From Aeromonas rivuli (GTDB lineage: Bacteria; Pseudomonadota; Gammaproteobacteria; Enterobacterales; Aeromonadaceae), in NCBI RefSeq assembly GCF_000820045.1, contig NZ_CDBJ01000023.1, positions 1-37,228 on the forward strand: 37,228 nucleotides of DNA, read 5' to 3'. A program made the position numbers and the translations under genes. The notes under the pieces are model-generated. The model was not told where the DNA came from, ran no database searches, and saw nothing but the letters and a program-made list of their open reading frames with translations. Of the stretch, positions 1 to 37,228 are shown one piece after another. Position 1 is the stretch's first letter; each line of letters begins with the position of its first letter.

Positions 1-130
1 TGAATGTGCTCGATTGTATCACCTTTAGTTTCCCTGATTAAGGGGTGTCCCGTTCTTATCAGTTTCAATTCCTTACAACTCGATCTTGCCCGGTGCCAAC
101 CAAGCGTCATTTTAGCTATTTATAGTTATA

Positions 131-146
131 CTGTATATTTAAACAG
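131..146. promoter_or_regulatory. LexA (SOS) box, copy in the terminal overlap
   Basis: CTGTATATTTAAACAG fits the gammaproteobacterial LexA consensus CTGT-N8-ACAG exactly. It is the overlap copy of the box at 36963-36978, where the gene it controls is complete; see that entry. Confidence 0.85.
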
Positions 147-167
147 TGCCATTTATGGCGAAGTCAA

Positions 168-1139
168 TCACTCCGGCGTCACGCAACTTGCTGATGTATA
201 AGAGACAGACCCCGATTCGATCACATGCTCGACCTCATCAACCAACCACAACCCATTGGCTGATCTCTTGTGGTTTGACACGCTGATTTTTCCTTCGGCA
301 ACAATCGCCGGGGTTAACGGTCGGGTGATGGACAGCGTCGCCTTGCCCCGCTTCAGCTCTTTTAGCTTGGCGTCGGCCGCCTTCCTCGCGGCCTCTTCGT
401 CCTTGAAATTGCGGCGGATGGAATAGCTCGGGTCGCCGCGGCCCGCCTTGACCTGCACTTTCTGATTTTTCTTCTCATCGAACCAATGGGCGATCACCGA
501 CGAATAGTCATTCCGCTCCTGCACCGTTACCCGCCCGGTGCTTTCTGTTGGGTCGGAGATAGACACCTCCGGCAAGGACTGGCCGCTGACGGTTTTGGAC
601 TTCCCTTTCGGCACCACCATCAAGCGATTGGCCACTGGCTTGGCCACCGCCCCGTTATCCCGAGCCAAACGAGTGAGCAAGTTCATGTCGGACTCACCCT
701 TTTGATCGATATGACCAAAGCGCACCCCCTCCAGCTCCGGCGAGATCGCCGGTTGATAGCCGTGGGCGGACGCAATTTTTCGCACCAGGGCACCGAACGT
801 AATGTCGTCAAAGGTCGCATCCCGGGGGGATTTGATGCTCCCCTTCATCTTGGCGGCCTTGCCGTGGATCGTCAGGGTGCTTTCCTCTAACGGCTCTTCC
901 AGCTCGTCCACCTCATAGGTGCCTTTGTAGACCAACCCATCACGCGGGCCGATATACACATCCAGAGTCGCCCCTGTGCTGGGGAACTGGACCTTATCGT
1001 CGCGGTTGTCCAGCTCAATGGTGACAGTGTCCGACTCTTCTCCCGCGGCATCCCGCACGGACAGCTTGATAAACCGATCTCGGATCAGGTCGGTTATGTC
1101 GTTCGAGTTGGCTAAGACCTTGAAATCAGCCTCTTTCAT
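168..1139 (-). CDS. D: P2-like tail protein gpD (late control D), C-terminus broken by the junction
   Basis: A 323-aa protein resembling the gpD family of P2-like myophages, a baseplate/tail-tube hub protein related to VgrG and phage T4 gp27. It belongs to the tail completion set and is the last gene of the FI-FII-E-T-U-X-D block here. The N-terminal part (about 1-110) has the beta-rich start and the middle carries the conserved region around GHIDQKGESDMNLLTRLARD. The last 15 residues or so (after VEHVIESG) are encoded by the mosaic-end-like sequence and the DNA beyond it. The natural C-terminus is therefore missing; P2 gpD is longer, at about 390 residues. Start ATG at 1139. It is separated from X by an opposite-strand regulator gene. 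Confidence 0.85.
   Translation of the reverse strand: MKEADFKVLANSNDITDLIRDRFIKLSVRDAAGEESDTVTIELDNRDDKVQFPSTGATLDVYIGPRDGLVYKGTYEVDELEEPLEESTLTIHGKAAKMKGSIKSPRDATFDDITFGALVRKIASAHGYQPAISPELEGVRFGHIDQKGESDMNLLTRLARDNGAVAKPVANRLMVVPKGKSKTVSGQSLPEVSISDPTESTGRVTVQERNDYSSVIAHWFDEKKNQKVQVKAGRGDPSYSIRRNFKDEEAARKAADAKLKELKRGKATLSITRPLTPAIVAEGKISVSNHKRSANGLWLVDEVEHVIESGSVSYTSASCVTPE
195..208. other. Tn5/Nextera mosaic-end-like sequence at contig junction
   Basis: TGTATAAGAGACAG equals the last 14 bases of the engineered Tn5 mosaic end used in tagmentation libraries. A 14-base chance match is improbable in 37 kb. It sits exactly where the gene D reading frame leaves family-like sequence, so the bases on its two sides may not be neighbours in nature. 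The same string recurs at 37027-37040 in the overlap copy. Confidence 0.7.
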
Positions 1140-1200
1140 CTTTGCTTCCTTGGTCTGTTTTTGTCGTATTTAATCAAGGCAGCCATCCTAGTCCGACCAG

Positions 1201-1300
1201 TTATCCACTTATAGATCAGTGGGCTATAGTCAAAACCATAAATGGCTGTCAGATCTGACGGTTGACAAGATTCGCACGGGACACGCAAGGAGATAATCAG
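1201..1300 (+). promoter_or_regulatory. Promoter/operator region of the plus-strand HTH gene
   Basis: This is the leader between the start of gpD (1139) and the HTH gene. It holds a DnaA-box-like TTATCCACT (1201-1209), a possible -10 TATAGT (1225-1230), the near-palindrome CCATAAATGGC (1236-1246), and the palindrome CAGATCTG just downstream. The motif at 1236-1246 occurs in reverse complement at 148-158 (36980-36990), next to the LexA promoter. A shared operator is possible but unproven. A strong ribosome site AAGGAG (1287-1292) precedes the ATG at 1301. Confidence 0.4.
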
Positions 1301-1675
1301 ATGTCCCGTGAGTACATGGACGAGCAGGATCGCGCCTACGTGCAAGCCACGAAGCGCCATTTCCGGCAATGGATGGAACGCAATGGATGGAGCACCGACG
1401 ACTTGGCCAACATAACCAGAGTCCCGGCAACAACCATCCGGCGGTGGGTATCCCCACTAAATGATCAATTCATGCCGCTGGGCGCAGCGCATCACATTTG
1501 CCGACGGCTCGGCATAGACATCCAGGCGATACTGCTCCCCCAGGGGAGCACCACCACCGCCAGGGCGACCCGCATTTTTCTACAGCTCCCCCCAAAACAC
1601 GCCGACATGATGGTCGAACACTGGCTTCAGATAGCCAAGGCACTAGGCGTGGAGCTGGACATAGACACCAGCTAG
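1301..1675 (+). CDS. XRE-like helix-turn-helix regulator on the opposite strand within the tail operon
   Basis: A 124-aa protein with a helix-turn-helix around residues 30-50 (STDDLANITRVPATTIRRWV). The C-terminal half (about 75-124) has no recognisable enzyme motif. The ATG at 1301 is chosen because AAGGAG lies eight bases upstream; an upstream in-frame ATG at 1262 has no such site. It is the only plus-strand gene among the late genes and its stop overlaps the stop of gpX by four bases. That arrangement fits a moron: a small cassette with its own promoter, expressible in the lysogen. Its target is unknown. It could repress its own promoter, tail genes, or host genes. Confidence 0.7.
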   Translation: MSREYMDEQDRAYVQATKRHFRQWMERNGWSTDDLANITRVPATTIRRWVSPLNDQFMPLGAAHHICRRLGIDIQAILLPQGSTTTARATRIFLQLPPKHADMMVEHWLQIAKALGVELDIDTS

Positions 1676-1890
1676 GACCACAACACCACAGTGGACTTAT
1701 CTTCAAGAGGAGGGAGATCCGGCAGCTCGATCAATGACCCCTCCGGCAGCACCGGCCCCACCTTGGCCAAAAATGGATTGGCCTCTAACACCGCCTCCGT
1801 CGCGTTCGGACGGCCCTTGTAGTAGACATGACAGATTGCATCGAGCATGTCCCCGGTCTTCGTTCTGTAGCGCACGTCACACCTCATCAT
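1672..1890 (-). CDS. X: Tail protein gpX (LysM-like baseplate/tail protein)
   Basis: A 72-aa protein of the P2 gpX family, small LysM-like proteins of contractile tails. The sequence RTKTGDMLDAICHVYYKG and the later LPEGSLIELPDLP match the LysM-like pattern of these proteins. The start is ATG at 1890 (a second ATG follows at 1887). It overlaps the end of gpU by about 14 bases and is preceded by GGGG, so it is translationally coupled to U. In P2 the gene lies in the head-completion region; in many P2-like tails it lies between U and D, as here. Confidence 0.8.
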   Translation of the reverse strand: MMRCDVRYRTKTGDMLDAICHVYYKGRPNATEAVLEANPFLAKVGPVLPEGSLIELPDLPPLEDKSTVVLWS

Positions 1891-2305
1891 CCCCATATTC
1901 AGAGATAGACAGGCTCCCCTTGAACTCCAAGGCAACCCCATCCCGCATAAACATGTTTTCGTCCACGTCCAGGCGCTCAATGACCCATAACCCCAAGTCA
2001 GCACCGGACGGGATCAGCTCCCCCTGAACCATCCGGGAACCGCCAGCCACCAAGCGAAGAGGCTTCCCGGCATCCGCCAGCGCCTTGATACGCTGGAAAA
2101 TGGCGAGGTCCTTCTTCCCTTGCGGATAGATCGAGATCTCGAACGTCTTGGAGTCAGAATCCGGCCCGTGAAACTGCTTTGCCGGTTTACGCTGATAGCG
2201 GTCCTTCTTGGCCCAGCGCCACGACATCGACGTCTTGAGACTCTGATATTCAGCCGTGGAAACACCGAACTGAAAGTCGCCGAGAGACATCATCACATCA
2301 CCCAT
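1877..2305 (-). CDS. U: P2-like tail protein gpU
   Basis: A 142-aa protein of the P2 gpU tail family (late tail gene between tape measure T and X/D). Recognisable features are the start MMSLGDFQFGVSTAEYQSL, the WRW motif near residue 30, and the conserved KRYQRKPAKQFHGPDSDSK-type segment that is typical after it (here DRYQRKPAKQ...). In P2-type tails gpU takes part in joining or finishing the tail and baseplate. The start is ATG at 2305 or the next Met. It is separated from the tape measure gene by an 8-bp-period array and a small hairpin. Confidence 0.85.
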   Translation of the reverse strand: MGDVMMSLGDFQFGVSTAEYQSLKTSMSWRWAKKDRYQRKPAKQFHGPDSDSKTFEISIYPQGKKDLAIFQRIKALADAGKPLRLVAGGSRMVQGELIPSGADLGLWVIERLDVDENMFMRDGVALEFKGSLSISEYGDDEV

Positions 2306-2325
2306 AGATCCCCCTTAAAAGAAAA

Positions 2326-2341
2326 CCGCCCGGGCGGGCGG
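2326..2341 (-). terminator. Hairpin with short T tract between T and U
   Basis: On the minus strand CCGCCC, loop GCCC, GGGCGG is followed by TTTTC. The T tract is short, so this may only attenuate transcription or stabilise mRNA ends. Confidence 0.45.
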
Positions 2342-2346
2342 CTTCT

Positions 2347-2378
2347 TTATTTCGTTATTTCGTTAAAGCGTTAATCGT
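2347..2378. repeat. 8-bp-period array, locus a (between T and U)
   Basis: Four consecutive 8-bp units on the plus strand: TTATTTCG, TTATTTCG, TTAAAGCG and TTAATCGT. They match the reverse complement of the CGAATTAA units around parA. The array starts in the last codons of the tape measure gene. See the arrays at 31171 and 31934 for the likely binding protein. Confidence 0.7.
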
Positions 2379-5070
2379 AAAGGCGGCCGCGGCTACGCTG
2401 GGCAGCGGCACGATCACGGGCGTCCATCTGTCGCCGCACCTCTTTGGCGATCTCTTCCGACGACTGCCCTGGGGCCGCGTGGATAATGATGTCGCCGTGC
2501 TCGTTGTGGATGCTAGGAGCCGCGGCGATCGACGCAGCAGCAGGCACACCTGCCGCAGCCACAACCGGATAAGCCGGGGTCGCTGTCATCACCGCATCAG
2601 CACCGCGCACCGTGGGCGTCTTCACCTGCTCCGGTAGTTGCTCGGACACCTGCTTGACCCGCTGGGTCACTTCAACGCCCTTATCTCCGCTGCCGAACAT
2701 GGAGTCCCACCATCCGCCCATCGTCTCCTTGATCGACATCAAGGGCTTTAGGACCGAATTGGTGAGGGTGTCCATCGCAGAGGAAACCCCCTGCTTAATG
2801 CCCTCCCAGAGTGAACCGAAGAACTCAGACAAGGGGGCCCATAACGGCCCGATGATGATCATCGGGTCAAAGCCAAGCAACCCCTTGATAAAGTCCCAGC
2901 TAGCCGAGGCGGCCACTTTGACCCAGTCCCACAGCGTGCTGAAAAACGCCTTCAGCGGCTCCCAGTGCGTGATAATTAAGCCGAGAGGGGTCCACGCAAA
3001 CAGACCCTTGATAAACTCCCAGGTGCTGGCAAATACGCTTTTGATGCCCTCCCATAGCCGCCCAAAGAACGCGCCGAGCGGTTCCCAGTATCGGATCACC
3101 AGTGCCACCACAGCGATCAGGGCAATGATGCCCGCAATCACCAAGCCGATGGGGTTCGCCATCATGGCCGTATTCAGCGCCCACTGTGCCCCAGTCATCA
3201 CGGCGGAACTCGCCGCCAGTGCTTTCTGGGTCCCCGCCATAAACAACATGGCTCCGGCCGTTGCTATCGTCCTCACTCTGGCCAACGCCATCACGATGTT
3301 GTTTCTCACCGTGGACGCCGCAAAGAAGTCCATCACCTTCCGCCCAACCACCAGGGCGTCAGAGAAGTACGAGAACGCGAACCGGCCAGCAATAGACGCC
3401 GCCTTGAAGGCGATCAACGCCACAATGGTCCCTGCAACCACTTGCGAGAGGATTGGAAAGCGTTCGATGAAGCCGTCCAACGTAATGGCCACACCGCCAA
3501 TCAAGTCCGCCACGAAGATCATGGACGGGGCAAACAGCTTGCCGACCGTGGCCGTCAAGTTCTGGATCCGCTGGGTGAGTCGATTCATCCCCTCCGCGGG
3601 GCCCTGCATCTTCTTGGCCATGTCCTCGGTGGTCTTCATCCCACCGCCCAAGGTCTTGTCCATCCCTGAAATGGATTGCTTGAGGGTGTCCACTTCTGGA
3701 TACAACAGCTTGATCATGTCGATGGCTTCATCGGTGCCGAACGCCTTCTTCAGCTCCTGCTCCTCCAGGGCGTCTATGGTGTCGCCGTACTTGCCGCGCA
3801 ACTCCTCCAGGATCTCCGGCATGGACAACAGTTGATTCTCGGCATCCAGGAACGACAGCTTCAGCTCCTTACCCGCCCCCGCAGCAGCACCAAGGAAGGC
3901 GCTGTATTTAGTGGCCGCCTCACTGCCTGACATGGTCGCCTGTAGTTGCCCGAGGATGGACAACTGTTCGGCAAAGGGTACGTTTGCCGACGTGGCCGCA
4001 GCCCCCAGACTCGAGATCGCCGCGGCCATATTCGGGCCGTCAGTTTTGAACGCCTTCACCGACGCCGAAATCCCCGCCGAGAAGTATTCCCCGAACTTCA
4101 TGTCCCGTTCGGCAGCCGACATGGTCGCCCACCCCTCGATCACCTTCGGGGCGAACTGGTCAAACTGCTTACGGTAGATCCCGTAACCCGATGCAAACAG
4201 CGAGGTCATTTCCGCGGTGGACGACTTGGTCGCGGCCGCCGTTAACGCCGCGATCTTGGTGAACTCGCCCACAGCAGCATCTGACAGCGACGCAATACCC
4301 GACTTGATGTCATAGGACGCCTTGATGAAATCAGCCTGTGTCGTGCCGGACCATTGGTTCGAAAACTCTTTGGCCTTCGCAGTGATGGCCGCAATACCAT
4401 CCGCCTCGATGCCGAGCGACCCGATCTGACCTTGCGCGGTGGCCACTTCCCCATAAACATCGACCAACTGTTTGATGCCAAAGACGGCCGCACCAACGCC
4501 CACAGCGTCCACCGTCGCGGATACACGCATCCCCTTGTTGCGCTCGGTGATCTCTGCCAGGGCTTTCTGGCGTTCTGCCACACCATCCAGGGCTTTCTGT
4601 TGCTCTGCCAACTGGGTGTTGTATTGGCTGGTTTGATCCCGGATCCGCTTGGTGGCCTCGTTCAACTGCTTGGTGGACACTCCAGCAGCATTTAGCTTGC
4701 CGCGAAGTTGCTCCAGCTCGGTCTGTTCGCTGGCTTGCTGGGCCTGCAAGCGGCGCACCTCCCCGGTGGCTTTTTCAAACTCCCGGGTCATCTTGCGCGT
4801 TGGCTCGGCGGTCCCGGCCATTTCCTTCGCCAAGGCGTTAACCCTGTCTTGGGCTTGCTGCAAGGCGGTTTCCGTCTGACCGGCTCCGCGCTTCAGCTCC
4901 CTGAAGTGCTCGATGTCCTTACTCATCGCGCCAAGTTGCGATAGCTTCTGTTCCGTCTCCTTGATGCTCTCACCCATGCGGGTGGTGGTATCCGTGACCT
5001 GCTGCACTGGGCCGGTGATCTTGTCCACCAAACCCATGATCAGGTTTAACCGCATACTGTTATCAGCCAC
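2371..5070 (-). CDS. T: Tail tape measure protein (P2 gpT-like)
   Basis: An 899-aa protein. Residues about 20-190 are a long helical, coiled-coil-rich segment (many Q, E, A, L heptads). A conserved phage tape-measure core follows, with the SIGALGAAA-type motif (AISSLGAAATSANVPFAEQL). Hydrophobic segments lie near residues 510-550 and 610-690, then Trp-rich repeats (three FFG/FFST-LW-G/D-W-I/V-K units at about 690-790), and a charged C-terminus. Tape measure proteins set tail length and are ejected into the envelope. The start is GTG at 5070 with AAGGGGG just upstream. It lies directly after E/E', as in P2. The Trp-rich repeats near the C-terminus are internally homologous. Confidence 0.93.
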   Translation of the reverse strand: MADNSMRLNLIMGLVDKITGPVQQVTDTTTRMGESIKETEQKLSQLGAMSKDIEHFRELKRGAGQTETALQQAQDRVNALAKEMAGTAEPTRKMTREFEKATGEVRRLQAQQASEQTELEQLRGKLNAAGVSTKQLNEATKRIRDQTSQYNTQLAEQQKALDGVAERQKALAEITERNKGMRVSATVDAVGVGAAVFGIKQLVDVYGEVATAQGQIGSLGIEADGIAAITAKAKEFSNQWSGTTQADFIKASYDIKSGIASLSDAAVGEFTKIAALTAAATKSSTAEMTSLFASGYGIYRKQFDQFAPKVIEGWATMSAAERDMKFGEYFSAGISASVKAFKTDGPNMAAAISSLGAAATSANVPFAEQLSILGQLQATMSGSEAATKYSAFLGAAAGAGKELKLSFLDAENQLLSMPEILEELRGKYGDTIDALEEQELKKAFGTDEAIDMIKLLYPEVDTLKQSISGMDKTLGGGMKTTEDMAKKMQGPAEGMNRLTQRIQNLTATVGKLFAPSMIFVADLIGGVAITLDGFIERFPILSQVVAGTIVALIAFKAASIAGRFAFSYFSDALVVGRKVMDFFAASTVRNNIVMALARVRTIATAGAMLFMAGTQKALAASSAVMTGAQWALNTAMMANPIGLVIAGIIALIAVVALVIRYWEPLGAFFGRLWEGIKSVFASTWEFIKGLFAWTPLGLIITHWEPLKAFFSTLWDWVKVAASASWDFIKGLLGFDPMIIIGPLWAPLSEFFGSLWEGIKQGVSSAMDTLTNSVLKPLMSIKETMGGWWDSMFGSGDKGVEVTQRVKQVSEQLPEQVKTPTVRGADAVMTATPAYPVVAAAGVPAAASIAAAPSIHNEHGDIIIHAAPGQSSEEIAKEVRRQMDARDRAAAQRSRGRLYD

Positions 5071-5086
5071 GCGACCCCCTTAAACG

Positions 5087-5121
5087 AAAAAAGGCCGGGC
5101 GACCCATCAGGATCGCCCGGC
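5087..5121 (-). terminator. Intrinsic terminator between E' and T
   Basis: Minus-strand stem GCCGGGCGA / TCGCCCGGC (9 perfect pairs) with a 10-base loop, followed by CTTTTTT. It lies between the E' stop (5107, inside the stem) and the tape measure start (5070). Confidence 0.75.
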
Positions 5122-5290
5122 GTTTGCTTGCTCTTTTGCCCGTTCGTGACGGTCCAGAGCGATGGAGTGCCAGCGCATCAGCTCGGGCAGGCTCATCGAC
5201 TCGGTTGTCTTCGCATCCCAGCCGGTGAAAATCAGATACAGATCGGCCTCGAACTCCATCACATCCCGGGGAAGGGTCGTCACTCCATGA
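5107..5290 (-). CDS. E': Tail assembly protein E' (made as E+E' by -1 frameshift)
   Basis: The reading frame -1 to gene E continues from the six-T run at 5290-5295 to a stop at 5107. It encodes a segment with ADLYLIFTGWDAKTTESMSL and LMRWHSIALDRHERA, which matches the P2 GpE family. An independent start would be ATG at 5259 (50 aa). The fusion E+E' would be about 141 aa, close to the length known for P2 gpE+E'. In P2-like phages both products chaperone the tape measure protein during tail assembly. Confidence 0.8.
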
Positions 5291-5528
5291 AAAAAGCGAC
5301 AACCTCTTGCTGCACCGCGATCAGGTCCTTGGGACAGAGCATGTCGTACTCGTTGGCGGTGATGTTGGAGATCCGGGGGATCAGGGTGCGGTGGGCACCA
5401 ACGTTCATCCGCAGCACGTCGAAGTTGTCCAGACCACGCAGCTCACCCGCGGACGGCTCACGCAATTCAACAGTGGAGATCTCGGCTTCGCCGCGCTTAA
5501 CCGGACGAGAGAGGGTTACTTTCTTCAT
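5280..5528 (-). CDS. E: Tail assembly protein E
   Basis: An 82-aa protein of the tail assembly chaperone (P2 gpE / Mu gp41-like) group, MKKVTLSRPVKRGEAEISTV at its start. It is encoded between the tube gene and the tape measure, the invariant place for the frameshifting chaperone pair of long-tailed phages. The start ATG at 5528 is preceded by AAGGA embedded in an 8-bp-period array (5525-5548). It ends at 5280 soon after the slippery T run. Confidence 0.85.
   Translation of the reverse strand: MKKVTLSRPVKRGEAEISTVELREPSAGELRGLDNFDVLRMNVGAHRTLIPRISNITANEYDMLCPKDLIAVQQEVVAFFME
5290..5295 (-). other. Programmed -1 frameshift site (T6 run)
   Basis: On the minus strand gene E reads GTC GCT TTT TTC ATG GAG TGA. 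Slipping back one base on T-TTT-TTC enters the E' frame and skips the stop. Its position near the end of E, followed by an open E' frame with family similarity, matches the P2 T-run frameshift. I have not modelled a downstream stimulatory structure. Confidence 0.8.
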
Positions 5529-5548
5529 TTCGTTAATTCCTTAAATAA
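5525..5548. repeat. 8-bp-period array, locus b (leader of gene E)
   Basis: Three 8-bp units on the plus strand: TCATTTCG, TTAATTCC and TTAAATAA. The array overlaps the ribosome site and start codon of gene E on the minus strand, so a protein bound here, or a structure formed here, could affect E/E' expression. Confidence 0.6.
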
Positions 5549-5560
5549 AACAGAAGGCGG

Positions 5561-5584
5561 AAAAACTGGCCCTTATTGGGCCAG
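5561..5584 (-). terminator. Intrinsic terminator after tail tube gene
   Basis: Minus-strand stem CTGGCCC, loop AATAA, GGGCCAG, then TTTTT. The stop codon of the tube gene lies in the loop. Confidence 0.75.
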
Positions 5585-6082
5585 TGCTTCGCGGATTTCT
5601 TTGTTGCGGTCTTTGCCGTTGACGCGGAACCGGTTGTTCATCTTGTCGATATGGATCAGCTCGCGGCCATCCACTTCCATTTCGAACATCTCCACCGCAA
5701 TCGAAAACTTCGAGGTGGCTTCCGATTCGGGCTTAAACTCGTTGAACTCGACCCCCTTCCAGAAACCTTGCTGACGCACCACCACGGTTTTGATCTGGCC
5801 ATTCACATCCAGGGCACCGCGTACCGTGAAGACCTCGTCACGGCTTTCACGACTGCCGATCAGGTCCAAGACCTTGTCGGAGTAGTCGGAGATCGTGACC
5901 TCCGATTCCAGCTTCTCCAGCTTGCCCACATCGCGCTCGATGTCGCCCGCCACACCTGACAAGGTCTGATCGATGGTCTTGGTCAAGATCTTGGGAATAC
6001 TCATCGTGTTGCACAGCCCGGCGAACGACTCGTCCTTGAAGAAGGCGTTCACGTCTACCAGGATGCTCGGTAATTTCGCCAT
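5573..6082 (-). CDS. FII: Major tail tube protein (P2 gpFII-like)
   Basis: A 169-aa protein of the P2 FII tail tube family. These proteins stack as hexameric rings around the tape measure inside the contractile sheath. Supporting features are the N-terminus MAKLPSILVDVNAFFKDESF, the length (P2 FII is about 172 residues), and the position immediately after the sheath gene. ATG at 6082, nine bases after the sheath stop. Confidence 0.92.
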   Translation of the reverse strand: MAKLPSILVDVNAFFKDESFAGLCNTMSIPKILTKTIDQTLSGVAGDIERDVGKLEKLESEVTISDYSDKVLDLIGSRESRDEVFTVRGALDVNGQIKTVVVRQQGFWKGVEFNEFKPESEATSKFSIAVEMFEMEVDGRELIHIDKMNNRFRVNGKDRNKEIREALAQ

Positions 6083-6091
6083 GTTTCCCCC

Positions 6092-7234
6092 TTATTCGAA
6101 AATGGCTTCGTTGTAACGGTCGGTGACGTGCTGACGGAAGGTCAGGCGCTCGGCGATGTCGTAGAAGCCCAGGTCGTAATCCCAGAACACTTGCGACGTG
6201 CCAATGGCGGCGACGTTCAGTTCCTTGTCCACCCAGCACTCACCACCGGAAATCACTTCACGGGAGATCAGGCGGCGCAGCAGCTTGTTAACCCGGTTTT
6301 TCACGCCATCCACGTAAGACTTGGTGACGTTGCGGTCTACCATTTCTTGGTGGGCGTACAGGATGGAGTCGCCGACGATGTAGCGGATCCGCTGGTGCGG
6401 AAGCATGGTCCCATTGGCCAGGCGGTTCCCGTACAGATACCAGCCACCTTGCTGGTTCACGATGCAAGCCACGTTCTTGGAGTTGTAGAGGTTCGCTTTG
6501 CTGGTCGTGCTGCCGATGGCGTGATCGATGGTCTCAGACGTCCCCACGATGCCGTAAATCTTGCGGCTCGACGGCGAATGCCAATAGCCCTCTTCGTTGT
6601 CCACGCGGACGATATGCCCGGCGATGGTGGCCGAGGCTTTGCGGCTGACGATGGCGTCCGCTCGGGTGTCGTGGATCTTCACCCCGCAGTTAACGAAGAA
6701 GACCTCGTCGAAGTTCTTCACCTCGTTGATCACGGCCGAGTAGCCGCCCTCACCCCCATCAATGATCGGGATGGCGTTCAGCTTTTTGCTGACCTCTTCC
6801 ATCGCCGCACCGACGCCAACCAGATGGCTGAACTCGGGCGCGATGATCAGGCGCGGACGGACCCCCAACAGCGACTCAGTAGACAGCAGCGCCTTGAGAC
6901 CGGTATAAGAGCCGGTTTCGTTGTCGATGGTGCCCACCACATTGGACACCTGATCGCCCTGCTCTTGAGACTCAGCCACGCGCACCACGGCCACCACTGC
7001 ACCGCCTTGGCGATAGATGTCTTCCAAAGCATTGCGCAGAGTCCCCTTGCTGCCCGCCTTGGCGATCAGCTTGTCGCTATTGCACAGCACCGGCGTATTG
7101 AGCGGGAAGGTGGTCGCGTCGGCATCGTCCGCAGTGGCCACCAGACCGATGGTCGAAGCCGCCAGGACTTCGATGGGGCGTTCGGTATTTTCGAGGAAAT
7201 ACTGTTCCACGCCGTGCAGGTAATCGGCTGCCAT
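6092..7234 (-). CDS. FI: Contractile tail sheath protein (P2 gpFI-like)
   Basis: A 380-aa protein of the P2 FI sheath family. The N-terminus (DYLHGVEQYFLENTERPIEV) and the central segment with NSKNVACIVNQQGGWYLYGNR are characteristic. The C-terminal part (SGGECWVDKELN and the FYDIAERLTF segment) forms the handshake domain in this family. It proves the virion is a myovirus. Two terminator-like hairpins lie just upstream (7252-7305), so FI may head its own transcription unit, as FI does in P2. Confidence 0.95.
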   Translation of the reverse strand: MAADYLHGVEQYFLENTERPIEVLAASTIGLVATADDADATTFPLNTPVLCNSDKLIAKAGSKGTLRNALEDIYRQGGAVVAVVRVAESQEQGDQVSNVVGTIDNETGSYTGLKALLSTESLLGVRPRLIIAPEFSHLVGVGAAMEEVSKKLNAIPIIDGGEGGYSAVINEVKNFDEVFFVNCGVKIHDTRADAIVSRKASATIAGHIVRVDNEEGYWHSPSSRKIYGIVGTSETIDHAIGSTTSKANLYNSKNVACIVNQQGGWYLYGNRLANGTMLPHQRIRYIVGDSILYAHQEMVDRNVTKSYVDGVKNRVNKLLRRLISREVISGGECWVDKELNVAAIGTSQVFWDYDLGFYDIAERLTFRQHVTDRYNEAIFE

Positions 7235-7251
7235 AAGGCACGTTCTCCTAT

Positions 7252-7273
7252 AAAAAAGGCCCCATCAGGGGCC
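7252..7273 (-). terminator. Intrinsic terminator upstream of the sheath gene
   Basis: Minus-strand stem GGCCCC, loop TGAT, GGGGCC, followed by TTTTTT. A second hairpin, CCGC-GAAA-GCGG followed by seven T (7287-7305), precedes it in transcription order, giving a tandem terminator after the fibre assembly gene. Confidence 0.8.
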
Positions 7274-7314
7274 AGAATTTGGGCACAAAAAAACCGCTTT
7301 CGCGGCGGGTCTGG

Positions 7315-7650
7315 TTACAGAGCGGGGACCGGTGGCCAATCCACCTCGTCCGGCTTCTTGAACGTCTGGGGAATGTCTCGCAGCGCCTGACGATAAGCGG
7401 CAAACTCCGCCTTTTTCTCAGCCGATAACGGAGAGTCAGGCATCTGGGTCCAGTCTGTTTGTGACACCAAGGCATCACGGCGAGCACGCACAGAAGCCCA
7501 CAACGTGGCGTTGATGGCATCCTGACACAACTTCTCGGCCACCGATGCCTTGAACCCGAGTTCAAGCAACACCGGCACCGACGCGGGGACATTGATCAAC
7601 TGTTGACCGTTCGGGGTCTCCAGATTAGGAATAAAATACTGATCGGACAT
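7315..7650 (-). CDS. Tail fibre assembly chaperone (APC-type C-terminus)
   Basis: A 111-aa protein. The C-terminal pattern VRARRDALVSQTDWTQMPDS, AAYRQALRDIPQTF, DEVDWPPVP is the conserved end of phage tail fibre assembly chaperones. Such proteins help the adjacent fibre fold and trimerise. It follows the fibre gene (7660-8436) closely, which supports the pairing. Confidence 0.85.
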   Translation of the reverse strand: MSDQYFIPNLETPNGQQLINVPASVPVLLELGFKASVAEKLCQDAINATLWASVRARRDALVSQTDWTQMPDSPLSAEKKAEFAAYRQALRDIPQTFKKPDEVDWPPVPAL

Positions 7651-7659
7651 TTGAACTCC

Positions 7660-8436
7660 TTACGCCTTCTTCGCGTAACGCTGGTCATAGTCAAGGATGT
7701 AGGCAAGGCGGCTTTCCGCATAAACAGGGCCCAGTTGAGCATCGTCTTTATGATACGGCTTAACCACCCATTTAATCTCCCATGAAACTTCAACTTGCTC
7801 ATGGATCGAAATTTCCACATCTTGGCGGCTATACATCAATCCATCTTTAAAGTTCTTTGCAACGTGATAGGTCAAACCACCGCGGAGATAACAGCCTGAA
7901 TAAACCTGGCAACTGCCAACTTGACCATTGGTGAAACCGTTAAGCATTGGCTTAACACCATTAACCGGGCGAGCAATTGACATCATTCCAAACTGGACCG
8001 CCCGCACCGTATCTCGGTAAGTCTGGGAAATGCGTTTCATAGTCAGATAGTTGGCATCACCATCCCACGGGTGCGCGGTCCCCTCCATCTGAAGCAATAG
8101 ACCCGCGAGGTGAGTCACCCCCGGACCGAATGGAAATAGCTCACGATCTTCCTGATAGTTACGGGAAATCATGATGCGACTTTCACCCGCTAAGTTATTC
8201 GGCATTCGCCACCACACGGGATAGTAGTAATCGGAACTTAACCCGGTCAGATCGATGGTCGAGCGATACAGCGACTCGCCATTAATGTCCTTGGCCTCTA
8301 CAGAGCCGCGCCACTGATCGAACTCATTTTCAGCCGATGCGACCCGCTGGTCGATTTCGCCGATCTTGCCATTAACCGCATCGGTCAGTTTGTTACTGGC
8401 TTCGACCAACGCCGCGATACTGGTTTCCAAGCTCAT
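7660..8436 (-). CDS. Tail fibre / receptor-binding protein, distal part
   Basis: A 258-aa protein starting with helical, coiled-coil-prone sequence (ETSIAALVEASNKLTDAVNG) that suits trimerisation, followed by an aromatic-rich domain (SSDYYYPVWWRMPNNLAGES; GCYLRGGLTYHVAKNFKDG). It is encoded between a repeat-type fibre protein and a fibre chaperone, the place of the host-specific tip. I do not recognise the receptor domain. Its base composition is more AT-rich than the flanking tail genes, as is common for exchanged receptor-binding modules. Confidence 0.7.
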   Translation of the reverse strand: MSLETSIAALVEASNKLTDAVNGKIGEIDQRVASAENEFDQWRGSVEAKDINGESLYRSTIDLTGLSSDYYYPVWWRMPNNLAGESRIMISRNYQEDRELFPFGPGVTHLAGLLLQMEGTAHPWDGDANYLTMKRISQTYRDTVRAVQFGMMSIARPVNGVKPMLNGFTNGQVGSCQVYSGCYLRGGLTYHVAKNFKDGLMYSRQDVEISIHEQVEVSWEIKWVVKPYHKDDAQLGPVYAESRLAYILDYDQRYAKKA

Positions 8437-8439
8437 TTA

Positions 8440-9105
8440 TCAAGCTCCTGTTGTGCTGTTAATTCGATTGGCGGCATCGTTGAACGACTGCGCCAGTTGG
8501 GAGAAAGCATCACTGACCCCCTCTTCCAAAGAGGACAATCCCGCCGCCGTGGCGAAATGGCCCGGGGCATTTCCACCAAGCAAAGCCGAATCGGCCGCCT
8601 TAGCCCCCTTTGCCAAAAAGGTCGCCTCCGCTTGCTGCCTGTTATAGACATCCACCGAATTGGCCTTCTTCCCCAGCTCGGTGGTCATGGTGGCCGCGAA
8701 GTTGGGGTCGTTACCTAAAGCGGTCGCGATCTCCTTGAGGGTGTCCAGTGCTTCTGGGGCAGCACCGATCACCGCCTCGATGCGGGCGTCCACCTCTTGC
8801 GGGGTCAGGGTCTCGACCTTGTTGGCTTTGTCTGCCAAGCCGGGAACCGTGACCATCAGCGTCACATTGCCAGAGCCATCAAACCCGACCGAACCGGTCG
8901 CCTCACCACCCAGGGCAATGACTCGCGTAACCTTCAAGCGGGACGCCGTTGCCGCATTCGCGCCCAGCGTTTTCAGCGGGTCATCGAGTTGGGTCCGGGT
9001 ATAAATCTCTGCCTTGTCTGCCTTGTTGCGTAACTTGCCATCAATCACCCCCATCACATTATTGAGGGAGGCGATCAGCTCCTGAATCTTGACTGTCAGC
9101 CCCAT
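8440..9105 (-). CDS. Tail fibre shaft protein
   Basis: A 221-aa protein. It contains phage-fibre segments: ASRLKVTRVIALGGEATGSV with FDGSGNVTLMVTVPGLADKA, the PEALDTLKEIATALGNDPNF segment, and YNRQQAEATFLAKGAKAADS. These motifs occur in lambda Stf-type and P2-type fibre shafts. The start ATG at 9105 directly abuts the stop of the upstream gene. Confidence 0.8.
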   Translation of the reverse strand: MGLTVKIQELIASLNNVMGVIDGKLRNKADKAEIYTRTQLDDPLKTLGANAATASRLKVTRVIALGGEATGSVGFDGSGNVTLMVTVPGLADKANKVETLTPQEVDARIEAVIGAAPEALDTLKEIATALGNDPNFAATMTTELGKKANSVDVYNRQQAEATFLAKGAKAADSALLGGNAPGHFATAAGLSSLEEGVSDAFSQLAQSFNDAANRINSTTGA

Positions 9106-9417
9106 TTATCTCCCCATAGCCGAGATCGCCCCGGCGTGATAGTTGAAGGCGTTTCTCATGTCAGAGACCAGCACGTCGAGATCAAGCGCCGTCGCAGTGG
9201 CCACCGTGTCCGCCTGCTTGGCCGCTCGCTCGGCGTTGGCGGCCTGCTCTAGCACATGCTCCGCCACCGTGCCGACCGGCCCCTGAAGGCCACCACTTAT
9301 CACAGCGAAACGTGGCCGAGGGTTAACCTCGATCACCGTCTCCCGGTCGCCCTGTGTCAGCCTGACAAGCTGGCGATGAACGCGCTCGACCACCACCGTG
9401 GTGGCGCTGCTAATCAC
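9106..9417 (-). CDS. Small structural protein of unknown role in the fibre cluster
   Basis: A 103-aa protein starting with GTG at 9417, overlapping the upstream gene by eight bases. The middle has the segment RPRFAVISGGLQGPVGTVAE, a short collagen-like or fibre-leader-type motif seen in phage tail proteins, then an Ala-rich helix (ANAERAAKQADTVATATALD). It probably belongs to the baseplate-fibre connection; I cannot assign a family. Confidence 0.55.
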   Translation of the reverse strand: MISSATTVVVERVHRQLVRLTQGDRETVIEVNPRPRFAVISGGLQGPVGTVAEHVLEQAANAERAAKQADTVATATALDLDVLVSDMRNAFNYHAGAISAMGR

Positions 9418-9775
9418 GGATCACCCCCTCGGCGATGGCCACAAATCCCGACATCAGGGAATAGGCATCCCCTGACGGGAAATAGACTCGCAGCTCATAG
9501 GCCACCTTCCCCAGGGGGCGGGATGATACCCCCTTGGTTTTATCCGGGTGGACCGACACCAACACCCGACCACTCGGGCCGTCCGGGATCTCGATGCCAT
9601 CCCCTTGGGTTCGGCATTCAGCAAGCAGGGCACCGGACGCAATGTCGCGCATCTGGAAACGGGCGGTGCAGCCTGAAATATCAACGGGGACCATCTGGTC
9701 CCCGTCTTGTGTCTGCCACGTCACCCCAAACGCAAACGTCGTGCCGGCCGTCAGCTCTAAATCACTCGCAGCCAT
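9410..9775 (-). CDS. Baseplate/fibre-associated beta-sandwich protein (BppU-like)
   Basis: A 121-aa protein. LTAGTTFAFGVTWQTQDGD followed by VDISGCTARFQMRDIASG and LLAECRTQGDGIEI resembles the N-terminal immunoglobulin-like domain of baseplate upper proteins and related phage structural proteins. It lies just after the fibre N-terminal gene. The function in this phage is inferred from place only. Confidence 0.55.
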   Translation of the reverse strand: MAASDLELTAGTTFAFGVTWQTQDGDQMVPVDISGCTARFQMRDIASGALLAECRTQGDGIEIPDGPSGRVLVSVHPDKTKGVSSRPLGKVAYELRVYFPSGDAYSLMSGFVAIAEGVIRD

Positions 9776-9784
9776 GCGGCCCCC

Positions 9785-10321
9785 TTATTTTTTCTCCAGC
9801 TCCATCACGCGGAATAACAGACCGACATGACGGGCCATATTGTCCACCGCCGCCGCAGCCGTGGCCGCATATTGTGATCCCCAGGCAGCGAGCGACAGAT
9901 TCGCGCCGGTGCCCTCCACAGTGATGGATTCAGCGGGCAGCGCCTCAAGCACCAGATCAAACCCGAGAAGCAGGGGAACCGAATCCCCCTCGGGCTTATA
10001 TGCCAACGGATCCACATCTGACCAAACCGCCAGCATGGTCCCGTCTTCCAGGATAAAACCGATTTCTTTCACCCAGAACGCCGGGCCTGAATCAGCAACC
10101 GCAGAGACATGAATTTGATGTTCGTTGATCCGCTCGCCATCAGCGACAGCAACACGCAGGCGCTCATTGACCAACTTTGTTTCGTTTTTGCTGGGTGGCT
10201 TACGGCCGCTATCCCCCAGAGCAATATGGGTGATCTTGGCTGCCACACCGGTATTGTCGGCAGTGAATGCCGCGGCCAACCCCTTGGTGGTAATGACCGG
10301 GATTAATGCTGGCGTCGTCAC
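9785..10321 (-). CDS. H: Tail-collar fibre protein (P2 gpH N-terminal type)
   Basis: A 178-aa protein, much shorter than P2 gpH (about 670 residues). It matches the N-terminal baseplate-attachment region: TTKGLAAAFTADNTGVAAKI, THIALGDSG, and the conserved VKEIGFILEDGTMLAVWSD segment. Separate fibre shaft and tip genes downstream (8440-9105 and 7660-8436) probably complete the fibre. The GTG start at 10321 overlaps the gpI stop as GTGA; an upstream in-frame ATG would overlap I too far. Confidence 0.8.
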   Translation of the reverse strand: MTTPALIPVITTKGLAAAFTADNTGVAAKITHIALGDSGRKPPSKNETKLVNERLRVAVADGERINEHQIHVSAVADSGPAFWVKEIGFILEDGTMLAVWSDVDPLAYKPEGDSVPLLLGFDLVLEALPAESITVEGTGANLSLAAWGSQYAATAAAAVDNMARHVGLLFRVMELEKK

Positions 10322-11058
10322 GTCGTACTCTCCATTCGTTGATAGATAACAGCCCAGACCCGGCACACCCCAGCAACAGCCACCACAGAGGGCACTGGGC
10401 GGGCATCAATGACCGCTTCGGCATCACAGCGCATCACCCCAGTGACACGGGCCGCCGCCGCGGTGGTGAGCCCTGCCGAACACGCCAGCGGCTCCTGTTC
10501 AAAGCTCGCACCACGCCGGGCAAGCGCCCCCATGCCGGAGAGGGCAGAGCCCGCCCCGAGCGTATTAGGACCGAACTTTGCGCCCACCTTGAACGTGAAA
10601 TGTGAACGGGTGTTTTTGGCATTGGTAACAGCCAGCCGGATCTGGTCATACAGGGCTTGATTGAGAAAGCCAATCTCCCCCGCGCTCAAGTTTTCATTTG
10701 CCCAGGCGATCAACTCGAAGGTGCCGCGGCGGGCCTTGGGCACCGCCTCGAACCATTCGATGATGTCCGCCTTGACCCCGAGATCTTGAAGGGCAAGTTC
10801 AACCGCTGGGCGAGTTCCCTTAATGCGATGCACCGCCAGCGAGTTGGCCACCACCCGGCGCTTAACCCGCTCCGGCCAGTCAGTGCGCCACATGTCCACC
10901 GACAGGGCCCACGCCAGATAGGGCAGCACCTCAGCCGGGCATTGCCAGGGGTCCCACAACACAGCAATCGGGATCTCCACCTGCTCGATGCGCGACAACG
11001 CCACATCAAGATCCCGCTCCAGGTCGGAGAGGTTGCCGGGCAGAATCGTCCCGCTCAT
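10318..11058 (-). CDS. I: Baseplate protein gpI (tail protein I)
   Basis: A 246-aa protein of the P2 gpI family. The segment PIAVLWDPWQCPAEVLPYLA, WALSVDMW, and the following basic segment (KRRVVANSLAVHRIKGTRPAVE) are diagnostic. gpI connects the baseplate wedge to the fibre. About 70 extra residues at the C-terminus (after 175) are Ala/Gly-rich and not typical of P2. The start overlaps the stop of J by four bases. Confidence 0.9.
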   Translation of the reverse strand: MSGTILPGNLSDLERDLDVALSRIEQVEIPIAVLWDPWQCPAEVLPYLAWALSVDMWRTDWPERVKRRVVANSLAVHRIKGTRPAVELALQDLGVKADIIEWFEAVPKARRGTFELIAWANENLSAGEIGFLNQALYDQIRLAVTNAKNTRSHFTFKVGAKFGPNTLGAGSALSGMGALARRGASFEQEPLACSAGLTTAAAARVTGVMRCDAEAVIDARPVPSVVAVAGVCRVWAVIYQRMESTT

Positions 11059-11891
11059 ACATAGCCCCCGATGGTCACGATCAGCTCTTCACAATAGGGG
11101 GCTTGGCTTTCGAGACAGTAAACATCCTGCCACCCATCAAGGTGGACCTCTTCCACCCCCTCCACGGTCATGACCGCATGAAGACCAGACTCCACCACGC
11201 GCCCCTTGAGAGTGCGTTTTAGCTCCACGTAAGCGGCGGCCGCTTTCTCGGCCGCCTGCCGGGCCAACTCAGGATCAGGCCCTAACTTCAGCATCAGGCG
11301 AGCACTGACCCGATACGGGACCACCTCCGCAGGCTTTACCGTCAACTGATCTGTGAAGGGGCGGCGGGGCCACAAATACAGCTCAACCCGTTTTAACAGG
11401 GCCGCCGATGGCACCCCCGACCCTTCATAGCTCAGGATATAAAGATCCACCTCGACGGGTTCGGGCGAGTGTGGCCACGCCGCCTTAACCATCGGATCCG
11501 CGCTCATGGCATGGAAGATATACGCCCCATCAGGGCCAGCCACGGACAACCCTTCCGGCGAGCGTTGCAGGCGAGCGCGATAATCGTCATCCCGCTCCCC
11601 ATCCAATCGCAACACCGGGGAGCCGTCGGGGTGCTTGTAGTAGGTCGCCCCCAGGTGGTCCAGTTGTGGGCCCTTGGCAAACGCCAGCATGACCCCGCGG
11701 GCTTGCTCGTTCGCATCTTGGCGAAGCAACAGCTCCCGATATGCGCCCGCCAGCACAACCCGAAATGCCGGATCCGCCGGGTGGGCGTTCTCCAGATTGG
11801 CCGCCTTGGCAACCGCCTGAACAATCTCTTCGTGGGATAGCTGCTTGACCACATCAAGCGGTGGCAACAGCGCCAGATTAATACCTTCCAT
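11055..11891 (-). CDS. J: Baseplate wedge protein gpJ
   Basis: A 278-aa protein of the baseplate J family. The segments KGPQLDHLGATYYKHPDGSP and the YRARLQRSPEGLSVAGPDGA segment, then a C-terminal region ending in LDGWQDVYCLESQAPYCEEL, fit the family. It pairs with W and I to form baseplate wedges and overlaps W by 14 bases, the expected V-W-J-I order. Confidence 0.92.
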   Translation of the reverse strand: MEGINLALLPPLDVVKQLSHEEIVQAVAKAANLENAHPADPAFRVVLAGAYRELLLRQDANEQARGVMLAFAKGPQLDHLGATYYKHPDGSPVLRLDGERDDDYRARLQRSPEGLSVAGPDGAYIFHAMSADPMVKAAWPHSPEPVEVDLYILSYEGSGVPSAALLKRVELYLWPRRPFTDQLTVKPAEVVPYRVSARLMLKLGPDPELARQAAEKAAAAYVELKRTLKGRVVESGLHAVMTVEGVEEVHLDGWQDVYCLESQAPYCEELIVTIGGYV

Positions 11892-12237
11892 CTATCACCA
11901 TCCCGTCAATCGTGATCGGTTCGCCATTGACCAGTAGATAACCGCTCAAACTGATCTCAATGTGTGCGGCCGCCAAGCGCCGAACCCGCATTTCAGACAG
12001 GCGAAAATCATCTAGCCCGTTGGCCGGGTTATTGATGGCTTCAGCTAACCGGACATAACAATCCATGTGGAACGAGGCGTTCACGTTCCGGTCCACCATT
12101 TCAAAAATGCGGGAGCCAAAATCACGCCGTAGCACCAGGGAACCGATGGGGGTATTAATGACATCGGCGAGACGCTGGCGCAGATAGGGCAGCCCGTTGA
12201 TCACCTTGCCGGTGTCCCTGTCCATGCCACTTTTCAT
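11878..12237 (-). CDS. W: Baseplate wedge protein gpW (gp25-like)
   Basis: A 119-aa protein of the gp25-like/gpW family of contractile tails, about the family length. The segment LRQRLADVINTPIGSLVLRR, then DFGSRIFEMVDR, is the conserved core. The start is ATG at 12237, overlapping the stop of the small upstream gene as TGATG. Confidence 0.92.
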   Translation of the reverse strand: MKSGMDRDTGKVINGLPYLRQRLADVINTPIGSLVLRRDFGSRIFEMVDRNVNASFHMDCYVRLAEAINNPANGLDDFRLSEMRVRRLAAAHIEISLSGYLLVNGEPITIDGMVIDGRY

Positions 12238-12407
12238 CACTTCACCTTGCCGCCATCCACTTCGGCGGCCTCTTGGATATGCTTCACTATGCCCCTGCCG
12301 ATGGCCTGCCACATGGCATCACCGGCCGTTTTGTCGTCAGTCGGTTTGAATCCTGCCGCCCGCAACTGGGCCACAATCTCCGCCGCCATCTTTTCGCCGT
12401 TGAGCAT
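12237..12407 (-). CDS. Small protein between V and W
   Basis: A 56-aa reading frame, MLNGEKMAAEIVAQLRAAGF at its start. GGGGG lies just before the ATG, and its stop overlaps the start of W (TGATG), which indicates translational coupling. A similar small gene occurs between V and W in other phages of this type. The N-terminal 20 residues are helical and amphipathic. Its role is unknown and may be baseplate assembly. Confidence 0.7.
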   Translation of the reverse strand: MLNGEKMAAEIVAQLRAAGFKPTDDKTAGDAMWQAIGRGIVKHIQEAAEVDGGKVK

Positions 12408-12424
12408 GTCACCCCCAGAAAAAC

Positions 12425-12444
12425 AAAACCGCCCGGATGGGCGG
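12425..12444 (-). terminator. Hairpin terminator after baseplate gene V
   Basis: Minus-strand stem CCGCCC, loop ATCC, GGGCGG, then TTTTGTTTTT. It follows an 8-bp-period array and precedes the small V-W intergenic gene. Confidence 0.65.
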
Positions 12445-12468
12445 CTTGCGTTAATTCGTTAAATCTTT
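12443..12468. repeat. 8-bp-period array, locus c (after V)
   Basis: Units on the plus strand: GGCTTGCG (degenerate), TTAATTCG and TTAAATCT. Same orientation relative to the surrounding transcript as loci a, b and d. Confidence 0.6.
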
Positions 12469-12469
12469 A

Positions 12470-13042
12470 CTACTGACCCGCGCAAACCGTGGACGAGCAA
12501 TCGGCGTGGGGGACCCCCAGCACCAGACACTTATGGGCACCGGTAACAACCCCCTTTCCCCCGTTGAGGCGGATATTCGCCGCGTCAACGGTCGCATCAC
12601 CCTCCGCGGTCACGGCCGCATTACCGGACACGCTCACGGCCGCATCACCAACCACAGCGAGGCGCAACTTCTCATCCGTGCGCTGGTACTCGATCACCGT
12701 CCCGTTACCGAAATTGATATGGAACAGATCCGGGTCAGTGGATGGCGGCGGAAACCCGTCGTGATAACTACCGGGCAACACCTCGCCCTGGCTCAGGTCG
12801 CCATCACTGATCACAGTGGCACCCTCGCCAATCTCCGGCACCCACCACACAACCGCTTTCCCGGTGCGCGGCGGCTTCCAGGTCAGCCAGCCCGTCAGGA
12901 GGCCATCACCGTACTTAACCCGCACCAATGCCTTGTCAGGGTCCACGGCCGCGATAACCCCACGGACCACCATTTGGGACAAGCGCCGCTCCAGCTCTTC
13001 AACGCGCTGGAGTAAATCAGAAGACCGATCACCCATCACCAC
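12470..13042 (-). CDS. V: Baseplate spike protein gpV
   Basis: A 190-aa protein of the P2 gpV family: the membrane-piercing spike at the end of the tail. An N-terminal OB-fold region is expected (RGVIAAVDPDKALVRVKYGD ... LTGWLTWKPPRTGKAVVWWV ... PEIGEGATVIS), followed by a beta-helical stretch with repeated short AVSVSGNAAVTAEGDATVDA units. The Cys/His-rich C-terminus (VPHADCSSTVCAGQ) could bind a metal at the tip, as in P2 and phi92 spikes. It overlaps the upstream gene by about 14 bases. Confidence 0.9.
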   Translation of the reverse strand: MVMGDRSSDLLQRVEELERRLSQMVVRGVIAAVDPDKALVRVKYGDGLLTGWLTWKPPRTGKAVVWWVPEIGEGATVISDGDLSQGEVLPGSYHDGFPPPSTDPDLFHINFGNGTVIEYQRTDEKLRLAVVGDAAVSVSGNAAVTAEGDATVDAANIRLNGGKGVVTGAHKCLVLGVPHADCSSTVCAGQ

Positions 13043-13520
13043 CCCCTATCACCACATCATGGGGAAGAAAGTCAGCCTCTTCCCACACCTCGCCGAGGTG
13101 CAAGGTTTGCTCCCAGCCAATCACCCAGCTTTCAAAGCCCTTTTCATCGGGATTGAACACTCCAGGGAAAGCCGACAATCCGGTCGGGCGTTCGGCGAAC
13201 TCGCCTAACCCCCAGGTGTTGCCGTCGATCTCTTGCATCAGGCGGGCGGCGAAGTTGCGCACCTCCAACGCCACGTTGTCGGTTTTCACCGACAGGACAC
13301 AGTGGGCGTAAAACTCCACCGTGAGCGGTGTTCGCCCGCCAGTTACCCGGCGGCCGGGCTTCATCTCCAGCGCCTCCAGGAGTACCGCAGGGGTTTTGAT
13401 GGTGCCTTTGCGAGTGACGTCATAGGCGTCCACCGTCTTAACCATCGGCAACGCGGCCTTGATAGCCTTGACCATTGCCTCATGGATTGAGGTCAAATCC
13501 TCACTTCCGCTTTTGCTCAT
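13029..13520 (-). CDS. Putative tail terminator/completion protein (gpR/gp37-like)
   Basis: A 163-aa protein. The pattern VKTVDAYDVTRKGTIKTPAV, LLEALEMKPG, then RTPLTVEFYAHCVLSVKTDN fits a group of tail completion or terminator proteins encoded between head-tail joining genes and baseplate V. Family membership is inferred from pattern and place, since I could not search. It would cap the tail tube before joining to the head. Confidence 0.6.
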   Translation of the reverse strand: MSKSGSEDLTSIHEAMVKAIKAALPMVKTVDAYDVTRKGTIKTPAVLLEALEMKPGRRVTGGRTPLTVEFYAHCVLSVKTDNVALEVRNFAARLMQEIDGNTWGLGEFAERPTGLSAFPGVFNPDEKGFESWVIGWEQTLHLGEVWEEADFLPHDVVIGGGDG

Positions 13521-14157
13521 GGTTCACCGCATAATTCAGCTCTTGATCGATCAGCGTGGAAAACCGCTCAATCGCTCGTTTGTCATACCGCCGGAAAATT
13601 TCCCGGGCGACGGCCTCGATGTCGATGCCAACCCTCATCACAGGAAAGCGGCCGCGGGCACTGGTATCCCCAGGGCCACCCAGTTCAAGGAACCGACCGT
13701 TCCCCGCCCCCTTGTTGGCCCGCCGCCATTGCGGCAGCGACAGCCCCAGCGCAGCGGCCCGAGACTTTCGGATCCACGTCGCAGGGCCATCGCCATACAC
13801 GTCCTTATAGAACGCGCCGGGATACTTGCGGCGGCCGACAGATACCCCTTGCTGGGTTTGCCGTGGCCTGCCCGCCGCTTCCGCCGCCAGCGGGGCGACA
13901 CCCAGCCACAGGATATGAACCTGATCGCTACCACTGCCGACCTCTGACACGGTCAGGCGATGCTTGAGCGCCTTTTGTGGAACGCTCAAGGCTTGCGCCA
14001 ACTCTCGCGCCACGCGAGTCTGAAGCCATCGGATGGTCTTCTTGATGGCCCGCCGGGATGCCAGCTCAAGCTGTTTCGGGGTGGCCTGGATCATGGCCGT
14101 CGCCCGGGTGATTTCCCGGGCAAAATTCATCTGGATACTAACGCCAGGTTGCGCCAC
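13501..14157 (-). CDS. Minor tail protein Z-like (tail completion)
   Basis: A 218-aa basic protein resembling prophage minor tail protein Z (lambda gpZ/P2 gpS-like). The N-terminal pattern of paired basic helices (ASRRAIKKTIRWLQTRVARE), SVPQKALKHRL, and the later GRRKYPGAFYKDVYG are typical. Such proteins are needed for the tail end to join the head. It overlaps neighbours on both sides by about 20 bases. Confidence 0.75.
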   Translation of the reverse strand: MAQPGVSIQMNFAREITRATAMIQATPKQLELASRRAIKKTIRWLQTRVARELAQALSVPQKALKHRLTVSEVGSGSDQVHILWLGVAPLAAEAAGRPRQTQQGVSVGRRKYPGAFYKDVYGDGPATWIRKSRAAALGLSLPQWRRANKGAGNGRFLELGGPGDTSARGRFPVMRVGIDIEAVAREIFRRYDKRAIERFSTLIDQELNYAVNHEQKRK

Positions 14158-14506
14158 TGCTCATCACCTCCGATTCCGTCAGATCCGCGATCTCCACGGA
14201 CAGATAAATCAGGGTGGTGCCGCTGCCATCTTCGTGGTGTTCGGCCGGGAAATACTCCTTCCCCTTCACGATGATCCGCCACTCTTGCGACAGCCCCACC
14301 ACATCCTCAGACATGACCCGCAAGGTCGGGCGGCTGCTCTTGAACTCCAGACCACCGCCGCGCCCCTTGATCAGCCCTTCCCCTTCTGGATGGATGAATA
14401 CCCCCTTGATCTCGGGCAGGGTCACACCCTGCTCCGTGACCATCACCGTGGGGATACCTAACCGCCGGATGATCCGGCGGTTAGCATTGGCGAAGGGGTC
14501 GCGCAT
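14138..14506 (-). CDS. Head-tail attachment protein (lambda gpFII-like)
   Basis: A 122-aa protein, near the 117 residues of lambda gpFII. The opening (MRDPFANANRRIIRRLG) and the middle RPTLRVMSEDVVGLSQEWRI match phage head-tail attachment proteins. It lies directly after the major capsid gene. Its start overlaps the capsid stop. Confidence 0.75.
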   Translation of the reverse strand: MRDPFANANRRIIRRLGIPTVMVTEQGVTLPEIKGVFIHPEGEGLIKGRGGGLEFKSSRPTLRVMSEDVVGLSQEWRIIVKGKEYFPAEHHEDGSGTTLIYLSVEIADLTESEVMSSGATWR

Positions 14507-15501
14507 TACGGCTTGACCTTCAGACGGCGGACCGCCAACGGGCTGGTGCAGACGTTGATCACGTTGGTCTGTGACTCGATGTCGATGCCCTTGCCCATAC
14601 GCTTCGGCTCGGCCCGTGAGTAGTACGGCAGGCCGATAGTGTTCACGGTCTCGGTGTAGTTGGCCGGACAGAAGCGGGTGATAAACAGCCCCGGCTTGTC
14701 TTCCGGGAAATAGACCGCTTCGCCCGCCTTCAGGAACGGCTTGTCGCCGACCGTCTCGGACAGCTCTTCCCAGTAAGTGCCATCCCAGAACACGCCAGGG
14801 CGCACGTCATCACGCAGGTTCGCGCCGTCGTTGTAGCGGTTGAACGCCTTTTCGAAGTCTTCGTTTTCCAACAGCTTGTTGAAAAACTCCGGGCTACACA
14901 GGGTGCGGTAACGCTTGCCCTTGATGCCCTTCTGGCTGTTCTCGGACTCGCGCTTCACGTCGAGCAACTGGGTGCGCACCGGCTTGGTAAAGTCGATGGC
15001 GTGATACTGGTCCTTTTCGCTGATACCGAAGCGGGCATAAAGGTCCTCGATCACGTTACCCGAGGCCCCGACGATTTTCCCGAACAGGGCACCGATGCGG
15101 AAAAACTCGATGGTCGCATCCAGGCTCAGGCGGTGATCTTCGTGCTTCTCTTCGATGAGGCGGTCCAGATGCTCCAGCTCATCATCAGACCCGAAGGCGC
15201 GCACATTCTGCACCTGATCGGCCATGATGGACGCTTCCAGCGGGAGGTGGATCGCGTTGAAGGTGTACAGCTTGCGCTCACGGTCATCCATGTGGGTCCC
15301 GTCCGCGCCGCGCTGCTTCTCCGGCACCAGGATGATCTGGCCATCCTTGTATTCGATTTGGACATGGGTGGTCGCAATGCCGCGCTCTTCGAAGATCCCC
15401 AGCTCGGCGAGGCGGGTCTTCGGTACAGTCACATTGTTGATGGACGCGGTGAGGTTCTTCACCGTGAACTTGTCGGATTCGATAGCTTGTTGCAGTTCCA
15501 T
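14506..15501 (-). CDS. Major capsid protein (lambda gpE family)
   Basis: A 331-aa protein, similar in length to lambda gpE (341). Characteristic features: the segment LGIFEERGIATTHVQIEYKD near residue 35, the VPEKQRGADG segment, and the C-terminus with TIGLPYYSRAEPKRMGKGID. This family has the HK97 fold. It is encoded after the decoration protein and followed by the FII-like gene, as in lambda D-E-FI-FII. Confidence 0.95.
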   Translation of the reverse strand: MELQQAIESDKFTVKNLTASINNVTVPKTRLAELGIFEERGIATTHVQIEYKDGQIILVPEKQRGADGTHMDDRERKLYTFNAIHLPLEASIMADQVQNVRAFGSDDELEHLDRLIEEKHEDHRLSLDATIEFFRIGALFGKIVGASGNVIEDLYARFGISEKDQYHAIDFTKPVRTQLLDVKRESENSQKGIKGKRYRTLCSPEFFNKLLENEDFEKAFNRYNDGANLRDDVRPGVFWDGTYWEELSETVGDKPFLKAGEAVYFPEDKPGLFITRFCPANYTETVNTIGLPYYSRAEPKRMGKGIDIESQTNVINVCTSPLAVRRLKVKP

Positions 15502-15533
15502 GAAATGGGTCTCTTGCTAATGGTAGGGCCGCA

Positions 15534-15887
15534 TTAATAGCGGGCGATGATGTTGCGGGCGGCCAACTGACGCAGGGCCGCGGCTTTCTGCTCCGGGGTG
15601 ATGTCACTCGGCCAGACCAGCGCCTTTTCACGGATCGATGTCAGGCGAGCATGAACAACCCCCGGACGGTCCAGCGCACTGGCGTCCACATCACCCAGCA
15701 CCACGGCGACCGCCTCTTGGGCGTCGGCCGCGTCAGCGGCAAGGTTCAACTTGGTGTGACGGCCGTTGTCGAGCTGCCCCACCACTTCACCATCAACAAA
15801 AACGCCACCGGTCAGGGTGGCGTCATCACGGGACAGCCCATCGACCTCGGCGAGGACGTGGGAGCCGTAGCGTTTGAATTGCGTCAT
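15534..15887 (-). CDS. Head decoration protein (lambda gpD-like)
   Basis: A 117-aa protein (lambda gpD is 110). The C-terminal part, VLGDVDASALDRPGVVHARL then ALVWPSDITPEQKAAALRQL, is typical. gpD trimers lock the expanded capsid at threefold sites. Confidence 0.9.
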   Translation of the reverse strand: MTQFKRYGSHVLAEVDGLSRDDATLTGGVFVDGEVVGQLDNGRHTKLNLAADAADAQEAVAVVLGDVDASALDRPGVVHARLTSIREKALVWPSDITPEQKAAALRQLAARNIIARY

Positions 15888-15919
15888 CTTGTAAAACCCC
15901 TTGTGATAGGCTCCGCCGC

Positions 15920-16429
15920 TTAACGGCGATTCTTGTAAATGTCTTTCGCATTCAGCTCGGGGCCCTTCTGCTCCGCACTTTCACGAATAACACGGCTACC
16001 GGTGCCACTCTCATCCGCCGAGGCTTGAACTTCATGGATGGCCTGACCCACCATTTTGATCGGGTCGTTGATGCAAGCCAGCAAGCTATCAAAGCTCGCA
16101 GAGAGGCCAGCGGCCGACAGCGTATCCTTGAGCGCCTTCGCTTGCGTGATGCGCTCATCGGCTGACGCCTTGGTCAAACCACCGGTCAGCAGGGAAGCAG
16201 ACAGCGCAGGAATACCCGCATCAGCACAAGCCTTGGCAATCTCTGCCGCATGATCCAACGCCAGCGCGGGCACCTGCTCGGCCTTGATGGCCTCGATCAC
16301 ATCCGGGCGCTCGGCGGTAATGGCGGCGATCACGTCGGCCGCCATTGCGCCAGCACTGACACCCGGCAAGCCAAGCACCAGCACCTGACCCGATTCACCG
16401 GCCGCGCCGGTCTTGTTCTCTTTACTCAT
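15920..16429 (-). CDS. Nested scaffold protein (lambda Nu3-like), internal start
   Basis: The internal ATG at 16429 begins MSKENKTGAAGESG and gives 169 aa in the same frame as the protease. GGGGAAG lies eight to nine bases upstream. It corresponds to lambda Nu3, which starts inside C. The product is Ala-rich and helical, as scaffolds usually are. Support is by analogy plus the ribosome site. Confidence 0.6.
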   Translation of the reverse strand: MSKENKTGAAGESGQVLVLGLPGVSAGAMAADVIAAITAERPDVIEAIKAEQVPALALDHAAEIAKACADAGIPALSASLLTGGLTKASADERITQAKALKDTLSAAGLSASFDSLLACINDPIKMVGQAIHEVQASADESGTGSRVIRESAEQKGPELNAKDIYKNRR

Positions 16430-17296
16430 TGTGTTTCGCTTCCCCTGTTTCAGTTCACTGATCACGCCTTCCAGACTGCCGAGCCGGTGGGCCATGCCCA
16501 CGTCCACCGCCCGCTGGCCAATCAACACGCCACCTTTGCCGAAGTCGTTCAGGACCGTTTCCCGAGACACCCCCATATTGCGGGCCACCCGGTCGATAAA
16601 GATGTCTGCCAAGTTGTCCAGCTCGCTCTGGTATGCCTTGCGGCCCTCTTCGCTGGCCGGGTCCAACCGCTTGTTGGGCGATTGGCTGGATACGATTTCC
16701 AACACCTCGGTTTGGTCGGTGTCGCTTTTCTTGCGAGTGCGGAACGTCATCACGGTCCCGATGGAGCCAAGGCGGGCCGTGGCATCGATCACCACCTCAT
16801 CCGCCGCCGTGGCCACCCAGAACGCCGCCGAACACCCCGCACCGCCGATATACGCGACGATGGGTTTCCGACCGCGGGCCTGATAGATCATTTCCGCCAG
16901 CTCATGGATACCGTCAGCCTCACCGCCGGGCGAGTTGATATACAGCACCACGGACCGCACTGCCGGGTTGTCCATCGCGGCGTTGAAGTCCTTGGCCAGC
17001 ATCTGGGTGGACGTCCCGCCACAAATGGCGTGGAACATGGTGGCGTAACGGCTGATCACGCCATTGACATGCACCAGGGCGACGCCGCCGTCTCTGATCT
17101 CCATGCCCGGACTGACCGCCCGGCCGCCTTTCCCCTCCAGGGCAACCGGCCCCAGATGGTCAGCCAGCCCGGGCAGCGTGGACAAATCCAGATCGGCAAG
17201 GTCTCGGGCAGCCAAGCCGCCCATCACCTCCAACATGGCTTGATCCAGTGCCCAGGCTTTGGACATCAGGAAATTAAGGGCTAAGTGCTGTTTCAT
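15920..17296 (-). CDS. Capsid maturation protease, S49/ClpP fold, with fused scaffold (lambda gpC-like)
   Basis: A 458-aa protein. Residues about 60-285 form the S49 peptidase domain: VLYINSPGGEADGIHELAEM, then GGAGCSAAFWVATAADEVVI with the presumed nucleophilic Ser, and ARLGSIGTVMTF. The C-terminal part (290-458) is the scaffold. An internal ATG at 16429 with GGGGAAG upstream can produce the scaffold alone, as lambda Nu3 within C. It cleaves capsid-assembly proteins within the prohead. Confidence 0.92.
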   Translation of the reverse strand: MKQHLALNFLMSKAWALDQAMLEVMGGLAARDLADLDLSTLPGLADHLGPVALEGKGGRAVSPGMEIRDGGVALVHVNGVISRYATMFHAICGGTSTQMLAKDFNAAMDNPAVRSVVLYINSPGGEADGIHELAEMIYQARGRKPIVAYIGGAGCSAAFWVATAADEVVIDATARLGSIGTVMTFRTRKKSDTDQTEVLEIVSSQSPNKRLDPASEEGRKAYQSELDNLADIFIDRVARNMGVSRETVLNDFGKGGVLIGQRAVDVGMAHRLGSLEGVISELKQGKRNTMSKENKTGAAGESGQVLVLGLPGVSAGAMAADVIAAITAERPDVIEAIKAEQVPALALDHAAEIAKACADAGIPALSASLLTGGLTKASADERITQAKALKDTLSAAGLSASFDSLLACINDPIKMVGQAIHEVQASADESGTGSRVIRESAEQKGPELNAKDIYKNRR

Positions 17297-18780
17297 TCTT
17301 CACTGTCCCCGCTCTTCTCTGTCTCATCCTGACGAAACAGCCCGGCGAGATTGCCGGGCTGCTTGACGCCTTCTTCGTTGCAAATTTCCTCCCATCGCTT
17401 GAGGGCCTTCGCGTTACGCCTCATGTTGTCCTCAAGGTCGCGGCCATACTCGGCGGCCTCGGCCTCGGCGTTGGAAATATTGTTACTCACCGCCTTGTTA
17501 CGGGCGTTGATGTCCTGCTCTGGCTGCAAGTGCTTCCAGGCATCTGGACGAATGTCGAGCGACAGATAAGGCCACGGATTGGAGCCAAAGCCCGGGGCCT
17601 TCAGCCGACCAATCAGGACCGCATCTTCAATCACCCAGCGCCAGATAGTGAACGCCACCTGAAAGCCGGACAGGTTCGTTTGATCGAACGTAATTCCGCG
17701 GCGGTACTCGTTCAAAAATGCCCGGACCAAGCGGTCATTGAGGCCGTCCCAATCGCCGGTCAACAGGGGATAAGGGATCTCCAGTCCGGCCGCTTCTTGC
17801 AACGCCTGCCAGCGCACGAAATCCTTGTACCCTTGCCCAGTGTCATCCCCGTCAAAGAGATCCAGCTTTTCACCAGGAACGCCGCGCAGCATGGTCCCGG
17901 CAAACACACGCTCCACCTCTTCGGCGGGCTTGGAGTCATCAAACAACGGCTTCCCCGTGGCGGGGTCGAAGTCCCAGTCGTCGCCAAACTGCTCGCGGTA
18001 CAGGAAGCCCGTGAAGGCGCTCCGCTCTTTCTTGCGGATCAGTTCGGCGTCGTCGTACTCCTGAAACGTCCGGTCCTTTAACAGCGCCGCGGCCGTTTCC
18101 GGTTCAGCGCGAACCTGACCGGGGCGGGTCGGGTGATAGTGATGGATCACGTCACGGGCCGGGACCCGCTCCAAATCGGACAGGCTGACGGTCTCGATCC
18201 CGTCTTCCGGGTGCGCCCGATAGAACCAGTACGCGACCTTCAGTTTTCCGTCGAACTCTATCCCCTGCACAATCCGGCGGGTGGCACTGATCCGACGGTT
18301 GAGATCCAGGGGGCACAAATCGGCCTCCATGATCTCCACCTGTGTCGGCACCTGTAGCCCCGAGGAAAGCCGCCGACGCAACCGGCGAATGAAACACTCG
18401 CCAGACATACGGCGGGCTTTCACCGCCACATTGACGAGGGCCCCGAAATTCATGTCCCCCCAGGGGTCCAGCTCCAGCGATACAATCCGCCACAGCTCAT
18501 TAAGCTCCCGACGAAAGGCGTCATCCTGACACGTGCTGATCAGGGTAAAGCCCTTGCCGACCTCGTTGGTGGTGTTCTTGTTGATGGCCGACCGCAACAA
18601 CAGACTGTTGCGGTAGCCAGCCCGGGCGCGGTTGCGCAGTTGACGGCCAGAAACAGCAAGGGCCCGATTCGGGCCCATGCTGGGAGCATTCCAACCAATC
18701 GAGCGCGGGGCCCGTGTCGCCCCCTCATAGGGCTGGGATGCCTGAATCGGCCGCCCATCCAGTCCAATGATCACGCTCAC
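17293..18780 (-). CDS. Portal protein (lambda gpB-like)
   Basis: A 495-aa protein (lambda gpB is 533). Conserved features: LRNRARAGYRNSLLLRSAIN, near residue 48, then WGDMNFGALVNVAVKARRMS, the GECFIRR motif, and the late LIGRLKAPGFGSNPWPYLSL region. Twelve copies form the DNA entry channel. Its stop overlaps the protease start (4 bases), and its start overlaps the gpW-like stop. Confidence 0.95.
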   Translation of the reverse strand: MSVIIGLDGRPIQASQPYEGATRAPRSIGWNAPSMGPNRALAVSGRQLRNRARAGYRNSLLLRSAINKNTTNEVGKGFTLISTCQDDAFRRELNELWRIVSLELDPWGDMNFGALVNVAVKARRMSGECFIRRLRRRLSSGLQVPTQVEIMEADLCPLDLNRRISATRRIVQGIEFDGKLKVAYWFYRAHPEDGIETVSLSDLERVPARDVIHHYHPTRPGQVRAEPETAAALLKDRTFQEYDDAELIRKKERSAFTGFLYREQFGDDWDFDPATGKPLFDDSKPAEEVERVFAGTMLRGVPGEKLDLFDGDDTGQGYKDFVRWQALQEAAGLEIPYPLLTGDWDGLNDRLVRAFLNEYRRGITFDQTNLSGFQVAFTIWRWVIEDAVLIGRLKAPGFGSNPWPYLSLDIRPDAWKHLQPEQDINARNKAVSNNISNAEAEAAEYGRDLEDNMRRNAKALKRWEEICNEEGVKQPGNLAGLFRQDETEKSGDSEE

Positions 18781-18992
18781 CGGATCCCCCTATCCACACA
18801 GGTCCGAACACCCGCCAACGGGCTGGAGCGGGCCCCAGCACGCCGAGCCATCAGGCGGACAATATGTCGTTTCGCCTTCAGCAGGTCATCTATGGATCGG
18901 TATTGCACCTCTCGGCCGTCGATCCTGACCGTCAATTCACCGCTTGCGATGGCCTCATCAAGCGCGTTTACATCATCTTGAGTAAATGCCAC
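18777..18992 (-). CDS. Head-tail joining protein gpW-like (lambda W)
   Basis: A 71-aa protein (lambda gpW is 68). The sequence FTQDDVNALDEAIASGELTV, RIDGREVQYRSIDDLLKAKR is typical of gpW. It lies between terminase and portal as in lambda A-W-B. Confidence 0.92.
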   Translation of the reverse strand: MAFTQDDVNALDEAIASGELTVRIDGREVQYRSIDDLLKAKRHIVRLMARRAGARSSPLAGVRTCVDRGIR

Positions 18993-19000
18993 TGCTCACC

Positions 19001-21070
19001 TCACACACTGGACCGCCGACGGCGGCGGGTCGGTAATCGCTGCTGCTGCCCATCACTGGACAACAGCTCGCCGTTTTCATCAATCGGACGTGCCCACGGT
19101 GGGGCGTTATCCCAATCGACAATCTTGTCGGCCTTGATGTCGTAAATACAGGCCCAGCCATACACGAACAGATCGAAGGTTTCGTTCCTCGCCCCCTTAC
19201 TCACCTTGTCCCACTTGCCATCAGCGTCCCGCACCTCGGCGGTCAGCTCATCGAAGAAGGCTTCCGGGAGCCAGTTAGGGAAATGCACATAACGCCACCC
19301 GGGCGTGTCACGCTCAAGGGCATTACTGACCGTATCTTTGACCCGGTTCGTGTTGATAAAGAGCACCGGCACATCCCCCAGAGCGTTGGCCTTGCGGTCC
19401 TTGCGCTGGGTGTTGTCTGGATAACGCACCTCCACCAGGGGGCCAGATGGCCGCCCCTTAACCAGCATGAAGCGCCGGGCCAGCCCGACCGACTTCAGCT
19501 TGCGATAATAGGAATAGGCGTTATCCGTGACCCCATCTTCGCCGCCGCTATCGCACATCGTGCGATAGATAGGCATCATCCGGCCCGAGTCATCATCTAT
19601 CGGGTATGTCCGCTCGATCACCTTTTCGGTGATCAGGTCCCAGTCCTCCAGGTGAGTGGCAGGGTTAACCCGGACAAAAGCGTCCGGCTTGTCCTCCTGC
19701 ACCCGCTTTGATTTCTGGATGGCGAAGCGGTCAATCACCACGCATTCCAGATCAACGCCCCACCCCAGCACCATCACATCAAAGCGGGCCTTTTTGGCCC
19801 CGCCCTGCACATCGACTTGCGCCGTCATGAAACGCACCCACGGCGGCACCACCCGAACCCCCAGATCGGCGCGGCGCTCCATCAGCGCGTTGCCGTCGCG
19901 GTCCTGCTCCCGAGGCGGCGTGAATGGCCGCCCCTGATCGGTGTTCACCGTGGCCTGAAGGTCTTCCGTGTTGCCGGTCTTTTCATACTCACGCAACGCG
20001 GCCAACCACTTATAAACAAGCTGGTTCCACGTCTGAAAGGCAGCCGTCGGCCCCTTCTGCCAAAACGAGGCGACACGGGTTTCCCGCGGCGTCCCCAGTA
20101 ATCGGCCATCCTGATCCAGGGAGCAGCCTTGCGGCACCCAGAGGCCGCCGCTATTCAGCGCCAGCTTGAGGGCCACATTCCCCGCCAGTGGCTGATCTTC
20201 GCGCAGCTCCACCCCACAATGGGGGCACGGCATCACCACATCTTTCGAGGCGGTGGCCGGATCAGGCTGGTCCCTGTCCCACAGCAACAACGGGAAATCA
20301 GGCTCGAACCAGTCACCACAGTCCGGGCATTGCCACATAAACAAGCGGCGGTCGCCCTGATTGTAAAGGGACAGAATGCCGCGGGTCGGCGGCGCTTCAT
20401 GCGGGCTCGGCACCCGATAAGCAGGATCGGTAATCAAAAAGCCGGGGCTTGATTCAACCAGCACCATCCCCGACGACATGAACGTCTGTGTCCGTTTCCC
20501 CGCCAGAATGAACGCCGAGCCCTCGCCGTCGATGTCTTGCGGCATACGGTCGTAATCCGTCAGCGCCACCCGTTTCCAGTCCGAACTGGCGAAGATGTTT
20601 TTCGATGGCCACCCAATTTTCAGGAAGTTGCCAGAGCGAAACACCTTGTCGTGGACGTTGTTGTCGTGGGCCCGCGGCGACATAGCCGAGCGCACTTCCG
20701 GGCTTGCGTAAAACTCCCGAGAAAGGCGCTTTTTGCTGTGCTCGGCGGCCTTGTCCTGGCTGATCTGCACTAACAGAAAATCGGCCGGGTCGTTGACGAT
20801 GGTGTCACACACCCACCCATCAACGAGGGAAACCGTCTTCGCTGTTCGGGCGGGGCCGACAAACACCACGGCGTCATATAACCGGGACTTGAGGCAGTCC
20901 ATCGGCTCGTGCATGTACGGCACCAAGTCACCATCCCAAGGCACCATCGACCCGCTTTGTTCCACATACAGCAGGCGGCGGGCGCTTTGGGATACCGGCT
21001 CACGATTGGGCGGGCGGACAATGGTGATCACATCACGCCGGACACGGCCCGGCTTGGCGTAATTAGCCAT
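19001..21070 (-). CDS. Terminase large subunit (lambda gpA family)
   Basis: A 689-aa protein (lambda gpA is 641). An N-terminal ATPase with a Walker A-like VGPARTAKT near residue 92, and a Walker B-like VLVESSPGF around 200. Cys pairs at CPDC (about 245) and CPHC (about 280) may bind zinc. The nuclease domain follows around FMTAQVDVQ (about 410). It translocates and cuts DNA at cos. Its start overlaps the small-subunit stop by eight bases. Confidence 0.95.
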   Translation of the reverse strand: MANYAKPGRVRRDVITIVRPPNREPVSQSARRLLYVEQSGSMVPWDGDLVPYMHEPMDCLKSRLYDAVVFVGPARTAKTVSLVDGWVCDTIVNDPADFLLVQISQDKAAEHSKKRLSREFYASPEVRSAMSPRAHDNNVHDKVFRSGNFLKIGWPSKNIFASSDWKRVALTDYDRMPQDIDGEGSAFILAGKRTQTFMSSGMVLVESSPGFLITDPAYRVPSPHEAPPTRGILSLYNQGDRRLFMWQCPDCGDWFEPDFPLLLWDRDQPDPATASKDVVMPCPHCGVELREDQPLAGNVALKLALNSGGLWVPQGCSLDQDGRLLGTPRETRVASFWQKGPTAAFQTWNQLVYKWLAALREYEKTGNTEDLQATVNTDQGRPFTPPREQDRDGNALMERRADLGVRVVPPWVRFMTAQVDVQGGAKKARFDVMVLGWGVDLECVVIDRFAIQKSKRVQEDKPDAFVRVNPATHLEDWDLITEKVIERTYPIDDDSGRMMPIYRTMCDSGGEDGVTDNAYSYYRKLKSVGLARRFMLVKGRPSGPLVEVRYPDNTQRKDRKANALGDVPVLFINTNRVKDTVSNALERDTPGWRYVHFPNWLPEAFFDELTAEVRDADGKWDKVSKGARNETFDLFVYGWACIYDIKADKIVDWDNAPPWARPIDENGELLSSDGQQQRLPTRRRRRSSV

Positions 21071-21560
21071 TGTCGTCCACCTCTAATAACTCGCTATACA
21101 GTTGATTCCTGAACTCGTCCGCGGTCCTTTCCAGCTCTTCAAGCTGGGGCGCGCTGAACGTCCGGCGGCGTTCCATTCGGTCCGGCAAGGACTCGAAGAA
21201 CGACACCACTTTTTTCAATACCCGCGACAAGTCGTCGCGGTACTCTCCAACCGGGATCAGGTCCCCGATCTCGCGCTGAAACTTGAGCCGCTCATTCTCG
21301 GACTGATACCACTCCTTCCGATCTTTCGGGGGCATCTTGTCCGGTTGATGGCTGGCGGCGGTTTGCTCACCCCCACCCTGAAACAGAGCCGGGCCAACAT
21401 CGGCCAGCAGGTACACCGGGGCATTCCCCCGGGTGCCCTTGGGCTGAACGCCTGCTTCACGCAGGCGCTTTCGTACTGTGTCGCGGCTCATCCCGAACGC
21501 TTCCGCGATCCGGGTGATATTCCAGGCGTAGGCGTCGCCGATATGGGTCACGTCTGCCAT
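21063..21560 (-). CDS. Terminase small subunit (lambda Nu1-like)
   Basis: A 165-aa protein (lambda gpNu1 is 181). The N-terminal winged helix-turn-helix (ITRIAEAFGMSRDTVRKRLR) binds the packaging site. Residues about 90-165 provide the linker and the segment that contacts the large subunit. A related stand-alone HTH protein (24662-24868) shares about half of the residues over 50 positions of this DNA-binding domain. Confidence 0.92.
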   Translation of the reverse strand: MADVTHIGDAYAWNITRIAEAFGMSRDTVRKRLREAGVQPKGTRGNAPVYLLADVGPALFQGGGEQTAASHQPDKMPPKDRKEWYQSENERLKFQREIGDLIPVGEYRDDLSRVLKKVVSFFESLPDRMERRRTFSAPQLEELERTADEFRNQLYSELLEVDDNG

Positions 21561-21594
21561 GTTGACCGCTCCACCCTGACACTCACAAAAAGGC

Positions 21595-21666
21595 GGCCTC
21601 TGGAAAAGTTGCTATTGCCCGAAGGCTGGCACTGTGTGCATGGCGCTAACTGTGATTCCAGAGGCC
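21595..21666. repeat. 11-bp perfect inverted repeat upstream of terminase (cos region candidate)
   Basis: GGCCTCTGGAA (21595-21605) and TTCCAGAGGCC (21656-21666) flank 50 bases. On the minus strand the second arm is followed by GCC and TTTTT, so the whole could also act as a large terminator or a structured RNA. Position between lysis genes and Nu1-like terminase is where lambda-type phages keep cos. Confidence 0.55.
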
Positions 21667-21682
21667 AAACCTGAAACGCTCC

Positions 21683-21898
21683 TTAGCGGGGTGCAGTTGC
21701 ACACTCGCGCAGGTCGTGGATGTAGTTCACCAGCTCGCCCAGCGCCTCACCGGACAAGCAAGCCCCGCCGTCACTGCTTTGGCTCCACTGGAGCCTTGGC
21801 GGTGTCGGATCGCACAACGGGCGAGGCGTCGGCAGCGGGGCGCTCTGACATGCCGTCAGGCTGACCGAACAGATCAGCAAAAGCGCGGGCCGGGTCAT
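21683..21898 (-). CDS. Rz1-like outer-membrane spanin lipoprotein
   Basis: A 71-aa protein: an N-terminal signal peptide ending in the lipobox (MTRPALLLICSVSLTACQSA) followed by a Pro-rich stretch (PLPTPRPLCDPTPPR). This combination, and overlap out of frame with the preceding small gene, is the signature of Rz1. Spanins disrupt the outer membrane at the final step of lysis. An earlier in-frame ATG at 21952 would place the signal peptide internally, so 21898 is preferred. Confidence 0.75.
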   Translation of the reverse strand: MTRPALLLICSVSLTACQSAPLPTPRPLCDPTPPRLQWSQSSDGGACLSGEALGELVNYIHDLRECATAPR

Positions 21899-22022
21899 CT
21901 GCCACCGCGGCCCGGCGCTCTTCACGCCGCAATTGCTTGCGCTCTTGGTCATATCGATCCCACCGCGCCAACAGGCGCTTAAAGAGTTCGGCGAAGCTGC
22001 TCAGGGTCGTTAGCCATCCCAT
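21771..22022 (-). CDS. Rz-like partner of the spanin (putative)
   Basis: An 83-aa charged, helical protein (RWDRYDQERKQLRREERRAA) overlapping the Rz1-like gene in another frame, as Rz does. The N-terminus (MGWLTTLSSFAELFKRLLAR) is amphipathic and only weakly hydrophobic, so the expected membrane anchor is not clear. It may be a divergent inner-membrane spanin or an unrelated small lysis-region protein. Confidence 0.5.
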   Translation of the reverse strand: MGWLTTLSSFAELFKRLLARWDRYDQERKQLRREERRAAVADDPARAFADLFGQPDGMSERPAADASPVVRSDTAKAPVEPKQ

Positions 22023-22320
22023 TCGCGGATCTCCGGTAGTTCCCCGCCAGCACCTGGAGCAAGCGGATCGCCCAGGCGGGCAACCGCGCCACCCACTGCG
22101 GCGGCACCCAGGCCATGACTTGGGTCAGCACCCACGCCACTAGGCCGATAATGGCCACCCATTTGGCGGCCGCCTCGCCGCCGACGAACACCGCCAGCAG
22201 GCCAAACAGATCGAAATCAGGCGGCGGCATTGCTGCCGCATCCGTCGCATGGGCAGGCACCGACAGCGCCAGCACCCCGAACACCATCGCCCAGCACATC
22301 ACAAGTTTTCGCATTGCCAT
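21979..22320 (-). CDS. Membrane protein in the lysis region (candidate holin or accessory)
   Basis: A 113-aa protein with an N-terminal signal-like hydrophobic segment (VMCWAMVFGVLALSVPAHA) and a second segment (KWVAIIGLVAWVLTQVMAWV) followed by another semi-hydrophobic stretch. The ATG at 22320 is best placed relative to GGGAG upstream. It overlaps the end of the methyltransferase by about 22 bases. Membrane topology and place suggest holin or holin-like function, but a second candidate lies at 23562-23837. Confidence 0.55.
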   Translation of the reverse strand: MAMRKLVMCWAMVFGVLALSVPAHATDAAAMPPPDFDLFGLLAVFVGGEAAAKWVAIIGLVAWVLTQVMAWVPPQWVARLPAWAIRLLQVLAGNYRRSANGMANDPEQLRRTL

Positions 22321-23024
22321 TCGCATTGTCTCCCGTTGAGGTAAGCGTGAGCGTCAGGCGACACGTCATTTCCCAGCGCCTGACGCGACTGACGGGCAGC
22401 CGATACCAACACGGCACCGGACCCGAAGAACGCATCGGCCACCACCTCGCCGGGCTGGCTGCTTTGCTGGATCAGAATGTCGAAGAGTTCGACCGGCTTT
22501 TCGGTCGGATAGCCGCCACGGATACGCTTGACCGGGATCAGGTCTGGCATGTCGGACGGGTCAACACTCTCCACCTCTTTCACCTTCAGCACATCCGGGA
22601 TCCCGAGGTGGTTCAGCTTGCGCTTGCCCTTCTCGAAAAACAGGATGAACTCGCACTTTGCCCGGTAGTGGTAGCCCATGCCGATGGCGCACTTGTCCCA
22701 CACCACCGGTTTCCAGAACGTGAACCCGGCGGCCTCGGCCAGCGGCTTAACGTGAAACATCGTTTCCTGATCGCACATCAGGTAAAAATGGCGGTTCTTT
22801 TTGAGCACCCGGAACACCTCCGCGAAAAACTCGGGGAAGCGGTCGTTCGGGAAAATGCTGAACCACCGGTTACTGGATCCCTTGCTCTCCTTGAGCCGGG
22901 TCGTGGTGCCGCGGGCGCGGTGTTTCTCCAGCGACTCGTAAGGCGGATCCGTAATCATCAGATCGACACTGTTATCCGGCAGGCTTTTCAGCCACGCCAC
23001 CGCATCCATTTGCGCAAGCTGCAT
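22299..23024 (-). CDS. DNA methyltransferase (beta-class, DPPY)
   Basis: A 241-aa methyltransferase. Motif IV DPPY lies near residue 27 (DLMITDPPYESL) and the SAM-binding FFGSGAVLVSAARQSRQALG lies near residue 205. This IV-before-I order defines the beta class; DPPY suggests N6-adenine or N4-cytosine as the target. No nuclease partner is nearby, so it is an orphan. It sits between lysis genes and may protect phage DNA or alter late transcription. ATG at 23024 with AGAGGT upstream. Confidence 0.9.
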   Translation of the reverse strand: MQLAQMDAVAWLKSLPDNSVDLMITDPPYESLEKHRARGTTTRLKESKGSSNRWFSIFPNDRFPEFFAEVFRVLKKNRHFYLMCDQETMFHVKPLAEAAGFTFWKPVVWDKCAIGMGYHYRAKCEFILFFEKGKRKLNHLGIPDVLKVKEVESVDPSDMPDLIPVKRIRGGYPTEKPVELFDILIQQSSQPGEVVADAFFGSGAVLVSAARQSRQALGNDVSPDAHAYLNGRQCEWQCENL

Positions 23025-23038
23025 TCCGTGACCTCTGC

Positions 23039-23066
23039 AAAAAAAAGAGGGAGGCCGAAGCCTCCC
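23039..23066 (-). terminator. Strong intrinsic terminator (UUCG tetraloop)
   Basis: Minus-strand stem GGGAGGC, loop TTCG, GCCTCCC, then TCTTTTTTTT. It lies between the lysozyme-like gene and the methyltransferase. Confidence 0.9.
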
Positions 23067-23077
23067 AAACGCTCTTA

Positions 23078-23569
23078 CTACCGAAACAGATCGGCGGGGT
23101 AGTTGCGGACGAACTCCGCTTCCGTGCCCGCCCCTTGGGCCGTGTTGTAGTGGCGCTTCCAGTACCGCGCCAACCCATCCACATCCCCCGCCGCGGGTAA
23201 CGACTCTTTCACCCGCAGGTAATGCACCCGGCACATGGCCACGGCATACGGCAGATTGCCGATCAACTCGCAGTCAGGAGGGCACCCCTTGGCCGCCAGC
23301 GTCTGGCGAGCCTCGCCGGACATGATGCCAACCAGCAGGACCTTGAGGTCCTTACGATAGGCGATGTAGTTCAACCAGATGTCGCGGTGGGTGGCTGGTT
23401 CCATCTGGGCGATGCCCAGCGCCGGGCCCTGCCCCAACTGCTTCAAATATTCCGCGTGGGATTCTTGGGTGATGGTGCCCATCACCAACTGTTCCGCCGC
23501 GGCACTGTGCAACCCGAGCCCCTTCAGGGTCGGGCGTACTACCAATTCGAGAAGATGTTTTTTATTCAC
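23078..23569 (-). CDS. Endolysin, SLT/lysozyme-like
   Basis: A 163-aa protein with an SLT-like arrangement: MGTITQESHAEYLKQLGQGP followed by ALGIAQMEPAT. The Glu in TQES is the likely catalytic residue and GIAQMEP matches the GxxQxxP motif of lytic transglycosylases. There is no clear signal peptide, so release would depend on a holin. It follows the holin-like gene with an eight-base overlap, as typical of lysis cassettes. Confidence 0.8.
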   Translation of the reverse strand: MNKKHLLELVVRPTLKGLGLHSAAAEQLVMGTITQESHAEYLKQLGQGPALGIAQMEPATHRDIWLNYIAYRKDLKVLLVGIMSGEARQTLAAKGCPPDCELIGNLPYAVAMCRVHYLRVKESLPAAGDVDGLARYWKRHYNTAQGAGTEAEFVRNYPADLFR

Positions 23570-23837
23570 GCTGGCCCCCTAAATCGCCTTTTCGCTTGCC
23601 TCGGATGTCCTTCCAGATGTCCCAGCCGAACCGCGCCAACACGACAAGGAAACCGCCCACCGTTGTGATGTCGGCCACCGTGATCTGGATGTGCGGCAAC
23701 TGCACCGGGTACTGAAGAAGGCTGACCGTTCCGGCCACATCACTGGTGGCCGCTTGTACTTTTTCGCTCAGACTGCTAAGGCCCACACCGGTCCCCCCGA
23801 CGTAAGCGATGACGCGCCCGGTGTCCCATTGCCACAT
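23562..23837 (-). CDS. Holin-like membrane protein
   Basis: A 91-aa protein from ATG at 23837. Hydrophobic segments occur near residues 7-25 (weak) and 55-75 (ITVADITTVGGFLVVLARFG), with a basic C-terminus (KDIRGKRKGDLGGQRE). Size, membrane segments and overlap with the endolysin suggest a holin. An upstream in-frame start at 23915 would pass through the terminator, so it is not preferred. Confidence 0.65.
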   Translation of the reverse strand: MWQWDTGRVIAYVGGTGVGLSSLSEKVQAATSDVAGTVSLLQYPVQLPHIQITVADITTVGGFLVVLARFGWDIWKDIRGKRKGDLGGQRE

Positions 23838-23862
23838 CAATCGACCGCCCTTTTTCAGATAC

Positions 23863-23887
23863 AAAAAAACCCGGCAAGAGCCGGGTT
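23863..23887 (-). terminator. Intrinsic terminator between late promoter region and lysis genes
   Basis: Minus-strand stem AACCCGGC, loop TCTT, GCCGGGTT, then TTTTT. It is placed about 80-110 bases downstream of the operator pair and just before the holin-like gene. This resembles lambda tR', the terminator that Q must overcome to express late genes. Confidence 0.85.
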
Positions 23888-24020
23888 TAGGTTGAAAGCG
23901 TGGCGCTACAAGCACACCAACACCACGTTATGGCGAAGCCTATCGCAAAGTGCCAACGAAAATCAACACATTATGTGTAATCGCACACGATAGGTGTAAA
24001 ACCAATTCACTGAAAAACCG
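23888..24020 (-). promoter_or_regulatory. Late promoter region with two CI-type operators
   Basis: Two inverted repeats with five-base spacers: AACAC-N5-GTGTAA at 23965-23980 and CACAC-N5-GTGTAA at 23984-23999, about 19 bases apart. A good -10 candidate on the minus strand (CATAAT) lies within the first repeat, and TTTACA lies upstream with a 19-base spacing. They match operators in the CI/Cro region, suggesting that the repressor shuts off this promoter directly. A terminator follows at 23863-23887, so the unit probably needs antitermination. Confidence 0.65.
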
Positions 24021-24024
24021 TTTT

Positions 24025-24393
24025 TTATTCGGTGTGACCGGTCACATTTAGCCGCAGATCAAGGGCGCGGCGGGTATGGAAGCAATCGCCATCCCCTTTA
24101 AACAGCCCCCCGCACCCTTCCGGCAACGCCGACCCACACTTCCGGCACGACCCCAGCTTGGCGATCTGCCGCTCCAGGCGGGCGCAGTCTTCCCGGATCA
24201 GGGTGTCGATATACTCATCCACGCTATAGGGCCCCCGTATCCCGCCCCGCACATGCCGGGCCTCATCCAGTTGGCGCTGGACGGGCGGGGACAACCGAAC
24301 CTCGATCACCTTTATTCCGAGCTGGCGCATTCTCTCCCGGGAGCGCCGCTTACGCTCGCCCGCGGGGACCGGCGACCGCTTTCCCCCGCTCAC
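24025..24393 (-). CDS. RHH-like protein with C-terminal zinc ribbon
   Basis: A 122-aa protein from a GTG at 24393, which overlaps the upstream stop as GTGA and has GGAGGG upstream. Residues about 28-70 (KVIEVRLSPPVQRQLDEARH) look like a ribbon-helix-helix DNA-binding domain. The C-terminal part has a CRKCG ... EGCGG ... GDCFHTRR pattern that could bind zinc. The family is not recognised. It is the last gene of the early operon, just before the late promoter. Confidence 0.65.
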   Translation of the reverse strand: MSGGKRSPVPAGERKRRSRERMRQLGIKVIEVRLSPPVQRQLDEARHVRGGIRGPYSVDEYIDTLIREDCARLERQIAKLGSCRKCGSALPEGCGGLFKGDGDCFHTRRALDLRLNVTGHTE

Positions 24394-24665
24394 CGTTCGC
24401 CCTCCTGTGTCTCCCCCTCTGCTGCATCCGGGGCGGCCAGCAAGTACACCACCTTCACCGGGGACGGCAACTTGGCCGCCGCCAGCGATACCCCGCAGTA
24501 AAAGCCGACACCAACCAGCACCGACAGCGCGAACAGAGCCCACACTAGCCCCAGCGAACGCAGCCCCCCCAGGGTGCCGAGCGCCGCCACCTTGCCCAAC
24601 TCCAACCACATCCCGCGGCGGTCGCCTTTGCGCCACGCATCCCGAACGGTTTCCATCATCATCAC
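24390..24665 (-). CDS. Small membrane protein
   Basis: A 91-aa protein starting MMMMETVRDAWRKGDRRGMW, with hydrophobic segments at about 36-62 (GLVWALFALSVLVGVGFYCG). Both ends overlap neighbours by four bases. No family is recognised. A role in superinfection exclusion is possible for such early membrane proteins but is not shown. Confidence 0.6.
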   Translation of the reverse strand: MMMMETVRDAWRKGDRRGMWLELGKVAALGTLGGLRSLGLVWALFALSVLVGVGFYCGVSLAAAKLPSPVKVVYLLAAPDAAEGETQEGER

Positions 24666-24868
24666 CTTACCCCTCCATTACCCATCACAATCCCGGCCAG
24701 CGACTCACGAAAGAGCGCGGGCCCCGCCTTGGCCATGTCGTACAGTGGCGCGTTGCGCTCCTGCCTGACTGGCTGGATCCCTGCCGAGCGCAGCCGCTTG
24801 CGCACCGTGTCCCGGCTCAGGTCAAACATGTCAGCCATCTGGCTGATATTGAGATACCGCATCGCCAT
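24662..24868 (-). CDS. Stand-alone paralogue of the terminase small-subunit HTH domain
   Basis: A 68-aa protein (start at 24868, or six bases later). The segment ISQMADMFDLSRDTVRKRLR, then AGIQP, NAPLYDMAKAGPALFR corresponds residue for residue to the N-terminal DNA-binding domain of the terminase small subunit; about 28 of 50 positions are identical by eye. It lacks the rest of the terminase subunit. It may bind the same cos-region DNA, or act as a regulator. Confidence 0.7.
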   Translation of the reverse strand: MAMRYLNISQMADMFDLSRDTVRKRLRSAGIQPVRQERNAPLYDMAKAGPALFRESLAGIVMGNGGVR

Positions 24869-24876
24869 TTCCCCCA

Positions 24877-25242
24877 TCAAAAGATCACCGGATCGGCAGC
24901 CTGCACCCCGCACCGGAAGCGGGATTCGTCAGCTACCTGCCTAGACCGCTGACGACGCATAGGGATCCCGAAAAACTGCCGAACCCCGCGAGCCTGCCGC
25001 CCGTGGAGTGCGTTTCGGGCCCCAGGGTCCCCCGGCTTTCCGCGCCGCCGCGTCTCGGCCGCCGCTCCACCGACACACATAATCCCTTTATTATCAGCCA
25101 CTTGCCACACACGCAGCGACACACAACCGCCGCCGCGCTGTGCGCCACACCGACCGAAACAGCCGCCGACGGCGACCGGCTCAAATACGCTTTTCACTTG
25201 CTTGATTCCTCCTTTAGCGTGGGTCCTGTAATTTGCCCTCAT
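24877..25242 (-). CDS. Hypothetical Gly/Arg/Cys-rich protein coupled to integrase
   Basis: A 121-aa reading frame whose ATG at 25242 overlaps the integrase stop (ATGA), with GAGG upstream. It starts MRANYRTHAKGGIKQVKSVF and is rich in Gly, Arg and Cys, with scattered Cys pairs and no clear fold. The coupling argues for a gene; the composition is unusual and argues for caution. No function is proposed. It is the only candidate for this 320-base interval. Confidence 0.4.
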   Translation of the reverse strand: MRANYRTHAKGGIKQVKSVFEPVAVGGCFGRCGAQRGGGCVSLRVWQVADNKGIMCVGGAAAETRRRGKPGDPGARNALHGRQARGVRQFFGIPMRRQRSRQVADESRFRCGVQAADPVIF

Positions 25243-26522
25243 GCCGCGGCCTCGCTGGTCTGGTCTGCTGGCGTGTTTTTTCTCGATCTCGCTTCTGTCT
25301 CGGTCTCGATGGTGAGCCCCTGAAGGATCAGCCAGTCGTGATAACGGGCCAACGCCTCCCGCTTCTGAACAGCCATCGCCGTGTGGATGTATGTGGCGTC
25401 CAAGTCCTTGAGCGTGTGATTCAGCAACAGCTCCCCGACGATGTAATCCACGCCGAGATCTGCCCACACAGTCCGCGCCAATTTCCGCAAATCGTGAGAG
25501 GTCCACGCCTTTTCACTGATCACCTGAAACAGCTCATTGGCTTTCGTTTTACCGATTGGCCTTCCGGGCTTTGCTCCAGGGAACAGCCAGACACTAGAGA
25601 CCCCGCGGCGGGATTGACTGGCTTGGTATGCCTTCAACGCCTGCACCGCGGCCGACGACAGCGGGATCTGGTGCTCTCGCTTGTTCTTGGTGAACCGGCC
25701 CGGGATCGTTAACGTGCTGCCGCGCCAATCAATCCAGTCCCATCGGTGATGCCGTGTTTCGCCGACCCGCGTCCCGTGCAACAACATCAAGAGCGGGATC
25801 AACCGCTCAGGACCTTGGCAAGCAGGCAAGCGCCCCATGAAGTCCGTCAGGCGCTCGACACGCAACGACGGGTCCTTGGGCTTGATGCGGGCCTGAATGA
25901 AGTCGCTGAACACCCAGGGGGCCAACGGGTTCGACTCGATACGCTTTAGCCGATACGCCTGCTTGAATGCCGCCTTCAGCACTCCGAACACGGACTTCAC
26001 GAACGACAGGGAATAGGTCGATTGCATGGGCCAAATCAGCTTTTCATCAAGCAGGGTTCGGCCTTCTTTCTCACTGCTAAACGCCCCCAGGGGAACATCA
26101 GACAGCACCGGCAAAAGCTGCCGATTTATGGCGCTCTTGACCGAACTCCGCCGACTGGATGACACGTTGGCGTTATCGCCGGACCGGTCCCGATACCAAC
26201 ACAGCAAATCGCCCACTGTTGCCCAGGTGGACACCGCCAGATTATCCGACGCGGGATCAACAGCCAGTTGCCCCTTGATTTCCGGCAGCCGTGCAAACAG
26301 GACCTTGGTGGTCATGTCTGGAAATGCCCCGACCTTTTTCCAGCGTTCCCGGCCGCCTTGATAGTGCCGCAGGTGAAAAGAGCCCCGATCCCGGTCCTTG
26401 TGGAACCGGAACAACAACGAGAAACGAGGGTCTTTGATCTGCCTGACGCTGGGGTCTTGGCTATGCCGCCGAATGACGGCATCTGACAAGGCGGTGATGA
26501 TTGTGGCGGTCATGGCCTCCAC
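25239..26522 (-). CDS. int: Tyrosine recombinase / integrase (P4-type)
   Basis: A 427-aa integrase. The N-terminal segment (about 30-95, including FHLRHYQGGRERWKKVGAFP) resembles the arm-type DNA-binding domain of P4-like integrases. Catalytic residues fit: Arg252 in HGTRVGE, His343 and Arg346 in SHDLRK, His369 in LLNHTL, Tyr378 in DATYIHT. It could integrate the genome into a host site, or resolve dimers of the plasmid form. I could not identify attP. It is not a protelomerase, which would be longer and of different layout. Confidence 0.92.
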   Translation of the reverse strand: MEAMTATIITALSDAVIRRHSQDPSVRQIKDPRFSLLFRFHKDRDRGSFHLRHYQGGRERWKKVGAFPDMTTKVLFARLPEIKGQLAVDPASDNLAVSTWATVGDLLCWYRDRSGDNANVSSSRRSSVKSAINRQLLPVLSDVPLGAFSSEKEGRTLLDEKLIWPMQSTYSLSFVKSVFGVLKAAFKQAYRLKRIESNPLAPWVFSDFIQARIKPKDPSLRVERLTDFMGRLPACQGPERLIPLLMLLHGTRVGETRHHRWDWIDWRGSTLTIPGRFTKNKREHQIPLSSAAVQALKAYQASQSRRGVSSVWLFPGAKPGRPIGKTKANELFQVISEKAWTSHDLRKLARTVWADLGVDYIVGELLLNHTLKDLDATYIHTAMAVQKREALARYHDWLILQGLTIETETEARSRKNTPADQTSEAAA

Positions 26523-26543
26523 TCCTGTGATAGCCCGCCTCGG

Positions 26544-26575
26544 GCTTTGCGTTAAATCGTTATTTCGTTAAGTCG
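26544..26575. repeat. 8-bp-period array, locus d (upstream of integrase)
   Basis: Units on the plus strand: GCTTTGCG (degenerate), TTAAATCG, TTATTTCG and TTAAGTCG. The array overlaps the 3' end of the upstream gene and lies before a GCCCG/CGGGC hairpin in the integrase leader. Confidence 0.65.
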
Positions 26576-26976
26576 TCCAGCTTGATACGGTCGCCGGGGA
26601 TCAGGCTTTCACGCTCGCGGGTTCTGTCCTTCAGGGCCTCGATAGCGCGTTCCAGGTGCATGATGGCCGTTTCGTTATAGGCGCTTTCATAGGGCCCAGA
26701 TTGAAACATCTTCAGCCGGTCATGGCAGATGGCGATCAGCGCCTCGATGGTTACGCCGTTTCGCCCAACGCTGGCCGGGTGGCCATGCTGGAACCGAATC
26801 ACCCCAAGCGCCTGATCAACCTCCAGCACATCAGACCCCGGCTTGGCAGTCACAACGGAATAGTGATGCGGACCACCGAACCCGAAGGCAGTGGCCGCAC
26901 TGGCGGAGGATTGGAAAATCCGAACGCCGGCTTCATCACCGACGTGGTGGGTTGTCACTTCCCGAACTCTCAACAT
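26560..26976 (-). CDS. Tad1/Acb2-like anti-defence protein (cyclic nucleotide sponge candidate)
   Basis: A 138-aa protein. The C-terminal part has NGVTIEALIAICHDRLKMFQ, SGPYESAYNETAIMHLE, RAIEALKDRTRERE, which I recognise as the conserved helical pattern of the Acb2/Tad1 group. Those phage proteins bind and sequester cyclic signalling nucleotides of CBASS or Thoeris immunity. The N-terminal 75 residues add a beta-rich segment, as in the longer Tad1 form. ATG at 26976 with AAGGGG before it. Which nucleotide it binds cannot be told from sequence. Confidence 0.7.
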   Translation of the reverse strand: MLRVREVTTHHVGDEAGVRIFQSSASAATAFGFGGPHHYSVVTAKPGSDVLEVDQALGVIRFQHGHPASVGRNGVTIEALIAICHDRLKMFQSGPYESAYNETAIMHLERAIEALKDRTRERESLIPGDRIKLDDLTK

Positions 26977-26985
26977 GATCACCCC

Positions 26986-27168
26986 TTACTGAATGGTTTC
27001 GCTTCTGCCATGCTCGACCACTTCGTGAGCCGAGAGTGACACCGCCAGCATTTTTTGAATCGCCAGCAGCACATCAACTTTCGATTGGCACCGGCATTCG
27101 TTGACATAATTTTCAAGGTGCTTTTTAGCCAGTACCTCGGCCTCTAACTCATTGACGAATTTTGGCAT
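26986..27168 (-). CDS. Small early protein of unknown function
   Basis: A 60-aa, mostly helical protein (MPKFVNELEAEVLAKKHLEN) with an excellent AAGGAG ribosome site and tight spacing to both neighbours. No family is recognised. It lies next to the Tad1/Acb2-like gene in a stretch of small early genes, a common place for host-takeover or anti-defence proteins. Confidence 0.6.
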   Translation of the reverse strand: MPKFVNELEAEVLAKKHLENYVNECRCQSKVDVLLAIQKMLAVSLSAHEVVEHGRSETIQ

Positions 27169-27171
27169 CTG

Positions 27172-27372
27172 CTACTCCTTACCAATCAAATTCATGGCTT
27201 GAGCCCACCCGCCAGCGATACCGTTCTCAGATGCCAACTGATCAAGAGCGGCGGCCAATTTAAGTTCACGCCCCTCCAATTTCGCCGCCTTAACCAACTT
27301 CTTGGCTTTTTTGCGCAAAAACTCCACAGTGTTCCCAGATGGGAACTTGATATGATCGTTAATATGTTTCAT
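27172..27372 (-). CDS. Small basic early protein of unknown function
   Basis: A 66-aa basic protein (FLRKKAKKLVKAAKLEGREL) with an AGGA site before ATG 27372; the upstream gene overlaps by 14 bases. The Lys/Arg-rich helix could bind nucleic acid, but no family is recognised. Confidence 0.6.
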   Translation of the reverse strand: MKHINDHIKFPSGNTVEFLRKKAKKLVKAAKLEGRELKLAAALDQLASENGIAGGWAQAMNLIGKE

Positions 27373-27877
27373 GACGCTTCCTAACCGGCTTACCAACAAC
27401 CACACACGAACAACGGCCGCCAGCATGACCGCTCACACTGACATATCCTGTCCCGTCGCACTGGTCACAATCAGGATGCGGAGATTCAACGTTCTCCAGC
27501 CCGGCAACCACTATCGAAACAGCATTGCCATGAGCAAGACGGGACCGAGAAATGACCTCAACAACCTCCAGCCCACCAGGGTGACGTGATACATCGTCAA
27601 CCAAGATCACATCCGCGGGATATGACCCGACCCATTCAGGAAACTTAGGACGGGATGACCACCCCACAGCGACATCACTCAAATCCGGGGAGATGCGGTA
27701 ACGATGCAGCCAGCGGGCCGCGTCTTGTGACGGGCAAAGGAAAAGAACAGACTTCCCGTCCGCAATAACCCCCTTGGCAATAGTCAGTAAGAGAGTTGTT
27801 TTCCCTGACTGGGGCTCGGGGGAACGAATGAAATTAACGTGCAGACTAGGCACAGAAGAAGATGAAATATCACTCAT
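27359..27877 (-). CDS. P-loop ATPase with C-terminal zinc-binding segment
   Basis: A 172-aa protein from ATG at 27877 (ATGA overlap with the upstream stop). Walker A is PEPQSGKTT near residue 20, and Walker B is DVILVDDV near 88. The C-terminal segment CDQCDGTGYVSVSGHAGGRC resembles a DnaJ-type zinc finger half. It is shorter than RecA or DnaC. It may be a helicase-loader-like or RecA-like accessory factor, perhaps for phage replication. Confidence 0.65.
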   Translation of the reverse strand: MSDISSSSVPSLHVNFIRSPEPQSGKTTLLLTIAKGVIADGKSVLFLCPSQDAARWLHRYRISPDLSDVAVGWSSRPKFPEWVGSYPADVILVDDVSRHPGGLEVVEVISRSRLAHGNAVSIVVAGLENVESPHPDCDQCDGTGYVSVSGHAGGRCSCVVVGKPVRKRHETY

Positions 27878-28212
27878 AACACTTCCCCCCCAACGGCCAG
27901 CAACGACCGCCCCCACAGACATCCGGGGCCATCTTCAGTGTCAAAAATCCCGAGAATGAACCACATATCACCGGGCGGTGGTGATGGCTCCCACTCGCTC
28001 ACATCAGGATCACCCAATTCGAAATATCGTTCGACCAGCTCTTCGGGGGCATCTGACTCCATAGAAACCCACTCGCACCGAATCCCTTTACAGGCCATCA
28101 GCGCGGTGAAGTCTTGCCATGTCATTTCATCCATACCGATCAAGGCAGGATGAAGCCACATTCCATATTCATCACGGTCAACGTGGACCGGCACCAGTTC
28201 AACGACCATCAC
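27874..28212 (-). CDS. Conserved-type phage early protein
   Basis: A 112-aa acidic protein, ending with the segment PPPGDMWFILGIFDTEDGPG, CLWGRSLL. This ending is of a type common in small phage early proteins of unknown function. It overlaps the Q-like gene upstream (ATGA) and the ATPase downstream, so it belongs to the same operon. Confidence 0.6.
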   Translation of the reverse strand: MMVVELVPVHVDRDEYGMWLHPALIGMDEMTWQDFTALMACKGIRCEWVSMESDAPEELVERYFELGDPDVSEWEPSPPPGDMWFILGIFDTEDGPGCLWGRSLLAVGGEVL

Positions 28213-28631
28213 CCCATCCCCTCCAGTTCTTGAATGATCACTTCCCGCGCCTCAGCAAGGCGGCGCTTGTATGTCCGCAGGCTCATACCAAGGGCGTGAG
28301 CCATGTCGATCTGTAGCAGGCCGGACGGGTCGAAATTCACCAACCCGCGGCGCTGTGAAACCCGAAACCAACCGGCGCGGCATTCCAGCCGCAACACGTC
28401 AGCCCGGTCCTGATTCTCGGCGGCCATTTTCATCACAGCCGCCTCGATACGGGCTTCTATGGTGTCCATAGGCGCAGAGCCCCCACCACTGCCGAACGTG
28501 ATCAACCCTTTTCCGTCGATCATCCTGGCCAGCATTGAGGCCCCCGAGCCAGGAACAACGCCCCCGGAATGACACCAACGCGCCCAGGCTTCCAACAGGT
28601 CGTCGAGGTCATTTCGGCGGCGGCGTCCCAT
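28209..28631 (-). CDS. Q-like late antiterminator
   Basis: A 140-aa protein from ATG 28631 with AAGGAAG upstream. The N-terminal DLDDLLEAWARWCHSGGVVP and the following SMLARMIDGKG segment, followed by DTIEARIEAAVMKMA, resemble the phage 82/21 Q group. A C-terminal HTH-like IDMAHALGMSLRTYKRRLAE follows. Q proteins load on polymerase at the late promoter and let it pass a terminator; here 23863-23887 would be the target. Confidence 0.65.
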   Translation of the reverse strand: MGRRRRNDLDDLLEAWARWCHSGGVVPGSGASMLARMIDGKGLITFGSGGGSAPMDTIEARIEAAVMKMAAENQDRADVLRLECRAGWFRVSQRRGLVNFDPSGLLQIDMAHALGMSLRTYKRRLAEAREVIIQELEGMG

Positions 28632-28651
28632 ACACTTCCTTTCTGAAACCA

Positions 28652-28876
28652 TCACGCTCCGGCCGCCCATTGGTTAAACTCATGCACCAAACCGGCCCAC
28701 TTCCTCGCGGCCTCTTTGTTCGTGTTCAGCTCCCGGCGGCTTTGCACACCACACAACCGGCGAACAACCTCAGCAGCCGCGGCAGCGTCTGGCACCTCTC
28801 TCCCGCACTTACCAGCCAGAAAGCGCAGGAAGCGGGCTTTCTGACAGAAAATCGCAGCACCCCTTGTGAAATCCAT
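28652..28876 (-). CDS. Hypothetical early protein
   Basis: A 74-aa protein (MDFTRGAAIFCQKARFLRFL) from ATG 28876 preceded by AAAGGGGG. Helical, with basic residues in the N-terminal part. Unknown family. It is in the early operon between the Q-like and the nucleotide-kinase-like genes. Confidence 0.6.
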   Translation of the reverse strand: MDFTRGAAIFCQKARFLRFLAGKCGREVPDAAAAAEVVRRLCGVQSRRELNTNKEAARKWAGLVHEFNQWAAGA

Positions 28877-28887
28877 GCACACCCCCT

Positions 28888-29292
28888 TTACGCCGCCTTG
28901 GGGTTATAACGGATCATCGTTTCGGATAGCGCCTCCACCGGGTCCAGATAGTGGCGGACCCCGCCAGCGCGGGGCGTCACCATCAGATCATCGCGCTGAA
29001 TAGCAATCTCACTGGATGGAACCCCCTCAACGTGCCAAAGCTGACCACCAAGAGCGCGGATATATTCCACCTCTTCCCATGTCTTGACGTGAGTCAGCAC
29101 AAGACCGCGATCCCGCTCCTTGCCGTGGTCAAACTTCAAGACCACATCACGCAGCAAATCCGCCCGCAGACGTCCACTTCTTGGGACCCGCATGGCATAC
29201 GCCACAAGCCGAGCCCGACCAACCCCGACAACCGCTTGCGCCACCTCTTCACGACGGCGCTCACAACCGCCGACCAGCCCGATAATCAACAT
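28888..29292 (-). CDS. Degenerate deoxynucleotide-kinase-like P-loop protein
   Basis: A 134-aa protein. The opening MLIIGLVGGCERRREEVAQA aligns with the start of phage dNMP kinases, but the Lys and Ser/Thr of the P-loop are replaced (GGCERRREE). A later segment, LVLTHVKTWEEVEYIRALGG, QLWHVEG, matches the corresponding part of that family. It probably lost catalysis and may bind nucleotides or act as a regulatory protein. Confidence 0.6.
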   Translation of the reverse strand: MLIIGLVGGCERRREEVAQAVVGVGRARLVAYAMRVPRSGRLRADLLRDVVLKFDHGKERDRGLVLTHVKTWEEVEYIRALGGQLWHVEGVPSSEIAIQRDDLMVTPRAGGVRHYLDPVEALSETMIRYNPKAA

Positions 29293-29300
29293 CTTTCCCC

Positions 29301-29516
29301 CTACACCTCACCCGCCACCCGGGCAGATGCCAGGGGGCCATAAATGCCGTTGTAATCGACCTCGCCGCGGGACTTTGACACGATATTCAGCGACGACGAA
29401 AGCCGAGGGGCCTTCTCCTTCCGATACCAGGAATAAACCGTTCTCGGCTTTTCCTTCAGAAGCTCGGCCGCCTTCTCGATCCCGCCCACACTGTCAATCC
29501 AGGTGTTCAAATCCAC
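29301..29516 (-). CDS. cro-like: Cro-like helix-turn-helix protein
   Basis: A 71-aa protein from GTG 29516. The segment GGIEKAAELLKEKPRTVYSW is a HTH of the Cro/YdaS kind. It is the first gene of the leftward early operon and diverges from the repressor gene, the classic immunity arrangement. Its leader carries operators at 29550 and 29616. Confidence 0.75.
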   Translation of the reverse strand: MDLNTWIDSVGGIEKAAELLKEKPRTVYSWYRKEKAPRLSSSLNIVSKSRGEVDYNGIYGPLASARVAGEV

Positions 29517-29703
29517 GTATTGAAGCCCTTGTTAACACACTAATAAAAGAATTACACGTTATGTGTAATTCTAGGCGACAAAACAGGTGTTTTACAAGGC
29601 TTTGTTTTGCTGATTTAACACGCTAAGTGTATAGTTGATCAGAATAACAAACGGATGCAGCTAACAGCCTCCTACGAGGCCGCCGCTAACCCGCCTCGTT
29701 AAC
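29517..29703. promoter_or_regulatory. Immunity region with two operators and divergent promoters
   Basis: Operators: AATTACAC-N5-GTGTAATT at 29550-29570 and TTAACAC-N5-GTGTATA at 29616-29634. Plus-strand promoter for the repressor: TTGCTG (29608-29613) with TATAGT (29630-29635), overlapping the second operator. Minus-strand early promoter: TAGAAT (29568-29573) with a poor -35, TTGTAA (29593-29598), start near the first operator. The geometry suggests the repressor blocks early transcription and controls its own promoter. Confidence 0.75.
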
Positions 29704-30363
29704 ATGGGAAACATGATGTCGGACATTAAAAATGTGCAAGCGAACCGGCTAAGACACTGCCGCGGCGTCAAAGGCTGGACTCTCGAAGAAACAGGAAAGC
29801 GCCTCGGCGTTACTGGCTCCCGCTATTCCAATTGGGAGCAAGCCTTACGCTCGCCGAAATATGAGCAGATGATAGCCCTCGCCGAACTATTCGGGACCAC
29901 CCCCGCATGGCTGGCCGGGTTCACAGACCACGAAGGCCACAACGCCAGCCCAATGGATTACGTGACCCTAGACCAGAGCCCCATTTCAGTGGGCGGGGAA
30001 ACATTGAACATCGACAATGTGGCCAATCGGTCAGCCCTCCATATTGATCACGCCAAGGCAAGGGGCCTGAATGAAAACAAGCTGACAGCCATCATCGCCC
30101 AGGGCGATAGCATGGACCCCCTTATCCAGGACGGCGCGGAAGTGCTGATCGACCGCAGCCGGACAACCGTCAGCACTGCCGATCTTTTCGCCATTTTGGT
30201 GAACGGTCAGATTTGGATCAGGTGGATAAGGCCAGAACTGGACGGCTCGTTTACCGTTGCCGCCGAAGACTCGGCGCACTACCCAGACCAGAAGCTGAAC
30301 GCCGAGCAACTGGCGAGCCTGAAGATAGTCGGGCGAATAGCCAGAATCACCCACGACAGATAA
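29704..30363 (+). CDS. cI-like: CI-type repressor, S24 fold, catalytic Lys replaced
   Basis: A 219-aa protein (start 29704, or ATG 29713/29716). HTH at about 26-48 (LEETGKRLGVTGSRYSNWEQ). The C-terminal S24 domain has Ser136 in AQGDSMDPLIQDG. The usual catalytic Lys (VK in the consensus) is Arg173 in GQIWIRWIRP, and no clear Ala-Gly cleavage site lies in the linker (about 75-100). The dimerisation fold is kept, but RecA-stimulated self-cleavage is doubtful. This is the likely master repressor of the operators described here. Confidence 0.9.
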   Translation: MGNMMSDIKNVQANRLRHCRGVKGWTLEETGKRLGVTGSRYSNWEQALRSPKYEQMIALAELFGTTPAWLAGFTDHEGHNASPMDYVTLDQSPISVGGETLNIDNVANRSALHIDHAKARGLNENKLTAIIAQGDSMDPLIQDGAEVLIDRSRTTVSTADLFAILVNGQIWIRWIRPELDGSFTVAAEDSAHYPDQKLNAEQLASLKIVGRIARITHDR

Positions 30364-30394
30364 GACAAGCGCGGCCAATGCCGTGTTTTTCCAT

Positions 30395-30423
30395 TTGTTG
30401 GTTTTACACTAAAAGTGTAAGAT
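30395..30423 (+). promoter_or_regulatory. Promoter of the maintenance operon with CI-type operator
   Basis: TTGTTG (30395-30400), 17 bases, TAAGAT (30418-30423). The spacer holds TTACAC-N5-GTGTAA (30404-30420), a perfect inverted repeat identical in arms to the immunity operators. Repressor bound here would block the genes at 30464-31136. Confidence 0.7.
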
Positions 30424-30463
30424 TCCACGAATAAGCACACCACCAACACGAAAAGGGTTAATC

Positions 30464-30724
30464 ATGCGGGATCTAGCAGTATTGGGCGGAGCACCTGAAG
30501 GGGAGGTCATCCCACTACCCACCACCAAGAAGGTGGCCATTTATACCAATTTGCGGCAATCGGCGGCGATGGCCTCCGGTCTGGAGGCGCTGGCCGTTCG
30601 CGCCCTCGAATGCGGCGAAGCAACCGACAAAGACCTAGAGGACATCGCCGACCTTTCCGCACGACTCAAAGATGATTTGAACCGCGCCGCCCTCGTTATC
30701 TCTCAACTTGCCGACAACAACTAA
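30464..30724 (+). CDS. Hypothetical protein of the maintenance operon
   Basis: An 86-aa mostly helical protein (MRDLAVLGGAPEGEVIPLPT) with an AAAGGG ribosome site. The C-terminal half (KDLEDIADLSARLKDDLNRA) is acidic and amphipathic. It is the first gene after the operator-controlled promoter. No family is recognised. Confidence 0.6.
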   Translation: MRDLAVLGGAPEGEVIPLPTTKKVAIYTNLRQSAAMASGLEALAVRALECGEATDKDLEDIADLSARLKDDLNRAALVISQLADNN

Positions 30725-30746
30725 CGCTCTATCAAGGACGGATAGA

Positions 30747-31136
30747 ATGACAATGGAAATCACAGGCGAAGACGTCATCGGGCTATCAGGCCAGCAACTC
30801 ACCACCCCCGAATTGCGCGTCCTTGTCGGTTTGGCTGACGGCGAAACCCCCTCCCAAATCTCACTGGCCGTACAGGTCCCCGCCTCATCGCTTCGACATA
30901 TCGAAGCATCCATCCAGGCAAAGCTGGGAGCAAAGACAAAGCCCCATATGATAGCCAGGGGGTTTACGCTCGGCGTTCTCATTCCTCGCGCTCTCTGCCT
31001 CATGCTGGCCATTCTGGCCACTTTCGAGGTTGACGACGACGCCCTTCGTCTTCGCCGCCCCTACCGCACCAAGACCGGCACAAGTTACGTTCGCGTCATT
31101 CGCCCATCCAGCGCAGGCGGAAAGGACTTCGCCTAA
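30747..31136 (+). CDS. LuxR-type helix-turn-helix regulator
   Basis: A 129-aa protein; ATG at 30747 with AAGGACGG upstream. Residues about 22-75 fit the GerE/LuxR DNA-binding domain: LTTPELRVLVGLADGETPSQ, ISLAVQVPASSLRHIEASIQ, AKLGAKTKPHMIARG. There is no receiver domain before it. It lies between the first maintenance gene and parA and may regulate either phage or host promoters. Confidence 0.75.
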   Translation: MTMEITGEDVIGLSGQQLTTPELRVLVGLADGETPSQISLAVQVPASSLRHIEASIQAKLGAKTKPHMIARGFTLGVLIPRALCLMLAILATFEVDDDALRLRRPYRTKTGTSYVRVIRPSSAGGKDFA

Positions 31137-31170
31137 CCTCTCCCCGGGCGGCCGCGCCGCCCCACCCTGC

Positions 31171-31292
31171 CAAATTCGTTAATTCGTCATTTCTTTATTT
31201 CGTTTTTTCTTGCCATCATCCCGCCCTGTCATTATCCTTATTCATGCGTTAACGAATTAACGATTTGACTATTTAACGAAGGGGATACACCA
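31171..31292 (+). promoter_or_regulatory. par promoter flanked by inverted 8-bp-period arrays (parH/parS candidate)
   Basis: Array e: five 8-bp units 31171-31210 (CAAATTCG, TTAATTCG, TCATTTCT, TTATTTCG, TTTTTTCT). Promoter candidate: TTGCCA (31210-31215), 17 bases, TATCCT (31233-31238). Array f: CGAATTAA, CGATTTGA, CTATTTAA, CGAAGGGG (31253-31284), in the opposite orientation, overlapping the parA ribosome site. ParG-like RHH proteins bind arrays of short boxes with an 8-bp period, so this is the probable centromere and autoregulatory operator. Confidence 0.75.
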
Positions 31293-31934
31293 ATGGGATA
31301 CAAGATCGGCGTGGTCTCACAAAAGGGCGGCGTAGGGAAAAGCACCCTTGCCCGTTCGACAGCCTCAACCTATGCGGCCGCAGGCTGGAACGTGAAGATT
31401 GCAGACCTAGACATCAATCAGAGCACCAGCTTTTCATGGCTGCAACGTCGCCTCAAATCGGGCATTACCCCCGTGGTTAACGTCGAATGCTTCGGCACTC
31501 TCTCTCAGGCGCTCCGCGTGGCAGATGCTTACGACCTTATGATTTTCGATGGCGCTCCACACGCAACAAAGGCCACTGTCGAGATCGCCAAGGTTTCCGA
31601 CTTGTTGGTCCTCCCCACGGGCCTATCACTGGACGATATGGAACCGACAGTCATCCTTGCCAACGCCCTGGCCGACAAGCACGGGATAGAGTCCGGCAAG
31701 ATCTGCTTTGCCTTGTGTCGAGCGGGGAACAGCGAGAAGGAGTTAGAAGAAGCCCGGGAATACTTATCCGAAACCCCCTTCCACTTACTTGATGGCGTCA
31801 TGTTCGAAAAGACCGCATTCCGCCGGGCTCACGACTCAGGATTGGCCGCCATCGAGACACCATACAAAGGCCCGCGGGAGCAAGCCGACCAGTTGATCCA
31901 GTCGATTATCAACCGGCTCCAGTCCGAACAATAA
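31293..31934 (+). CDS. parA: ParA partition ATPase (type Ib, ParF-like)
   Basis: A 213-aa deviant Walker ATPase: SQKGGVGKST (residues 9-18) with both the signature Lys11 and Lys16, DLDINQS (about 40), and FDGAPHATKA (about 87). The length equals type Ib ParA (ParF is 206), with no N-terminal HTH, so autoregulation must come from the partner. It drives segregation of the plasmid form. GAAGGGG upstream is the ribosome site. The next gene encodes the partner. Confidence 0.93.
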   Translation: MGYKIGVVSQKGGVGKSTLARSTASTYAAAGWNVKIADLDINQSTSFSWLQRRLKSGITPVVNVECFGTLSQALRVADAYDLMIFDGAPHATKATVEIAKVSDLLVLPTGLSLDDMEPTVILANALADKHGIESGKICFALCRAGNSEKELEEAREYLSETPFHLLDGVMFEKTAFRRAHDSGLAAIETPYKGPREQADQLIQSIINRLQSEQ

Positions 31935-31974
31935 CGAATTAACTAAATAACGAATTAACGAGGTAACGAAGATA
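31935..31974. repeat. 8-bp-period array, locus g (between parA and the RHH gene)
   Basis: Five 8-bp units on the plus strand: CGAATTAA, CTAAATAA, CGAATTAA, CGAGGTAA and CGAAGATA. The array covers the whole gap, including the ribosome site (GAGG) of the RHH gene. Confidence 0.75.
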
Positions 31975-32222
31975 TGGCAAACGTACCGCCACCACCCGGT
32001 AAAGGTAAGGGCAAAGGAACACCACCGGCCAGCACCGCAGCCGCTCACGTTGTCGGCAATAACACGACCAAACCAGAGGCGGGCGAACTGGTCCCGATGA
32101 ACTTCAAAGTGGATTCCGAACTAAGGAAGGATTTCAAGATGTTTGCAGCCATGCACGATATGAGCATGGTCGATTTACTGAAGGAAGCGTTCGCTCTCTA
32201 CAAAGAGCACAAGGGCGGTTAA
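31974..32222 (+). CDS. ParG-like ribbon-helix-helix partition protein
   Basis: An 82-aa protein. The N-terminal 40 residues are disordered, Gly/Pro/Ala-rich and basic (MANVPPPPGKGKGKGTPPAS). The C-terminal 42 form an RHH domain: LVPMNFKVDSELRKDFKMFA and MSMVDLLKEAFALYKEHK. This two-part design matches ParG (76 aa), whose tail stimulates ParF and whose RHH dimer binds centromere arrays. The flanking 8-bp arrays support the role. Confidence 0.85.
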   Translation: MANVPPPPGKGKGKGTPPASTAAAHVVGNNTTKPEAGELVPMNFKVDSELRKDFKMFAAMHDMSMVDLLKEAFALYKEHKGG

Positions 32223-32237
32223 TGCCCTGAAGGGTTC

Positions 32238-32271
32238 GGTCGGCTGGCTCTCTCACCTTCCAGCCGACCGG
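32238..32271. repeat. 11-bp perfect hairpin after the par operon
   Basis: CGGTCGGCTGG (32238-32248) and CCAGCCGACCG (32261-32271) flank 12 bases. No T tract follows on the plus strand, so it is not a typical intrinsic terminator. It could protect the par mRNA 3' end or bind a protein. Confidence 0.65.
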
Positions 32272-32305
32272 ACACAATTAACACCAATGGGATCGAGGGA
32301 TAATT

Positions 32306-32446
32306 ATGTCTGACAAGGATTATAAGGCAATCAGCCGCACACGGATAATTGAATTTCCGCTTCTGCCAGCCGACACCAGGGAGCAATTTATATCACGCTG
32401 CCCTGACTATATGCGGACAGCATTACAGAAGCTGCTGAAAAAATAA
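32306..32446 (+). CDS. Small protein downstream of the par genes
   Basis: A 46-aa frame (MSDKDYKAISRTRIIEFPLL to QKLLKK) with GAGG eight bases before the ATG. It ends just before a bidirectional hairpin (32451-32466). Short and basic; unknown function. Probably real because of the ribosome site and its place in an otherwise dense strand. Confidence 0.55.
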   Translation: MSDKDYKAISRTRIIEFPLLPADTREQFISRCPDYMRTALQKLLKK

Positions 32447-32450
32447 CAGA

Positions 32451-32467
32451 GGCCCCCATCGAGGGGC
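32451..32467. terminator. Hairpin terminator between convergent genes
   Basis: AGGCCCC, loop CATCG, AGGGGCCTT region at 32450-32470. On the minus strand GGCCCC-TCGAT-GGGGCC is followed by TCTGTTATTTTTT, on the plus strand by TTACTCTT. It separates the par-side genes from the convergent lipoprotein gene and could serve both. Confidence 0.6.
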
Positions 32468-32468
32468 C

Positions 32469-32816
32469 TTACTCTTTGCCCTTCGACCACCCCAACATGT
32501 TGATGCACACGATCCCCTGTTGATATGCCTCCTTGTTCACCGCGCCACCCTTGGCCACCAATTCATTGATGCACTGGGTCAGCTCGGTGGCTTTCGGCTT
32601 CAACTCGGCCACGGGCACCTTGAACACCAGGAGATCATCAGCCTGAATCCGCTTCAACCAGATCCCCGCCGTCCCTACCTGCTGGACAGGGGTCGCGCCA
32701 TTCCATTTATCTTGTGATACATCCCCCATAAAACCATCTTGCAACCATGCCTCAGCAGGATCACCGCACCCGGTCAGCGCCAGGGCAACCGCAAGAACTC
32801 CGAACGCTCTCTTCAT
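32469..32816 (-). CDS. Lipoprotein (possible exclusion or lysogenic-conversion protein)
   Basis: A 115-aa protein. The signal peptide MKRAFGVLAVALALTGCGDP ends in the lipobox LTGC, so Cys17 would be lipidated. The mature part contains three further Cys residues or fewer (TELTQCINELV, GIVCINML), which may pair. Phage and plasmid lipoproteins of this size often act in superinfection or entry exclusion, but no family was recognised. ATG 32816, GGAG upstream. Confidence 0.65.
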   Translation of the reverse strand: MKRAFGVLAVALALTGCGDPAEAWLQDGFMGDVSQDKWNGATPVQQVGTAGIWLKRIQADDLLVFKVPVAELKPKATELTQCINELVAKGGAVNKEAYQQGIVCINMLGWSKGKE

Positions 32817-32851
32817 TGGTCTAACGTCTCCATTGTTGTTTTTGTGACAGG

Positions 32852-33394
32852 TCACAGGTGGCGATATAACGTAGACCGGGAAACCCCCAGGTGCTTGGCC
32901 ACCTCCGACACTGTAACCCCTTCCCCTGCCAGCATTGCCCGCGCCAGCTTCAACTGTTGAGGCGTAATAGCAGGCGGACGGCCACCCTTGCGACCACGGG
33001 CCCGGGCCGCACTCAGGCCCGCACGGGTTCGCTCAGAAATCAGATTCCGCTCGAACTCGGCCAGCATGGCGAAGAAGTGGATCATCATTTTACCTGTTGC
33101 GGTGGTGGTGTCGATTTGCTCATGGAGCGAAACCAGCTCGACCCCCTTCAGCCTGAACACCTCGATCAACTCCAGTAGATGGCGCAGAGACCGCCCCAGA
33201 CGGTCCAGACGCCACACAACAACGGTATCCCCTGCCCTCACCTTATCAAGCAACCGGGAAAGCTCAGGACGGGCCACAGCGGTCCCGCTGACCGTCTCGG
33301 CCAGCACCTCATCACAACCCACCCGCTCCAGGGCATCGAGTTGATGGGCCAGTTCCTGATCTGACGTGCTCACCCTCGCATAACCAAAACGCAC
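32852..33394 (-). CDS. Serine recombinase (resolvase/invertase family)
   Basis: A 180-aa protein from GTG 33394 with AAGGGGG upstream; an alternative ATG at 33418 adds eight residues. N-terminal MRFGYARVSTSDQELAHQLD holds the catalytic Ser; WRLDRLGRSLRHLLELIE and the FFAMLAEFERNLISERT helix follow; the HTH is VSEVAKHLGVSRSTLYRHL at the C-terminus. It probably resolves plasmid multimers or inverts DNA. Confidence 0.92.
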   Translation of the reverse strand: MRFGYARVSTSDQELAHQLDALERVGCDEVLAETVSGTAVARPELSRLLDKVRAGDTVVVWRLDRLGRSLRHLLELIEVFRLKGVELVSLHEQIDTTTATGKMMIHFFAMLAEFERNLISERTRAGLSAARARGRKGGRPPAITPQQLKLARAMLAGEGVTVSEVAKHLGVSRSTLYRHL

Positions 33395-33524
33395 AATAAC
33401 CCCCTTTTGAGACACCATTTCGAAACATAGTTAAACGGACAGGGTTTTGAGACAAGGAAGAGACAAAAAAGGACCACCAACCAGGGCGGCCCCACATGAC
33501 CCAAAAACGGCCGTTTTTGAACAG
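33395..33524. promoter_or_regulatory. Resolvase leader with direct repeats (res candidate)
   Basis: TTTTGAGACA occurs at 33405-33414 and 33445-33454, 40 bases apart, with further AGACA at 33461-33465. The position immediately upstream of a serine recombinase is where res subsites normally lie. No long inverted segment is apparent, so resolution is preferred to inversion. Confidence 0.45.
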
Positions 33525-33695
33525 CTAGTCCCCTGCCTCACGCAAACGTAAAACCACCTCTTTCAACACTGGGTGAGCCTCTGACGGCAAGTCAGGCAAC
33601 AACCCCTCAACCCGATCAGCAAGCTCCGCATTGCTCAGAACAATCAAACTCCCGGGCGGCATCCCTCCGATGCTATCGAGATCCATCACTGGCAT
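33525..33695 (-). CDS. Small hypothetical protein
   Basis: A 56-aa protein (MPVMDLDSIGGMPPGSLIVL) from ATG 33695 with GGAGG upstream. Acidic and helical in the second half. Unknown family; part of the accessory block. Confidence 0.55.
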   Translation of the reverse strand: MPVMDLDSIGGMPPGSLIVLSNAELADRVEGLLPDLPSEAHPVLKEVVLRLREAGD

Positions 33696-33737
33696 GGCGA
33701 ACACCTCCAACACCGATCACCATTTTCAAGATAGCCG

Positions 33738-33770
33738 GACATCAAAAAGCCCGCTTAATGCGGGCCATTT
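33738..33770 (-). terminator. Intrinsic terminator
   Basis: Minus-strand stem GCCCGC, loop ATTAA, GCGGGC, followed by TTTTTGATG. It lies after the gene at 33771-33971. Confidence 0.75.
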
Positions 33771-33971
33771 TCAGCGCTTCTTTGCATCCTCTCGGATTAG
33801 CGATTTAACCACCGTAACCGATGCCGATGGCGGAACGCTAATCGACCCCACCGGCTCGCCGCCTTCTGCCCGGGTAGCCTCAAGATCTCCCTTGAACCAG
33901 CACCACGAAACATCACGCCCAGTGTCTCCCGCCTCCAAGATGCCGGACTTGTACTCGAAATTAACCGCCAT
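33771..33971 (-). CDS. Small hypothetical protein
   Basis: A 66-aa protein (MAVNFEYKSGILEAGDTGRD) from ATG 33971 with GGAGG upstream. It contains WCWFKGDLEATRAEGG near the middle. Longer reading frames upstream of this start overlap another gene and are not preferred. Unknown function. Confidence 0.55.
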   Translation of the reverse strand: MAVNFEYKSGILEAGDTGRDVSWCWFKGDLEATRAEGGEPVGSISVPPSASVTVVKSLIREDAKKR

Positions 33972-33993
33972 GATCCCCCACCTCCCAACAAGG

Positions 33994-34404
33994 CTAAAAC
34001 TCAGCCCGCAGAGCCACCGCCCGCGAGATCGCTTCATCCAACGTGGCAACCATCCCCCTGTTTGTTGAACGGTCCCACGCCCCACCATCAAGACAGCGCA
34101 CACAGTAGCGAACCCCATCCGGCCAAGCCTCAAACCAACGGCGGCGACGCTCTTCCAGGTCATCGGCGGGGACACCTTGCGACATATCATCCCAAGATGT
34201 GGTTGTGATGTATGGCACCCCCCACCAGTGATCCACTTCCAGGGGATCACGGTGCTCGTTCGGGGTGGTGTCAAAGTCTGATCTCATGCACGGATTGAGA
34301 GGTATCCCCTCGGCCGCCCATTCTCTCTGATTGCTCAGGTAATGGGCTGGTAGATAATCCCCGATTGCGACCACCTGCCCAACATACTCGATCTGTCTTG
34401 GCAT
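33994..34404 (-). CDS. Hypothetical accessory protein
   Basis: A 136-aa protein from ATG 34404 (AGAGGGAAC upstream). The start MPRQIEYVGQVVAIGDYLPA and the Trp-rich middle (DHWWGVPYITTTSWDDMSQG) are distinctive, but I do not recognise a family. It follows the winged-helix regulator and may be controlled by it. Confidence 0.55.
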   Translation of the reverse strand: MPRQIEYVGQVVAIGDYLPAHYLSNQREWAAEGIPLNPCMRSDFDTTPNEHRDPLEVDHWWGVPYITTTSWDDMSQGVPADDLEERRRRWFEAWPDGVRYCVRCLDGGAWDRSTNRGMVATLDEAISRAVALRAEF

Positions 34405-34442
34405 ACTCGTTCCCTCTTCACCATTTAACATATTCTTTTCAG

Positions 34443-34739
34443 TCACGCAGAAGTGACGGCGTCACCGACGCGGGCTGAATAGATAGCCTCCGCCCTCTTT
34501 CGCCCCTCATCTGTCAGCGAAAAAGCCAGCTTCAACGACTCAGACCGGTACTTCTGCAACAGACCGTGATCGACAAGGGTATGGCAGGACGCCCGGAAGT
34601 TGGCCGGAAAAACTTCGGCAGATCGAGAAGCGTTGATCATCTTCAGCAGCCTTACCCCAGGAACAGGACCGGCGGCCCCTCTTGCCTCGATGGCAAACAA
34701 CACAAAGAGCAGGTCCTTTTGAATTGCTGAAACTCTCAT
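34443..34739 (-). CDS. Winged-helix regulator (plasmid-type)
   Basis: A 98-aa protein starting MRVSAIQKDLLFVLFAIEAR. The middle (FRASCHTLVDHGLLQKYRSE) and the end (FSLTDEGRKRAEAIYSARVG) suggest a winged-helix domain like regulators found on conjugative plasmids. Two similar inverted repeats lie just upstream (34748-34770 and 34800-34822), suggesting autoregulation. Confidence 0.65.
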   Translation of the reverse strand: MRVSAIQKDLLFVLFAIEARGAAGPVPGVRLLKMINASRSAEVFPANFRASCHTLVDHGLLQKYRSESLKLAFSLTDEGRKRAEAIYSARVGDAVTSA

Positions 34740-34747
34740 ATATCCCC

Positions 34748-34822
34748 TTAATCATGCTTGATATGATTAACGTATCATCACCCCTCTGAGTGGTAAAGCT
34801 AATTCATGCCTGAAATGATTAA
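34748..34822 (-). promoter_or_regulatory. Paired operators of the winged-helix regulator
   Basis: Arms TTAATCAT / ATGATTAA (34748-34770) and TAATTCAT / ATGATTAA (34800-34822), each with a seven- to eight-base core CATGCYTGAWATG. Their centres are 52 bases apart, about five helical turns, so two dimers would lie on one face of the helix. Confidence 0.65.
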
Positions 34823-35071
34823 GGGCTATTGAAGCAGTGAGAGGCGCTATAAGGAATTTCATGGGCGGCCCTAGTGGTTGCCTGTCTTTTTCTTTGGGTG
34901 CCCTTAGCGGCGATGTGGTGGCCGTGTGACTCAGGATTTAAGGCCACCTCCACCCCCCACCCTGCTAAGCGTCTTTTTTCTTTAAGGCCACTGTTGCATG
35001 ACGCACCACTGAAGTTTGTCGGCCCCCTTGTGGGGCATGGCTGGTTCAAGCTGGGGTTTTGGGGATCGGGT

Positions 35072-35183
35072 GTGGGGGCGTGCCCCCACGAAGGGGGGTT
35101 ATCATGCTGACCGGCGGGCGGCTTGCCGCCCTGCAAGGTCAGGCATTCTCGTCTTTGTTCTGGCGGCGGCCAGCTTGCTGGCC
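35072..35183. repeat. Three tight hairpins near the origin (single-strand priming candidate)
   Basis: GTGGGGGC-GT-GCCCCCAC (35072-35089), GGGCGGC-TT-GCCGCCC (35116-35131) and GGCCAGC-TT-GCTGGCC (35168-35183), the last two 52 bases apart and each followed within 16 bases by AGGCATTCT. Such structures in single strands are typical of lagging-strand initiation sites. Confidence 0.55.
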
Positions 35184-35341
35184 TGCATAGCCAGGCATTC
35201 TTAGGATGCTTCGAGCGTAGAGAGAACATCCAGATCATATTTTTTATTCATAAAGAAAGAGCATATCTACAGTAAGCAGTTAATTTTTATTGGATTTACC
35301 TAAATTTTATTTGAAATCACTTAATTTTTTCTATTCAAGAG

Positions 35342-35350
35342 TTATCCACA
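35342..35350. promoter_or_regulatory. DnaA box
   Basis: TTATCCACA is the consensus DnaA box. It lies between rep (35519) and the AT-rich tract (35233-35340), where IncFII-like origins carry it. Confidence 0.85.
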
Positions 35351-35518
35351 GAAACAGGGGAAGTTATCGGGCGGCCGTGGCCAGGAATAGAGGCAAAACA
35401 GGAAGGCTTGGGGGATCTTGGCGGCTGCATTGCCAAAACCCCGCAGAATAGGCAAACGAGGGCAGCACAGTCCCCCACAGGGGCCTGTGCCTAAGAGTGT
35501 GCAAGGATTGTTGTGGCG

Positions 35519-36478
35519 CTACTGTTGCAGCTTTAGCCACTCATCGAAGGGGGGGTACTTGACCCGGACCTGATTCATCACCCACGATTCAGGCTTGCCG
35601 GAATGCTCGGCCAGCAGCTCGGCCGCATACTTGGCCATGTCCAGGTTGTACTGGCGTTGCTGCTCCCGGCGCTCATTGCTATCAGGCAAAGAGATCGAGC
35701 GGGCAGGCTGACGGGTGTTAGTCTTGATGCCCACCTTCCCCTGGGCATCACACAAATGGCGATTTGCGATCTCGGCGTCATGCGTTTCCGGGAACTGCTC
35801 GGCATATGCCGCCCGCACACCCGACAATTTGCGAGAACACCACGTCCTAAACTTCTTCAGAGCCTCATACCCCACGCGGCCAATAGCAACTAGGAAGTGC
35901 ATGTTCAGATTTTTAATTGCCGGGCGGCCGCGCTTAGAGCCGTCTTCCTGCTCTTCATATTGAAGGTGAACATCAAAGGCCCCGGCGATTTTGAGGCGAC
36001 GGAAACCACGCCAGTATCGTTGAGAAGGGCGGGGCTTATCGGCTGGGGCATTTTGGTCCAGCAACCCAGCCACGGCGGCAATCTCCGTGCAAGATCGATG
36101 AACGAAACCACCATTTGGCAATGGTGTCCCCACGCGCAGGGTCGCAAAATCCGTCATCTGGATGATCGCTTCCATAATCAACGCTTCCGCCTCACGGGCT
36201 TCAGAGCGATTCAGGCGTGGATTGCCGTCGGCGTTTCTCTTACCGCTCAGGTTAGAGAGCGTAGGTAGCATTTCTGGCTTTGAATAATAGGCGCGGATCC
36301 CCTCCTGGAGCTTCCGCATTACGTGCGGAATATCCTTCTTGGTTTCCGGCGGGGTGAAGAGGTCCCACGCGGGATTATCTGGGTTATGGCCGCAGCGATT
36401 ACCGCTGCCCAAGAATTTCCCAGGGTGTGGGTAACGAGAGCGCCCCCACATACATGGGGCTTCGATAGCACTGTCCAT
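35519..36478 (-). CDS. repA: Plasmid replication initiator RepA (IncFII/IncI-like)
   Basis: A 319-aa protein. The central part has paired winged-helix-like patterns: VHRSCTEIAAVAGLLDQ, SQRYWRGFRRLKIAGAFDVH, and KNLNMHFLVAIGRVGYEALK. A basic segment follows (WCSRKLSGVRAAYAEQF) and the C-terminus is charged. It resembles the RepA/RepZ group by pattern and by its surroundings: antisense RNA, leader hairpins, and downstream origin with DnaA box. The start ATG 36478 is preceded by AAAGGAAC, which is sequestered in a hairpin. Confidence 0.8.
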   Translation of the reverse strand: MDSAIEAPCMWGRSRYPHPGKFLGSGNRCGHNPDNPAWDLFTPPETKKDIPHVMRKLQEGIRAYYSKPEMLPTLSNLSGKRNADGNPRLNRSEAREAEALIMEAIIQMTDFATLRVGTPLPNGGFVHRSCTEIAAVAGLLDQNAPADKPRPSQRYWRGFRRLKIAGAFDVHLQYEEQEDGSKRGRPAIKNLNMHFLVAIGRVGYEALKKFRTWCSRKLSGVRAAYAEQFPETHDAEIANRHLCDAQGKVGIKTNTRQPARSISLPDSNERREQQRQYNLDMAKYAAELLAEHSGKPESWVMNQVRVKYPPFDEWLKLQQ

Positions 36479-36484
36479 CTTGTT

Positions 36485-36503
36485 CCTTTGCTCATGGCAA
36501 AGG
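36485..36503 (-). promoter_or_regulatory. Hairpin masking the repA ribosome site
   Basis: On the minus strand CCTTTGC, loop CATGA, GCAAAGG is a perfect seven-base stem; its 3' arm contains the AAAGG of the repA ribosome site. It corresponds to stem-loop III of IncI-type rep mRNA leaders, which must open to allow rep translation. Confidence 0.75.
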
Positions 36504-36508
36504 CTTGC

Positions 36509-36532
36509 TTACGTGATGGCCAACTTGTACAC
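36509..36532 (-). CDS. Putative leader peptide (RepY-like)
   Basis: Frame GTG-TAC-AAG-TTG-GCC-ATC-ACG-TAA (seven residues) ends five bases before the masking hairpin. A ribosome stopping there would unfold the hairpin, as RepY translation does in IncI plasmids. The frame is very short and the ribosome site (AAGGG) is only three bases from GTG, so it is tentative. Confidence 0.3.
   Translation of the reverse strand: MYKLAIT
36518..36525 (-). promoter_or_regulatory. Candidate pseudoknot partner in the rep leader
   Basis: The rep mRNA contains GGCCA near 36518-36522, whose GCCA could pair with UGGC of the UUGGCG loop upstream. In IncI-type plasmids such a pseudoknot activates rep translation and the antisense RNA prevents it. 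Pairing is only four bases here. Confidence 0.35.
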
Positions 36533-36679
36533 TTACCCTTGCGGATTGGGATAAGCCTTTGTGCTGACCTCTTCGAAAAGCCCGAGGCGCCAACCTCGGG
36601 TTTTTCACTTTGTAAGCCTGCCTGATTAAATTCGATTCATTCTTCCCGTTTTAGGGGCCTTAGCCCCCATTTACTCCGG

Positions 36680-36704
36680 CTAATTTACACTTTTTGTGTA
36701 TCGT
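36680..36704 (-). promoter_or_regulatory. rep promoter with CI-type operator
   Basis: TTACAC-N5-GTGTAT (36685-36701) lies at the end of the SOS-type gene; its left half contains the stop codon. On the minus strand TTGTCT and TAAATT with about 18 bases between them flank the operator, the same promoter-spacer layout as at 30395-30423. The phage repressor could thereby control replication. Confidence 0.6.
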
Positions 36705-36894
36705 TAGACAAGCCCTGTTTTCCCTCACGCAGCGAATTGATCGCCTCTCGCACTACATGCAGCGACAGCCCCACACCAGGATGCGCCTGATCATCACCAT
36801 CAACAGAGAGACACAGCCACTCGACATAAGCGTGAATGTGCTCGATGGTATCACCTTTATTTTCCCTGATTAAGGGGTTTCCCGTTCTTATCAT
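36685..36894 (-). CDS. Small SOS-controlled protein, candidate antirepressor
   Basis: A 69-aa protein from ATG 36894 (AAGGA seven bases upstream). It starts MIRTGNPLIRENKGDTIEHI and ends in a charged helix (LHVVREAINSLREGKQG). No family is recognised. A consensus LexA box lies upstream, so it should be induced by DNA damage. Because the repressor appears unable to cleave itself, this product may inactivate it, as Tum does in phage 186. It is also transcribed toward rep with no terminator in between. Confidence 0.65.
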   Translation of the reverse strand: MIRTGNPLIRENKGDTIEHIHAYVEWLCLSVDGDDQAHPGVGLSLHVVREAINSLREGKQGLSNDTQKV

Positions 36895-36939
36895 TTTCAA
36901 TTCCTTACAACTCGATCTTGCCCGGTGCCAACCAAGCGT

Positions 36940-36991
36940 CATTTTAGCTATTTATAGTTATACTGTATATTTAAACAGTGCCATTTATGGC
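36940..36991 (-). promoter_or_regulatory. LexA-controlled promoter
   Basis: LexA box CTGTATATTTAAACAG at 36963-36978; the 20-base extended site agrees with the E. coli consensus at 17 positions by eye. On the minus strand ATGGCA and TATAAC with 17 bases between them place the box exactly in the promoter spacer. The palindrome GCCATTTATGGC (36980-36991) overlaps the -35. Confidence 0.8.
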
Positions 36992-37026
36992 GAAGTCAAT
37001 CACTCCGGCGTCACGCAACTTGCTGA

Positions 37027-37040
37027 TGTATAAGAGACAG
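37027..37040. other. Mosaic-end-like sequence, overlap copy
   Basis: Second copy of TGTATAAGAGACAG through the terminal repeat; see 195-208. Confidence 0.7.
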
Positions 37041-37228
37041 ACCCCGATTCGATCACATGCTCGACCTCATCAACCAACCACAACCCATTGGCTGATCTCT
37101 TGTGGTTTGACACGCTGATTTTTCCTTCGGCAACAATCGCCGGGGTTAACGGTCGGGTGATGGACAGCGTCGCCTTGCCCCGCTTCAGCTCTTTTAGCTT
37201 GGCGTCGGCCGCCTTCCTCGCGGCCTCT

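Follow-up and report, generated by a model that had tools for sequence, protein, structure and literature searches.

Seven arrays of 8-bp boxes in a phage-plasmid of Aeromonas rivuli probably form one set of binding sites for a single protein, the 82-aa predicted ribbon-helix-helix (RHH) partner of ParA, that is, a scattered type Ib centromere and operator. All of the arrays are likely to be bound by one small protein of predicted DNA-binding function because, in related phages, the letters of the scattered repeats follow the segregation locus. The scattered arrays would serve plasmid inheritance and perhaps also the restraint of phage genes. The DNA analyzed (the window, positions 1 to 37,228 of contig NZ_CDBJ01000023.1) is a circular phage-plasmid with a near-identical Aeromonas counterpart, the circular AP022265.1, and because its first 396 bases recur at its end with 98.99% identity, it looks like a circle read slightly past its own start. 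No description of such arrays in these phages was found in the titles and abstract openings of open-licence papers.

Results

All seven arrays claimed in the first-pass annotation are present at the coordinates given there, three around parA and rhh and four where genes meet in the late and integrase regions (Table 1). Their exact 8-bp period was borne out, but the common unit also claimed is degenerate rather than one fixed sequence: in a useful register, the box of the seven arrays is TTAACGAA plus tolerated variants. The window contains 14 three-unit matches to CGAATTAA with at least 18 of 24 letters, where 100 first-order Markov shuffles gave 0.01 on average and 1 at most. With up to three mismatches, TWACGAWWTWACGAWWTWACGA matches 13 times in the window and never in 100 shuffles, and 16 times in the whole 4.53-Mb assembly, the three matches outside the window each having three mismatches; the same pattern backwards, as a control, matches once in the assembly. 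All 10 assembly matches with no more than two mismatches fall in six of the seven arrays, and the phage contig is the sole site of arrays of that quality. The weakest array (5525-5548; three mismatches) is kept in the close relatives Edwardsiella ictaluri pEI-2083-2 and G149. When self-similarity was scored in 23 records (24 minus one near-copy), par arrays included, lag 8 gave 47 arrays and lag 16 gave 19, and every other lag from 4 to 20 gave 0-2. A chance origin was rejected on the shuffle and lag tests.

Table 1. Box arrays and par features of the window, with relatives that carry an array at the corresponding place
Feature	Position	Strand	Description	Array also in
Tape-measure/gpU array	2343..2374	-	four boxes; gap between tape-measure gene (2371-5070) and gpU-like tail gene (1877-2305); covers tape-measure stop	G149, E. 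ictaluri pEI-2083-2, VPHZ6, Vibrio phage PE002A, P. aeruginosa pPAC1.3b
Tail-assembly array	5521..5544	-	two to three boxes covering the start of the tail-assembly gene (5280-5528) and its presumed ribosome-binding site	E. ictaluri pEI-2083-2, PE002A; in reversed direction, H905 and HDW18
gpV array	12447..12470	-	three boxes after baseplate gpV gene (12470-13042), gpV-gp25 interval	E. ictaluri pEI-2083-2, VPHZ6, PE002A, H905, HDW18
Integrase array	26548..26579	-	four boxes between gene 26560-26982 and tyrosine recombinase gene (25239-26522)	upstream of integrase: E. ictaluri pEI-2083-2, H905, HDW18, pPAC1.3b, H. qaidamensis
par array 1	31175..31206	-	four boxes, upstream of predicted parA promoter	
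Promoter-like site TTGCCA-17-TATCCT	31210..31238	+	between par arrays 1 and 2; consensus scan, prediction only	
par array 2	31249..31280	+	four boxes, between promoter-like site and parA	
parA	31293..31934	+	213-aa ParA-type ATPase without N-terminal DNA-binding domain, type Ib size	
par array 3	31931..31970	+	five boxes, parA stop to rhh start	
rhh	31974..32222	+	82 aa, ribbon-helix-helix-like; predicted ParA partner that binds centromere and operator	

The parA product matches the ParA-like family phrog_164 (E 7e-33) as well as Pfam AAA_31 and CbiA, and scores 98.9 bits with NCBIfam ParA_partition, under the cut-off of 180. Its Walker motif starts at residue 10, its length lies within the ~200-220 aa of type Ib, and ParF comes first among its seven solved relatives (E 1.4e-5). 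Short repeats stand upstream of parA, as in type Ib systems, and the promoter there is a consensus match from a scan that found 8 sites in the region against 6.8 expected by chance. One related locus (L189) has no array upstream of parA. The 82-aa protein matches Pfam RHH_10 at E 3.7e-4, its Pfam scores lying below the cut-offs, and the profile of its family reaches 2kel at E 3e-5 and ParG (1p94) at E 0.12. Its structural model is of low confidence (pLDDT 66.5), with helices at 48-60 and 65-80 and no strand, and a Foldseek search with it gave no match at E 0.001 or better. The prediction is too weak to place the strand.

The scan of relatives that the first-pass annotation had called for gave a favorable answer: relatives that keep the par genes also keep arrays at corresponding places, as judged by eye against the annotation. 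The relatives are decisive through the lettering of their boxes. In phages whose par boxes are TTAAAGAA, ATAACGCT, AGCACGAA or TTAGCTAA, the scattered arrays are mostly of that box or a near neighbor. Away from par, 18 phage records of 36-46 kb hold 72 arrays of their own par class, two to six each, a count matched in 0 of 20,000 label shuffles, with class labels taken from the par regions, in part by eye; the count of 43 with 11 representatives was likewise never matched. The viral records with G handles carry no completeness estimate, and the bases covered were 39,800 of 40,225 in G154 and 20,000 of 20,470 in G158. In four classes, the par boxes and the dispersed boxes agree in letter frequency with correlations of 0.983-0.996, a figure raised by the use of one consensus to pick both sets. 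Blind inference of the box from the par regions of 132 loci worked for many, and returned low-complexity units such as TTAATTAA and CTTTCTTT for some class B and D loci, which were classed by eye. Scores under about 60 mean little in this inference because shuffled par regions score 20-54 and once 102.

A cross-table of 50 loci shows the same pattern. The six C-class phage loci hold 15 C arrays and lack all five other units, the 13 F-class phage loci hold no A, B, C or D arrays, and the A- and B-class phage loci hold no C or F arrays. Among the F-class loci, the one-letter neighbor E scores more arrays (25) than F itself (19). In the comparison of the 18 phage records, the 39 arrays of foreign units comprise 22 A-B cases, nine A or B units in the D-class VPHZ6 and pVPGX2, seven E units and one D unit. 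Unit A (four arrays) outnumbers the own unit D (three) in pVPGX2, and own and foreign arrays tie in VPHZ6 and G157; in all three, the par arrays themselves mix boxes. Near box classes overlap. Of three complete plasmids that are not phages and have this par type, two are without a dispersed array. Plasmid pZM3H1 has two dispersed arrays. Loci with a structural-gene match hold 68 arrays in 21 loci (19 of 21 with at least one), and those without such a match, many of which are parts of viral contigs, hold 35 in 29 (18 of 29). By structural-gene matches, the contrast between phage and non-phage loci is weak.

RHH residue 45 is predicted to read DNA and co-varies with one box letter. Of the scored loci, the 10 with C at box letter 7 have Arg at this residue, and the 42 others have Lys or, in one case, Gln (L172, with Gln45, counted as not Arg; L165, with a cut-off rhh gene, outside the count). 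On the ParA tree each trait changes twice. The independent pairs behind the co-variation number one or two (sign test p 1). The 53-row tree omits 20 of the 69 loci scoring at least 75 (near-copies, rhh not read, low-complexity or other units) and keeps four of lower score; Arg45 loci outside its count are L112, L176 and L178 (low score) and L092, L147, L150, L153 and L149 (other units). L096, with Lys45, has several boxes before rhh in which letter 7 is C. A link between Asp at residue 41 and G at box letter 4 is suggestive only, with two exceptions, L174 and L175.

Discussion

Why would the boxes of a segregation locus stand at the borders of tail and integrase genes? The RHH dimers would sit side by side, one per box and on either strand. 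At par they may repress the parA promoter enclosed by two arrays and, with ParA, form the segregation complex. At the dispersed arrays, which have 3-6 boxes, the same dimers could provide extra anchoring points by which the plasmid is moved and clustered, and probably a road-block or silencer on the late and integrase genes in the lysogen.

Chance, or drift of simple sequence within AT-rich gaps, is hardly tenable as the origin of the arrays. The units are AT-rich and of low complexity, those of class B most of all, but shuffles yield almost none, the enrichment is confined to lag 8 and its double, class C boxes contain three G or C letters, and par and dispersed arrays change class together. 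An element acting in the transcript, such as a terminator- or leader-associated motif, is also very improbable. The first-pass annotation had raised it as an alternative, having noted that the four phage arrays all run one way relative to the transcript and that three of them adjoin a hairpin. Both statements are true of the window, where all four follow the direction of transcription, three precede a hairpin and the fourth follows one, but neither is general. Between relatives, direction is reversed at one gene boundary, tube-gpE, as seen in HDW18 and in the phage-plasmid of the squid symbiont Aliivibrio fischeri H905. Boxes of mixed direction on one lattice are seen in 23 of 23 class C1 and 16 of 53 class B arrays; class A (2 of 33) and class D (0 of 28) are almost all one-directional. 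Mixed and reversed directions are as for a dimer on duplex DNA. In 15 records, hairpins lie near 24 of 59 array-bearing gene ends and near 270 of 869 array-free ones, and a terminator companion was rejected as a general rule on these counts. Rfam gave no match at its gathering scores. The RNA-level alternative was set aside because direction flips between relatives and the hairpins are irregular.

Two narrower readings keep the RHH protein on all of the arrays or the segregation role at all of the sites. If the dispersed arrays were operators only, their task in the lysogen would be to repress or block late and integrase genes, and segregation would proceed without them. The tape measure-gpU, tube-gpE, gpV-gp25 and upstream-of-int boundaries do recur across box classes, the arrays are short, and RHH partition proteins are described as repressors elsewhere (PMC9499535; PMC5016525). 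However, none of the four dispersed arrays of the window coincides with a promoter-like match in the consensus scan, array direction flips, some arrays are at unrelated places, and the four strong arrays of H. qaidamensis (class C1) lie outside the structural gene block. This reading is doubtful. A purely centromeric function, in which the dispersed arrays are extra segregation sites and the boundary places merely reflect exclusion of TAA-rich arrays from genes, seems equally unlikely. TAA at an 8-bp pitch hits all three frames, 11 of 69 arrays lie at least 90% inside ORFs by an automatic count, two class D arrays, whose box is without TAA, sit in annotated genes of VPHZ6, and scattered sites are described for RK2 and N15 (PMC5016525). 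Yet corresponding boundaries recur, in a comparison of the gaps that bear arrays, and a review reports a single site to be enough for segregation in nearly every type Ia case it covers (PMC5016525).

A combined centromere and operator is reminiscent of several known systems. The prophage plasmid N15 has partition sites IR1-4 (PMC7205306), called scattered across its genome in a review (PMC5016525), and the first-pass annotation had proposed a type Ib analogue of it, with a par centromere and dispersed copies. The proposal is favored by the arrays kept in relatives and by the agreement of dispersed arrays with the par box: at the level of sequence, this prophage plasmid does carry several partition-type sites at a distance from its par genes. 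Unlike N15, which is linear and has the type Ia SopA/SopB system, the Aeromonas element is circular, as seen in AP022265.1 and in the repeated window ends, with a ParA of type Ib size, a small RHH-like protein and 8-bp tandem boxes. SopB of N15 is not known to be an RHH protein. In the type Ib delta/omega system of pSM19035, RHH dimers are described on short repeats that adjoin one another, direct or inverted, in six arrays overlapping promoters of par and copy-control genes, and full activation of ParA by omega is said to require at least four contiguous repeats (PMC9499535), a requirement to be set against the 3-6 boxes of the dispersed arrays. Those repeats are given as 7-bp heptads, 7-10 per site, at the copS, delta and omega promoters, whereas here lags 8 and 16 are enriched and lag 7 gives none, the 8-bp boxes are mostly 3-5 per array, and arrays are also found inside the phage structural operon. 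TP228, with type Ib ParF/ParG/parH, has a small RHH partner with a flexible tail and repeats upstream of the operon (PMC5016525). Its likeness is in ParF as the first solved relative of the window ParA; it differs in a centromere described as continuous beside the genes and in that the RHH profile reaches ParG only weakly. In the type Ia system of RK2, KorB is a partition protein doubling as a regulator (PMC11790492), with OB sites scattered over the plasmid (PMC5016525). KorB, however, is a CTP-dependent sliding clamp, no small RHH protein is involved, and RK2 is not a phage.

In a wider and more tentative reading, which we hold to be possible, the segregation protein organizes the whole genome throughout this family of circular phage-plasmids: RHH filaments at fixed late-operon and integrase boundaries would spread the centromere and silence lytic genes, and the whole site set would be re-lettered together when the DNA-reading strand changes. 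The natural box classes with their matching proteins are a ready panel for the RHH recognition code. If the proposed role of the arrays is true, dispersed centromeres would extend from type Ia systems (N15, RK2) to small RHH systems of type Ib, and in phage-plasmids of Aeromonas, Vibrio, Aliivibrio, Halomonas and Pseudomonas plasmid inheritance would be tied to lytic control.

Results

The window, judged from its sequence, is a circular phage-plasmid carrying the genes of a contractile-tailed phage (terminase, portal, sheath, tape measure, integrase-type recombinase and repressor), together with parA and rhh, which encodes an 82-amino acid predicted ribbon-helix-helix (RHH) partner. The two ends carry the same sequence at 98.99% identity, which suggests a circular contig whose reading ran on beyond the starting point. 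The Aeromonas veronii plasmid pWP8-S18-ESBL-11_1 (circular, 37,223 bp) encodes an identical ParA (100%) and aligns to window positions 7-32375 at 97.2% and to the remainder at 90-97%. Close to the par locus lies a serine recombinase (DNA-invertase/resolvase type) that perhaps resolves multimers or inverts tail-fibre DNA, and a tyrosine recombinase, whose gene is kept in the family's circular phage-plasmid records, may have a role in resolution rather than integration. A 319-amino acid protein matching phrog_20951 (unknown function) is a possible replication initiator; in PQ189289.1, a relative, a gene located in a similar general region after the tail genes is annotated as RepA.

Coordinates of features in the window
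Feature	Position	Strand
End repeat	1-396 and 36833-37228	
Dispersed array	near 2347	
Dispersed array	5525-5548	
Dispersed array	near 12443	
Tyrosine recombinase	25239-26522	
Dispersed array	near 26544	
parA	31293-31934	+
rhh	31974-32222	+
Serine recombinase	32852-33418	
319-amino acid protein	35519-36478	

The seven arrays of 8-bp period described in the first-pass annotation were confirmed: the window holds 14 three-unit matches, compared with 0.01 on average after shuffling, and all 10 matches with at most two mismatches in the 4.53-Mb assembly lie inside six of the seven. The seventh (5525-5548) matches only at three mismatches, as do three assembly sites outside the contig (one for a backwards control pattern). 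In register TTAACGAA, the arrays around parA and rhh (par arrays) contain four, four and five 8-bp boxes and the dispersed arrays four, three, three and four, some end boxes fitting at just 5/8 letters.

The relatives compared were phage and plasmid records together with viral and genome contigs. Lags 8 and 16 yielded 47 and 19 arrays when self-similarity was computed in 23 of 24 records (near-copy plasmid excluded, par arrays included); all remaining lags between 4 and 20 yielded 0-2 each. Inspection of par regions by eye showed two blocks of boxes preceding parA and, in many of the records, another one ahead of rhh; one locus, L189, has no box array upstream of parA. At L156 and L158, loci of Photobacterium and Aliivibrio whose ParA is distant, 8-bp arrays of other units are inferred both upstream and downstream of parA, with very high scores (235 and 372).

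Box classes, read from the par region, some assigned by eye
Class	Box
A	TTAACGAA
B	TTAAAGAA
C	ATAACGCT or ATAACGCA or TTAACGCT
D	AGCACGAA
E	TTAGCGAA
F	TTAGCTAA

Phages bear arrays of their own par class away from par. In 18 records of 36-46 kb, own-class arrays number 72, a total attained by 0 of 20,000 label shuffles; arrays of foreign units, four such units being scored per record, add up to 39. The 39 comprise 22 A-B cases, nine A/B units in two D-class records, seven of unit E and one of unit D. The class D element pVPGX2 has more unit A arrays (four) than its own (three), own and foreign counts tie in VPHZ6 and the viral record G157, and both VPHZ6 and pVPGX2 have A and D boxes mixed in their par arrays. 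At F-class loci the neighbouring unit E gives 25 arrays and F 19; the clean contrasts are C versus all others and F versus A to D. The letters tolerated are the same in par and dispersed boxes, and this, with the own-class arrays, is the trace that would be expected of one shared protein. The main part of the earlier reading, a par centromere plus dispersed copies, is thus supported by arrays that follow their own par class.

When relatives were scanned for co-conservation of position, arrays recurred at tape measure-gpU, tube-gpE and gpV-gp25 (from annotation and by eye, in the records checked) and upstream of int. The third place lies one small gene earlier in Aeromonas elements than in Vibrio phages. 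Measured from parA, these three places correspond in turn to arrays at 7.9-9.4 kb (classes A and D), 11-14 kb and 17.5-20 kb (both in classes A, B and D). At 32-35 kb the array is directly upstream of int in classes A and B, as it also is in pPAC1.3b (class E) and H. qaidamensis (class C1), and is placed elsewhere in class D. The remaining arrays are lineage-specific. Placement at gene boundaries is partly forced, because TAA at 8-bp pitch closes all reading frames; VPHZ6, whose class D box lacks TAA, has two arrays within annotated genes.

Discussion

Do the arrays act as duplex DNA or, as the first-pass annotation alternatively proposed, as an RNA-level element? A hairpin comes after 24 of the 59 gene ends that carry an array and after 270 of the 869 that do not, and an Rfam search gave no match at gathering scores. 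Boxes of mixed direction share one lattice in all 23 class C1 arrays and 16 of 53 in class B (scarce in class A, 2/33, and class D, 0/28), and at the tube-gpE boundary the window's boxes point along the transcript, those of HDW18 and Aliivibrio fischeri H905 in the opposite direction. This evidence points to duplex DNA, and the RNA-level element was rejected. No match to the phage queries was found in three complete plasmids that carry this type of par locus; two lack a dispersed array and the third, pZM3H1, has two. Across the whole set of 50 loci, at least one dispersed array is present at 19 of 21 with phage-gene matches and at 18 of 29 without, a weaker split than among complete plasmids, many of the 29 being parts of viral contigs. 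In pZM3H1, a non-phage Halomonas plasmid, the two par-type arrays (21692-21990) occupy a region for which no genes are listed, perhaps close to an origin.

ParF ranks first among solved relatives of the window ParA, and its partner resembles RHH proteins, the low-confidence structure model giving just the two helices. By analogy to Arc, residues 41, 43 and 45 would presumably face DNA. Arg45 occurs in all 10 scored loci with C at box letter 7, the 42 others having Lys45 (Gln once); this pattern needs just two changes on the ParA tree, amounting to one or two independent pairs, and L096, a Lys45 locus, has some boxes with C at letter 7 before rhh. Asp41 accompanies G at letter 4, except at loci L174 and L175.

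Precedents include, by its title, a 2008 study by Ravin on late gene expression, which PMC11652158 lists among its references. Partition sites of N15 and RK2 are scattered, according to excerpts of one paper (PMC5016525), and N15 SopB silences a reporter near N15 sites, according to excerpts of another (PMC7205306). Omega arrays, in the excerpted text, are located at promoters and need four or more repeats (PMC9499535). A 2026 paper describes a circular phage-plasmid of Vibrio that carries a partition system; its excerpts say nothing of arrays like these (PMC13230959). The window's four dispersed arrays have no promoter-like match, so the data agree better with a road-block or silencing than with an operator of the classic kind. 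We propose that the RHH partner would bind all arrays as predicted sites: the par arrays would serve autoregulation and nucleate the segregation complex, and the dispersed arrays would provide extra anchoring points, where late and integrase transcription would probably be damped. The regulatory part of the earlier reading, control of lytic and integrase genes, would on this analysis be plausible.
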